The position numbers and the translations under genes are program-made. A stretch of 64,000 nucleotides of DNA from Phallus indusiatus (taxonomy: Eukaryota > Basidiomycota > Agaricomycetes > Phallales > Phallaceae): positions 186,001-250,000 of the forward strand of contig JAQFWX010000024.1 of assembly GCA_027605045.1 (NCBI GenBank), in the 5' to 3' direction. Below the pieces are notes generated by a model. That model did no database searches. It worked only from the letters and a program-made list of their open reading frames with translations, and was not told the DNA's origin. Below, piece by piece: positions 1 through 64,000 of the stretch (within the stretch, counting starts at the first letter, position 1; the number at the start of each line of letters is the position of its first letter).

Positions 1-362
1 AGGCGTTCATGTACCTTTTGTATGATCTCTACATTGATACGAGCTTCCTGTTGAATAATGAAATGGGATAGTAAGTGTCGGTTGAAACAAAAGGGGACAG
101 AAGAGCCCAAGGAGGAGGCCATATATAACGAGGCGAATTCGTTGAGTTCTTTTCTTACCTTCTCGAGTTCCAAGTAACGTTTAGTTATCTCATCGAGTTT
201 CTCCTTCAGGTTTACTATGTCGTCGGTTCCCGCTGTCCAGAAACTGCTACTCTCGCCAACCTCTTCGCTTGGCTCAATGCGCGGCCTTTTAGCTACACCG
301 CCAGGGCTGAGCTTCGAAGGTTGCGTGAGCGACTGTTTGCGTTTAGTAGAGACCGATGGCAT
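1..362 (-). CDS. N-terminal part of an unrecognised coiled-coil protein (runs off the window)
   Basis: The ATG is at 362-360. Exon 1 (362-159) gives 68 codons: a Ser/Thr/Lys-rich start with a basic patch (KRPR near residue 25), then an acidic stretch and a heptad-like segment (IVNLKEKLDEITKRYLELEK). A GTAAGA donor at 158 and a CAG acceptor at 50-48 define a 111-bp intron, and exon 2 continues in frame (EARINVEIIQK) past the window edge. The pattern is a nuclear-type basic tail followed by a coiled coil. I do not recognise the family. It is divergently arranged with PRP4, about 650 bp away. Confidence 0.5.
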   Translation of the reverse strand, partial: MPSVSTKRKQSLTQPSKLSPGGVAKRPRIEPSEEVGESSSFWTAGTDDIVNLKEKLDEITKRYLELEKVRKELNEFASLYMASSLGSSVPFCFNRHLLSHFIIQQEARINVEIIQKVHER

Positions 363-1014
363 GGTTTATCTAATGTGCCCGGTTGTGAGATAGGACACGT
401 GGTAAACAGGCATGGGGTAGGAGACGTGCCTTGAGAAGGTTGTAAAAGGTATAGGGATATGGTAAATTCGCGAAAGGACAGTAGTAGAATCTAAAATCGT
501 TTCTTGGTCCCCAAATTTGTTAAAATAATCCATTTTTATACGTTTCTTGACGTTCCCAAACAAGCCTCTGTGGTCAGCCACGACAAAGCCAGGGTAAAGC
601 CTTGTCCATAATTGTTCGGGCTAGAGAAACCATATCCTTGTCATATTCTTCGGAAAGATAATTAGCCGGGTGACTTTGAGCAGTTTAGACATGACCAGAG
701 ACAAGAAGAGGAGGAAAACAAGAACATCGAACAAAATAATGAGTGAGTCACGCCAGGGCAGCACGACTGTAGACAACAACAGGCTGCATTTTGCGCCAAG
801 CGCCCGGTTCTCTAACATGAAAGAGTGGAGTAAATCAGCGTGACAGTGACAAATCGTGACATTCAGCTTTACTCCGGATTTTTCCTGAAGACACTAAGTA
901 TCCCCCCACCACACATCCCAAAGGTCCATCGATTCTCTCAGTTATTTCCATTCTCTTTCTCTCCCTTTTTTTAATCGTGCGGTGCCCCGTGCCATTCAAA
1001 TATATTCAACTGTG
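363..1014. promoter_or_regulatory. Intergenic region between two divergent genes
   Basis: About 650 bp between the start of the coiled-coil gene (minus) and PRP4 (plus). It contains pyrimidine-rich stretches just before PRP4 (920-972), as is common near fungal transcription starts, and no clear TATA box. A short hydrophobic reading frame on the minus strand (818-621) could be part of a tiny spliced gene, but the splice sites are poor and I do not call it. Confidence 0.4.
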
Positions 1015-3792
<2,778 letters not shown>

Positions 3793-3999
3793 TTAAATTT
3801 TATTCTTCTTTCCTTCTTTTTCGCTGTTACTTATTTGTACTAAATGTTGAAATACTTGTATGAAAAAATGGGTTATAATTGTATTGGATGCTTTTTAACT
3901 GAGCGCGAGTGATTGACACGCGCTCCATAAACATACTATTCGACAAATCACTTGATTCCTTGTTTAAGTAATGTACATTGACATTGACACTTTCAAAAT

Positions 4000-5771
4000 T
4001 CAAAAAATAGCAGCTGCGTTTGGAGGAGACGCAACACCACCAAGAACGTTCAACGGCCAAGACGAGAAGAAGAAAGTGTATCTTCCCGTTTTGGCGGCAT
4101 GTTTAGAAAGTTCTTCCAGATCAAAAAATTCACCTATTGGACATACGCGTGGGAATCAGTTCAAAGTCTTGTGCGTGTGAGTTCTGAAATTAGACGTACC
4201 GATTGGCATTCCCCATAGACTAAAAGGAGTTTAATAAATAGATCCATTGAGGCGTACTTGAAACTTACCCGAGAATAGTCTGTATGGGAAAATGAATGGT
4301 CTTGAATGTGAATAATAGTATGCATAGGAGCTTACCTGATGCAAATGAACTTCTCCCTCAGATATTGGCCACATCTCGAGAGCGGGTTGATCAGATGCAA
4401 TAGCCGCAAAGTGGTTGTTCCTTTATCAAGATAAGTCAAGGAGTGCGTAGAACTTGAATGATAAACTTGTTACCAAAGGAATTCTTTCATTTCAAGACTT
4501 CGTTCAATTCCAGCACTATTCGAAGACAGACTCCTTAGCATCTTATAGATGAAACAAAAAGCATAGTTGACGTACAAAGTTTCGGGACGCGTTCGCAACG
4601 CATCTCTATTAGCTTGATTTTCTCCGTTGAATCTCTGCAGCGAAAAACTAATAAGCTGTGGATTCTTAAGATATATACGATGTACATATAGTTACCTGCA
4701 TAAATCCAACCCTCAAAAGAAGGACATCCCCATGTTGGAATGTCACACCTTGGTGCTCGGCTACTTTTTTGATGTCAGAGACCGAAATGGGGTGAGTCGA
4801 CCATGGATCGTAGGGAAGAGGTTTGGTTCCGTTGTCGGTGAAGTAGTTGACGAGGTCGATGAGGACGCCCCGGCCGCATATACCTGAGCGTGTGTAAGGT
4901 TTATGACAACTCATTATTCGAGTAAATAGTGTGTTTTGTTACCGTGTTGTGCCCAATCTAAAGAATATGAGTATACTCATAGCGAGAAAAACGAGTTGTT
5001 AGTATATAGCTGACTTACTGTGTATTCCTAATTTGATTTCTTCGGCCGGTATATCTGACGGATCGCTGTACGCCGTCAAACCTCTAGAGATATTAGAAGC
5101 TTTCACTCTAAAAACAAACAAAGTAATGTTCAGGGATGGGAGCAACATCCAACATGGAATGGCATACCCTTGATAAAAGCACTTTTCGGAGAAAATTCCA
5201 AAGTGTCTCAAACCATCCCATTGTGTTCCAGATTGAGTATTCTATATAATTGAAATAGGATATTAGTCCGCGTGTTGAAGTTCAACAAAGGTTAATCACT
5301 GACTATATGCAGTTCATCGTCGTTGATTGGTTCAGGTAGGCCGGGAAAAGCAATGATTTTATGTTCGGGGTGTTTACGATTGAACATTGGCTTTAATAAA
5401 AAAATTTGAATGGAATAGAATTTGCAAGCACGGGAAAAATGCTCACCTGAGATGGGAAATTTAGCGGCCTAAATACGTGTCTCTCATAATTGACATGTCA
5501 AATTCCATTGAATTAAACGGCTTACCAGTTCAATAGGATCCTTTTGCCAGTTCTATATCCAAAATGGAAAAAAAAAATGATCAGCCATATCTTCATCGAA
5601 ATCAGACAACCCATACTTAATCTGTTCTTGGGCGGCACGAGCAACAACTTCATCGGTTAATAGATTAACAGTCCCCAGCTGATCTCCTTTTCCCCATACT
5701 TCCCATGCGCACCCAGGAAGTCCGCCAAAGCTTGGGAGGTCTTGGAATAGAGGGAGATTATCGAAAGACAT
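4000..5771 (-). CDS. Cyclase-family (kynurenine formamidase-like) metal-dependent hydrolase
   Basis: The protein belongs to the cyclase/formamidase superfamily (Pfam Cyclase, PF04199), metal-dependent hydrolases of which kynurenine formamidase is the best known; the true substrate here is unknown. The ATG is at 5771 (MSFDNLPLFQDLPSF) and the TGA at 4002-4000. About ten exons can be joined: VWGKGDQLGTVNLLTDEVV near the N terminus, NTQSGTQWDGLRHFG (metal and substrate region, about 5190-5250), WAQHGICGRGVLIDLVNYF (4830-4960), a central SEGEVHLHQ segment and the conserved tail SSWPLNVLGGVASPPNAAAIF. All introns are 45-80 bp GT-AG. It converges on PRP4, with 207 bp between the stops. A second copy starts at 63342 and leaves the window. 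Confidence 0.85.
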
Positions 5772-6242
5772 TCTTTGACCTTGATTTCGTGCGATGATTA
5801 GGTTGAAGTGATTCTTGAGAGATTCGAGTCGCTCGATTGTGCAGGTGCAAGCAACGGTGATACAGTCCGACTAGGGTGAAACGAGAATGGGCAATTTGGA
5901 GGGCTGTAGTTAGAGGGATAAGATGAGAGGGTCATGGGAAGCGCGATTGGAAGGGCTTAAATATTAAAAGAGAGACCATGTGCATGGGTATGGGAAGGTA
6001 ATTCCAGTTCAATGAAGAATTCGGACATTAACATGAGACCAATTCAGTGCTCTCACAGGCTAAGAAGGATATCTCACGTGAATTTCGGAATTTAGCTATG
6101 GTTGATGTTATGAAATTAGAATTCGAAGTATCAAAATTTTTAATCCGGACCGACACACGAGATATGATTGGCGCACAGCACAATGCTAAGATAAGGAATG
6201 ATGCAAAACGCTCATTCAGTATACTGTGGAAAAAACCGCCAC
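5772..6242. other. Intergenic, no gene recognised
   Basis: Upstream region of the cyclase gene, bounded by the tail of a decayed P450. A 67-codon plus-strand frame (6047-6250) has no splice context or recognisable motif and is taken as chance. Confidence 0.4.
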
Positions 6243-7560
6243 TGAAGTAAGTGGTATTCAGTGGGCATGACCACTCAGATAGTCCCTTTAGGTATGAAAT
6301 ATCCATTCACTATGTCATCCTGTTTCAACTGACGTGGCACTCCCAGTGGAAACATTGTATGTCATCTCAGAGTCTCGTCACAAAGTGCGTTGAAATAAGG
6401 TAGATTAGGAAGGTCCGAAATGGAAGGCAGGTTATCCCTTCCGATCACTTTATCCAGCTCTTCTTGGGCTTTTTGCTGTACATCTGGATAGAGTGCCATT
6501 TCCAGGAAAAACAGACGGATCTGGGTGTTAGCCTATATATTTTCCCTTGGAAAAAAAGTTTTTTAAATAAAGGTGTTAAAAAGCATACTGTATCAATTCC
6601 GGCTAGATAAATGGTTACCGCTACTTCCCGAATTATGTCCTCCGAGTCGTCCGGTTAGGGTTGCTGGCAAGATCTTCCAAGCAATCAGACACAAAGGAAG
6701 GTTGGTAGCGTCCTTGTTTCTGTCATTTCTTGAGTAAAAGACGAGAATAAAGGTGAGGATAATTTACATAAGCTTTTTTGGAATACTCATATGGAATATT
6801 TAGCATGTCCTGGAAGCTTTCATTAAATTCCCGGGTCACCTTGGGAAACTCTAAGCCCGAAAACCACGATGGGAGATATTTTACTGTTGCATACGGACAT
6901 CGATATATGTATCGGTGGTCATTCAATTTAAAACATCTTACATATAGGAATGAGGTCGACCTTGAACGTTCCAGGAAATAATATGTGAGTGAACTGATGT
7001 GTAAACCGCTCCGCCAGGTTCACGTAAGGATCGACTTCAGGTAAGACGTCAATACCGTATGTAAACTGTAAGTTGGTTAGTAATGCTATCAATCTTCACA
7101 CATTATCCTCACCCGCATAATAAACTCTCCGCTAATAACTCTAACGAGTCTCAGGTCATTTACCGGCTCAGCAATGAGACGCTTTGCGAGTGACCTTAGT
7201 CGGCGCGATTAGATTCAGACTTAGTCATCGATGGCTGAATGAAAGAAACCCTGGTATCTACCTAGCGTGTTCTTCCATGATTGCGTTATATGAAACAAGA
7301 TTTTTCTTTGACAATATATCATGGAATATTGCTCGGTGCCGAGTCCACCGCTCGCCATACTCGATTGTTATGGTAGTCGTTTTACCAACGATCGACCTGC
7401 ATCAGATTTAGGATTCGATAATTTACTTTGAAGGAAATTTACAATTCGTGGATCATCATCGTTTTAACTCTATCCGAGTAGATTGCGCCTCTCTTGCTAA
7501 ATAAATCTCGTTCCATGTCCACTGAATTAATTAGTAGGATGACTGCCCCGAATTGTTCAG
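6243..7560 (-). pseudogene. Cytochrome P450 relic 2 (lacks both ends)
   Basis: Segments of a second P450 can be read in order on the minus strand: a beta-strand/B-helix part (VDMERDLFSKRGAIYSDR, about 7450-7550), the C-helix WxxxR region (YGERWTRHRAIFHDILSKKN, about 7290-7370), F-G region (FTYGIDVLPEVDPYVNLAE), WFSGLEF, an I-helix remnant (VAVTIYLAGIDT) and the K-helix ExxR (NALCDETLR) followed by FPLGVPRQ. TGA codons stand where Trp is expected, right after ETLR and after PKGTI. The haem-binding Cys loop is absent and the N-terminal anchor is missing. The relic abuts relic 1 directly, so the locus looks like a tandem pair fused by deletion. Confidence 0.8.
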
Positions 7561-7600
7561 ATATACCAAATCCCCTGAGAAGGAAAGAAAGATGACTGAC

Positions 7601-9448
7601 CGTGCTGGCGCCGCCTATAATCAAATACAAGATGAGACGAGAACGTACAGTACGTGCGCGTGACCTGTCAGAAAATGGGTGTACCTGAGTAAATCTCGGC
7701 TGCAGCCCATTGAATAATTCTTTGTTGTTCCGCGGTGTATTCTCCTTGCTCCAAAATATCTGTAAGGAAGCAAGATTGAGCGATCCCAAGTTTCTGAAAC
7801 TCCGAATCAAGTTATATGTAAATAACTTGTTGAGGACGAGAACGACTTACGAGGCGAACATGGGAATAGACGCCGTTTACCTGTGCTGCACAGCCCAGCG
7901 CAACGAGCTAATTTGTGGTCAATAAATCTCGAATCTCGATATATGCGTGTGCCACGGACGAAGAAAGCATTGGAAATTCGCTACAAGACGATTCCGTGTT
8001 ACGGAGTAGCAAATTAAATGGGATTATTAAGGGAAGAATGCTCTAATCTCTTTAAATTCAATTCCGTCTTTCCATTTTCTCCTTTTCTTACAAATTTATG
8101 CCTATGCGAAGTGATTTTGACTACTTTTGACTAGTTTACATTTTATTTAACAGTTTTCTAAACTCTTTTTGTTCGTTTCCTTGTTTTCCTTGACATTTTG
8201 ACCCTGGGCCGCGAAATCCGTAGTTATTTAGCTTAGTAAAACACTCTCCTCAAATTGTATATAAAAAGACATCGTTTTCGACGCAGAATAACATCTCATT
8301 ATCTCTTGTTTACTCTCACTAAAGCCCTCTTTTGCGAAAAGCTTCTCTTTATATATCACAACTACTCTACAATTTCCCTCCTACACACTACACTGGTTCC
8401 CTCTCCGTCTCTGCCTACTCCTGAGACGCGCTCTTCAAACTATAATGTTAAAATATTACCATTTGTTCTTTCGTCCAGTTATAAGGCCGTTCCAGCATAT
8501 CATCTACGTCTCGACGATATTCCGCAGCTTTGGTTTTCCAAGTCGCGCCGGGAAACCAGCTAGGGACAAATCGAACTGATCAAATAAATCGTGATGAATA
8601 TAAATTGGATCGTTAAGCGTTGTAAAAAAAACACACGTATAGGGAAAGTGTCCACGGCAAAAGCTCCACTTTGGGTTGTCTCTCCAAAATGATCCATCGC
8701 CTTGTTAACTACTTCGACGAGAGGATCACGTTCATTAACTACTTTATATCCGTAGACTAGCATCAAAACAATAGATCCAGAATATCTGCATGAGAATAAC
8801 ATTAGTCCAACTCTCGTGATTCATATATTGGTATTGAGAAACACCCACAGCTGAAAAGCTCCAGTTGTCTTTCTGGATTACTCCCAATCCGAACCAAAAG
8901 CTTCCTAACCTCAGCAGAAATAACGCTCTCGAATCCTTCGACTTTCAAACGTGTGCCCATGAAGTTGGTAATGTACTTGTGTTGTTCTGTCCATATATTG
9001 TCAAATGGCCTTAACGCCGGACCGTCGCCCCAACCAACCAATTCACCAGCCATCATAAACTTGGGACGCTCGCTGTACATACGGCCTTTGGATTCGAGAA
9101 TCTCTGCTACGTATTTGGGGTCGTTGATGATGAAGATGTGGTTGTGTAGGACATTGATGTGCACGATGCCACCTTCATTTGGTTGAACGATCAAAAGGGT
9201 TGAATACAAACTATAGGAGAGAAAAAAAAGTAGTGGTTCAACGAACCATATATGTTGGCCCACTCTTCAAACTTCTTGTATATCCGTGTTTTAGGTATAT
9301 CCAACAAGTTTCCAATTAGCGGAAGCGGTTTGGGACCAGGCGGAAATGATTTTTGTGTTTTTCTGAATATGCTTTGGTACAGAAAGAGAAACGATAAAGA
9401 AACAGCGACGAAGAGATATAAAACGTTTTTTGAGTCTAACTGTCCCAT
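7601..9448 (-). pseudogene. Cytochrome P450 relic 1 (5' half only)
   Basis: The ATG at 9448 opens a normal microsomal P450: a membrane anchor (LYLFVAVSLSFLFLYQSIF), the hinge PPGPKPLPLIGN, FEEWANIYG, then exons with GRMYSERPKFMMAGELVGWG, a C-helix-like segment (WTEQHKYITNFMGTRLK), GSIVLMLVYGYKV, PSWFPGATWKTKA and ERPYNWTKEQM. A further exon at about 7690-7800 (LGIAQSCFLTDILEQGEYT, then AAAEIYSGGAST) supplies the start of the I helix and is the expected continuation, but about 600 bp (7860-8440) separate it from the previous exon where a 50-60 bp intron is usual. After GGAST the sequence jumps to relic 2. No ExxR or Cys loop follows, so no functional P450 can be made. Confidence 0.8.
7860..8440. 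other. Extra DNA inside a P450 intron
   Basis: About 580 bp between two adjacent P450 exons. It contains a plus-strand TATA-like box (TATATAAAAAG near 8258) followed by a CT-rich stretch, as in a promoter or an LTR. I found no target-site duplication or LTR ends, so its nature is open. Confidence 0.35.
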
Positions 9449-9671
9449 GTTAAAGGAGAGAAGCAAGGGCTCAGCCAATGGCGCTTTTCGTCACCGTATA
9501 GCACATATAACTTGAATATCCCGGGCTTCATCGGCCTATTCTGGTGGAGTACTCTTCGGGACGGCTTTCAGATGTTACCGAACCGGTTTATACATAAGTC
9601 CTCCGGAACGTTGTCATCATGAACTTATTCTCAATCTACAAATGCAATACAGATGTACAGACGCTCTTCTT

Positions 9672-10931
9672 CTACTCGTATTCGGGTGGTGAATGTTGTC
9701 TTAACACGACACCCGCTTCTTTAAAGAGCGCTTCAGTTCGATCATCTCTAAAAAGAAAGAAGAGAATAGGTACCATCAGAAAGACAATGACATGTCAACG
9801 ATAAAAAAGTTTCCCATACACTTTATAACTCAAATTATACACCACCTCTTTGACCCCCGTCTGTACAATTTTTATCGCGCATCCCAAACAAGGACACGTA
9901 TTACAATATAAAACACATCCGACTCCAACACGCTCTCTTCCGGCTTCAAGAAGGGCGTTTTCCTCCGCGTGGAGGCACAAACATTCGGCTAGGTTTTGAC
10001 CGGATGGAACGTTGTCGTTACATCGCTTGCAACCGCCTTCGTTGCAGTTTGTGAGGTTGCGTGGGGTGCCGTTGTACCTGAGACGTGCACGTTGCGAAGG
10101 GATTTGATTTATTTGTTGTACTTGAGACTGGTGATGCTCACCCAGTTGCGAGAATGCGACGATCGCGAACTAGAATTGCTCCGACGCGTCGTTTCATACA
10201 GTTTGAGCGATGGGACGCCAGAGAAGCTAAAGTCTATGTGGAAGATGAGATTAGAACGATGGCGAATGGACTCTCAGATTTTACCATAAAGTACGTATCC
10301 CATTTTGGGCGGAGTCGTTCTTGATTTGGGAGATCAAGAGACTGAAGATGAACGTATAGATCATCTAGAGTTGGGAAGGTATTCACGATTGACACATGAG
10401 ACTGTCGGAACAGTTTGCGGAGATGGGATGAACGTGAAGTAGTGATAGTGGGGTGATCATAGAATGCCATGTCGTACTCCGTTATGAATTTTTCGAGATC
10501 GACATTGTGGTTTCCGTATACTGAGCTGTATGAATGATGTCATTTTCCAGAAACCTTTATAGGTGTACTATTGTGCATACCGCGTTCGGGTATACCTAAC
10601 TAAAATGGGCGCGTCGACGCTTACCAGAAGGAAAAAAGGTCTTTTGAGGAATGGATCAATCAAGGATGGTGTGTTCAGATCGCATGTTACATAGTTGGCG
10701 AGCCAGTGTCGTGTTACATGATCGAGGAGGGTTTGAGGGGTTTCAAAGAGAGTTGCGGAAGTGGATGTTGTTGCGCTACCAGTGTTCTGATTGAATAGTG
10801 TTAGACTAGGCGGACGATAAGGATCTAAATTCAACTTTTAATCCCACTGCTTGAAAGTTGTGTCTGTCTATTAAGAATTGTTGAATGGATGATTTTCCCG
10901 CGGATTGTGTGCCTATGACTGCGATGAGCAT
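9672..10931 (-). CDS. DCD1: Deoxycytidylate (dCMP) deaminase, with an apparent 1-nt frameshift
   Basis: dCMP deaminase makes dUMP for thymidylate synthesis. The ATG at 10931 begins MLIAVIGTQSAGKSSIQQFL, the kinase-like N-terminal part seen in fungal Dcd1. Downstream exons give KRPFFLLVSVDAPILV, YGNHNVDLEKF, MKRRVGAILVRDRRILATGY, the zinc-site HAEENALLEAG (catalytic HAE) and CNTCPCLGCAIKIVQTGVKE (PCxxC), ending DDRTEALFKEAGV at a TAG (9674-9672). Four introns fit. At about 10835 the frame slips by one base between VGLKV and LDPYRPPSL; no intron explains it. This may be a sequencing error or a real inactivation. Two relics of the same gene lie at 55381-55485 and about 61530-61775. Confidence 0.8.
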
Positions 10932-11582
10932 GGTGAAGTGAGCAAGGCGACGCGGTGCGTGTCACGCTCAAGCGCGCCGGTCCGGAAGTTGCATTCGAAC
11001 TTTGAACGTCTGAACTTTTAACTGATCATGACGGGTAAATATGTCCCATGTCGCTCACCGCCGAGACTGTTGCCGTCCAAAAAAGGAGAAGGCCATAACT
11101 TGGAATGTATGCTCCTTCAAATCTGAGGTCCCTGAGTTAGGACCCTGGACAATGTGCGACCACTGGTTTCCGATGCGTGAGCTCAGCTTCGGAAAGAAGG
11201 GGTTGGAGCTTAAAAATTTAAAATATATCGACTTTGGTTTGCTGCCGAAAAAAATTTCAAATGTCACGTATTGGTATAAAAGTGTGTCTCTAGCTTCTAA
11301 GAGATGGATTATTTGGATTTAAATGAAACTGCTGTTGGATTGACATGGCCTGACTTTTCGTTTATACTGGTGACAATATATCTTGTCCTTTATTCCCGGA
11401 AGGTCCCATCTGCCATTTCTGCCACTCGATCCGAGTCTCCCGTATATATCAATATCTCTCTGTATATACGTAGGTATATCTCGAATCAAACATTTATTTG
11501 TCGAAGAGATTATAACAACCGATTCTCATCTTATTCCAAGAAAGATTTCAGTCCCGTAGTAATTCCGCCACCATGCCAGTGA
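10932..11582. other. Intergenic, no gene recognised
   Basis: Lies between the dCMP deaminase start and the lectin-like relic. Plus-strand frames of 92-93 codons overlap each other and have no recognisable motif. Confidence 0.35.
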
Positions 11583-11648
11583 TCAAAGACTCTGTCTCAT
11601 AGTAGCTTGGATCTCCCAGGTGGTGGCCGTACCGTGAGTAAGTACAAC

Positions 11649-12043
11649 TGTTAGGGCTACTCAGCTCACACTAGAGGGAGGGGATCCTAAGTACTATATT
11701 GGACAATAGCTATACTACTCACCTAGAGGGAGGGGATCCTAAGAGAACAAGCTTAGGGACCCTCACTCTAGGTACAGCTACTATATACATAAAACGACGA
11801 CGCGGCGTGCGGCCCTGACACAGCTAAGTGCCAGGCGCCCAAGCCGAACCTAAGCGACGTGATGTCACGGGCATCACGCCGGGTACGAGCGCGCGACGCG
11901 CGCGAGTAGAGAAGGTGAAATAGAGACAGAACAAGGAAACGGAAGGTGAAAGTAAAATATGGAAATGGTAAATGGAATAAAAATGAAATGATGCCGATGA
12001 TAATAAATAGGAAAATGAGAGACGGCGGTAGCGTACCCTGACA
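11649..12043 (-). mobile_element. Solo LTR, B family
   Basis: 395 bp starting TGTTAGGG and ending CCCTGACA (plus strand; the sense strand is minus, TGTCAGGG...CCCTAACA). Flanked by the 5-bp duplication ACAAC (11644-11648 and 12044-12048). Same family as the LTRs of element B, with the conserved AAGCTTGTTCT sense-strand motif. Confidence 0.93.
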
Positions 12044-12475
12044 ACAACACTCTACATAAAGATTTCCAGTTATCGAATTCACAAGACCATTAGAATGGAC
12101 TCTCACCTTTGAGTCATTGCTCATGACCCACCCAAGGGGGCTCGTTTGCGCTGTTCGTATCCTGCGTTATAGAAAACGATATCAGATATAAGGTAAATTC
12201 TGATTGACTGAGCCTACTGTTTATTGACGATGGACCAGACGAATGGATTGGATTTGTAGTCGAATCCAGTGCCCTGAGGGTGAAGGTACGCTCCATTGGA
12301 CAGACTCTGGATAGCAAAGATGTTGTCGCCGAGGTTATGGACAGGACGAATATGCCACTTTAAATAAAAGAATCAGACAGATGATGATCAATTAATTTGC
12401 ATGCAACTAACGTTCTGTGAGAGTTCTGTTTTGTCGGCGTCTTTCGGCGGGTCTTTCAGCTGAATCGTGCCCTCC

Positions 12476-12873
12476 TGTCAGGGTACACTACCGCGTCCCC
12501 TCCTTTTTCCTTATTTATTATCCTCGGTATATGTTCATTTCCATTTCATTTACATTTCCCGTACATTAAATCCACCTTCCGTTTGCTCCCTCCGTCTCTA
12601 TTTCACATTCTTTACTCGCGCGCGTTGCGCGCTCATACCCGGCGTGATGCCCGTGACATCACGTCGCTTAGGCTCGGCTTGGGCGCCTGGCACTTAGCTG
12701 TGTCAGGGCCGCACGCCGCGTCGTCGTTTTATGTATATAGTAGCTGTACCTAGAGTGAGGGTCCCTAAGCTTGTTCTCTTAGGATCCCCTCCCTCTAGGT
12801 GAGTAGTTAGTTTCTCCCTCAATATATTTACTTAGGATCCCCTCCCTCTAGTGTGAGCTGAGTAGCCCTAACA
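12476..12873 (+). mobile_element. Solo LTR, B family, inside the lectin-like coding region
   Basis: 398 bp, TGTCAGGG...CCCTAACA, flanked by CCTCC (12471-12475 and 12874-12878). It splits the first exon of the lectin-like gene, whose frame resumes after removal. Confidence 0.93.
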
Positions 12874-13053
12874 CCTCCAGATCATATGTGACATTTAGGC
12901 GATAGCCTGCGTGGTTGTAGGAGATAGTGTAGATACCATCAAAAGACATGATCGCAAATTGTGGACGTTCACCGGTTCGAAATGCTGTCTATTTATAAGA
13001 AGCCTGGGCTTCCAAAGCTACTACCAGCCGAATACATGGGATTCATTTGGCTT

Positions 13054-13720
13054 TGTCAAGATCCGAGACCGTTCGAGATCGCGAGATCGAGGAATCGAGA
13101 ATTGAGAGATCGAGGAATCGAGAATCGAGAGATCGAGGGATGAGGAACCTGGCTTCAACTTATGTGTTGCACCCGCTCCAAAGGCCTGAGAGTATTCCTC
13201 AATTTGGATCGTGACGAATCAGCACTCACAACGAAGAACAACCGGAGATAACGAAGACTTTGGCGACTCCGTCGCCAAAGGCGGGAGATCGAGAGAATCG
13301 AGAAAATTGGGGTTTCGAGATAAGAGACGAGTTGTAATTCAAGGAGGTTTGAAATACAATGAAATATATTTGAATCGAATCAGAGTTCGATTTCAAGACG
13401 ACTTTGTATGGTATTTACAGCGAGTTTAAATACAACAAAGTGATGCAGGGTCAAGTACAAAGAAAGTACTAATTCGGATAAGTACATAATAGTACTTGAG
13501 GAAGTTGTGAGGTTCGTTAGAATCATAAAGAAGGAAATAGAAAGTATTCTATTTATATCATGGAACCTCACCAATCGTCAAAGTGAATAAATCGGTAATC
13601 GGTAATTCGAGAGATCGCATAGAGTGCGATCTCTATAAGGTTCGTTCGTTCAAGTTCGAAAAGAATGTGAAATCGAATTAAATCGTTAAATCGATGTCAC
13701 GAGAAACTCGGCTCGTGACA
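13054..13720. mobile_element. Solo LTR of another family, in the promoter of the lectin-like relic
   Basis: 667 bp starting TGTCAAGATCC and ending GGCTCGTGACA, with the 5-bp duplication GGCTT (13049-13053, 13721-13725). The first 90 bp contain short GAGATCGAG/GAATCGAGA repeats. It includes two strong hairpins (10-bp stems around 13260-13283 and 9-bp stems around 13612-13635). It inserts about 100 bp upstream of the lectin-like ATG. Shares a GGCTTCAACTT segment with the LTR at 17033. Confidence 0.85.
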
Positions 13721-13725
13721 GGCTT

Positions 13726-15014
13726 ACCTACTGAATGAGTTAGCGTGTTGACCACGATAATGATGTCTAACCGAATTGAAGATTAAAAATGAATATTGAA
13801 TGTGCAAAGTGTAGCCTCGTTATTGTTGTTCTGAATGACTATTGAGTTGACCATATTCCCCAGAAACCAATGAGACAACTCATGTAACACAGCCACTCAT
13901 TGGTCATATAGAACTTAACCGTACATATCAAGTAATAAACCTGGACCTCATGCCCTTGTGAATGATCACATGCGATAATCAACGGAAGAAAACTTCTTCC
14001 GAAGACACGAATAGATTCTGAAATATATTTGAGTGTCCCTTCTCTAATACTTCGTTCCTTGCCAGTCCCTCCTCTCAATCACTGATGCTATTAATATTTT
14101 AAAACAACATCACAATTTCTACGATATCGTGCATGTTTTACTGGAACTGAAGTCCTCCTAGAGTATAATATGTTCAAATATGCGGCATGCCTGGATAAAG
14201 AATTAAACCAAGTACAGATCAAATGATTTAGACTAAGCATACAATTTAATTTTTTTTAAAAGAACCGTCACCTGGTGCCTGCAATACATCAGGACACAGG
14301 GAGTCTTATCTGAGATGCAAAATACTAATGAATGGCACAGACAGCGAGGCCACTAACAATATATGAGTTATTCGATAGTATCACCAAACGAACTGAAAAC
14401 ACGGCGTCTCCAACCATTATCGGAGATTATCCAAACCTCCGATCCCAGGTGCCACATTGTCAGCATTCATTCCAGTATTCCATTCACAGATGCTAAACGA
14501 TGAGTCATCCTTGATTGACAAACTGAATTCAGCTATCCGATTCAATCTCTTCACGAAACTTTGTTGGTGATGTAACCCAGCTCACTTCCTATATTTCCTT
14601 TTCCTGTTGTATCGAAAGTATAAAACCTCAATGGTTGTGTTCTTCTTTTCTGAAGCAGCAAAAATCTTCTTCACGATGATACGTGCGCCTCAGGAGCGAA
14701 CAGGGAAGATAAGGGAATCAGCGGATGTGTGCTCAGAGGGAGAAATAGGAGGGAAACATTGTTCTTGTATTTTGTAAGCTAAAGAGGAATTTTTATATAC
14801 ATTATTTGTGGGATTTCCGGGAATATGGAATGGTGCTAAAATGTAATCTAAAGAGAATGGAAAATGTGAAAAAGGAAAAGTTTCATGTGAAAAGTACAAA
14901 GTAACTAAAATTTGCAAAATATTGACGGACCGGCGCATATACCGAGCGCTGACTAATCTCCGCATAGCCTGTTTGCGTACGCAACAACGAATATTATTCC
15001 AAAGCTCATCAACC
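13726..15014. other. Long intergenic stretch with a promoter-like end
   Basis: No gene recognised between 13726 and 14600. Near 14615 a TATA-like box (AAGTATAAAACC) is followed by a CT-rich stretch and a 33-codon frame from the ATG at about 14675 (ends CSCIL); it lacks a proper CaaX tail, so I do not call a pheromone. The remainder up to 15014 is the upstream region of the intact lectin-like gene. Confidence 0.35.
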
Positions 15015-15568
15015 ATGTCTGATATTCCTCCCGGTTATTACCACATTGTGTTAAACATTCCTCAACTTTCTGTCGCCACTTTTGGCGATAATGGTGTTGA
15101 CATCACTAAATCGACTGAGGGAGAATGTACACAGGTTCTTTCAGAAGCATTTGCCATATGTCACACTGTTTAATGTCTGCATTCTAGTGGTATATCCAGC
15201 CTATCTCTGGCACGAAGGAGTCAAATGTGTATACTATCCAAAACGGAGTGACCGGTACCTACGTCATTCCCGGGTTCAATCGCCTCAACTATGACATTAA
15301 TCTGTATGCATGGACCATCAGAAATCTCACGGACACAAGGTATCAATAGGTTTTAGCTTATCGCTTTGAATGAATCTAACTCCTCTCGTAACTTTGGTAG
15401 GATATCGAACAATCCAACCTCTCACTGGACTCCCGATTCTGATTTCAAGGTGATCAAGTCCATGTTTTCTGTTTTTTTTTTTGAGAAGCTGAGACCATAA
15501 CACTTTAGTTCGTCATAGGAGCTCACTTGGAATCTTACACTTGGAATCTCAAGCCCATCTCGGATTAA
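15015..15568 (+). CDS. Small beta-trefoil (ricin-B-type) lectin-like protein
   Basis: Four exons join in frame (15015-15134, 15188-15339, 15401-15449, 15509-15568) into 126 residues. It begins MSDIPPGYYHIVLNIPQLSV and contains WYIQPISGTKESNVYTIQNG, GTYVIPGFNRLNYD and YAWTIRNLTDTR, ending SYTWNLKPISD. The spacing of G-x-Y-x-I starts and W-x-I ends is that of beta-trefoil carbohydrate-binding proteins, common in agaricomycetes as cytosolic defence or storage lectins. There is no signal peptide, as usual for that group. Exact ligand unknown. It is the intact relative of the broken gene at 11583-12949. Confidence 0.65.
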
Positions 15569-16954
15569 TCATATCAAATGTAGGCAGGTTTGACAATGTG
15601 ACCGCGACGTTCCACTGTGATTCGTCGGCTAAAACTTGCAATCCCGATGATAAACATTAATTAGAGATCGATGCGTTTTTGAATCATACTTAACAATAAA
15701 CATTTTAGCCCGGAATCAAATCTCCCGCGGATTTCAAGACATGTCGGAGTGCTTCTATAACATGTGGTGTTATTCGGGTTTGGAATAGTTCTATCCGTGT
15801 CCTTGACCCTCAATGAATTGACATTTGAAAGCTAAGATGTTTCAAGCTGTATGGTGATATGCATTCACCTTCTTTTATACGGACTCGTAAATGTGCCCTT
15901 GAACAAAAAGTATACGTCTATAAACAGAACCTTTTATGAATGGCCGTCATTGGTACACATCGCTATCATATCTTTTCGACGGTCTCTACACCAACACCTA
16001 CAACGATAGCGGTGATTCCGAGAGTGCCACTTGGGGGCCGAAATCTGTCCGTCTCGTGCTTTGCATGTGATGTCCGGGAACCAATTAATGATTTGCCTGG
16101 CCTTGGCTTGAGCCAGAAGCCAGGCTGGAACAAGCCGTTTTGGGCCGGGGCCAAGCCGGGCCAAAGCCCTCCCAGGCCAGCGCTTATTGGCCTGGCTTGA
16201 ATTTTGGCAGGCCAAAAGCCAAGCCGTCAAGCCGGGGCTTTCGGTTATCACCAAACTGAAATTATTTGGCAATGTTTGAGTGACTAAAATAACAAATTGA
16301 GCTTTGTTTGATCATCAAAACACTTACTAAATCAACTTCCGTTTATTCCTCATAAAGCAGGAGCACATAAGAGTACACAGGAGCCCAAATATGAGCAGGA
16401 CTACCGGATCGAGGGAATTGCCCGCGGAACCAAATTCTGGTCGAAAACTGGTCCGACCAAGTTCTCGACGCCCATACAAACCCATCCATCACATAAGCCC
16501 TTTCGTTACGTAATATGACCGTGTCGCTCGCTCCCCTAAGTCGCTCTAAGCCGCGTTTTACTATGTTAATGCCTGTATAATTCGATGCTAATATAAACAA
16601 TCTGCTTTCTTCTATTTCCTCACTATTTTCTCAGTGTTTCACGCTCTCTCTTTTTTTCTATTTTGACCAACAACCCGATGCAAGGGAAGCAATGCCACCG
16701 GGTCGTCCTCACCTCCTGTCCCATGGCATCCACATCCTCATTCCTATTCTCCGAATCGAATCGCAATCTTCTACTTAACTCAGTGTGAGAGGAATTGTGC
16801 GCATCAGATTTGCTTACAGTTGAGCAAGGTTTATTAGGCTCAATTTAATTTGCATGGGCCGTGCTTGCCTGCTGCGCTCTGCTCTGGACAGCCTTTTTCC
16901 TTATCCCACCACCCTTTTTCCTTATCCCTCCATTTTTCTTATCCCAACTCAACC
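15569..16954. other. Intergenic, with a GGCC-rich dispersed repeat
   Basis: 15590-15660 can be read as a short Cys-containing peptide segment (ATFHCDSSAKTC) but no gene can be built. 16330-16650 contains AT-rich, promoter-like DNA. No other gene is recognised. Confidence 0.3.
16085..16245 (+). repeat. GGCCAAGCC-rich dispersed repeat, copy 1
   Basis: About 160 bp dominated by variants of GGCCAAGCC and CCAGGCC. The same composition, starting with a shared ATGATTTGCC segment, recurs in inverse orientation at about 54690-54840, so it is a dispersed repeat rather than a local oddity. Confidence 0.6.
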
Positions 16955-18573
16955 ATGGAAATCGACTCTACAATTACACGCACGATGGGACAAAAGCCTT
17001 CTACCACACCCACCGAACCTCTTCCCGAAACCTGTTATGCGCCGGGGTCGGAATGACTAAGTGAGGCTCGGGACAGGATCGGACGTGGGTCGGATGTTGG
17101 TCGGCTTCAACTTACTCTTGAGTTGCGCCCTCACGGTGCGTCACCAACAATTTCGGGTCGGGGCAGGACTACGAGGCTTTCCTAGGTTAGTACTAGGTCG
17201 GACCACGTACAGAGATCTAGGGTGAGTTCTCCGAGGCTTTAACAACGTCGGAGGGTCTGGGTAGAGACTGAGTCGGAGGATGTCGGAGTCTTGGAGTTAG
17301 GAATAGGGTCGGAGAAGTTGGTCAGAGGTAGTTGTTGAAGAAGATAGACACAACGTCACCGACGACGTTCAAGGACGCTGTCAACGACGACAAGGGATCT
17401 GAGATGAGATTGGATCGAGATATGAAACGTGTGGGAGATTGGGCAGAATAAGATCTATATCAGAACTGGAGAAGTAGTTACAGGAAGGTCGATCTTTAAA
17501 TAGCTATGAAACCAAATAGAGACCTGAAACGGGTTACAACAAGATAACAAGGACGGAAAAGGAAATGGTTCGGAATGGGGAAACAAAAAGAATATAAGCG
17601 AGGTACGTAAAAGGAATGAGCGGAGCTCCGCTTAAGCGAGGTGTTATGCGGGCGTGACAAAACCGAAATCTACATCCGGCTGCTTATTCTATACTATCTC
17701 ATCGACAGTATTTCTAATTTCCCGCGAAAGCGCCATGAACACGGGGATACCGGCAAAATGTTTAAAGAAGAAATTCATGCGAAGGCTGTTTCGTTCGGTC
17801 AAGAAACGGTGGAACGGATTCATTCGCTCAATAGACGAAGTCTTGATCCTCTTGCTGCCAAAGTGTGGTTCGCTTCAGGACGTGTATATGGGATTAAAGG
17901 CAATCTACCTGATTTAAGACCGTAAGAAAATTGGTTCTATGGTCAATAATGATAACAACTAAACCTTTCCGGTAACAGTCTTCTCCTCAATGCCCAGCGC
18001 ACTGCTTCTCTGCGACACGACATCGAAACACTCGCAACACTCATCAACCTCATTCTCAGACTACACCTTCTCACATCCTCATATGGCTCAGTGTCCACTT
18101 TTCTATCTAAAGCAACTTACCCAGATTCGTCTTTAATCTCATCTACCACCACAACTCCAACAAACGCGGCTACCACTACGAATACCACTACAACTACCAC
18201 TACGGTCAGTACCATCAGCAACAACAACAGCACAGCTCAATTGCTTTATAGCTCTACTTCGTCTCCGACACAGTTAGCTCAGTATCTATACTACGTCGGA
18301 CGAATTCGGGCGATGGCACAAGTGAGACAGTTAGAAATACATCCACAGACGCCAACTCATGTGCAGAACCATGCATCTGACAGTTCCTTTCTTCGCCATT
18401 ATCTCAATCTCAATGGCAGCAGCAGCAATAGCAACAACAGTACATTGTCGCACATCCAACTCTCTCATATTCTCTCTCACATTCAAGCGCACACTCATAT
18501 TCGAACCCAGACGCACTCTCCCGCCGCTTTGAACTCCATGCTTTTACACGGGCTACTGGCGGCGGCCCTCTGA
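16955..18573 (+). pseudogene. RPN3: 26S proteasome subunit RPN3-like gene, truncated and split by a solo LTR
   Basis: RPN3 (PSMD3) is a lid subunit of the 26S proteasome. After removal of the LTR at 17033-17659 the frame reads MEIDSTITRTMGQKPST, PETEIYIRLLILYYLIDS, GQETVERIHSLNRRSLDPLA, KVWFASGRVYGIKGNLPDLR, a 55-bp intron, LLLNAQRTASLRHDIETLAT, STFLSKATYPDSS and QYLYYVGRIRAM, clear RPN3 signatures. The roughly 100 residues that normally precede PETE are missing. A Thr/Asn/Ser-rich stretch interrupts the TPR-like region, a His/Ser-rich tail replaces the PCI domain, and the frame stops at 18573. It is therefore a decayed or radically altered copy; a true RPN3 should exist elsewhere. Confidence 0.75.
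17033..17659. mobile_element. Solo LTR (627 bp) inside the RPN3-like gene
   Basis: Begins TGTTATGCGCC and ends GGGCGTGACA, flanked by AAACC (17028-17032, 17660-17664). The RPN3 frame continues exactly across it (PET|EIY) once one duplication copy is dropped. Confidence 0.92.
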
Positions 18574-18914
18574 CCAATGGATCTTTGGGTGCTGGTGGCT
18601 GTAGAGGTGGTAGCGCTGCTACTTTCTTTGGTTCAAACAAATTATATTAGTTAGTTTGTTTGGGACATAAATCGCTTTTTTAAACCAACTGGACGTCAGC
18701 GGTGTGCGCCACAGATAACTCGTAGGCATGCCTCGTATCAACAGCAACAACAGCAACAACAGCAACAGCAGCAACAGCAGCAACAGCAGCAACAGCAGCA
18801 ACAGCAGCAACAGCAGCGTCATAAACATTCATTCACTGCTGTTTCATCCGCTACTGTGCAAGTGCTGATTAGTACGCCAGTTTATCAATTCCGTCGCGTT
18901 ACAATCATCATCGC
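18574..18914 (+). other. CAG/CAA microsatellite and flanking coding-like DNA
   Basis: 18739-18816 is a 78-bp CAA/CAG array that would encode 26 glutamines. The frame runs on (HKHSFTAVSSATVQ) to the LTR at 18915; before the inversion it continued into the sequence now at 45160 and below, where a Ser/His-rich stretch follows. No start codon or family is recognised. Confidence 0.5.
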
Positions 18915-19313
18915 TGTCAGGGTACGCTACCGCGTCCCCTCATTTTCCTTATTTATTATCATCGGTATATATTTATTTCTATTCCATTTACATTTCCCGT
19001 CCATTACTTTCACTTTCCGTTTCCTTGTTCCGTCTCTATCTCACTTTCTCTACTCACGCGCGTCGCGCGCTCGTACCCGGCGTGATGCCCGTGACATCAT
19101 GTCGCTTAGGCTCGGTTCGGGCGCCTAGCACTTAGCTGTGTCAGGGCCGCACACCGCGTTATCGTTTTTCATGTATATAGTCGCTATCCCTAGAGTGAGG
19201 GTCCCTAAGCTTGTTCTCTTAGGATCCCCTCCCTCTAGGTGAGTAGTTAGTCTTTCCTTCAATATATTTCCTTAGGATCCCCTCCCTCTAGTGTGAGCTG
19301 AGTAGCCCTAACA
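18915..19313 (+). mobile_element. B-family LTR at the left inversion breakpoint
   Basis: 399 bp, TGTCAGGG...CCCTAACA. Its flanks do not match (ATCGC at 18910-18914, CTACC at 19314-19318). Their reverse complements GCGAT and GGTAG are exactly the unmatched outer flanks of element B (45156-45160 and 52328-52332). It was therefore one LTR of B before the inversion. Confidence 0.9.
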
Positions 19314-21719
19314 CTACCCTCTGCAACACACTTTTCGTTCAATGCTTTCTGAAAAGCAGAAATGCATGCTGCAGGACTAATGAGTAATTTCCCACCACTC
19401 CAAAAGGCAAGTGATGGGATGTCGGGTGGGGATGGCAAAGGGAAAGGAACTTTATCCCAAGAAAAAAATCCATCAGAACAGTTATCACGAGGATGATTAT
19501 TCTCTTGGGAATCGTGTGGTTGATTGCATCGCCGACATATTTTTATTTTTCCCCGTTTTCCGGTTTTTGTCAGCTTGGGATAATATGTCGCATCAGCAAG
19601 CTCAGGCAACGGAACTGTCAGCTGCCGTGAGATCCAAGGTGTTAATTCTGACAAAATGAAGAAGTTTTTTTTATTTCCTTATTTTCAAACTTTCAACATA
19701 CCTTCACCCTTATCCTGCTTTTCTTTCCACTTACGCACTAGTTTTTCAAATTCGAGGCAGTACTTCTTGAGCGTGTCAGCATCCCGATAATTTGGATCAA
19801 CTGGATAAGGATGGTTTTCGTATAATGAAGGCTCAAAATAGGTATTTGATTTATTATAGTGTAATGCGGCCTCTTTCCATTGTTGTGGTGACATTGTGGA
19901 AGTCCAACCGAATGTGACGCGACATGCTGCAAATCGCCAATGGCCACGATCTCCATTTTTTATCACATTTGCAACAATATACTGGCTTGCTGACTGCGTA
20001 GTGAGAACAGTGGATAACATGCTGAGACTTCGTGATTCAGACACATGAATTCCGTCATGTGGGCTTTCAGTCACTGGCAGTATCACTGCCGGTGGTGCAA
20101 TTTCTGATACTGGTCGCTTTTGAAAAATAGGAAAAAGCTGGAACATAGAGTATAAATAAGATAAGAAAATAAGAAAAGATCAATTTCATAGCTTACATTT
20201 TTACAAGAGCTAGATTGAGCCTCTTCATTTTCATTTAAGATTTTGATACGCTTATTGCTACTGAATGAAATAAAAGTGAGCTGTGAGTAATATCCATAAT
20301 AGAGTGCATACCTTTGAGCCGTTAGATTTTTTTCGATGTCCATGCTATTCCCATCATTTCCAAAGGTTAAATCACCATCTCCAGGCTCAGTAAGGAGCTG
20401 TGAATACAGCCGTTTTTCATGAAGACCCTATAAATTTTCTTATTATAAATGCCTCAGTACACCATGCAATTGATACTTACTGGGGTCAGTAAATCTGCTT
20501 CTCCATTCAACGTTACTTGCTCCATAAAACTATCAATGGATGGGTCAATCTTCTGGTCTCCTTTAAGGTTACGCTTCAAATCCTGAACACGCGAAATCTT
20601 GTCCTTATATTGACTAGCAAAACAATTAGATTTATTTTGAAGAAATTATATCCCGACTTACTCAAATTTTCGCTCAGCAATACCAAATTTATGCTCTGGA
20701 AAAATATTCAAAAATACCGGCTGATCAATGCCAGTAAGCTCTTCCGTCTGGCGAAGGATATAGTCAAGCAGAAAAAGATGGTGAAATCCATTTGCCCTTG
20801 CTCGAAATTGACGAGACATTGAATCCACGGGCTGAGATAAATTATTAATTTTAACATTGAGGTTAAGCCGCAAAACTGCATCCGTGACCAGGGATATAAT
20901 AGTGGGTAAACTGGAGGCATCGCCACGGGCCAAAGTGTTTAGGTGACCATGCCAATTCTCATTTCCGGAGGTATGTGATGGTAGGTCAGTGTATCGCCGC
21001 TGCAAACAATGTTTGAGTATATGCATAAATTGATTTTTGAAGGCTGTTTCCGAAGTTGAGGTCCAGACATTGCCGAGCTGTCTGTATTTATTGAATACTG
21101 CAAGAAGCTGTTGATGTTGTTCCTCTGCTGTATGGTAGATGGCGGGCTTTCCTTGACTTGCAGGTTTTGCGACCAGAGCCTTTGTGAGGTCCGAACTGAC
21201 CAGATCCCGGTGTGCTGATTTTTTCGAAACAGTTTCCAGTATACGCCCTTTTAAATGCATAAGATCTTGTACAACGGAAATATTGGGCAAGGCCATCTCC
21301 AATGCTGGCCTAAAATCACAGCAGCGATCCACGCATACTTCACCAGTCTCTTTGAAATTGACACCCAGTGCATCACAATGCTCAGCATATTCGGAAAGTG
21401 GTGCAGCCATTTCCATTGGTGAATTTGTACGGAGTAGTTCCTATTATACATATAGTAAACATAAATAAGTAATTTCAATGAAAAATAAAAAAATACCCAA
21501 AAAACGAGTTCTTTATCTTCGTTGACGGCTGTTAGCAAACCACCCTCAAAAGGATTAAACACAGTAATTTCCAATTTACTCCGGTGATCTTCTTGGGCCT
21601 TATTATCACCGCTAGTTTTGGTTGTCATATAAACATTTGCTTTATTTGTGAGTTTGAGTGTGGCATCTATGCCAAGTACATGGCCTATATACCAAATTAT
21701 TCAATGCTGAAGTTATAGT
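19314..21719 (-). pseudogene. DDE transposase-like gene, middle part (catalytic region)
   Basis: Continues the gene that starts at 44011; the two parts are separated by element A. Exons read GHVLGIDATLKLTNKA (first catalytic Asp), EVCVDRCCDFRPALEMALPN then VVQDLMHLKGRIL (second Asp region), TSGNENWHGHLNTLARGD (candidate third acidic residue), followed by a C-terminal zinc-binding stretch (CRRCNQPHDS, then NNHPRDNC). Spliceable GT-AG introns are visible at about 21417-21480, 20615-20660, 20420-20480 and 20140-20200. The last codons before 19314 (KCVAEG) continue at 52328. The family is one of the large basidiomycete DNA transposon groups; I cannot assign it further without a search. Confidence 0.7.
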
Positions 21720-22036
21720 TGTAACGTTTCGTTACTTTTTATAGTGTACCGCTTGCGGTACACAGTTTATATCACGCTGTAGTTTCACGCCACAAGTAAC
21801 AGACCAAAGTGCTGTATTTTCTTTGTGGAGTAAAACAAGTTGCGCGTGCTGAATCAGCACGCGCGTAGCTACTACTAATGTATAGTTATTACATAATGGC
21901 TCGCCGCGCCGCAGCCAGAGGCGTTAAGCGCCTCTGTTATTAGAGTAAGTAATAGTAACTACTGCAGAGGGCGAAGCCCTCTGCATATGCCTAAGTGGCA
22001 TATACTCAATCCACCGCATGTGGTGGATCCGTTACA
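21720..22036 (-). repeat. Element A 3' LTR (317 bp)
   Basis: TGTAACG...GTTACA. It is a chain of perfect inverted repeats: 21721-21735 (6-bp arms), 21744-21763 (9), 21842-21864 (about 10) and others around the CAGAGGCG, GCAGAGGGC, ATATGCC and TCCACC stems. Compared with the 5' copy it lacks 4 bp in the CTCGCCGCGG palindrome. A TATAAAAAG box lies near its sense-strand 3' end. Confidence 0.93.
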
Positions 22037-22098
22037 TCCTCCCCTTGTGACTTGGACTCCAAGTCATAGGATCGCGAAGAGGAAGCATCTGACTGTAA

Positions 22099-22713
22099 TC
22101 AGTCAGAGGGATTGCTGTAGTCAATCTCCATGCTCTCCGAGGCACTCGGATGCGGTGCGTCAAGGTCCTCAGGGGGCCTCAACAATTCCTCGTCCGTCAT
22201 CTGAATTGGGACGGACGGGGAGTAAACCTTATTAGGCGGGCCTGCCACAATACTGGCAGGTGATGCCGACGCATGGACGGCGGGGGCGGCCGACTGAGTC
22301 GTACGCGCCTTTTTTGTTGGACGATCCAGTCCACGGCGCACGCGATAGTCATGCGCGATGCGATTAACATCTTCTCCATTGGCGTAACGTTGGAGAAGGG
22401 GCGCGATCACCTCAGTGACGCGTCTTGTCGTCGCTCCATTGGCGTGCATGGAGCGAATCACCTCCTCTATGGTAATGGAGGAGGGGGATTTGCACTCGAA
22501 GGAACGAGTGTAGCCTTCCATGAGCGTGGAAGGCAGGTGGGTGGAGGAATTACCCCTACCACCGAGAACTTCTTCCCACACAGTAAGTGCGGGGTCGAGG
22601 AGGCACTCAGCCGCCTTCTCGAGGAACTTGGCACGCACTTCACGAGTACGTGTGACTCGTTTGAGCCATGCGAACACCTCAACATCTTGAGGGTTTAATG
22701 ATCCATCCGACAT
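22099..22713 (-). CDS. Element A ORF4, unknown protein downstream of pol
   Basis: 204 residues, from the ATG at 22713 (MSDGSLNPQDVEVFAWLKRV) to a Pro/Ser-rich acidic tail (ASESMEIDYSNPSD). No motif recognised; the middle is helical with RVTEVIAPLLQRYANGEDVN, followed by a basic patch (RPTKKAR). It begins at a TAATG overlap with the stop of ORF3, placed in the loop of a perfect 8-bp hairpin (22704-22723), an arrangement that would suit termination-reinitiation. Its position after integrase is where an env or accessory gene would lie, but no signal peptide or membrane span is seen. Confidence 0.55.
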   Translation of the reverse strand: MSDGSLNPQDVEVFAWLKRVTRTREVRAKFLEKAAECLLDPALTVWEEVLGGRGNSSTHLPSTLMEGYTRSFECKSPSSITIEEVIRSMHANGATTRRVTEVIAPLLQRYANGEDVNRIAHDYRVRRGLDRPTKKARTTQSAAPAVHASASPASIVAGPPNKVYSPSVPIQMTDEELLRPPEDLDAPHPSASESMEIDYSNPSD

Positions 22714-23853
22714 TAGTCGGATGTAGGGAGGACCTGGTTAGGGTCCGCATTCCAAGTATTGATTAAATACTTGATCTCGGGGTGGATTAACTCTCCCGAG
22801 ATAAACACCACCGATGGATGGTTGGCGGCAGCCTCCATAGCTTCAAGCTTGGCTGTTTTCCTCGCCAGGCGGCGCTCCTTCATGGATCTGCGCCAACGAG
22901 TCCATGCGTATGAAATACGCATGTGAACCCCTCTGTCATCGGGGTACGTGAACACCGGGGGGTCGGTCCAAACCCGGGTTCCAATCTCGACGAACAATGG
23001 TTCGTCGAGGCTGCAGGTGTTATACCATGCAGTAGGATTGGGGGTGCCAGGCACCAGAGAATGATCCCCACTAACAGTGGGGTCGAAACCCTTGACGAAG
23101 AAGGGCCATGGGTCCCTATTGGAGTCCCATCCTGGCTTGGTCCGTGGATACGGACCAGAGGGTTTCCTTGGAGAAACCGGGGCAGCATCGCGAGAGCCCG
23201 ATGCCTTGGTTGCATCAGCGTAGGTACGCTGAGGCTTGTGTTTGGTGGACGACGCGATGGAGGCGTCGTCATCATAGTCATTATCATCGACTATGTCTTC
23301 CATGTCGTCGTCAGACGACATGTCGTTGAAGATATCAGGCAAAGGGGCTGCCTGGGATGGTTCAGGCGCTTTATCGGCCTGGTCTCTCGACCGCTTTTGG
23401 AGGTCGATGGGGTAGTCGACGGGCCTGCCGTCGACGCTGAACGTTCAAGTTCAGCAATGCGAGCTTTCAGCTCGCAGATACGACGATTCGCATCGTCGAG
23501 GTGGTCTGTCAAGGACTTGACGTCCTTTTCAGCTTCTTCTAGACGTTCGTCTAGATGATAGTACTCCCTCTTTATGAAGGGAAAGGCCTTGTAGACGGCC
23601 TGCTTGACCATATCATGGTCAAGGATGATTGCCCCGCTGCCAGCGGGGCCTGCCAGGTGACTGGCAAAGTCGTTGCACGCAGTGCAACTATCATTGTTAT
23701 GATAGACGGATATGCATCCGTCCATCGCGTCTAAGGTCCATTCGGACCTTTGCAGGGCCAGTTGAGCCTCTGCTTTTTGAACCTACTAACAGGTTGCGGC
23801 GTAGGCGACCGCGAGCGTGATCGTTCGCGTTGTTTTCCCTTGCTGTCAGGCAT
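22713..23853 (-). pseudogene. Element A ORF3, coiled-coil protein with apparent frameshifts
   Basis: Three consecutive frames form one protein-like series. The ATG at 23853 opens an RS-rich start (KGKQRERSRSRSPTPQP). From about 23770 a second frame gives a Cys-containing segment (NNDSCTACNDF) and a coiled coil (LDERLEEAEKDVKSLTDHLD, about 23450-23560). From about 23395 a third frame gives an acidic region (SSDDDMEDIVDDNDYDDD) and a folded-looking part (DPWPFFVKGFDPTVSGDHS, ISYAWTRWRRSMKERRLARK) ending PTSD at 22713. Function unknown. This segment contains the densest run of hairpins in the window (23603-23750). Confidence 0.5.
23603..23750. repeat. Run of seven perfect short inverted repeats
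   Basis: Perfect hairpins at 23603-23623 (9-bp arms), 23631-23649 (8), 23651-23666 (6), 23672-23688 (7), 23689-23704 (6), 23705-23722 (7) and 23733-23750 (7), with loops of 3-4 nt. They are almost end to end across coding DNA of ORF3. Comparable hairpins occur through the rest of element A, for example 22049-22065, 22089-22106, 22903-22923, 22986-23009 (10-bp arms), 23066-23082, 23215-23232, 23248-23270, 23301-23322, 26631-26653 (10), 40204-40224 (9) and 40625-40644 (8). Confidence 0.95.
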
Positions 23854-23934
23854 GGGGGGTGTGAGGGAGAAAAGACCGTGAACGGACTTTTGGGTTATAT
23901 ACTTGGGCGGCCTCATGGAGCGCCCAAGTGAAAA

Positions 23935-26212
23935 TTACCTCACCGCGTAGCAGTGAAGTGCCAGTGGATCCCTGTGGGTGGGATCTTCAAGCAGATCCCG
24001 AGTGGGATCTGGGCGCTTGTTGTTGGTCCGCGACTCTCCGTGATTGGATAGTCGTGGCAGCTGCCGAGGCTCGTTTACGCCTCGTAATTGCAAGTACTCG
24101 TCTAGAGCTTGCAAGTCCTTACAGTTACTGTAAGGTTCCCAAGTGGTATCCCCAAGGGTCCACTGGACTAGGAACTCGAGATCTTTCTCGCGAGTTCCAC
24201 TCCAGCGATGAGCTAGGAGTTCCTCGACGTGCCATTCAGCATCGTCTGGCTGTCCAAAGTCATACGCCGTGAGTGTATCGCGGCGTGGAAATCTCTCATC
24301 GTCGTTGGCGATGTGAGGTTTAATCAAATCCATGTGAAATACGGGATTTATGCGACGTTGCTTGAGCTCTTCAGAGAGCTCAAGTTTTACTGTGATATTG
24401 TCTTTAACGGACAATATTTTGTATGGTCCCACATAACGCGGGATCAACTTCTTAACTCTCCCCTTGGGGAGGTTGAGATTCCTCGTCGACAGATAGACGA
24501 GGTCACCCTCTTTGTACTCCGGTGCATCGCGCCGTGAGTTGTTCGCGTAGTGAGCCTGTTTAACGCGATTGGCTATGATAGCGTCATGCGCTATCATGAG
24601 GTTCCACTTTGCCTGTTGAGCAAAGTGTTGAACACCTTTGAATTTGGTGTTCGTCTCAATTTTCCTTCCCAAACTGGGAAGGTAGCCGTAGTTGAGTTCA
24701 AACGGCGCGAAACCAGTGGTTTCGCTGGTGCTGCTATTAATAGCAAACTCCACCATTGGGATCCTTTCGGCCCAATCTTTTGATCGTTCTGTATGACGGA
24801 ACGAAGTATTTGACCAATTGAGCGATTGGCTCGCTCGGTAGATCCATCCGTTTGTGGATGGAACGCCGTGGACATGAGCAATCGTGTCCCCATTAGGCGT
24901 TGCAGTTCCTGCCAAAACTTGGCAGTGAATCGTGCATCCCTGTCACTCACGATTGAGTCAGGGACACCGTGGAGTCTTACGACTTCACTGAGGTATAACC
25001 AGGCTGTGCCCTTGGCGGTCAGCTTGGTGGTGGTTGGCATCAGACGAACCATAGAGGTCAGTCTGTCAATCACGACGAATAGGAAGTCGTGGCCGTTTGA
25101 AACGGGTAATGGACCGACGAAGTCCATTCCAATCGATTCCCAAGGTTTATTGGGAATCGGGAGTTGTTTTAACAGACCACTGGGGTGATTATTCTCCCCT
25201 TTGTTGGTCTGGCACGTTCCGCAGGATCTGCAGAACGTATCGATGTCTTCAATCATCGATTTCCACCAGTACGCTTGTCTAACGTACTGAGACGTTTTGT
25301 AACGTCCAAAGTGCCCAACAATTTGGTGGGCCTCACTGATTATAATCTCAGTGATCCTCCTCCCCTTGTAAAATGCGTTATGGGGGACGCATAATACATC
25401 GCGGAGGAACTGATTCTTGGTAAAGATCAGTTGATTTTTAATTCCAAACGCCTTGTGAGCGTTTGGGTTGGCAAGAACCAGCTTAAATACTGGGTCCTTG
25501 TGATAACCTTGCTGTATCAGCAAGGTAAATTCAGCAAAGCCCTCAATTTTGGCTTTAAGAAGCTTGCTGTCTTGCTCTGCACTTAGAGCAAGTATATCCT
25601 CATCGGATTGCGCTTCTGTAATATCAGAAGGTGTAGTATTTGAGGGACCTTCAACTCGAGGTTCCTCTCGTACTCGTGAACGTGTAATAACGTTCACTCT
25701 CACTTCATCCCTTCTTTCGATGGGAAGATGATCCCCTTCGGGATCAAGTCTAACGTCAGCGTTGACGTATACCTCCGGAGGGTGAACCTCATCCGGAGTG
25801 TCCTCTTTGTAATAACGAGAGAGGCCATCGGCGACATTGTTAGTGACGCCCTTGACATGAATCGTCTCGTAATCAAAACGAGACAGGTATTCATACCACC
25901 GTGCTTGGCGCGGTGACATGCGAGGCTGGGTCTTGAAGTGGACCATGGCCTCGTTGTCCGTTACTAGGGTGAATCTACGCCCTAGTAGTTTGTCTTCCCA
26001 CTTAAGGAAGGCTTCAAGTACCGCGATGAGCTCATGCTCATGGGTGCGGTAGTTGTACTGAGCAGGGGTGAACTTCTTCGAGAGAAACCCTGCTGGCCTA
26101 CATGTTTGCCATGTAGGCCCTTGCCCATAATAGGCACCGACGCCACATTTAGAGCCGTCAGTTACGACCCAAATTGGATCTGGGTCGTCCACGTTAATAG
26201 GCTTCAAGATAG
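23935..26212 (-). pseudogene. Element A pol, part 2: RNase H, integrase, chromodomain
   Basis: Continues the RT frame after the solo LTR (API|LKPINVDD). RNase H: WVVTDGSKCGVGAYYGQGP, RTHEHELIAVLEAF, TDNEAM. Integrase: HHCC zinc region (HQIVGHFGRY... CRSCGTCQ), PWESIGMDFVGPLPVSNGHD, IVSDRDARFTAKFW, HPQTDGSTERANRS. At about 24783 the frame shifts by one base; the next frame supplies DWAERIPMVEFAINSS, a GPYKILSVKDN strand and a C-terminal chromodomain (AEWHVEELLAHR, EFLVQWTLGDTTWEPYSN). The chromodomain marks the element as a chromovirus-type Gypsy. Inactive because of the frameshift and the insertions. Confidence 0.88.
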
Positions 26213-26610
26213 TGTTAGGGCACGACCGTTCAGCGATGAGACTTAAGGATCGGACTGCTACTATAACCCAGTAACCCAGTCTATAATAGCGCAAGGAACT
26301 ACACATGCGCGCACGGAAGTATATATACATGTTTGCGTTATCTCTAACCAATAACTAACAGGTGCATTATCTGCCAATAGGAGGAGTCGGCAGTCGAGGA
26401 CATACGAACGACATAGAGAAGGAGGGAGATGTGACAGAATGAGAGCGAACGGAGAAACGGGGAATGTTCGGGAGAATACGCGAGGGATGAGTACGGACCG
26501 GCATACCGGGTACCGTATGACCGACGTAGAGCACGTAGGCATCTAAGTAGGTTATACTATACTACGCTAATATACTAGAATGACCGTGAATCCTGAGACG
26601 TACCCTGACA
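26213..26610 (-). mobile_element. Solo LTR of a distinct family, inside element A pol
   Basis: 398 bp with ends TGTTAGGG and CCCTGACA like the B family but otherwise different. Flanked by GATAG (26208-26212, 26611-26615). The A reading frame is restored when it is removed. Confidence 0.9.
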
Positions 26611-28683
26611 GATAGGAGCCTTTCGCGTGAGTGCTTTGATTGAATCAAAGCACTTGTTCAACAACGGCGTCCATACGAACGGTCTGTTGTTGTACGTACA
26701 CCCTGATAGTGGTGTAGTGTATGCGGCTACCCCTGGTAGGTATGCCGCAACGTATTGTACGAGGCCCAGAAATTTCTGGACATCGTTATACGTGCGTGGA
26801 GTTCTCCACTCACGTATTTTATCCATCTTCTCTTGATCGGGATGGATGCCATCATCGTCAATGATGTGGCCTAAGCACTCCAGTCGCTTAGAGTATAAGT
26901 CAACTTTACGACTACTCAGGTAAAGTTGTGCCTCTCGCAAACACGAGAAGGCGTTCTCTAGATGCTGCTGATGCAGATCTATTGTGTTTGAATAGACGAA
27001 CACGTCGTCTATGTATGCATCCGTCGAACGACCGATGCAGTCCCTAAAGATATGGGTCATCAGACGTTGAAACGTCGATGGGGCATTGCAGTCTCCTTGC
27101 TGCATGACATGGCTCTTGAAAGTGCCATAGATGGTGGCAAAGGTCGTCTTGTGGACGTCCTCTGGGACTATGCGTACCTGCTCGTACGCCTCAGTCAGAT
27201 CAATCTTTGATCTGTATTTGTGTCTCGCCACGTTCTGGCGGATGGTTTCCTGGTCAGGGAAGGGCGTTACGTCCTTCTCTGTGTTTTCGTTCTGCAGGCG
27301 CAGATCGAACACAGTCCGTAGTGCTAAGACCACGGCTCGTTTCTGCAGGCAAAGCATAGGGATTGCCTGTGTAGCTACAGTTGGTTCCCACCAACCTGCA
27401 GCTACGTATCGCTGAATCTTTTCAGCGAGTAGCGCTTTGAGCGCATCCGGGCACCTGGGAAGGTGATACCGGATCTTCTTATTGGGTTCAATAAGAGGAA
27501 TCTGATGATTCACTTCCCGAAACGGGGGAAGTCGGGAAGGGACAGGACCGAAAAGGTCACTGTACTTGTTCTTCCAGTACTCGATGAGTGCTGGGATATT
27601 CTCTTCCGTCATCTCAGGGACGGAGGAGCTGGAATGTTGGGTGCTGGCTAGCACCATCGCTCCTGTTTCAGGAGCGTGTCCAATCACATGGTGATTGGTG
27701 TCAATCACCTCGCCGTCGCGGGTGATTGTACCTCTGCTGAAATCTAGGCAGATGTTGTAGCGTCTCAGGAATGGGACGCCAATGATCACATCATAGTGAT
27801 CGATGTTGACGATGTCAAAGTACTCTTGGACATCAATACCTCCGAATTGGATTCGGGTGTACGTTCCATACTGGATGGAAGACTTGCTGCCCTTAACGGC
27901 CAGCTGCAGCACGACAGGTTTGTCGAGCTTGAAGGTTCTTGCCCCGGTGGCAAGAGAGAAATGAGGGGACATGATCATCCCCTGGCATCCACTGTCGACT
28001 AGGCAGTGAGCCAATTGGCCATTAACTGGCCAGAAACCCTCAATGGGTCTCGATGCGTTTCTGTCTCGTGTTGGGGCACGAGAGCTCACTCTAGCCGTAT
28101 GGTCATAGAGTGGTTCCTTGCTCGTAGCGAGCGAGGACTCATTGTCATCCAATGGCGATGACTTGTGGACCGCGAAGTGCAGTCTGCGCTCCTCATACTC
28201 GTCACCAATTGTGAGGAGCATGTATACACTGGGACCATTGTCATCATCGTCCCATTGGTATTGGATGCCCTCATCGTCCTCGACGGGGTCGTTGGTGGGC
28301 TCGTCTTGGGCCACCTCTTCCTCCACAGCTTGTTCAGCTGTGGGGTCTTCCACGTTCTCCTGCGGGGCATCGTTCGATGTCTCGCCAGAGGTCTCTTCAA
28401 CCTCTTCGATACGACCCACATTGGCTCGTACCTGTCTCAGTCTGGGGCACGCATTTCTGTAATGTCCCACCTGCCCACAGTTGAAACACGTGGGAGGGGT
28501 AGTGCTAGTGCGATTGTTCGTACTAGTTGGGGCAGTCCTAGCGAGCTGCGAGTTATGATTTCTCGAGCTTGATGAGCTCGAGGGGCGATTCCCCAATGGG
28601 GAATTGCCATTAGTTCGCGTCTCATGGGGACGCGCAGAGGGACCGTGGTTCCTCTGGTTCAAGCGCATATTGTTTGAATGCGC
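26611..28683 (-). pseudogene. Element A pol, part 1: zinc knuckle, protease, reverse transcriptase
   Basis: Single open frame broken off by element C at its start. It begins with the gag tail and a CCHC knuckle (CFNCGQVGHYRNACP), an acidic linker, an aspartic protease (LVDSGCQGMIMSP, about 27960-28000) and RT: KIRYHLPRCPDALKALLAEK, VFDLRLQNENTEKDVTPFPD, RSKIDLTEAYEQVRIVPED, TFKSHVMQQGDCNAPSTFQR and the catalytic YIDDVFVYSN (about 27000). The protease carries DSG in place of the common DTG. The frame runs into the solo LTR at 26610. Confidence 0.9.
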
Positions 28684-28822
28684 TGTCGCGCACCAAAATC
28701 TTCCTTAATTTGGTAATAGGGATGGTTCTTCCTAAAGCGGACTTCTAAATCTACTCTTCTTGAACAACTCACTTCCAGCTCGTTTGACACCCCAGTTCAC
28801 CCAAAAATCAACAAACAATAAA

Positions 28823-29500
28823 ATGTTCAATCTTCGACTTTCTTCTTCCATTTCCTTCAAACACCCCTCCCCTTCTTCCAATTCCCGAGAACCGTCCCCA
28901 GAAGAAGATGTTTTTCCCCCGGTCTTTCGTTATACTCATGATAGTCCTCGCACTCATGATTTGGATATCGAGACAACTCTATTTACATATTATTCGCCCA
29001 CTCCTATTCTCGAAATGGACTCAAAGACCTTACTCCCAGTTTATTCGCACAAGGTCCCTCGATCTATCGATAAGTGTAGAAGTTCAGATATCGTACACCC
29101 CTTCTTGGTTTTCGGAAAAGAAGTCTATATCGAGAAGGAACTAAGATGGTTCACAGTCACTCATGTTTATTCTACTCCAGAATCAGCCCTACAAGATTCA
29201 TATCGTGTTTGGTTAACAGCACAAGTCGGATTAGATTACATGATAATGGTCCTGGATGTTCCCAGCCGATGGATCCTATCAGCATGTAATCACCAACCTG
29301 CTCTAGGATTTTATCGATCACCCAATCCCATTCCTAAAGAACCACTAAACCCTTCTTTTCATGATTCCTCCCCTCCTCAATCTCCTACTACTTCCGAAAT
29401 GACCATACGACCTCCCCGATATCAACAAACCCTTCGCGCTCTTCGACGAGTCTGTTCTGGCCTCCTGGAACGAACCCGATCAGAATCAGGAGAACAATAG
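28823..29500 (+). CDS. Element C U3 ORF L1 (5' LTR copy)
   Basis: 225 residues from the ATG at 28823 (MFNLRLSSSISFKHPSPSSN). After a Ser/Pro-rich start comes a folded-looking region (LDIETTLFTYYSPTPILEMD, GKEVYIEKELRWFTVTHVYS, YMIMVLDVPSRWILSACNHQ). No known family recognised. The corresponding frame in the 3' LTR (37761 onward) is broken by one C less in a C run and ends differently (DINKPFALFDESVLASWNEP) owing to another C-run difference. Which version is authentic cannot be told here. The pattern DYMIMVLDVP...W resembles NYVLFLDAPW in L2, suggesting the two are distant relatives. Confidence 0.5.
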   Translation: MFNLRLSSSISFKHPSPSSNSREPSPEEDVFPPVFRYTHDSPRTHDLDIETTLFTYYSPTPILEMDSKTLLPVYSHKVPRSIDKCRSSDIVHPFLVFGKEVYIEKELRWFTVTHVYSTPESALQDSYRVWLTAQVGLDYMIMVLDVPSRWILSACNHQPALGFYRSPNPIPKEPLNPSFHDSSPPQSPTTSEMTIRPPRYQQTLRALRRVCSGLLERTRSESGEQ

Positions 29501-29607
29501 AGAATAAAAGGAATACTACAAGAGAAGTTTCGCACCTATCCATTCACCTAAAAACATCCTTCTTGTTTCGGAGCTTAAATTCTTTTCAACTTTTGTCTTT
29601 TTCACCA

Positions 29608-30165
29608 TTATGTCCATCCAACCTATTGGCTATCGCACACTTTCCATCATTCCATTTCCCTTTTATCCCAATTTTAATTCTCCCCTCCATATAGAAGACA
29701 TGAAAACTTTCAGACTATGGTTCGCGAATATCAATTGGAGAGCGACGAAGTAGAAGTGGAAGAAGATAATCCCTGGCCACGATACGCTAATCCAGCACTC
29801 GAGTTTCGGTATTTTTACGACGATCTACAATTACCCGATGAAGTCAAAGTAGACGAAAACGTTCATATACCGATTATGCAAGCATCGTATACTCTGATCA
29901 GGGCCCTCGTATCACATCGCCCTGGGATTCTCATTTGGCGTCTTATTTTCTATCGACCTGCCTTATTCCACAATTATGTTCTCTTTCTAGACGCTCCCTG
30001 GGATGTTTTTGTAGAACCCCTCCCCACCAGCCTACAACTCCATTGCCAGAATATGAAGAACCCGAAGAACCTGCCCCCGATGCCCTCGACTACGTACTAA
30101 TCGAAATCGCATGCGACCTATGCAAATTATACCAAGACCTAGTCAACGAAGAAGATTAGAATAGT
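29608..30165 (+). pseudogene. Element C U3 ORF L2 (5' LTR copy, frames broken)
   Basis: Counterpart of the intact frame at 38546-39103. Three C-run differences (in the stretches TTCTCCCC, GAACCCC and GATGCCC) split it into pieces, the longest from about 29717 to 30100. Confidence 0.6.
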
Positions 30166-31345
30166 ATCTATCGATCAAAACACCATACGATATAACTAAG
30201 ATCTCCCCTTGGCCTATGCTGAGCTCCATGCTGATCTGGTGCGCGATCCGAGGATACTAAGCATAGCCTTAGGATTCATGAATGTATCATATTCATGACG
30301 AAGACGATCCTATCGATGGATGACCGATCAGTAAGAAGATTAGGATGGTAACGATGCGATTCAGGATAAAGAGGCAGCGCGGGAAGAGTCGGGTGCCAGT
30401 TCTGACAAAGGCTGTGTCTTAGGCCGGTTTTGTTGGTTTTTCTTTTGTTCTTTTGTTTGGGTTTCATCATTTCTCCTATTGATTTGTGATATCACTCTTT
30501 TTGTTGTAATTGTATTACTCATTCCTCTCTCGCACTCCCCATTCCATATTTCTTTTGTTCCCTTTTGTTCTTTTTGTTTCTTTCTATTTGTCATCTTGGT
30601 GAACGATGAATAATCGTCTTACCAATGCTATGTTTCTTGAAAGGTATAAATACTGCATGTAAATACTTGTAACAGCAGCAATCTACCGATACGGGTTGTC
30701 TCACAGTTTAAGTCCAGTTCAGTTTAAGTCAAGCTCAGTTCAAGTTCAAGTCAAGTTTCGTCTCTAGTCTAATTCTACGCTCACATCTTTATCTTTGGAT
30801 TAACTCTGAGTGAGGTCTCGGAGTATAAACTAGCGATTTTCATTTCAATTCTATTGTCGCTTCACTAACTCGCAGAAGGATAACTGTCATCATTTGATTG
30901 TAGATCCTCCATACTAAGTCGCAACCCAAGTCTTTTGCCGACGCCTGTTCATTATATCACTTACACATTTGCATACGATCTCTCCTAGTCGTTGCAGTTG
31001 TTGTTGGTGTTTTGTCTGTGTTGGTTTCGATATCAGCGCATACATCCCCACATCCTCATTCCCCATCTACCCGTTCTCTCATTACCCGAAATCAGCACCA
31101 GGACCCGCTCCACGGTAGACTAACGACCTCTATAATCAAATATCTAGTAGTTATTCCGATCACATATAGCCGGCATACACAAAGCTATATTCATCGGATC
31201 GTTACAAAAGTGGCTGCCCCAGAGAGGCCACTAGTCTAAGCTGCTTTCACATTCATCCGCAACCAACCATCACAACAACATCCCATCTCCTTATCTAACC
31301 GACATCTCATTCATACTTCCATTCCCCTGACCACTCTATCCCAAT

Positions 31346-34228
31346 ATGCCTACTTCCGATCCTCTTCCTCTTAAACCCGAAACTACCGAAGCGAATCCCA
31401 ATTATGACGTCAAGAAAATGGAGTTTCCGCTACCCAGATCTACTCGAGCCCCCAGAAAGTTCACAGGTAAAACCTCTGAAGCCAAGGCCTTCTTCGATCA
31501 GTTTGAAGATCTATGCAAAGTATACAAGTTATCTGACAAAGACAAATTCGCGAGGATCCCACAATATGTGTCCAAGAGGGTCAAGAAACATATGGAAAGT
31601 CTTGAATCCTTCGAAAAGAATTGGACCGAATTCATCGAATATATGCGCGAAGTTTATGGTGCTCGCAAGGACACAAAGCGTTACACCGAAGAAAAGCTCA
31701 ACGATTTTGTAGAAGATCAACGTGAAGGCGAAATTCTAGATCTATATGAATTCAATAAATACACTCGTAACTTCGACTTAATAGCCGGAAAACTATTAAA
31801 GAAAGGCGTAATCGACGAAAACAGGTACAACTTACGCTTTTGGGAAGGGCTTTCCAAAGATCTCAAAAGACGAAGCGACTTACATTTAGTAGCAACGTAT
31901 CCAGGACGTAGTATGGAGAACCCGTATACCAAGAAAGAGATCATAACCGTAATCAAATTCATATTAGATCCGAAGAGGTACGATCAGCAACACAGAATGG
32001 AAAGGCGCAAGAAATCAAGAAAGCAGTCCAATTCCGATGATGAAGTCATCTTAACTAGCTCCGGATCTGAATCCGAAACGGAAAGCGACTCTGGTTGGGA
32101 CGAAAGTTCCGATGAAGAAAGAAGCTATAAAAGACACAGCAAAAAGAAGTCTAAGAAGTCTAAGAAGTCATCCTCCCACCATGCTCAACGTCGGCATTCA
32201 AATGATGATCGCATTCCTTTGCCTGAACGGCATAGCGGTACTTCTCCTGGCTTGGATATGTTACAACCTACTCCGCAAGAATCGTCGTCTTTGCCCTCAG
32301 TGCCGAAACATAGTACGCCGTCACAGCCGACGGGAAACTATCCGACTGCGTCGAAACGTGTAACAAAGAGCGATACGGACGAGATCGATAAACTAATCAA
32401 AGAGTTCAACGAAAAGCTGACTCTCCGCGACTACCCTGCGATTCTCTCCGCGTACCACCGTATTGCTACCTTGTCCCCGTCTCTTGCTCCTGTCCTTCTC
32501 ACTTTATTTAATATGCCACATTCTATTCCTTCATCTATGCCTCCGTCCAATCCACTCCCTGTACAAATTCCCCCTGTTCCTCGTCCTCGCACGCTCAGCA
32601 ACCCCACTAACAATGCGAACGTCGTCTGCTACTTCTGCGATGAATCCGGACACACGATGCATCGCTGCCCTCACGCTACTACATTCATGGATCAAGGTTA
32701 TATCACTGTCAGTGCCGATAACAAATACGTATGGTCTAGCACGGGTAAGCCGATCACCAGATTCAATGGTGAATCGCTGCTTGCGGCTATCAATCGACAA
32801 TTGGACGTCCAACGCGTACCAGTAACGGCCAATACCATTATTTCTTCCACCAATTCCCTTCCTTTCCCAGATAGTATTAGCCACTACTCTTCAATAAATA
32901 ATTACGGGAGAGATAGAGAAGAGATCATGTTAAGCGACGATGAGTATAACCAAGCGTGTTCAGTAGATAACAATTTTAGTAGAGAATACTTTTCTGAAGC
33001 GTACCCTATCGCGCGGACCAAGGACGAAAAAGGAAAAGACTCCGTCCGTACAGCCCCTTACGCTAAACGATTACGCTTTGATGGAGTTGAGATCATGAAA
33101 CGGCCAGTTAATCCTGCCATACCCAAATCAGCTCCTTCCGCACCTAATACAGAGCCAACTACGCAATTAGCACCTTCCAAGTTACCTCCAGCGTTGCAAC
33201 CTCAGCCTCCTATTCAAGCACCAGTACCAGTTCAGGCACCTGTTCCAGAGCCGAAAGTCACTCATATCCCATTTCCTATGCGAGGAGAAGAGATAACCGA
33301 TGTTAGAATGCAAGACCCTGTCCCTACTAGAGTAAAGCGACCTGCACCACGTCCAGCCACCCCTAAGCCGGCCATCGTTAAAGAAAAGCCAGAGTCCGAG
33401 TCCACCGAAATTGTCAAGAAATTTCGCAATTCTTTCGAACGAGAAGTCAATATGGACCACACGCTAAATCGGATGTTAGATCAAAATGCAGGACTTACGC
33501 TTCGAGAAGTTTTTGCAGCTGCACCTACGCTCGACAAAATGATGATAGCAAAACTTCGACCTACTCGAGATGAAATACCTGTAGCCACGATAACCGAAGT
33601 AGCCGCGATCCCCGAGGCAGCCGAAACAACCACAGATGCTGAAGAAGATATGCAAAGAGTCCTAGCCACCGAAGCGCCCCGAAAATTCTTGGCCAGTTAT
33701 CATCCAGAAGATTCCCGACTTATATTCCTAAATGTCAAATTCCCAAACGGATACTCCATCATTGCCCTTATAGACACTGGAGCAGACGTGAATTGCAACA
33801 GTTCCGTAGTAACTCCAAATTCAGGTTTAGTGTACCATTCAGGCATCTCAAAGATATTAATGGACGCCTCCTCCAACAAGACTACGCTAGATGAAAGAGC
33901 ATATAACGTGAAAATACAAATAGGAGAACGAGCTTGGAGTATTGCCGATGAAATTTGGGTATCACCACTGCTCCCTCATCCTCTAATTTTGGGACGACCA
34001 TGGATGCGACAAAACCGAATTGAAGTTCGTGAAGAATACACAGGAACGCACCTCGTCAAGAGAGATGCATATGGACATGAAGAATGGAGAATAAATGCCG
34101 TACCATCCAAAGATGCGAAAGAAGATGCACGTCTCCACCCAAGGGATTTTCACTTGGACGACAAAGCTCCTCAGAGGATAGATGGACGTACCATAGAGAA
34201 GAATGCACCCGACCCTCACCAGGAATAG
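31346..34228 (+). CDS. Element C gag plus protease
   Basis: 960 residues from the ATG at 31346. A capsid-like helical region covers residues 20-210 (FTGKTSEAKAFFDQFEDLCK, LKRRSDLHLVATYPGRSMEN). A Ser/Lys/acidic linker follows, then one CCHC knuckle (CYFCDESGHTMHRCPH, about residue 430), a long Pro-rich spacer and an aspartic protease near residue 810 (IALIDTGADVNC, then LILGRPWMR). The end overlaps the pol frame by about 145 nt, with pol in the -1 frame, so pol is probably made by -1 frameshifting; I did not find a convincing slippery heptamer. Confidence 0.88.
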   Translation: MPTSDPLPLKPETTEANPNYDVKKMEFPLPRSTRAPRKFTGKTSEAKAFFDQFEDLCKVYKLSDKDKFARIPQYVSKRVKKHMESLESFEKNWTEFIEYMREVYGARKDTKRYTEEKLNDFVEDQREGEILDLYEFNKYTRNFDLIAGKLLKKGVIDENRYNLRFWEGLSKDLKRRSDLHLVATYPGRSMENPYTKKEIITVIKFILDPKRYDQQHRMERRKKSRKQSNSDDEVILTSSGSESETESDSGWDESSDEERSYKRHSKKKSKKSKKSSSHHAQRRHSNDDRIPLPERHSGTSPGLDMLQPTPQESSSLPSVPKHSTPSQPTGNYPTASKRVTKSDTDEIDKLIKEFNEKLTLRDYPAILSAYHRIATLSPSLAPVLLTLFNMPHSIPSSMPPSNPLPVQIPPVPRPRTLSNPTNNANVVCYFCDESGHTMHRCPHATTFMDQGYITVSADNKYVWSSTGKPITRFNGESLLAAINRQLDVQRVPVTANTIISSTNSLPFPDSISHYSSINNYGRDREEIMLSDDEYNQACSVDNNFSREYFSEAYPIARTKDEKGKDSVRTAPYAKRLRFDGVEIMKRPVNPAIPKSAPSAPNTEPTTQLAPSKLPPALQPQPPIQAPVPVQAPVPEPKVTHIPFPMRGEEITDVRMQDPVPTRVKRPAPRPATPKPAIVKEKPESESTEIVKKFRNSFEREVNMDHTLNRMLDQNAGLTLREVFAAAPTLDKMMIAKLRPTRDEIPVATITEVAAIPEAAETTTDAEEDMQRVLATEAPRKFLASYHPEDSRLIFLNVKFPNGYSIIALIDTGADVNCNSSVVTPNSGLVYHSGISKILMDASSNKTTLDERAYNVKIQIGERAWSIADEIWVSPLLPHPLILGRPWMRQNRIEVREEYTGTHLVKRDAYGHEEWRINAVPSKDAKEDARLHPRDFHLDDKAPQRIDGRTIEKNAPDPHQE

Positions 34229-37200
34229 ATTCATCCTTTTCTGACCCTTATAATATTCGTTTCTCCATCTCCCTATTTATTTCGCTTCCTATTTATGAAC
34301 CCGGTGACGACTCGAACTTTATCCCCAATCACTTTATTTATAGGCTCCTTTTAAAACATTATGAAGAAAATCCCGAATATTATCCTCAATTTTCCGACAT
34401 TTTAACTGCATACAAGACCGTCGACAAGAAGATCCGGCCCGTGCCAGCAATACTTCCCCAGGATTGTCTTGTGACGAGAAGATTTCCCGAAGATCCCCTT
34501 ATTTCCCTTACTCCCTTATCCCCTCATCCGCCGACATTTATTCCATCATCCAAACTCACCGCAGAACGCCTCCGAATACTCCGCATAAATGATTCAGGCT
34601 TTCTTTGGCCAGAAGAAGAAAAACTATTCATCTCCGTCTTCCAACAAAATGAATCTGTACTCGCTTTCAACGAAACAGAACGAGGAACTCTCCGGTCAGA
34701 TTATTTTTCCGATTACATTATCCCTGTAGTACAGCATATACCTTGGATAAAGAAACCAATCCCTGTACCTCCAGGAATTCGAACACAAGTCATCGAAGCG
34801 TTGAAGAAGAAACTTGACATTGGAGTCTACGAATATAGTCAAGCATCTTATCGAACTGCCATGTTTTTCATCAAGAAGACCGACGGAGGAATTCGTCAGA
34901 TTATCGATCATCAACCCCTTAATTCAGTCACAATTCGAGATGCAGGAATGCCTCCAAACACAGATGAAATGTTAGAACCCTTCACAGGCGCTTCAGTCTA
35001 TTCTAGCTTTGATCTATTATCCGGATATGACGCACGCAAGATCCATGTCAAGAGTCGAGACCTTACGTCATTTCATACACCATTAGGACTTCTACGCTCT
35101 ACAGTTCTTCCTCAAGGATTTACCAATTCAGTCGCTGAATTTCAAAATTGCACTTCGTTCATCTTACAACCCGAATTTCCAACTAAAGCAAGCGTTATGA
35201 TCGATGACGTTGGTATTCAAGGACCACATACACGTTACGAGCAAGCCGATGGAACATTCGAAGTCATTCCTCAGAACCCTGGAATTCGACGTTTTATTTG
35301 GGAACATGCCGAAGATGTTCATCGTATCCTTCACAGACTCAGTCATGCCGGCGCTACAATCTCTCCGAAGAAGTCAAAAATAGCGCAACCCGAAATCGTG
35401 CTTATTGGACAGAAGTTGACTTATACCGGACGATTACCAGACGAGAAGCGTGTTAAGAAGATTCAAACCTGGCCGCCTCCTACTTCAGTTACTCAAGTTC
35501 GTCAGTTTTTAGGACTTTGTGGAACAATGCGCATTTGGATCAAGAATTATTCTGCACGATCGCGACCACTCTCAGAATTAGTTCGAAAAGAAGTACCTTT
35601 CGAATGGACTTCGGTTCGACAAGCTGCATTTGAAGACTTGAAGAATGAGATTGCAAATTCCCCCGCACTTGTTCCTATCGACTATTCCTCACCACACCCC
35701 GTTATTCTTGCAGTAGACACTTCAGTCATTGCAATCGGATTTATTTTGTATCAGATGGATTCTGAAGGCCGAAGAAGACCTGTTCGTTTTGGATCCCTCC
35801 CTATTTCCGCAACCGAAGCAAAGTATAGCCAAGCTAAACTCGAGTTATATGGATTGTATCGCGCACTCAAGGCTTGTCGCTATTACATTGCCGGTCTACT
35901 CAATTTTATTGTAGAAGTCGATGCATCTTACATCAAATCTATGATCAACAATCCAGATATCGCTCCTAACGCTACGCTTAACCGATGGATTGAAGGAATT
36001 TTGCTATACCATTTCCAGCTAAAACATGTCCCAGCAGAATCACACAAAGGACCAGACGCATTATCCCGACGACCACCATTACCCGAAGATTGGAACGAAG
36101 AAGAAGCTCACGAGAGCGAAAGTGAAAATGAAGAAAATCACAAAAACACAGAATATGCCCTATTTCTTTCTCATTCTTTTTCCCCTTCTCAGACTCTTAA
36201 TTTAAGTTCAGGGTGGTTGCTCGCAATCAACAGCAAACGAATAGATGACGAGCAGCTTCACCACATTTTTCAATTTCTTTCTCATTTTATCCTGCCTCCC
36301 TTCGATTCTCCCTCTCATAAGAAAAGTTTTATTCGAAAATCACAAAAATTCTTTGTTCAGGACAATTTATTTTTCAAAAAGCACCCCCTTCATCATTTGC
36401 GTGTAATTTTAGATAGAGATCACAGGAAAACATTACTCAAGATGGCCCACGACGACTTAGGACACCGAGGAGGATTTGCGACATACTGCCACATCTCCTT
36501 ACGCTACTACTGGCCTACAATTCGAGAAGAAGTCCATGAATTTTGTCGATCATGTCACCCCTGCCAACTTCGTTCCACGATCAAGATGCATATACCCATC
36601 ACTATTTCTCATCCGACCTCGCTTTTTACCAAAGTTTACCTTGATATTATGCTCATGACACCCGCTCAAGGTTATCGATATGTCATAGCAGCTCGAGACG
36701 ATCTATCAGGAGCAGCTGAAGGACGTAAACTCAAGAAAGCCACCGCACGTTCAGTAGCACAATTTATTTTCGAGGAACTTATTTGCCGATATGGAGTTAT
36801 TGAAGAAATCGTCACTGATAATGGACCAGAAACTAAAGCTGCAACAGAAGAACTCATGCGACGCTACAATATCAAGCAAATTCGAATTTCACCTTACAAT
36901 TCCCAAGCCAATGGAGTCGTAGAGCGAGGACACTTCACGATTCGAGAAGCCTTAATCAAGTCATGTCAAGGCAATATTTCAAAATGGCCTGAGCTCATTC
37001 CTCATGTGTTTTTCGCTGATAGAGTTACTGTTCGACGAGCTACTGGTTTTTCGCCCTATTATCTACTTTATGGTCAACATCCTACGCTCCCCCTCGACCT
37101 CTTCGAAGCTACATTTTTGGTCTCTGGATTCGACAGAAATCTTGCCACAGAAGATCTAATTGCCTTACGAGTTCAGCAAATCAGGAAAATGGACAATGAT

Positions 37201-37590
37201 GTTTCACGAGCTGAAAAGATCCTTCATCGCAGTCGACTTCACAGCAAGGAAGCCTTTGAGAAGAAATTTGCACAGCGCATACAGCGAGAAGAATTTAAGT
37301 CTGGAGATTTAGTTTTGGTTCGGAATTCACGCATTGAGAAGGAACTTGACCGAAAGACTAAACCACGCTATATTGGTCCTTACGAAGTTGTCAAGAGAAC
37401 ACTCCGAGGAACATATATTTTAAAGGAATTAGATGGAACAGTATCCCGAGTTGCAATTGCAGGGTTTAGGTTAATTCTCTATTATCCCAGAGTTGATGAT
37501 GAAGTTTCTATTGAACCGTTGCAAGAAGAAGAAGCAGAAGAAGCCGATGACCAGGTTGTGGAAGATTTTGGAGATGATGAAGATTTCTGA
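34084..37590 (+). CDS. Element C pol: RT, RNase H, integrase
   Basis: Open frame of 1168 codons; the first real pol residues come after the gag overlap. RT: YRTAMFFIKKTDGGIRQIID, SSFDLLSGYDARKIHVKSRD, VLPQGFTNSVAEFQN, catalytic SVMIDDVGIQGP, where Met replaces the usual Tyr/Phe before the DD pair. RNase H: PVILAVDTSVIAIGFILYQM, AKLELYGLYRALKACRYYIA. Integrase: HDDLGHRGGF with CRSCHPCQLR zinc ligands, DIMLMTPAQGYRY, VTDNGPETKAATEEL, PYNSQANGVVERGHF. The tail has the GPYEVVKR strand but no chromodomain, unlike A and B. No frameshift is seen, so the element may be intact. Confidence 0.92.
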   Translation: MENKCRTIQRCERRCTSPPKGFSLGRQSSSEDRWTYHREECTRPSPGIDSSFSDPYNIRFSISLFISLPIYEPGDDSNFIPNHFIYRLLLKHYEENPEYYPQFSDILTAYKTVDKKIRPVPAILPQDCLVTRRFPEDPLISLTPLSPHPPTFIPSSKLTAERLRILRINDSGFLWPEEEKLFISVFQQNESVLAFNETERGTLRSDYFSDYIIPVVQHIPWIKKPIPVPPGIRTQVIEALKKKLDIGVYEYSQASYRTAMFFIKKTDGGIRQIIDHQPLNSVTIRDAGMPPNTDEMLEPFTGASVYSSFDLLSGYDARKIHVKSRDLTSFHTPLGLLRSTVLPQGFTNSVAEFQNCTSFILQPEFPTKASVMIDDVGIQGPHTRYEQADGTFEVIPQNPGIRRFIWEHAEDVHRILHRLSHAGATISPKKSKIAQPEIVLIGQKLTYTGRLPDEKRVKKIQTWPPPTSVTQVRQFLGLCGTMRIWIKNYSARSRPLSELVRKEVPFEWTSVRQAAFEDLKNEIANSPALVPIDYSSPHPVILAVDTSVIAIGFILYQMDSEGRRRPVRFGSLPISATEAKYSQAKLELYGLYRALKACRYYIAGLLNFIVEVDASYIKSMINNPDIAPNATLNRWIEGILLYHFQLKHVPAESHKGPDALSRRPPLPEDWNEEEAHESESENEENHKNTEYALFLSHSFSPSQTLNLSSGWLLAINSKRIDDEQLHHIFQFLSHFILPPFDSPSHKKSFIRKSQKFFVQDNLFFKKHPLHHLRVILDRDHRKTLLKMAHDDLGHRGGFATYCHISLRYYWPTIREEVHEFCRSCHPCQLRSTIKMHIPITISHPTSLFTKVYLDIMLMTPAQGYRYVIAARDDLSGAAEGRKLKKATARSVAQFIFEELICRYGVIEEIVTDNGPETKAATEELMRRYNIKQIRISPYNSQANGVVERGHFTIREALIKSCQGNISKWPELIPHVFFADRVTVRRATGFSPYYLLYGQHPTLPLDLFEATFLVSGFDRNLATEDLIALRVQQIRKMDNDVSRAEKILHRSRLHSKEAFEKKFAQRIQREEFKSGDLVLVRNSRIEKELDRKTKPRYIGPYEVVKRTLRGTYILKELDGTVSRVAIAGFRLILYYPRVDDEVSIEPLQEEEAEEADDQVVEDFGDDEDF

Positions 37591-37621
37591 CTAGGGACAG
37601 TCATTTCAAGTTCAGGGTGGA

Positions 37622-40145
37622 TGTCGCGCACCAAAATCTTCCTTAATTTGGTAATAGGGATGGTTCTTCCTAAAGCGGACTTCTAAATCTACTCTTCTTG
37701 AACAACTCACTTCCAGCTCGTTTGACACCCCAGTTCACCCAAAAATCAACAAACAATAAAATGTTCAATCTTCGACTTTCTTCTTCCATTTCCTTCAAAC
37801 ACCCCTCCCCTTCTTCCAATTCCCGAGAACCGTCCCCAGAAGAAGATGTTTTTCCCCGGTCTTTCGTTATACTCATGATAGTCCTCGCACTCATGATTTG
37901 GATATCGAGACAACTCTATTTACATATTATTCGCCCACTCCTATTCTCGAAATGGACTCAAAGACCTTACTCCCAGTTTATTCGCACAAGGTCCCTCGAT
38001 CTATCGATAAGTGTAGAAGTTCAGATATCGTACACCCCTTCTTGGTTTTCGGAAAAGAAGTCTATATCGAGAAGGAACTAAGATGGTTCACAGTCACTCA
38101 TGTTTATTCTACTCCAGAATCAGCCCTACAAGATTCATATCGTGTTTGGTTAACAGCACAAGTCGGATTAGATTACATGATAATGGTCCTGGATGTTCCC
38201 AGCCGATGGATCCTATCAGCATGTAATCACCAACCTGCTCTAGGATTTTATCGATCACCCAATCCCATTCCTAAAGAACCACTAAACCCTTCTTTTCATG
38301 ATTCCTCCCCTCCTCAATCTCCTACTACTTCCGAAATGACCATACGACCTCCCGATATCAACAAACCCTTCGCGCTCTTCGACGAGTCTGTTCTGGCCTC
38401 CTGGAACGAACCCGATCAGAATCAGGAGAACAATAGAGAATAAAAGGAATACTACAAGAGAAGTTTCGCACCTATCCATTCACCTAAAAACATCCTTCTT
38501 GTTTCGGAGCTTAAATTCTTTTCAACTTTTGTCTTTTTCACCATTATGTCCATCCAACCTATTGGCTATCGCACACTTTCCATCATTCCATTTCCCTTTT
38601 ATCCCAATTTTAATTCTCCCCCTCCATATAGAAGACATGAAAACTTTCAGACTATGGTTCGCGAATATCAATTGGAGAGCGACGAAGTAGAAGTGGAAGA
38701 AGATAATCCCTGGCCACGATACGCTAATCCAGCACTCGAGTTTCGGTATTTTTACGACGATCTACAATTACCCGATGAAGTCAAAGTAGACGAAAACGTT
38801 CATATACCGATTATGCAAGCATCGTATACTCTGATCAGGGCCCTCGTATCACATCGCCCTGGGATTCTCATTTGGCGTCTTATTTTCTATCGACCTGCCT
38901 TATTCCACAATTATGTTCTCTTTCTAGACGCTCCCTGGGATGTTTTTGTAGAACCCCCTCCCCACCAGCCTACAACTCCATTGCCAGAATATGAAGAACC
39001 CGAAGAACCTGCCCCCGATGCCCCTCGACTACGTACTAATCGAAATCGCATGCGACCTATGCAAATTATACCAAGACCTAGTCAACGAAGAAGATTAGAA
39101 TAGTATCTATCGATCAAAACACCATACGATATAACTAAGATCTCCCCTTGGCCTATGCTGAGCTCCATGCTGATCTGGTGCGCGATCCGAGGATACTAAG
39201 CATAGCCTTAGGATTCATGAATGTATCATATTCATGACGAAGACGATCCTATCGATGGATGACCGATCAGTAAGAAGATTAGGATGGTAACGATGCGATT
39301 CAGGATAAAGAGGCAGCGCGGGAAGAGTCGGGTGCCAGTTCTGACAAAGGCTGTGTCTTAGGCCGGTTTTGTTGGTTTTTCTTTTGTTCTTTTGTTTGGG
39401 TTTCATCATTTCTCCTATTGATTTGTGATATCACTCTTTTTGTTGTAATTGTATTACTCATTCCTCTCTCGCACTCCCCATTCCATATTTCTTTTGTTCC
39501 CTTTTGTTCTTTTTGTTTCTTTCTATTTGTCATCTTGGTGAACGATGAATAATCGTCTTACCAATGCTATGTTTCTTGAAAGGTATAAATACTGCATGTA
39601 AATACTTGTAACAGCAGCAATCTACCGATACGGGTTGTCTCACAGTTTAAGTCCAGTTCAGTTTAAGTCAAGCTCAGTTCAAGTTCAAGTCAAGTTTCGT
39701 CTCTAGTCTAATTCTACGCTCACATCTTTATCTTTGGATTAACTCTGAGTGAGGTCTCGGAGTATAAACTAGCGATTTTCATTTCAATTCTATTGTCGCT
39801 TCACTAACTCGCAGAAGGATAACTGTCATCATTTGATTGTAGATCCTCCATACTAAGTCGCAACCCAAGTCTTTTGCCGACGCCTGTTCATTATATCACT
39901 TACACATTTGCATACGATCTCTCCTAGTCGTTGCAGTTGTTGTTGGTGTTTTGTCTGTGTTGGTTTCGATATCAGCGCATACATCCCCACATCCTCATTC
40001 CCCATCTACCCGTTCTCTCATTACCCGAAATCAGCACCAGGACCCGCTCCACGGTAGACTAACGACCTCTATAATCAAATATCTAGTAGTTATTCCGATC
40101 ACATATAGCCGGCATACACAAAGCTATATTCATCGGATCGTTACA
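37622..40145 (+). repeat. Element C 3' LTR (2524 bp)
   Basis: Same as the 5' LTR apart from five one-base differences, all in runs of C. The full-length RNA would end within it, so its U3 frames would be the last cistrons of the genomic transcript. Confidence 0.92.
38546..39103 (+). CDS. Element C U3 ORF L2 (3' LTR copy, intact)
   Basis: 185 residues from the ATG at 38546 (MSIQPIGYRTLSIIPFPFYP). An acidic stretch (ESDEVEVEEDNPWP) precedes a region EFRYFYDDLQLPDEVKVDEN, then LIWRLIFYRPALFHNYVLFL and DAPWDVFVEPPP. The end is basic (RLRTNRNRMR, QRRRLE). No recognised family, signal peptide or zinc motif. It lies in U3, upstream of the LTR TATA box. Confidence 0.55.
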   Translation: MSIQPIGYRTLSIIPFPFYPNFNSPPPYRRHENFQTMVREYQLESDEVEVEEDNPWPRYANPALEFRYFYDDLQLPDEVKVDENVHIPIMQASYTLIRALVSHRPGILIWRLIFYRPALFHNYVLFLDAPWDVFVEPPPHQPTTPLPEYEEPEEPAPDAPRLRTNRNRMRPMQIIPRPSQRRRLE

Positions 40146-40149
40146 GCGC

Positions 40150-42370
40150 TTGTCTGGCCAAGTTGGTGTGGCTGCTGCTGCTGCCACTACCACTACTGCC
40201 ACTACTACCCGTTGGACGGGTAGTGCTTCCTTGGGAGGCCGTTATCGACCTCCGCTTCTTGAACGCCTCCTCTACTTGGATGGCGAGTGCAAGTAGTTCC
40301 TTAGCAGACATCTGCTCAGGACTACCGCCTCTGAATGCTACTTCAGCGGCGAGGCTGTGGTTCAGCCCATCAAGGAACCTCCTCCTGAATGTATAATCAT
40401 CAGGAGGGTGCGCTAGTCTGTTGGCTAGCGTGAGTAACGCACTCATGTATTCGTGTACAGAGTGCGATCCTTGCCGTTCGCGTTCGAACTGGATCGCCAC
40501 CTCACTTCTCGAGTGGGGTGGGAGGAATCGTTCGTGTAGTCTCCGTAGCGGGGACTAGGGTCCACTCATGCATGGGACGAGTACCTCGTTCCACGTTCTG
40601 GGTGAACCACTCTTGTGCCAACCCTTCTAGGCGCATGCCTAGAAAGGAGAGTTGCTCTGCTTGGCTGACTTCTCCAAGCAGGTGGTTTACGCGTAGCCAG
40701 CGTAACAGACCCGACACAAAGTTGTCGAAGTCCTCGGCTCTGGACGAGCCGCTATATGTGGGCGGGAGCCCTATCTTCGCTCCTGCTTTCGCAAGGGGCG
40801 AGTTGCCTGGCATCATATCCCTGTTTGCAATCAGGGCTTCTTGAACCATGGCTATGACGCCCTCAAGTACTGGGCGTCGTCGTTGAAAGGGTCAAATCTT
40901 TCAACACGTTCCTCATCGAACGGTGTGGCGCGGAGATCCTCGCCATACTGTGGTCGACGAGCGTATCCATCATATGGATCGATACGTGGTGCTTCTGCTG
41001 GGTTAGCAGATGCTTGCCTCTGCCCATTAGGCTCGGCACTTTGCCTTGGCAGTTGTCTGCCAGGGGGTGATGCTCTGTCGTCTGGACGACTTGAGCTTGT
41101 GGCTGGGTCTGGCGATGGGATCCTATCGCCAGTGATGGCATTATAGCCACCTTCAAGCACACGAGCATGGCGGACCGCGTTCATACGCGCGTCCCTCGCG
41201 ATGCGGATCCTATTTTGGATGATCCGCATTTGCTGCTCGTTGGGAGTGTCAGTCTCGAGAGAGCCTGCTACAGCTTCCTCGAGCGCATTAGTGGCCGTCT
41301 CCACAGCCCGTGCATGCGTACGGATTGCTCTGTCGGAGAGTAGCCTTGCTATCCTCTGGTATTCGAGGGCAGCTTGGGCGACCACTTCAGCATCCTCTCG
41401 TGGGGTGCTCCATTTCGCGACTGGTTCACCAGTCGCGTGGCTATCTCGGTATCGATATAGTCACCAACCGCGTCAGACTCGTGAGGCGGTTGTCTTGTGA
41501 AACGGTGCATTCGTCTCACTGTTTCTCTGCCAGCCTCTATTTCGGGGCCGGGGTTTCTAGGAGCTGTATATGCCGTAGCTCCTTGAGTAGGAGGTCTATC
41601 AGGACGCGTACTCGGTCCTGGGGTAACGTTCTGAGAACGTTGTCTGGTGCCTGTTGGTGCAGGCTCAGGGGATTGGGAATTACCAGCTGTCGCTGGTGAC
41701 GGACTGGCATATGTCGGTCCCGTCGGTGTAACAAACCTAGCTTGTGGGGCTGGGTTTGTGAATTGATATGCAAGGCGACTCGTCGGCCCTGCTGGTCTAG
41801 GACGAGTAGATCCAGTACCTGATGCAGGCGGATCTACCGCTCTGCTTTTCCTTTGTCAGAGCGTGCTCGTGCAGGCTCTGCTTCAGGAGACAAGTCTGTT
41901 GTCCTGACTTGGTCCCTGTCAGTGCCTGTAGTAACAGGCTCTGGCTCAGGGTTTTCAACTCCTGCGTTGACATTCTCGATTAATCGAGCTAGTCTCTGCA
42001 GTTCTGACGGGGACATATTCCCGTTCCTCACGCCATCGAGTAACGATGCGTGAACAGCGTTCATTGTCTCGTCCCTTCGGATGGACCTGTCGCTCCTGAC
42101 GCTAAGTCTGGAGCGACCAGATGCTACGGACTTTACGTCCTCATCTTCTTCATCAGCGAGTTGGGGCTGATGTTCCATCGTCTGCGACGCAGGACGAGTG
42201 GGATTTTGGGTTGATGCATCCACTCTCTCCCATGTGGATGACTCTCCTTCGAGGGTTCCTTCCCTAGACGGGTCGGGATTTTCGGTTTGCACTGGCCCGG
42301 GTGGGTCAGGCTGATTGGAATCAGGTGTACCACGATCTGGTGCACTCTGACTCCTGGTAGTAGGAGCCAT
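40150..42370 (-). pseudogene. Element A gag (frameshifted)
   Basis: The ATG at 42370 opens MAPTTRSQSAPDRGTP, a Pro/Ser/Glu-rich N terminus with SGRSRLSVRSDRSIRRDE. The frame stops at 41834. A second frame carries a Pro/Thr-rich stretch and HERMLKWSPK-like sequence down to about 41385. A third (41385-40852) gives VAQAALEYQRIARLLSDRAI; then the capsid part: VSGLLRWLRVNHLLGEVSQA, EGLAQEWFTQNVE, FERERQGSHSVHEYMSALLT, FRRRFLDGLNHSLAAEVAFR. The end runs into element C at 40149 and continues at 28683. At least two frameshifts make it non-functional as read. Confidence 0.75.
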
Positions 42371-42455
42371 TGAATCCTCCTGTAATAGGAAGGGTTAATT
42401 TCGCTTGCTTAATACAGCGGCGGGTTGTTTTTAACGCCTTTGGTGTTAAAAAAGA

Positions 42456-42776
42456 TGTAACGTTTCGTTACTTTTTATAGTGTACCGCTTGCGGTACACA
42501 GTTTATGTCACGCTGTAGTTTCACGCCACAAGTAACAGACCAAAGTGCTGTATTTTCTTTGTGGAGTAAAACAAGTTGCGCGTGCTGAATCAGCACGCGC
42601 GTAGCTACTACTAATGTATAGTTATTACATAATGGCTCGCCGCGCCGCGGCGAGCCAGAGGCGTTAAGCGCCTCTGTTATTAGAGTAAGTAATAGTAACT
42701 ACTGCAGAGGGCGAAGCCCTCTGCATATGCCTAAGTGGCATATACTCAATCCACCGCATGTGGTGGATCCGTTACA
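42456..42776 (-). repeat. Element A 5' LTR (321 bp)
   Basis: Same as the LTR at 21720 except for a few changes, notably a complete CTCGCCGC...GCGGCGAG palindrome here. No TGG primer site follows; the first internal bases (42455 downward) form another hairpin with 8-bp arms (TTTTTAAC/GTTAAAAA). Confidence 0.92.
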
Positions 42777-44011
42777 ATAGTAGAGACAGCAGTAAATTTC
42801 TTACCAGTCAGACTCCATAAATATCGTTCACTTTCTTTGCGCCGTTGATTTTCAAAGAAATGATCATAAAGACCGCGAATTGATGTTTCAGATGGTGCCG
42901 GATTGATATCAACATTGTCATTGGCCGATTTTTGTGAAAATTGAGGAAATTCCAGGCAATACTCCTTGTCCAGTAGCTTTGCTTTATTTGCAATAGCATA
43001 TTCAAGCCATGCACTCTGGAGTCGATGGGTCTCAAGTAGGTGAAGTTCTGTTCAAGGTCTTGGTCAGAAAAAAACTTGAAAACAGCTTGCAACATACGAT
43101 GAATGCTCTCTGTCAACTGTCCAACACTACTCTGCAGCCTAAACTCAACAACAAAATCGTAGAGCTCGTGTGTGAAGGCCGAGCACTCCTGAAAATGAGG
43201 TATGTCACCTGTAAATTAAAGTTAGACTTCAAGTCAAGGAACAAGAAGAGAGAGACTGACGGAGAACCCAAGGATCAAAGTAATTCCAAAATTTACTTGG
43301 CGATGTGGTTGAGAATTTTCCGTGTTCTTCACATTTGTAATCCATACCAAGAACCTTAAGATTTGACCTCAAGCCATACATAGAACGAAAGCCAGAAGAA
43401 GTAAACCCGTTTCGTTCAATCTTGTGTGTACAGTTAGGTACGGGGCATCTGTGATCAAGGAGTCCCAATTTTGGAAAATAGATGGGGCTCATAATATAGA
43501 CCGGCTCAATGAGTGCATCCTCAACAGAAAAAACAATCTTCTTAGAGAAGTCCTTTTCCTTTTCTTTTTCTTTGAACATTTGCTTGATGGCATTAGGCAC
43601 GATGGATTTGGTGAGATTTTGGTAGCCAACGGCGGGCGGATAGAAGACCGGCCCATAGATAGGAAAACCTTCGGGGAGTGTCTGGCTATTTGTTCAGAGA
43701 CACACATCACAATATGAAAGAAGATGACGTACCTTAACACGACCATTAAATCCATACGTCGCACGATGCAAAATATTCATGTATTCGCAGACATGCGAAA
43801 CGAACTCCATCTGTGCTTCAGTTCCGACACACTCTGCATTCCTCCATCTATCAACCCTGGTCTGAACTGAATCAATAGTCCATTCCGTATCCCACTTCAC
43901 TAGCCACTCGTTCTCATTTTTGTGACTTTTCAAATTGATTTTCTCTCGTCCTTTCAGTAGCTTTTTCAGATAGTCGTGAACAGTGAGAGGATCAAAAACT
44001 GTGCCGGACAT
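42777..44011 (-). pseudogene. DDE transposase-like gene, N-terminal part
   Basis: The ATG at 44011 (MSGTVFDPLTVHDYLKKLLK) starts exon 1. After an intron with a GTACGT donor at 43732, the frame reads TLPEGFPIYGPVFYPPAVGY and IVFSVEDALIEPVYIMSPIY. Then comes a Cys/His cluster likely to bind zinc: CPVPNCTHKIERNGFTSSGF, VLGMDYKCEEHGKF. The later exon YDHFFENQRRKESERYLWSL ends at KKFTA with an intron whose middle holds element A. This Cys-rich N terminus before a DDE domain is typical of transposases of basidiomycete DNA elements. The gene is interrupted by A and by a solo LTR at the inversion junction, so it is inactive at this locus. Confidence 0.7.
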
Positions 44012-45160
44012 AGCCTGTTACGGAACTGAGTGACTACATAGCACATAAGTTAACCATCTACTCACTGATTTCTTAGCGAATAATTGTTTCAGGAGACGAA
44101 TGAGAACAGTTGATTAGGGAGAGGACAAGAATGTTTCACAGCCTACGAGGGAAAGGCTGTTACGGTAAAACCTAAGACACCTTTACCTGCGGGGATCCAA
44201 AATTGCTGCCGTTGACAATAGATGTTTCAGATTTACTTCACATTGCCTGAGCACTCCAGTAGACTGAATAGAGGGATCTAAACATTGCGTTTTGATGTAA
44301 TAAGCCTCGCCGGCAGGGGTATTTTACATGAAATACTATGTCATATATAACTATACCTAGGAGAAAAGTATTTAGATATCATTAAAGTCTAGATTAACAG
44401 GACACTTACTATTGCATCTCTAGACTGCTGAACAAGAGTTCTTCAATTATATCTGAATTTGTAGATAAGAGCTGGAAGCGGCCTCACTGTAAACCCAAGG
44501 CCATGGACCAGAAACTCACCAATATCCTTCCAGATTCTTCATGAGCATAACCATCAGTTGATGGAATAACTCGTATTCGTTGAAGTAGAGGTATCCCGGC
44601 GGGACGCTAAAAATGAACTATCCAGCGCGGGATTTTATAAATCTTCAGCGTACTTACCGAATGCTGAATTCAATAACCCTTTGAATTGACAGCGTGCAAT
44701 GTTTCCTGCCACCAATTTAATTTGTTTTTGATCTGATGTTGACTGTAATACCTTTGGAATGTTGAGTTCTTCAGTTTGGTGGATGTCGTGCATTGTCAAT
44801 ATGCTGGGAATGTTGAGGACAACAATGTGAGGGTGAACGCGTGAACTATTCAGTATGTCTACCGAATATTGAATTCAATCGGCGGAGCTACGGAAATGAC
44901 GTTGAATTAACATTGAATTACATGAAGCGAACATGTAGATTCGGCAGTGTTACTCACAGAAAAAAAACCGAGATGGGAAGGTGCCGCAAGTGTAGGTGCA
45001 TATGCACTATCAGAAGAGGAGGGAAAAAACAATTCTTCAGTAAAAGATAAAGCCCATTGCTCCCGAAAGTCCGTCAGTTAAAGAACGGGAGACTGCGTGC
45101 AGCATGCTGATGAGACGACAGAAGTAACATTGATAATGAATGATGTCGATGACTGGCGAT
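44012..45160. other. Upstream DNA of the transposase-like gene, no gene called
   Basis: Before the inversion this lay between element B and the transposase gene. Some minus-strand segments look exon-like (GYLYFNEYELFHQLMVMLMK at about 44520-44595; TEELFFPSSSDSAYAPTLAA at about 44970-45045), but I cannot join them into a gene. ACCGAAT(G/A)TTGAATTCAAT-type sequence occurs twice (near 44655 and 44860). Confidence 0.3.
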
Positions 45161-45442
45161 TGTTAGGGCTACTCAGCTCACACTAGAGGGAGGGGATCCT
45201 AAGGAAATATATTGAAGGAAAGACTAACTACTCACCTAGAGGGAGGGGATCCTAAGAGAACAAGCTTAGGGACCCTCACTCTAGGGATAGCGACTATATA
45301 CATGAAAAACGATAACGCGGCGTGCGGCCCTGACACAGCTAAGTGCTAGGCGCCCGAACCGAGCCTAAGTGACGTGATGTCACGGGCATCACGCCGGGTA
45401 CGAGCGCGCGACGTGCGCGAGTAGAGAAAGTGAGATAGAGAC

Positions 45443-45842
45443 TGTCAGGGTACGCTACCGCGTCCCCTCATTTTTCTTCATTTATTATCATCGGTGTATA
45501 TTTCCCTTTACTTTATTTATATTTCCCATATATTATCTCCACCCTCCGTTTGCTCCCTCTGTCTCTATTCCACTTTCTCTACTTGCGCGCGTCGCGCGCT
45601 CGTACCCGGCGTGACGCCGTAGGCGTCACGTCGCTTATGTTCGGTTTGGGCGTCTGGCACTTAGCTGTGTCAGGGCCGCACGCCGCGCTATCGTTTTTCA
45701 TGTATATAGTCGCTGTCCCTAGAGTGAGGGTCCCTAAGCTTGTTCTCTTAGGATCCCCTCCCTCTAGGTGAGTAGTTAGTTCTCTCCCAATATATTTACC
45801 TTAGGATCCCCTCCCTCTAGTGTGAGCTGAGTAGCCCTAACA
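45443..45842 (+). mobile_element. Solo LTR, B family, inserted in the B 3' LTR (opposite orientation)
   Basis: TGTCAGGG...CCCTAACA, flanked by GAGAC (45438-45442, 45843-45847). Confidence 0.93.
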
Positions 45843-45963
45843 GAGACGGAACAAGGAAACGGAAAGTGAAAGTAATGGACGGGAAATGTAAATGGAATAG
45901 AAATAAATATATACCGATGATAATAAATAAGGAAAATGAGGGGACGCGGTAGCGTACCCTGAC

Positions 45964-46362
45964 TGTTAGGGCTACTCAGCTCAGGCTAGAGGGAGGGGAT
46001 CCTAAGATAATATATTGCGGAAAACACTAACTACTCACCTAGAGGGAGGGGATCCTAAGAGAACAAGCTTAGGGACCCTCACTCTAGGGACAGCGACTAT
46101 ATACATGAAAAACGATAGCGCGGCGTGCGGCCCTGACACAACTAAGTGCTAGGCGCCCGAACCGAACCTAAGCGACGTGATGTCACGGGCATCACGCCGA
46201 GTACGAGCGCGCGACGCGCGCGAGTAAAGAAAGTGAAATAGAGGCAGAACGAGGAAACGGAAAATGGAAGTAATGGACGGGAAATGTAAATGAAATAGAA
46301 ATAAACATATACCGATGATAATAAATAAGGAAAGTAAGGGGACGCGGTAGCGTACCCTGACA
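45964..46362 (-). mobile_element. Solo LTR, B family, inserted at the inner end of the B 3' LTR (same orientation)
   Basis: TGTTAGGG...CCCTGACA, flanked by CTGAC (45959-45963, 46363-46367). The duplicated CTGAC comes from the last bases of the host LTR. Confidence 0.92.
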
Positions 46363-46380
46363 CTGACACCACCCCCCCCT

Positions 46381-49300
46381 TCAACGAGGCGGCGTCCCGC
46401 CGCCTGTAGCTTCAACTAATGATGCTTGCAGCTTGGAGAAATCGAACCGAGGGCGACGATGGAAGAGGAGACCATTTATCGAGCGCGGCGCACTCGGGTA
46501 CTCACGGTGGAACTGCCTAATGAGATCTGGGGCCGCAATATTCGACTCGGGTTCCCATTGATCATGCTCGGGACCATAGCCTTCCCAGCGCACCTTATAT
46601 TTGAGTCGTCTCCGGAATACACGACTGTCCAAAATCCGTTCCACGACGTAGTGCTCACCATCATCTCTGACCTCCGGAGGTGGGGGAGCCTTGACGCGAC
46701 GACCCGGGATTGTATCTTCAACCTTTGGACGTAACTTCCCGACATGGAACACTGGATGAAGCCTTGACATCGACAGCGGTAAACGCAGCTTGTATGCGTG
46801 CGACCCGACCTTGCTGACTATCGGAAAAGGCCCCAAGTACCGATGCGATAACTTGGCGGAGGGCCTGGTGGTACGAATGTCGCTCGAATCAAGGTATACC
46901 TTGTCGCCAACCTTGTATTCAGGTGCCGGGATGTGTTTCCGATCGTAGTACTTGGCCATCTCGTCCTTCGACTTGGCTATGGCGGCCTTGGCTTCCTCTA
47001 TCGTCGACTCCATACGCGTCTTGAACTCGTTGACAGATTCGATCTTCGAGTCAGCAACCAGCAGTTCAAATCCCATACGAGGATGTCGTCCGAGCTCGAA
47101 TGGTGTCGCACGCGTAGCTGAATGCACGTGGTTGTTATATGCGAACTCAGCCAAGGGCAGTAGTTGGTCCCAGTCGTCCTGTTGCTCAGAGGTGAAAAGT
47201 CGAAGGTACTGTTTGACTTCTGCGTTGACACGCTCTGTCTGACCATCGGTTTGAGGATGATATGTCGTAGAGGGTGCAAGCCGTATGCCAAGGAGCCTAG
47301 AAAGCTCCTGTGTGAAGCGGGACGCGAACTGGGGGCCTCTGTCAGAGATCACCTTCATGGGGAGACCATGGAGCTTCCAGACATGTTGAAGGTACAGACG
47401 GGCTAGACCTGTCGCGTCAAGTGTCGTAAATGTCGGCACGAAATGAACCCGTTTGGTGAGAGAGTCGACGACAGAGAGGATCGCGTCGAAACCGTTGGAT
47501 TCTGGCAGCTCCACAATGAAGTCGACTGAGATGTGTTCCCAAGGTCGACTTGGCACTTCTGTGGGTCGGAGAAGGCCATAGGGAGCATGACGAGACGGTT
47601 TCGTACGTAGACACATGTCGCAGGCCTCGACATAGCGTTGGACGTACCTAGAGACACCTGGCCACCAGAAGGTGCGCGAAATGAGCTCGAGAGTCTTGAA
47701 ACGACCCGGGTGACCACCGAGTTTGGTGTCGTGGTGCTTGGAAAGGATTTTCCGACGCAATTCGTCCACATTTGGCACGTAAACCTTGCCGCGATAATAG
47801 AGGAGGTCCTGGTCTTCAAACCATTCCGACGAGTGAGCTGAACGACCACCCAGTGCACGAAGTGTTGCAACGGCTTTGGAAACACTATCTTCAACCTTGC
47901 CTTCCCGATTGGCCTTGCGAATCTGGCGTAGAAGGTCCTCCTCCTCCCCTTTAAGACGGAATGTTTGCAGAGCATTGATTGCAAACATTTCGGGTCAGAT
48001 TAAGGTGACTCCACGATTGTCGTCCTTTCCCGAGCCATGATCTGGGCGACGGGATAGGCCATCAGGTTTACCCATCGACTTACCCGGTATATGCTGTAGG
48101 GTGAAGTCGAATCGTGAGAGGTATACTGACCATCTAGCTTGACGATGATTGAGGTTACGCGCGGACATGAAATACTCGAGATTCTTGTGATCAGTCCGTA
48201 TGTCGATAGGGTGAGACACGCCTTCGAGAAAGTGTCGCCATTCCTCCAAAGATCATATGATAGCGAGCATCTCCTTGTCGTGAATCTCGTAGTTGCATTC
48301 GACAGGACTAAGGGCCTTTGAGAAAAACGCAACTGGGTGCCATTTGCCGTCCTCGTTCGACAACTGTGACAGAACCGCGCCTGTTGCAAAGTCGGAACTG
48401 TCTGCTTCAACCCGGTAAGGATTAGCGGGGTTGGGAATGAGAAGAATGGGGGCAGAGGTGATTGACGACTTCAGAGTATCGAAAGCATGCTGACAAGTGT
48501 CGGACCAGACGAAGGGGGTATCTTTCTTGGTTAACCCGAACATGGGATTGGCAATACGCGCGAAATCCTTGATAAATCGACGATAGAAGTTGGCGAAGCC
48601 CAGGAAGGACTGAACCTCGGTGACATTCTTCAGGACAGGCCAATCTCTGACACCCGAGACTTTCGCGGGATCCATCTCTACGGTGTTCTCGGAAATGACG
48701 ACACCCAGGTACTCGATTTTAGTCCGACAGAACTCGCACTTCTCTGCCTTGAGATATAGCTTGTGCTCGCGGAGACGTTCGAGAACGCGTCGTGTTACCT
48801 GGTCATGTTGTTCCCGATCCCGAGTATAGATGAGAATGTCGTCGATGTAGACGGCAACGACACCTTCCGAGATCATGTCTTCGAAGATCTCATTCATCAT
48901 CGTCTGGAAGGTCGCAGGACTATTTGTGAGACCAAAGAACATTACCAGGGGCTCGAAAAGACCGCGGTTGGTGCGGAAAGCAGCCTTCCACTCGTCTCCT
49001 TCCTTTATCCACACGTTGTTGTAACCCCAGCGCACGTCCAGCTTGGTGAAGTATCGGGCACCTTGCAATTTGTTGATGAGCTCTGAGATCAAGGGCAGCG
49101 GGTAGCGGTTCTTAATCGTCATAGCGTTCAATGCCTGATAGTCCTGGATGAGACGAAGGGAGCCATCTTTCTTCTTAATGAAGAATACTGGGGAAGCCAT
49201 GGGTGACTTGGAGGGTCGGATTCGTCCAGTCGCAAGGTTCTCTTCTAGAAACGCGTCTAATTCGGCCTGTTCGTTGGGCGACAACGGGTAGATCTTGCAC

Positions 49301-50319
49301 GACTTGGGCTCAGAACCTGGCACAAGCTCTATCGGGTGATCCCACTTCTTCGACTGCGGCAGCGAGTCGAACGACTCCTTCGAGAAAATGTCGGCAAAGT
49401 CGTGGAACATCTCTGGGACAATATCTCGAAAACCTTTGGGGGCCGGTGCATCCGAGTTGTTGGCATGGGCCTGGGCCAGTCACTGGGAGATGGTCTCGGT
49501 GGCATATATGCGGTGTGCGTCGGGCTCGTTGGGCAACATTGATATCGCGAATAGTCGATCACCTTCTTCAATCTCAGACTCGACGTCGACCAGGTCCGGT
49601 ATGTCAGGATCGTGGGTCTCAGTGTCGTCCAGTTCAGGCAGAGGTGCACGTCGGATCTGCTGGAACGCGTGCCTAGAGAGTTTACCCGCTGGCCAGCGTG
49701 GAGCGCAGGATCTACAACTAGGACTGCAGCGCATGAATTCCACTTGACCAGTCGTGTAATCTATGACGGGATTGTGGGCCTTGAACCACGGCAGCCCAAA
49801 CAAGACGGGATACTTGAGGGAGGTAACGGCAAACAGGGTGCGTTCAGAATGGTCCCGAAAGCGAACGACCAGGTCGACGACGTGGGTAATAGAGCCAGCG
49901 TGATTGGGCGTACCGTCGACGTTAAACACAGGAATTGGTTTAGCAAGGCGTACGGAGGGAAGCCGATGTTTCTCGACAAAGTCGCGATCGAGGAACATAC
50001 CGCTAGCCCCAGTGTCCAACATGGCCTTGCTGTGCAGCAGGACTCCGGTGTCAACACTTTGTAGCTCTACAGGGATCTCCAGCTTCTGCGTACCAGCGGT
50101 AGCTGCAAGTCGGTATTCCTTAGGCAACGCGCGACGTTGAGAAGGCGACAGCATACATGGAATGGAAACAGAGCGTGTAGCAGGTGGAGGCGATTCTTTG
50201 GGTTTGTCAGGGGATGCAGCAGGGGTAGTTAGATTCGAATTAGGACTGTCATTTTGTTCTCGATCTATGTACAAAATGTCGAATCTATTGGATGTCGGCA
50301 ACGGGGGTGCATCTATCAC
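46381..50319 (-). pseudogene. Element B pol with three in-frame TGA codons
   Basis: Protease: AMLDTGASGMFLDRDFVEKH (about 50000). RT: PIELVPGSEPKSCKIYPLSP, SPVFFIKKKDGSLRLIQDYQ, YFTKLDVRWGYNNVWIKEGD, catalytic AVYIDDILIYTRDREQH (about 48830). RNase H follows ([40 protein letters not shown]). Integrase: HHDTKLGGHPGRFKTLE with CDMCLRTK, WEHISVDFIVELP, VISDRGPQFASRFTQEL, YHPQTDGQTERVNAEVKQYL, then a GPFPIVSKVGSHAYKL strand and a chromodomain (HYVVERILDSRVFR, YKVRWEGYGPEHDQWEPESN). The frame is one long pol except for TGA codons at about 49480, 48252 and 47992, each fitting a CGA-to-TGA change. Confidence 0.9.
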
Positions 50320-51763
50320 TCGTTGCCGTTTTGAAAATCCTCTGCCTCTGTTGCAGCTACAGCCTCACCCTCTGTCAGGGCAGAGTCTCCACGCGTCTGG
50401 GCTTCTAGCGCGTCTTTCTGAGCCAAAAGGTGTGCAATACTGTCATCTAGTTCATCAGGTTGAAGATACTGAATGTCGTATGCGCGCGGGCATTCGCGAG
50501 CCCAATGGCCTGTCATTCCACAGCGATGACACCTAGTTGATTCTGCGCCAACATGTCGACGGGCAGTGTCAACGTCCATCGGATCATGCCTAACCTGGGG
50601 CGCAGTGACCGAAGCCGCAGGTCTAGGAGGCAACGCGGGCACAAGTTGAGGTGCTGGCCTGGGAGGTGGGTAGGCAGGGGCCTGATAGGAGGGGGCAGGG
50701 GGCCTCCTCTGGATCTGGAGGGTCTGATACGTCGGAAAGGGGTTGGGACGAGGTCGACTAACGGGGACGGTCGCGGGATTTAGGAAATGACAAGGGTATT
50801 CACCCGAGGGTATTTGCAACCTCTTAGCCAATCAGAGTGCAGGATTCGTGCATTCTGATTGGCTAAGAGGTCACAAATACCCTCGGGTGAATACCCTTGT
50901 CATTCCCTAGCGGGATTTGTCTGAGTCGTTCCAGAGCTCACGAGTCGACGGCGAGCAGCAGTGAAAGCCTCGTTGGAACGTCTATCCATGTCAAACATAC
51001 GCGCCTGTCTGATCCAGCCCTCATAGTCGTGAAGTGCGGGTCGGTCCTTCATCGTAGCTACTAGGGACGCAATTGCCGGGTCTAGGCCATTACGAAAGTA
51101 CGTGTTAATGGCGAGGCCTTCCGTAAAGCCAGCGTGCTCAATGAGTACACGGAACGCGTCTACATACTCTTCTACAGTCCTGTTGCCTTGGATGTAGCGG
51201 TTGGAATAGAGGGTGTTGATGGCGTCCTCTTGCTCGGATTGTGGAAAGAAATCCGTCTTGAACCGTTCCCGAAAGGCATTCCAGTCGGCGAAGGGCTTCT
51301 CTCCTCTTTGATACCTTTTCAGCATAGATTCGCTGAAGGTAAGGGCGCGGCCTTCATTCATGTACGACATCGCCCAGCCGATCTTGAGTTCATCAGTCTC
51401 GAAGTCGCGACTGCATATACTCATGTAAAACTCGACGGTGTTCCAGAAGGCACGACCCTTGGAGCGATCTCCGTCGAACGAAGGAGGTACAGCAGGTCGG
51501 GTATTTCGGGAAGAACGCGAACTGGCTTGATGCTCATGAGCCGGTGGTTGTCCAGACGAGGACGCGTCGCCCACAGGGGGGTTTTGGGTTGGAGCAGCTC
51601 TAGCCGCGTCTCGGATGCTCTGTAGCACCTCAATCATCTGTGAGGCCTGGGATTCCTGTCTTGCCATGCGGGCATCCATTTCCGCGAATTGCCGCATAAT
51701 AATAGTCGCCACATCGTTGAGGGTGACGAGTGGGGGTGCAGAGGGTGGAGGAGAAGAGTCCAT
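50316..51763 (-). pseudogene. Element B gag, interrupted by a fold-back MITE
   Basis: The ATG at 51763 (MDSSPPPSAPPLVTLNDVAT) leads into a coiled-coil start (QFAEMDARMARQESQASQMI) and a retrotransposon capsid domain (FDGDRSKGRAFWNTVEFYMS, WNAFRERFKTDFFPQSEQED, RYIQGNRTVEEYVDAFRVLI). After the MITE at 50781-50909 the frame resumes through a Pro-rich region to a CCHC knuckle (CHRCGMTGHWARECP) and ends at 50316, overlapping the start of the pol frame by 4 nt. Confidence 0.85.
50781..50909. mobile_element. hAT-like fold-back MITE in element B gag
   Basis: 129 bp, almost a perfect palindrome: arms of about 58 bp start TAGGAAATGACAAG and TAGGGAATGACAAG, with a short loop near 50843. The flanks are 8-bp duplications, GCGGGATT (50773-50780, 50910-50917). 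The 8-bp duplication and TAGGG-type ends are those of hAT elements. It has no coding capacity. Confidence 0.92.
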
Positions 51764-51913
51764 GAGAGAGAGAGAAAGGAAAAGGGGTTTTTAAGATGGG
51801 GCAGAGGGGTCGGTTATAGACAGGACTCGAAGGAAGAATACGACACTGCGATAGTCGGTGTCGAGCGCGATTTTTCGATAACGAGTGTCGATAAAAACGA
51901 CCAGTCTGCGAGT

Positions 51914-51928
51914 AGAAGCTTGTTCTAC
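51914..51928 (-). other. Element B self-priming primer-binding site
   Basis: The internal sequence right after the 5' LTR (minus strand) is GTAGAACAAGCTTCTAC, without the TGG of tRNA primer sites. Its AGAACAAGCTT (51926-51916) is the exact reverse complement of 11 nt in the LTR (AAGCTTGTTCT, minus strand 52035-52025), which starts 33 nt after the first base of a TATATA box (52068-52063). An RNA starting there could prime its own reverse transcription, as in Tf1/sushi-type elements. Confidence 0.7.
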
Positions 51929-52327
51929 TGTTAGGGCTACTCAGCTCACACTAGAGGGAGGGGATCCTAAGGAAATATATTGAAGGAAAGACTAACTACT
52001 CACCTAGAGGGAGGGGATCCTAAGAGAACAAGCTTAGGGACCCTCACTCTAGGGATAGCGACTATATACATGAAAAACGATAACGCGGCGTGCGGCCCTG
52101 ACACAGCTAAGTGCTAGGCGCCCGAACCGAGCCTAAGTGACGTGATGTCACGGGCATCACGCCGGGTACGAGCGCGCGACGCGCGCGAGTAGAGAAAGTG
52201 AGATAGAGACGGAACAAGGAAACGGAAAGTGAAAGTAATGGACGGGAAATGTAAATGGAATAGAAATAAATATATACCGATGATAATAAATAAGGAAAAT
52301 GAGGGGACGCGGTAGCGTACCCTGACA
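51929..52327 (-). repeat. Element B 5' LTR, at the right inversion breakpoint
   Basis: 399 bp. The TATATA box (52068-52063) and the probable transcription start (52035) divide U3 from R. Its outer flank GGTAG (52328-52332) pairs with the reverse complement of 19314-19318. Confidence 0.9.
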
Positions 52328-52483
52328 GGTAGCTCACAGGAAGTACAACAAATATGGAAACATGTTTTTATTTTTGAAAAGCTTGCACGGAAGGATATTA
52401 ATGAAGGAATGGAGAAAGCAATAATACGAGGTCAAGTGGCATATGATTTTGATACAGTCTCTCGTTTCCGAACTTCGAAGTAA
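52328..52483 (+). pseudogene. DDE transposase-like gene, C-terminal end (displaced by the inversion)
   Basis: Continues in frame from 19314 of the minus strand: KCVAEG joins SSQEVQQIWKHVFIF, then EKLARKDINEGMEKAIIRGQ and a stop at 52481-52483. This continuity is the strongest evidence for the inversion. Confidence 0.75.
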
Positions 52484-52696
52484 TAAATGACAACAGGGGT
52501 AGTTATACATACTCAAATTTTCATTAATTGTTAGAATTTAATTATGACTTTAGAATCTAGTACTAAAATGTATCTACGTCATAATCTAACCTGGGGAAAA
52601 TGTGTTCACCCAAGCAGGTTGCTATACCGGAAGGAAACTTCTTAAGAATTGACTGACATCTCTGATCCATTACCTCAAGATTGATAGATCATTAAG

Positions 52697-54409
52697 ATGG
52701 GTGTCCCAGGACTTTGGAAGGTAAGATATATAACCCTGATCTGAGAAATAAAATTCGCTAATCAGACTCACAGAAACTAAAGCCTGCTGAGGAGAAGACA
52801 ACATTATTGGAGCTTTGCTTGAGAAATAACCTTACAGTAGAGTCAGATAAACGCTATCTGCTTGGAATTGATGCCTCAATTTGGCTGTTTCAAGTCCTCC
52901 ACTCCAGTTCAAAATATGGAATCAATCCACACCTTAAACCTTTGTTTTACCGTTGTTGCCGGTATGTTTATTCTTGTCATATTTATCAATCATTTTTATT
53001 TATTTTCCTCAGGCTTCTTATGCTCCCAGCACATATTATTTTTGTCTTTGATGGTAGTGAAAAACCACAGTTAAAACGAGGCCATCATGTTAGCAGCCGA
53101 ACCCGTCGGCTTGAGCGAGATTTCCGCCGGATGATAGAACTATTTGGTTTTACAGCTAAAATTGTGAGCCAATCATTTTTTGAAGTGATAAATTTATTCA
53201 GTCAATAATGGTACGATAGGCATCTGGTGAGGCAGATGCAGAGCTTGCATGGATGAACCAGAACAAGATCATAGATGGTGTGCTTTCTGAAGATGTCAAC
53301 TGTCTTGTGTTTGGAGCTTCCACAGTCATCCGAGAGGAGACAAATGACCGTGCTTCAAGAAAACACAATACACATATTACATCGCAAATCTCAGTATACG
53401 AATCATCCAAAATTTTATCTCATCCAGAGATCAATTTAAATCAACATGGTCTCATACTCTTTGCACTTTTGAATGGCGGAGATTATCACAAGGTATTTCA
53501 CAAAATTTGGCATTTGTATTTAGCTGAAGTTCAATACAGGGTTTTGGATGTGGGCCAGAAATTTCACATGGCCTTGCACGTACTGCGTTGGCAGATAAAC
53601 TCATAGAAGGGTACCTTGACACTGGCGACTCAGAGACAAGTTGGGCACAGTTCCGCTCAGACTGGCGGTGTTCTCTTTGTAAAGAGCTAAAATTCAATCT
53701 GTCCAAAAACTTGTCATCAAGACATCCTAAATTATCTCAAAAGGTTCCAACTACTTTCCCATCCAAACATCTCCTGCACTCGTATCTCCAATCAGATCTT
53801 TCAAAAGCAGACAAGAATTTTGTACCCACTGTCAAGCCAATCCGCCTAAATGATCTTGCCTTGTTTTGCGTTAACTACTTCGGATGGGAATCAACAACAG
53901 TCATCAATAAATTTGTGCGTTTCATATTGCCGGGCTGTATTGTGCAAGACCTTCTACAAGAAAATGGCGGAAGCGGATACTGCAGCCTCATTCTCGGGAT
54001 CTCCCAACATCGTGTGCATCCTGTTGCACGAAGTATATTGGAATATCAGATGACTATAAACATTGAGAAATTTCACCTTCAACTACATGAAATCCTCAGT
54101 GCAGTAAGTCTTTTAAATGAGATTAGTCTGTGGCAGGTAACACACTCAAAAGATTGACAGGACTCACCCGAAGAAAAACTGGATGGTGTCCCAATTCCCA
54201 AAACATGTAAAATTTGGGTTGCCGATCCTATATTACGCTGTACATGTTCCGAGCTCATAACCAATTATCAGTACAACAAGGGGACGCACTTTACTCGCAA
54301 TGAACTGGAACTTGGAAGTTCCATTGATTCTGATTCAGACATCTACTTCCCGCTGCCCGAAGATTTGATTTTAGAATGCGAGTTGCGAAAGAAAGGCAAC
54401 AATCCATAA
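52697..54409 (+). CDS. XPG/Rad2-family nuclease-like protein
   Basis: The family are structure-specific 5' nucleases (FEN1, GEN1, XPG). Exons: MGVPGLWK (52697), a long exon with LLGIDASIWLFQVLHSSSKY (N-domain Asp), HIIFVFDGSEKPQLKRGH (second Asp), then ASGEADAELAWMNQNKIIDG (acidic EADAE motif) and VLSEDVNCLVFGASTVIREE. Later exons give LNGGDYHKGFGCGPEISHGL and a long C-terminal part (NYFGWESTTVINKFVRFILP; DSPEEKLDGVPIPK) ending at 54409. Where FEN1 has DxD (EDMD) this protein has EDVN, so one metal ligand is Asn. It lies about 210 bp downstream of the transposase-like gene, same strand before the inversion, suggesting a cassette. About six introns, all GT-AG. Confidence 0.78.
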
Positions 54410-55170
54410 GTTTTTGTATTTAGACTATTGTACTCTAAAGGAATACAATGAAGTGATTGCCGGTGCGATGTACTTGAGCACAGCACCCTCCAGCTGCGCG
54501 GATCCCCCAGTGAACTTTTGCTTCCGTGGGGGAAAACTCCCCAGAGCTTAAAGCGGCCTACGGCCAGTGCGGATCCCTCGATTCTACCAGTTTGCCCAAA
54601 TATGTGTTTGTTGTGACCGATTACATAATTAGATGCTCATAAGGCGCCAACTAACTTTGTTTTAGCTTACAAATCAATGTTGTATGACACCTTGTGTAAG
54701 AGCCCCGGCCTGGGCCAAAGCCAGCCAGGGCCAGGCCCAAGCCGAAATATCTTGGCCCGGCCTGAAGTTCAAAGAGGCCAAAGCCTGAGCAAGCCGGGCC
54801 AAAGCCGCTGGCTTCGGGCCAAGCCAGGGCCGGCAAATCATTAGAACCAATGAAACATTTTGATTATTACAGCCACTCAGTGGGGTACCGTTTTTCAGCC
54901 TCATGCTCTTATATATATATTCATGAATGAATTAATGGAATTGTGTAGAAGGAACAGTTAGGCGCCTCAGCCGCTCGCGAAACCATGCGCCATTGAGTTC
55001 GAAATCTCGGAGAGATGGCGCTCAATTTTTTTATGATTCTTTGCATGTGTACCTTTGACATGAAGAATGTCATATCGTACAGATTGACGTACAACGAAGT
55101 TCAAATGATATGTGAAAAACCGCGTGGAGATGCGTGCAGCGTGGCTAATCAAGAACTTCAAGTTCTATTA
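54410..55170. other. Intergenic, containing a GGCC-rich repeat
   Basis: CGGATCC occurs three times in a short space (54496-54575), possibly the terminus of the transposase/XPG element, but no matching inverted end was established. No gene recognised. Confidence 0.3.
54690..54840 (-). repeat. GGCCAAGCC-rich dispersed repeat, copy 2
   Basis: Inverse-orientation relative of 16085-16245: both begin with ATGATTTGCC and then consist of GGCCAAGCC, GGGCCAAAGCC and related words. Confidence 0.6.
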
Positions 55171-55334
55171 GTCGCAAAAGTCTTTGATGGTTTATAATCA
55201 AATCAAGGCGATTATATTCATTTTGGGGGTTTATTATAGCACTATAAACTACATTTAACGTCTGAATTGAAATATAAATCCCAAAAATTAAAAATAAGAT
55301 TGAATTGATTATAAACCGCCAAAGATTTTTGCAA
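55171..55334. mobile_element. Fold-back (MITE-like) element
   Basis: 164 bp with inverted arms: left GTCGCAAAAGTCTTTGATGG, right (reverse complement) GTTGCAAAAATCTTTGGCGG, both followed by TTTATAATCAA. Arms are about 38 bp with a few mismatches. AT-rich centre, no coding capacity, no certain target duplication. Confidence 0.65.
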
Positions 55335-55380
55335 CAAATTAGGGTTAGAGACTAGGCATGCAACAAAGGAGTATGTCCCA

Positions 55381-55485
55381 CTTTTGATCCTACTGCTTGA
55401 AAATTGTGTCTTTCTACCGATGAGTAATTTTTGAATGAATTATTTCCTTCGGATTGTGTGCCAACGATTGCGATGAGCATTATGA
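55381..55485 (-). pseudogene. dCMP deaminase 5'-end relic 1
   Basis: Reads MLIAIVGTQSEGNNSF and RHNFQAVGSKV, matching the start of the gene at 10931. The Walker-A-like GKSS is lost and nothing follows. Confidence 0.75.
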
Positions 55486-55644
55486 AGGGAGCAGTGCTAT
55501 TGAATATATTTATTGAGGAACGAGCTGCACGCGAATCGCAACGCGCCGCGTCACATTACACGCGTCCACATGAACAACTCCTGAGTACTGAGTTCGAGTA
55601 CGTTAAATTGAATACTGATATAAAAATAAATATGTATTCCATTC

Positions 55645-58600
55645 CTAATAACACTTTTTACATGCCGTCCACGTAGTACCATGTACAAAGTTGTTGAAGT
55701 TAAGTTTTGTGATGTTTCGGTAAGGCATATGCACCGTAAGTGGAGACCAAAAACCCATCCTTTTCTTCTGTGGAATCCAAAGTAGAAGTTCATTTTTGGA
55801 GCCTAGGATCCAACCGTCGTGCTTATTGGGTACTGAAAAAGCAGGAGCTGAGGCTTTTTTCCAAGGTATCATTGCATAATCCAACACCTCAACTGTCCTC
55901 CTAGTGAATTCAAACCTGTTGACAAGTGGTTAACTTTCAAATCACATGGTTAGCAAAAGTACCCACCATTTGCGTTCAATGGCAACGGGATGTGCCATGT
56001 GGTTGCAATGAGTGTCGTACAGAGTAGATATCATTTCATATGCATTCATGTCCAAAACTTCAACACAATCATAGGTGGCGATGACAAGGTATCCGTCAGT
56101 CAAAATCAAGTGAAATATATCACTTCTAAACCCATTCAAAGGAATATTGAGAATCATGCTCGCGGACTGGATGTCCCAGACAGCGACTTCTAAGTGTGCC
56201 GTCTGTGAATTATCCGAAGAGTCTATGGCATCAGAAGTCAGTATAATGACCTGTTTTGAATCGTTGGAAAATTCTAGCTCATGAACTGTCCGACGAAATA
56301 AAGCCGATGGAAAGTTCATATCGAGTAATGATATTTCGGAATCTGTGTCAAAAAGCTTTACTTCGCCATGCTCGTCCATTCCTGCAATATATTTTCCGTC
56401 GGGGGAGAGCGGCGACACTGAATCATACATACGCAGTGCCCAGTCCACACTCTTCCCAGTTGCTGTGTTTATGATCTCGGCACCTTGGTGTCGAATACAT
56501 ATAATACGCGTCTCATCGGGTGAGAAAGTGACTATGCACGGATATGACTCCAATTTAAAGGGACCTCCTATTATACGACCTGTTTTACACTGTCGAACCT
56601 CAATTCGATTATCACCATTATAGGCGACGATAAATTTGATACTACTCTTGGAGATGCAAAGTTTCTCAACTCGGCCTGAAGTTGTATGTGAACCGCCGGT
56701 CATTAATTCGCGAGTGCGTATGTCCCATATTTTGATGTATCCCTCACCGTTGGGACTATTGCCATCATCGGCGATTGCAGCCCAGACAATATATTTATTA
56801 GAAGAGGCGAGCGCGGTAGCTGAGTGGGCGGATTCGTCAACGGTAATCTCGCTTTTAGTTGTTTCGTCCCAGGTACAGAGGAAACCACCACTTGTAATGT
56901 ATGCTACATGTACCGCGTCTGAGTCGGAAGGTTCCTTCAACTTTGAATTGCCTGTGTCGGGACAAAGTGCAACCAGCCTCCAATGCGTGAGCTCAGCTTC
57001 GTAGAGAACAGTATTCATCGTCGTAATGTCCGAAATTCGAATGAAGTACTTGTGATTCTGCAAATACACCCGCCGATACACAAGGATAAGATACGTATCC
57101 CGCAGTCCAATTCCCAGCACGGTGCCATTATCACCCATGATCGGGTTATGTGGCAATTCCACCGACAACTCTGGGCTAGGCTGGGTGGAGGGCTCATTAT
57201 CAATATTTGTAGCGGCCCATTGTCGAACGTTTATCGAACCATCCCATGTATTTCCCAATGCAATTAATTTGGAATCATGCGAAAATGCCAAATAATAAAT
57301 GGTGTCGTGATGATCCACAATAGACCGAGTGATTAACTCTCCTGTCGACACGTTCCAAATGCAATACCCGCATTGAGAAGCGGAAAGAAGATATTGGCTT
57401 TCGGGAGAAAATACCATTGAACTGACTTCAGTTGAGCTCGAGCCGTATCTCGGTGACCTTTGAGCGTATCCGCACATCCCAGATCTCTAATCCAGAATTT
57501 TCTACGAAGGCAGCGTAGCTGTCACTAAGCGCCACAGTACCATTGACATGCGCCCCCAATATTATCGTCCCCTCGGCGTTTAGTTGTCTCGTATTCGAAA
57601 TGCATAATTGGTTGTTCATTACAAGAACGGACAACACCCCGTTGGGTGAGAACCCAGGACAACGAATCCAGGATGTGGACAGTCCACTGTCAAATCGTTT
57701 GATAACGAGCCTACTTGCCCGATCATATAAGAATGCCTCGTTTTCCATGCACAAGAGTATAAAGCACCCGTCTGAAGAGATGGTGCAGGAGTGACATTGC
57801 CGGTCACCTGATACTGGCATCATAACAGCATAAGACTCGATATACTTTTCATTTGTCCGGGTATTGAATAGCAGGATATCTCCGCTCGCAAAACAGCAAT
57901 ACACCGAATCTCCACCGTCCAGAGACGAAAATACAATATCGCAAATTGGTGCACCACCAACAGAACCACTGGCACCATGACTGCCAGGGCCATTATTATA
58001 ATAAGCATGAACCAGCTCGCCTGTCGTATAATCCCACATCCAAAATTCACCATAATCCGATCCGCTTGCGATATATTTGCCGTTCGGATGAAAAGCGAGG
58101 GAGTTGGGATATCCGTTGGTATGCCTTCGCGTAACACCAGTTTTGGGGAAAGAACAGACACCAGTGGACGGCGGTTCACCGGAATCGTTGTCAAAGGTGA
58201 AAAGTCCGGGATACGCTGCAAGGTAGGTTTTGGAAACGAACGAATTGCAGGGTGCGAAAGGGAGGGCGGAGAGGTAGATATGTGGTGTGCTATCCATCAT
58301 CACTTCTTCAAAGTCGTATCCAAAATCCCATGCATCCATTGTGTCCATGGCCAAGTCATTGTCCGCGTCCTTTCGCAATTAGTGAGCTATTGTACTCAAG
58401 AAAAAAGAAAGAATACTGACGGTACACCAGTTTTTCAACATTTGCATTGCCACGCAACCTTGACCAACTGTACCCAACAAGCTGAGTACTTCAAACCAAT
58501 AGAGCAGATTATGATCCATAAAATATCGAATTTCTGCAACAAGCTCCCCACGCCCCCTTTCACCGTGACAAAATGAGTATTGAAGATGAAATGCCCAAAA

Positions 58601-61434
58601 ATGACAAGAATATTTCAAGTGCTGAGGAACGGCGTCTCGTACACGTAAATCCAAGTTAGGTACATCTCGATTGAACCGGTGTGACGTCTCGAGGTGACAT
58701 ATGTTGAAGCGGAGCGTTCTATTCATCAGTCGCAGACAGGATATCGTCATAATACTTTCATCCGATGTGTCAATGTAGTACTCGTGGTTTTCTGCAGCAG
58801 TGAAGAAGTCGAATAGGGAGGTGTGAAGAGGTCGCACGGGAGTGGATAAATCGTGAACGCCAGTAAAAAGAGAACCAAAGGGACTGAGGATGGATTTGAT
58901 GTCTTCAATATCTGAAAAGATACTTTGCAACACATTTATCGGAAGTGGTTCCCGCGCCATTATAATGGCACCTACGACTGTTTTAAAGTCGTTTACAAAG
59001 TCGGTGTCTTTAGAGTTAATCTCGGACTGGCTAGAGATGATTTGATGATATAACCCGTATAATGGTGATGATAAAGATGAAGAAACGGAGATGCAAGTCT
59101 CCCACTTTTTGTGTATCAGTTGCGGACGTGTGATGGCAGGATCGATGAATTCGCAGGCGGTGCGTGCCCACTGAAAAAGACACTCGGCGCGCTTGGCTAG
59201 TATTCCGCACCAGTCTTGGTCTATCATATCCAGCGTTGGCGATATTGGGGCGAGAAAGCCCGAAATATAGGCTAGAATATCAGAATGTGTCTCTTCTGAA
59301 TTGGCATCCTCCATCCGTATACACGAAACATTTCCGGCAGGTCCGGACTTTTGACAATATAGCTCGATATCTTGTTCCGGACGAGAAGTGACGAGGATGC
59401 GATAATTCTTTGGAAGCTCCGAGCATCTGTCGAATAGTAGTTCCAAAATTTCTCTGCGTTCTCCACGATCTCCACTCTCGTCCAACGCGTCCACAACAAT
59501 GACTACTGATCCGATGGTTGATACATTCTGTGAAGGCTTGACGATAAGTTCCTCAAATTGAATTTGAGGATCTTTCGACTTCCTATCTGCAGCTTTTTGA
59601 ATAACTTTCACGAGCTCTTTGCGCCACATGACGTCTCCATCAGCCAAATCCCGAGTTATTGTACTGAAAAAAGACTTTCGCCGGTCTTTGTAGCTCCTGT
59701 TGAAGCAGAACATGGATCCAAGTCGATTTTGCTCTCGAAAAAGTCCAGCGATGGTATGTGCGACCGCTGACTTTCCTGTGCCCGCCTGTCCGCTGAGAAC
59801 AAGGATTTGCGGTGACGCGTCGCTGTTGACCCAGTCCAGTATTTCGCTGATCAACGTTTGGCGTGTACCTGGAAAGCATCGTTTTCCGGGAATGAACCCA
59901 GCATCGGGATCATAAGGAATTCCTTCAAGCAGAGTCAAATCATCTTCAAGTCGTGAAATGGAACATTCAGAATGAACAATAAAACAAAAAAAAGTAATAG
60001 AAATGGAACGTACTTAGTTCAGTAATTCCTTCAGACACGCGAAGTGTCACAATGCTCGTTTCGAGATGGACGGAGTCCATCATAACTTGCTTAAGATGAT
60101 CGAACTTGTCGTTGAATCTTTGAATCTTGTCGTCTATAATAGCTCCTTTCACCATAATTTTAACTAAGTAGAGCTAATAAATCAGCAACCGTTATCTAAG
60201 TAATGAAAAGACAAACCTGTATTCCCGGCATTGTAAGCTCTTATGAAGTAGGCACACTCGATGGTTTGCTGGACTAGTACAGTGAGCGTTTTGAGCTGAG
60301 TTTTAGTTAGTTCGGGTAGCCGCTTCGCATCAGTAACGTAATCGTAGATGTCTTTCATCTTTTCATATAGCCGCTTGACCCTCTCATCACGATTCATTTT
60401 GATTATGATGGTCTGCGCAGATCACTTGGATTAGTTCAATAATTCACTTGTATCGACCAAAAGGACGCATATTTTTACCTTTGGAATAGCAGACAAAATA
60501 TCCCACGCTATTTTCACGTATAAACTTACCTAAAAAAAGCAATCTGGTAAGGCAGGAACGACAAACGTTGCGCATTTCCTGCGGACGTACCACCAATATA
60601 TCATCCATTACTTTCATAAATGCTTGGAATTGGAGGAGAAACGATGCCCACGTCTCTACTTGATCATCACAGAACTGCACCGCGGAGCTTGATATGACGA
60701 TTGAGTCAAGAGCTCCATTTAAAACTTTCCGATTCGAATTGAGATGCGTTGATAACACCCCTGACGATGCCTCTCCCACCACTTCCGGGAGTATGTCGGA
60801 TAGTTTTTCGATGCTGAATGTTAAATAGCATTTTCCGGCGCCGATATTCAATCTACAAGACCCTTCTGCTAATGTGTTTATTGAATGTATTAGGTGTAAG
60901 CTCGACACTAACCAGAGTTGTTTCGTATCTCAAGCAAGTCAGCAACTCGTAGTTGTTCAGAAGACCCAATTGTAGTTTTAGCGATACGTCGAATTAGTCG
61001 GATGGCGGTAAAAGTAACAGGAGAGTCGTCTGTAGCATCGCCAGAGCTAAATATGAAATGTGAGATGGTGCATATGAGAGAGATTGCTATAGCATCCGAA
61101 ACACACAAAGTGAACGACTCGTTCCATAGGATGTAATGATGACCATCTTTGCTGTTTAAATCTCCTTGTTTAGCTTTACGTTTTGTGCTTGTTTTCGTTT
61201 CGTTTCCATGCCTGACTATCATTTGAAATTTGAGACCACTTGTCCATAAGGACGAAGGAGGATTGGTCAAGCAGATATCTTTATAGAGAGACGTGTGAAA
61301 TCGCAATTCAAATATAATAAACTTGATTTACCATATATTTTTACGCCTTTGCTAAGTGAGATAAAAAAAAACGGATTTCCGTTAAGCACTGTTATGATAC
61401 TGTTTCTCGGTAGTATTACTTACGTGGAGAACAT
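55645..61434 (-). CDS. STAND/NLR-type receptor: C2-like domain, NACHT NTPase, WD40 propeller
   Basis: Proteins of this build are NTP-driven switches involved in fungal allorecognition and innate-immunity-like responses. The ATG at 61434 starts MFST, splicing to KGVKIYDICLTNPPSSLWTS and a C2-like fold (HHYILWNESFTLCVSDAIAI). A helical region follows (VKIAWDILSAIPK, NRDERVKRLYEKMKDIYDYV). NACHT: LEGIPYDPDAGFIPGKRCFP, Walker A GQAGTGKSAVAH, Walker B SVVIVVDALDES, sensor RILVTSRPEQDIE (59938-58379). A linker PHIYLSALPFAPCNSFVSKT leads to WD40 repeats (HPNGKYIASGSDYGEFWMWD; FSPESQYLLSASQCGYCIWN) and a C-terminal GWILGSKNELLLW. At about 57436 the WD40 frame shifts by one base with no intron to explain it; if real, the propeller is truncated. 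About eight introns fit GT-AG. Confidence 0.82.
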
Positions 61435-63051
61435 GGTGAAAACCTGGGAAGAAAGGTACGTTGCCCATCGCTGATTATTGATCCGGCTAACACTCGCTTA
61501 ATTGTTTAAATGACAGGTGTTGTTCGGGAGACGCGTAGATGCAAGTACGTTACATGCTCGAAAAGGAATCGAAACGAAAGTGGATGTTGTTGAAGCGCTT
61601 TTAGTGTTCTGGATGAGAGCGCTACTAGTAGTGACGTGGTTAGAGCAAGCCCGCGCGATCAGGCGGTGCGTCCGAGTCCAACCCCTAGTCCCATTGCTTC
61701 GAATTCACGTCTTGCAATAAAGATTTGCGAACAAGTGTGAATGCCTGCGAATTGTGAATTCATTTTGGGTGAACGTGGTGACCTATGGAAGAGGAATAAA
61801 GCGACGCCGCGGCGGCTTGTCGTGTGATACGTTGAGACTCAAGATAGAAGAGGGAATGCACCATAATCCATAGTTTTTAAACCAAGAGGTTGTGGTTAAT
61901 CTATTAAAAAACAAATGGCTAATGCGGAGTGCTCATCCTAACGAACCAAAAAACGAACACGTCAGCGGCGTCACTTCGCTGACGTAACGGGGTGGCAGAA
62001 CTCCCATTGGCTGGCACGCGATTCTCTTCCCAATTTCTTCCTCCTTACAAGGCTTGCAGTGCAATGCGGTTCGTAACCTCGAGCTGACTACTCCCGAATC
62101 TGTGCAATCAATATAGTTCTTTGAAGCTGGACTAATCTCACAGATTCTTGATGTCCCGTAGGATACCATTTCTCAATGATTCCTGACACAGACCACTGAA
62201 TGGGGGTTTTAAATATATCAAGTTTGTTTCTGTTGTTGAAAGGAATTTTACGATGTCACGTACTCACATAAGGTGCGTCAGCGGCCAACACACCCGCCAG
62301 CCAAGCGAGTACAAGCGCGGTCCCACAACCAGGCCAGCAGCACCAGCACCTCAGTCATTCGCAAGACTTCGAGGAAGACCTAACCAGACGTCATCCCGGG
62401 CAGTAGTTCGAGGCCCTAGAGACAGAAAGCACAACTCGCTTCAACTACAGTCGCTCCCAATGCCACGATTAGCAGAGAGCCGTGTGCTAGCTAACTGGGA
62501 GCAAACGGCTAAGTAAGTCGGAGCAAAGAACGGGCGCGTATCCGTGCATGTCCTGCGTTGTCTGGACCCGTCCTAGTCAACTTATCTCAACTCCAACTCA
62601 CACCCACCTCTGCTGACAACTTTAACTCAACTCGCGGCGCGGTTGGCAACTTTATCTATACGTATACACGCTGTATATAGATAATGCTTAGCATTTACTT
62701 GACATACATAATGCTTGGTATTTGTCACATTGAGGCTATTGGTGGTATATTCCTTCCTCGAGAAGCATATTGTCATGATTGATGTGAGCACGGCATCAAT
62801 TATAGATGAATGTGAAGCATGATATTCCTAAATGTAAATGTTGAAAACGCACTGCCATGGCCGGTCACGGTGAGAATAAAATGGTTGATTTACATAGGAA
62901 CTTCGGTTCGAGACCTACACGGTATATCCCAATATCAACTGCTATTGTCTATTTGACGGATATCCCTTTGCTAAGCAGATTCAGAAAGATTTCTGGTCCA
63001 AATCAAACATTTTACTGCCGATTGTCTGGTCTTAACCGACATACTATTGAG
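61435..63051. other. Gene-poor stretch with decayed sequence
   Basis: Apart from the dCMP deaminase relic, no gene is recognised. 62253-62516 has an 87-codon Arg/Pro/Gln-rich frame and 61933-62169 a 78-codon frame on the minus strand; neither has a recognisable motif. The sequence at 62250 starts TGTCACG like some LTRs here, but no matching end was found. Confidence 0.3.
61530..61775 (-). pseudogene. dCMP deaminase 5'-end relic 2
   Basis: Diverged segments line up with the gene at 9672-10931: SQFAGIHTCSQIFIARREFE with AMGLGV against TQSAGKSSIQQFLIDRHNFQ with AVGLKV, and LIQNTKSASTTST against LFNQNTGSATTSTS. Contains an in-frame stop. Confidence 0.6.
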
Positions 63052-63054
63052 AAA

Positions 63055-63137
63055 AGTGTCTTATATTGAATCCTGCTTGCTCGGCGGTTGGCGCCTAGGG
63101 GTGCCTTGGTGCATCTCTTTGTTCGGGGTGTTTAGTT
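63055..63137 (+). pseudogene. PRP4 last-exon relic
   Basis: Resembles 3715-3792 (AAGTGTCTTA, TTGGCGCCTAGGG, TTTGTTCGGGGTGTTTAG) with scattered differences, followed by the same 3' flank. Marks the left edge, within this window, of a duplication of the PRP4-cyclase junction. Confidence 0.8.
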
Positions 63138-63341
63138 AAATTTTATTTTTTCTCATCTTTCACCCTTCCCTTCAATTACTTATTTGTACTAACTGTTGAA
63201 ATACTTCCATGAAAAAATGGGTTATAATTGGATTGGACGCTTTGTAACCGAACGAGTGATTGACATGTTCTTATAAACAAATTCGGCAAATCACTTGATT
63301 ACTTGTTTAAGTAATTTACATTGACATTGACACTTTCAGAT

Positions 63342-64000
63342 TCAAAAAATAGCAGCTGCATTGGGAGGAGACGCAACACCGCCAAGAACGTTCAACGGCC
63401 AAGACGAGAAGAAGAAAGTGTATCTTCCCGTTTTGGCTGCGTGTTTAGAAAGTTCTTCCAAATCGAAAAATTCACCTATTATTGAACATACGCGTGCGTA
63501 TGTAGGAATGAGCTCAAGTCTTGTGCATGTGATTTCTGGAATTAGACGTACCTATTGGCATTCCCCATAAACTAAAAAATTTCATTAAATAGACCCATTG
63601 AGGCGAACTTGAAACTTACCCGAGAATAGTCTGTATGGGGAAATGAATAGTCTTGAATGTTTATGATAGTATGCATCGGAGCTTACCTGATGTAGATGAA
63701 CTTCTCCCTCAGAGATTGGCCACATCTCGAGAGCTGGTTGATCAGATGCAATAGCCGCAAAGTGGTTGTTCCTTTGTCAAGATAAGTGAAGAAGTACGTA
63801 GAATAATAAACTTGTTACCAAAGGAATTCTTTCATTTCAAGACTTTGTTCAATTCCAGCACTATCAGAAAATAAACTCCTTAGCATTTTACAATTGAAAA
63901 CAGGCACAGTGGACGTACAAAGTGTCAGGACCCGTTCGCAACGCATCTCTATTAGCTTGACTTTCTCCGTTAAATCTCTGCAGCTCAAAACTAATAAGTT
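63342..64000 (-). CDS. Second copy of the cyclase-family gene (3' part, runs off the window)
   Basis: The stop TGA is at 63344-63342. The exons visible (ending SSWPLNVLGGVASPPNAAAIF; ISEGEVHLHQ; the RFNGESQANRDALRTGP exon near 63900) match the gene at 4000-5771 with few changes and intact splice sites. Over what is visible it looks functional. Confidence 0.82.

What the first reader, a model, noticed from the sequence alone, without database searches (positions are those of the whole stretch)
21720..42776. A retrotransposon built of chained short perfect inverted repeats
Seen: in element A, LTR and coding DNA alike contain perfect inverted repeats of 6-11 bp with loops of 1-10 nt every few tens of bases. 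In 23603-23750 seven follow one another nearly end to end. They occur in gag (40204-40224, 40625-40644), RT (26631-26653), integrase, ORF3/ORF4 (22986-23009, 23301-23322) and the LTR (21744-21763, 21842-21864). They stop at the borders of elements C and the solo LTR nested inside A, and the stretches of B and C I sampled lack them. Conserved protein motifs persist, so the repeats must be fitted by synonymous or tolerated changes. Inference: either selection for genome-wide RNA structure (as described for some RNA viruses) or repeated template-switch correction of quasi-palindromes during reverse transcription. I know of no LTR element described in these terms.
Basis: partly seen in the sequence, partly recalled or inferred. 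Interest (0 to 1): 0.88.

Follow-up and report, generated by a model that had tools for sequence, protein, structure and literature searches.

The report
Retrotransposon saturated with small hairpins
A jumping element of a fungus-like genome carries a perfect little hairpin roughly every 60 bases through its genes and ends, and the silent changes that separate its copies tend to keep old hairpins and make new ones, so something seems to favour self-pairing itself rather than any particular hairpin.

Summary
Element A (21720-42776; Ty3/Gypsy chromovirus, minus strand) has about 10-25 perfect inverted repeats per kb against 2-3 in dinucleotide shuffles, and 101 against about 16 in codon shuffles of seven coding segments. 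They stop at the nested elements; element B and the flanks show only a mild excess. The pol region has at least 35 near-complete copies at 95-100% identity. A sister family, A2 (64-76% amino-acid identity in pol), is also hairpin-rich, but its hairpins sit elsewhere: density is inherited, positions are not. A2 stems are 6 bp with only chance extension; A has an excess of exactly 8 bp. Between A lineages, synonymous changes break about half as many hairpins as matched random ones (43 vs 95) and create 2.5 times as many (43 vs 17.5). This favours selection for local pairing. Template-switch correction is weakly supported: no templated blocks, few compensated pairs, one inverted loop. Plain sense-RNA folding is only partly supported: G-U is not preferred over A-C and positions are not conserved. 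Function is inferred: shielding from host RNAi, or folding/packaging. Ten open-access library searches listed no such element.

The parts
21720..22036 (-). left LTR (3' LTR in sense) of element A; 317 bp, hairpin-rich; 4-base gap inside one long palindrome relative to the right LTR
22099..23782 (-). remains of a second ORF (599 codons stop to stop in other copies, coiled-coil-like region, no Pfam match over its cut-off, no protein relative found), split by frame changes in this copy; hairpin-rich
   Evidence: ORFs; open in L060/L061; no homologue; Pfam; related ORF in A2
23935..26195 (-). RNase H, integrase, SH3_Tf2-1 and chromodomain part of pol, hairpin-rich
   Evidence: hairpin list
26213..26610 (.). 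nested solo-LTR-like insert (TGTTAGG...CCTGACA, GATAG at both sides), no inverted repeats
   Evidence: borders read from printed sequence
26630..28683 (-). zinc knuckle, protease and reverse transcriptase part of pol, hairpin-rich
28684..40145 (+). nested element C (Gypsy-type LTR element, LTRs about 2.5 kb, 99.8% alike), inserted at the edge of an A hairpin; inverted repeats below chance
40146..42455 (-). gag region of A, frames broken in this copy, about 11 inverted repeats per kb
42456..42776 (-). right LTR (5' LTR in sense) of element A, 321 bp, hairpin-rich
46381..51790 (-). element B (Gypsy with chromodomain), comparison element: mild excess against dinucleotide shuffles, none clear against codon shuffles

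Best explanation
Element A belongs to a clade of Ty3/Gypsy chromoviruses (families A and A2) whose whole length is under selection for a high density of short, local, Watson-Crick hairpins (stems of about 6-8 bp, loops mostly of 3-13 nt). Selection acts on having such hairpins, not on where they are: point mutations at mostly synonymous sites break and make them, lineages that keep the density leave more copies, and over long times every hairpin is replaced. Shown: the density, its absence at this level from the other loci tested, the turnover of positions, and the non-random synonymous changes in A. Inferred: that the benefit is to the element's nucleic acid as a folded, inaccessible molecule, most likely by making its RNA, or the small RNAs cut from it, poor substrates for the host's RNAi, with packaging or folding of genomic RNA as the next candidate.
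For: Density against dinucleotide and codon shuffles; low folding energy. Shared by many copies at different places, so not an assembly accident. A2 has the density but shares 1, 1, 0 and 1 hairpin centres with A in four comparisons, as by chance (0.5-0.8), in a codon alignment of pol. Synonymous third-position changes, 14 A comparisons: hairpins lost 43 vs 94.9 random, gained 43 vs 17.5; all changes, 25 comparisons incl. A2 and LTR: lost 109 vs 217.9, gained 93 vs 48.2; the count was kept better than the random mean in 35 of 36 comparisons (below 0.05 in 25). Shared but not singleton third-position variants are depleted in A stems. Amino-acid identity of A to A2 does not differ between stems and outside, as expected if pairing is fitted through silent sites. 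The host genome has Piwi-domain matches.
Against: G-U pairs are not preferred over A-C inside stems on the sense strand, which selection on sense RNA alone would predict. The 6-bp stems of A2 are not GC-richer than chance stems (0.498 vs 0.509). Compensated pairs are few (8 vs about 4 random in 19 overlapping comparisons). The singleton/shared contrast is p=0.053 in A and p=0.34 when A2 is pooled. A2 shows little present upkeep: lost 17 vs 22.3, gained 10 vs 7.4; L039 to L056 falls from 23 to 16, below random. The comparisons share branches and were chosen by me, so their sums are not independent tests. B and flanks also have a mild excess. No expression or small-RNA data.
Confidence: 0.5

Rival explanations
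1. Template-directed mutation during reverse transcription: the nascent strand folds back, copies itself for a few bases and returns, so quasi-palindromes are turned into perfect hairpins faster than point mutation destroys them; no benefit is needed.
For: Stems are perfect Watson-Crick without preference for G-U over A-C; stem lengths are quantised (6 bp in A2 with chance extension only; an excess of exactly 8 in A); one LTR hairpin has its 3-base loop inverted in L066, GAA against TTC in 6 other LTRs; template switching is reported to create and maintain RNA hairpins (PMC8794818, abstract and opening text seen).
Against: Differences between copies are mostly single transitions (187 of 221 variants, counted); clusters of three or more changes in 18 pairs are not copies of a neighbouring reverse complement except in short self-palindromic words and alignment ends; 1 loop inversion in 466 loop positions; 8 compensated pairs against about 4 random although about half of the expected hairpin losses are missing; amino-acid identity not significantly lower in stems.
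Confidence: 0.25
2. Selection or process at DNA level, or on both strands: hairpins matter in single-stranded cDNA (perhaps the minus strand) or in double-stranded DNA, where Watson-Crick pairs count and sense G-U does not.
For: In A stems of 8 or more positions with one internal mismatch, A-C on the sense strand (= G-T on the minus strand) is enriched 12-fold against 3.6-fold for G-T; loops A-rich on sense, i.e. T-rich on the minus strand; LTRs as rich as coding parts.
Against: Hairpin energies show no strand preference with DNA parameters in A and a small one for the sense strand in A2; whole-window folding is lower on the sense strand in A; part of the A-C excess may be mutational: singletons in stems are 56 WC-to-AC against 30 WC-to-GU (A and A2 pooled); A2 shows no A-C bias (3.5-fold for both).
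Confidence: 0.15
3. Dispersed packaging or Gag-binding signals: many short stem-loops bound by the element's own Gag or its second protein.
For: Hairpins are many, small and position-free; the element has a zinc knuckle and a second ORF of unknown function in both families.
Against: No common loop word was seen on reading the list of 145 (no motif test was run); hairpins also fill the LTRs.
Confidence: 0.07
4. Artefact or base composition.
For: A mild general excess in B and flanks, 3.3-4.1 vs 2.2-2.5 per kb.
Against: Dinucleotide and codon controls; most hairpins of the pol region occur in 27-30 of 30 aligned copies, 29 of them elsewhere in the genome; nested elements lack them.
Confidence: 0.01

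Closest known systems
Ty3/Gypsy chromoviruses (Tf1/sushi type; type name recalled)
   Same: protease, RT, RNase H, integrase with SH3_Tf2-1 and chromodomain; TG...CA LTRs of about 320 bp; 5-bp target duplication
   Different: hairpin-saturated sequence; second ORF of about 590 codons after pol; element B and eight other RT loci of the same genome have no comparable excess
[quoted passage not shown]
   Same: folding energy below shuffled controls all along coding sequence
   Different: here perfect local hairpins with preferred stem and loop sizes, no G-U preference over A-C, in an LTR element; positions turn over between sister families
Template-switch mutations that create and maintain RNA hairpins (PMC8794818, abstract and opening text seen)
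   Same: perfect stems; one inverted loop seen
   Different: no multi-base templated changes found between copies; the paper's cases are RNA genes with conserved helix locations
Ty1 genomic RNA structure (PMC9503155, passages seen)
   Same: LTR element RNA with local structured regions
   Different: 11 well-structured regions covering about 19% of nuclear Ty1 RNA and palindromes PAL1/PAL2; the passages do not describe a chain of perfect inverted repeats

Membership tests
Ty3/Gypsy chromovirus | pol order PR-RT-RH-IN with C-terminal chromodomain | tested here: met
Ty3/Gypsy chromovirus | LTRs and short target-site duplication | tested here: met
   ATAGT read on both sides
Ty3/Gypsy chromovirus | primer binding site or self-priming | not tested
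   a hairpin lies directly inside the 5' LTR; no tRNA comparison made
GORS | folding energy below sequence-order controls along the genome | tested here: met
   z about -3.1 to -4.1 in A, -1.1 to -1.5 in A2
GORS | pairs behave as RNA pairs (G-U accepted) | tested here: not met
   in A, G-U about as enriched as most other mismatches and A-C most; in A2, G-U and A-C alike (about 3-fold), above most others at length >=7
GORS | link to persistence or immune shielding | not testable with these tools
   no expression or small-RNA data
Template-switch hairpins | multi-base changes explained by copying a nearby reverse complement | tested here: not met
   clusters in 18 pairs; hits only in short self-palindromic words or alignment ends; one loop inversion in the LTR
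Functional RNA structure at fixed places | positions conserved with compensatory changes | tested here: not met
   A vs A2 0-1 shared centres per comparison; 8 compensated pairs vs about 4 random in 19 comparisons

The most novel reading that the evidence does not exclude
A retroelement clade encodes itself in siRNA-sized self-complementary words: silent sites throughout gag, pol and a second ORF, and the LTRs, are selected so that many 20-odd-base pieces of either strand fold on themselves. Because only Watson-Crick pairs hold on both strands, G-U gains no preference, and loops and spans stay within small-RNA size. The element is thereby camouflaged against RNAi while free to drift in sequence.
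Probability: 0.2. Interest if true: 0.92.

Novelty: new variant of a known kind. Interest (0 to 1): 0.8.

Why it matters
Selection for nucleic-acid structure is usually inferred from a few conserved folds or from folding energy. Here a whole mobile element is filled with countable perfect hairpins, in two sister families with different stem lengths and no more shared positions than chance, with dozens of copies in one genome. That makes it possible to test directly how pervasive structure arises and is kept (selection against templated mutation) and what it is for (escape from silencing, packaging, or a side effect of reverse transcription). It also warns that synonymous sites of retroelements may be far from neutral.

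Tried and rejected
Conserved functional hairpins: rejected, A and A2 share 0-1 hairpin centres per comparison. A mechanism by insertion of small palindromes: rejected for pol, where A and L039 align over 699 residues of A's 708. Template switching as sole cause: no patches. Strand choice by hairpin energy: no signal in A, a small one for sense in A2 with DNA parameters; by whole-window folding: sense lower than antisense in A (p=0.0002) but not in A2; by loop composition: A-rich on sense; by mismatch type: A-C in A, pointing the other way. Left open.

The first singleton/shared counts on pol looked like depletion; widened to gag, pol, RH and A2 the contrast was not significant (p=0.34), and for A alone p=0.053. 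Sites in stems present in fewer than 30% of copies were left out of those 2x2 tables (printed as 'rare'). Of the 30 loci of A, 22 were used for gag, 27 for RH and 30 for pol, by coverage; 18 A2 loci were used. The pairs for the substitution-shuffle tests were chosen by me among divergent lineages and share branches.

Search of viral contigs: no relative. Protein search of the second ORF: none at E<=0.001 among 7998 candidates scored. A search of the genome with protein P0019, meant to find nearer outgroup families, never answered, so the hairpin density of families whose RT is 56-64% identical is unknown.
Full report
What was checked. The window is G000:C123:186001-250000 of an unnamed 67.2-Mb genome. 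Named relatives of element A's pol come from Trametes, Phanerochaete, Pisolithus and others, so the host is probably an agaricomycete (inference). Element A runs from 21720 to 42776 on the minus strand: two LTRs of 317 and 321 bp with ATAGT on both sides, pol with zinc knuckle, protease, RT, RNase H, integrase, SH3_Tf2-1 and chromodomain, and a second ORF between pol and the 3' LTR. Nested in A are element C (28684-40145, LTRs of about 2.5 kb at 99.8%) and a solo-LTR-like insert (about 26213-26610).

The hairpins are there. All eight named stretches hold inverted repeats as described. Counts per kb against dinucleotide shuffles: 20.0 vs 2.0, 17.7 vs 2.2, 9.8 vs 2.0 and 22-25 vs 3 for the ORF2/integrase part, pol, gag and LTRs; 1.1 vs 2.5 in C and 0 in the insert. 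B (3.5 vs 2.2) and flanks (3.3-4.1 vs 2.3-2.5) show a mild excess; B and two of three flanks exceed each of 20 shuffles. In 7 coding segments of A, codon shuffles that keep the protein give about 16 repeats where A has 101, and about 1.7 with arms of 8 or more where A has 36; the 4 segments of B and 2 of C stay within the range of their shuffles. Windows of 100-120 bases fold about 3-4 standard deviations below shuffles on either strand in A, 1.1-1.5 below in A2, and within 0.7 in B and C. A non-overlapping list (arm >=6, loop 3-13) has 145 hairpins in 8857 bases.

It belongs to a clade. In the genome 35 places match all (34) or all but 8 bases (1) of the 1951-base pol query at 95-100%, with 8 partial matches; 40 of 125 candidates were scored, so this is a lower bound. 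A second family, A2, is 64-76% identical in amino acids in four comparisons and has 10.6-11.3 repeats per kb in the 6 loci first fetched, against about 2 in shuffles. Eight other RT loci of the genome, the best matches to the RVT_1 profile, have 2.3-3.7 against 1.8-2.6.

Density is inherited, positions are not. In a codon alignment of pol, A shares 1, 1, 0 and 1 hairpin centres with four A2 loci where circular shifts give 0.5-0.8; third positions agree at only 35-39%. Residues in A's stems are about as conserved as others: 67% vs 63% identical with L039, 72% vs 77% with L042 and 68% vs 72% with L041, none significant. So much the same protein has been fitted with two unrelated sets of hairpins.

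Stem lengths are quantised. For loops of 3-9, exact arm counts (observed/shuffled) are, in A2, 5 bp 79/32.3, 6 bp 71/9.0, 7 bp 18/2.1, 8 bp 5/1.0; the ratio of one in four from 6 to 7 is what chance extension gives. In A they are 6 bp 48/9.3, 7 bp 28/2.2, 8 bp 31/0.1, 9 bp 7/0, 10 bp 5/0. In A the excess falls steeply beyond loops of 13 nt, with a weaker one to about 20; in A2 beyond about 10. A requirement met at a fixed number of pairs, or a templating step of fixed length, would do this; a simple reward for stability would not obviously. GC of A2's 6-bp stems is not raised (0.498 vs 0.509 in chance stems), while its 5-bp stems are somewhat GC-richer (0.547 vs 0.499).

Copies show upkeep. 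Among 30 copies of the pol region there are 221 variants, 187 of them transitions (counted). When the observed changes between two copies are placed at random on sites of the same base and codon position, hairpins fall; in nature they mostly do not. Of 36 such comparisons the real count exceeded the random mean in 35 and was beyond 95% of the simulations in 25: for example L009 to L035, 39 to 42 against 30.1 (0 of 500), and L033 to L012 in gag, 15 to 17 against 9.0 (0 of 500); the exception is L039 to L056 in A2, 23 to 16 against 19.0. With synonymous third-position changes only, matched to sites where the same change is silent, 14 comparisons of A lineages lose 43 hairpins against 94.9 and gain 43 against 17.5; 4 comparisons in A2 lose 17 against 22.3 and gain 10 against 7.4. 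The integrase/ORF2 region behaves as A pol (10 of 12 comparisons below 0.05; the other two have 5 differences), the LTR leans the same way (3 of 6 below 0.05). These comparisons share branches, so the sums are descriptive. Shared third-position variants are fewer in A stems (31 of 388 sites) than outside (137 of 1097), singletons are not (38 of 388, 95 of 1097); the 2x2 contrast is p=0.053 in A and p=0.34 with A2 included.

Against templated mutation. Of 466 hairpin-loop positions in six alignments one shows an inverted loop, GAA in one LTR against TTC in six. Clusters of three or more changes in 18 pairs are not copies of a nearby reverse complement, apart from short words that are themselves palindromic and alignment ends. 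If templating saved the roughly hundred hairpins that random change would have lost, many arms should have been changed together; compensated pairs number 8 in 19 comparisons against about 4 at random (summed). Single compensations do occur, with one-step intermediates in other copies (columns 1321/1328 and 1762/1776).

Which strand and what for. Selection on sense RNA predicts G-U in stems. In stems of 8 or more positions with one internal mismatch A has 20 A-C (1.6 expected) and 4 G-T (1.1); A2 has 6 (1.7) and 4 (1.2). Singletons in stems are also skewed to A-C (56 against 30), so part of this is mutation. Loops are A-rich on the sense strand (0.328 vs 0.269; A2 0.396 vs 0.310), as in many structured RNAs (recalled), but equally T-rich on the minus strand. 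Hairpin energies do not choose a strand in A, though whole windows fold slightly better on the sense strand in A. A demand that holds for both strands explains the lack of G-U preference and, with spans of 16-27 nt in A (5th-95th percentile), suggests small RNAs; the genome has 20 Piwi-domain matches, many of them exon pieces. This last step is inference and no expression data were available.

Verdict. Papers: PMC8794818 (abstract and opening text), PMC9784701 and PMC9503155 (passages); in ten library searches I saw titles and starts of abstracts, none describing such an element.

Noticed in passing
window 22099-23782; L060:865-2661; L061:880-2676: A second ORF of about 590 codons downstream of the chromodomain in A, with a related one in A2; coiled-coil-like region, no protein relative at E<=0.001 and no Pfam match over a cut-off.
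   Followed up: partly
LTR alignment; window about 21900-21925 and 42633-42660: The two LTRs of the window copy differ by a 4-base gap inside the longest palindrome, and L065 has a 3-base gap at the same palindrome, as if long perfect hairpins are prone to small deletions.
   Followed up: no
L066:2765-3087 (LTR): Loop TTC of an LTR hairpin is replaced by its reverse complement GAA, a small inversion between perfect arms.
   Followed up: yes
L041:1-91 (C139): A 5'-truncated A2-family pol begins directly after a piece 93% identical to the A-family LTR.
   Followed up: no
L033 and L034, gag and the first ~110 bases of the pol query: These copies are 91-92% identical to the window in gag but about 97% in pol, with a locally divergent stretch at the start of pol: mosaic copies, perhaps from recombination.
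   Followed up: partly
window 28700-39330: Element C has fewer short hairpins than its own shuffles (12 vs about 27; exact 6-bp arms 3 vs 12.2), the opposite of A.
   Followed up: no
window 1-21700, 45500-52000, 52000-64000: Element B and the flanks have a mild excess of short inverted repeats over dinucleotide shuffles.
   Followed up: no
window 55942-60013: Minus-strand ORFs with WD40-type repeats and a NACHT/NPHP3-type NTPase, as in fungal NLR-like genes (recalled).
   Followed up: no
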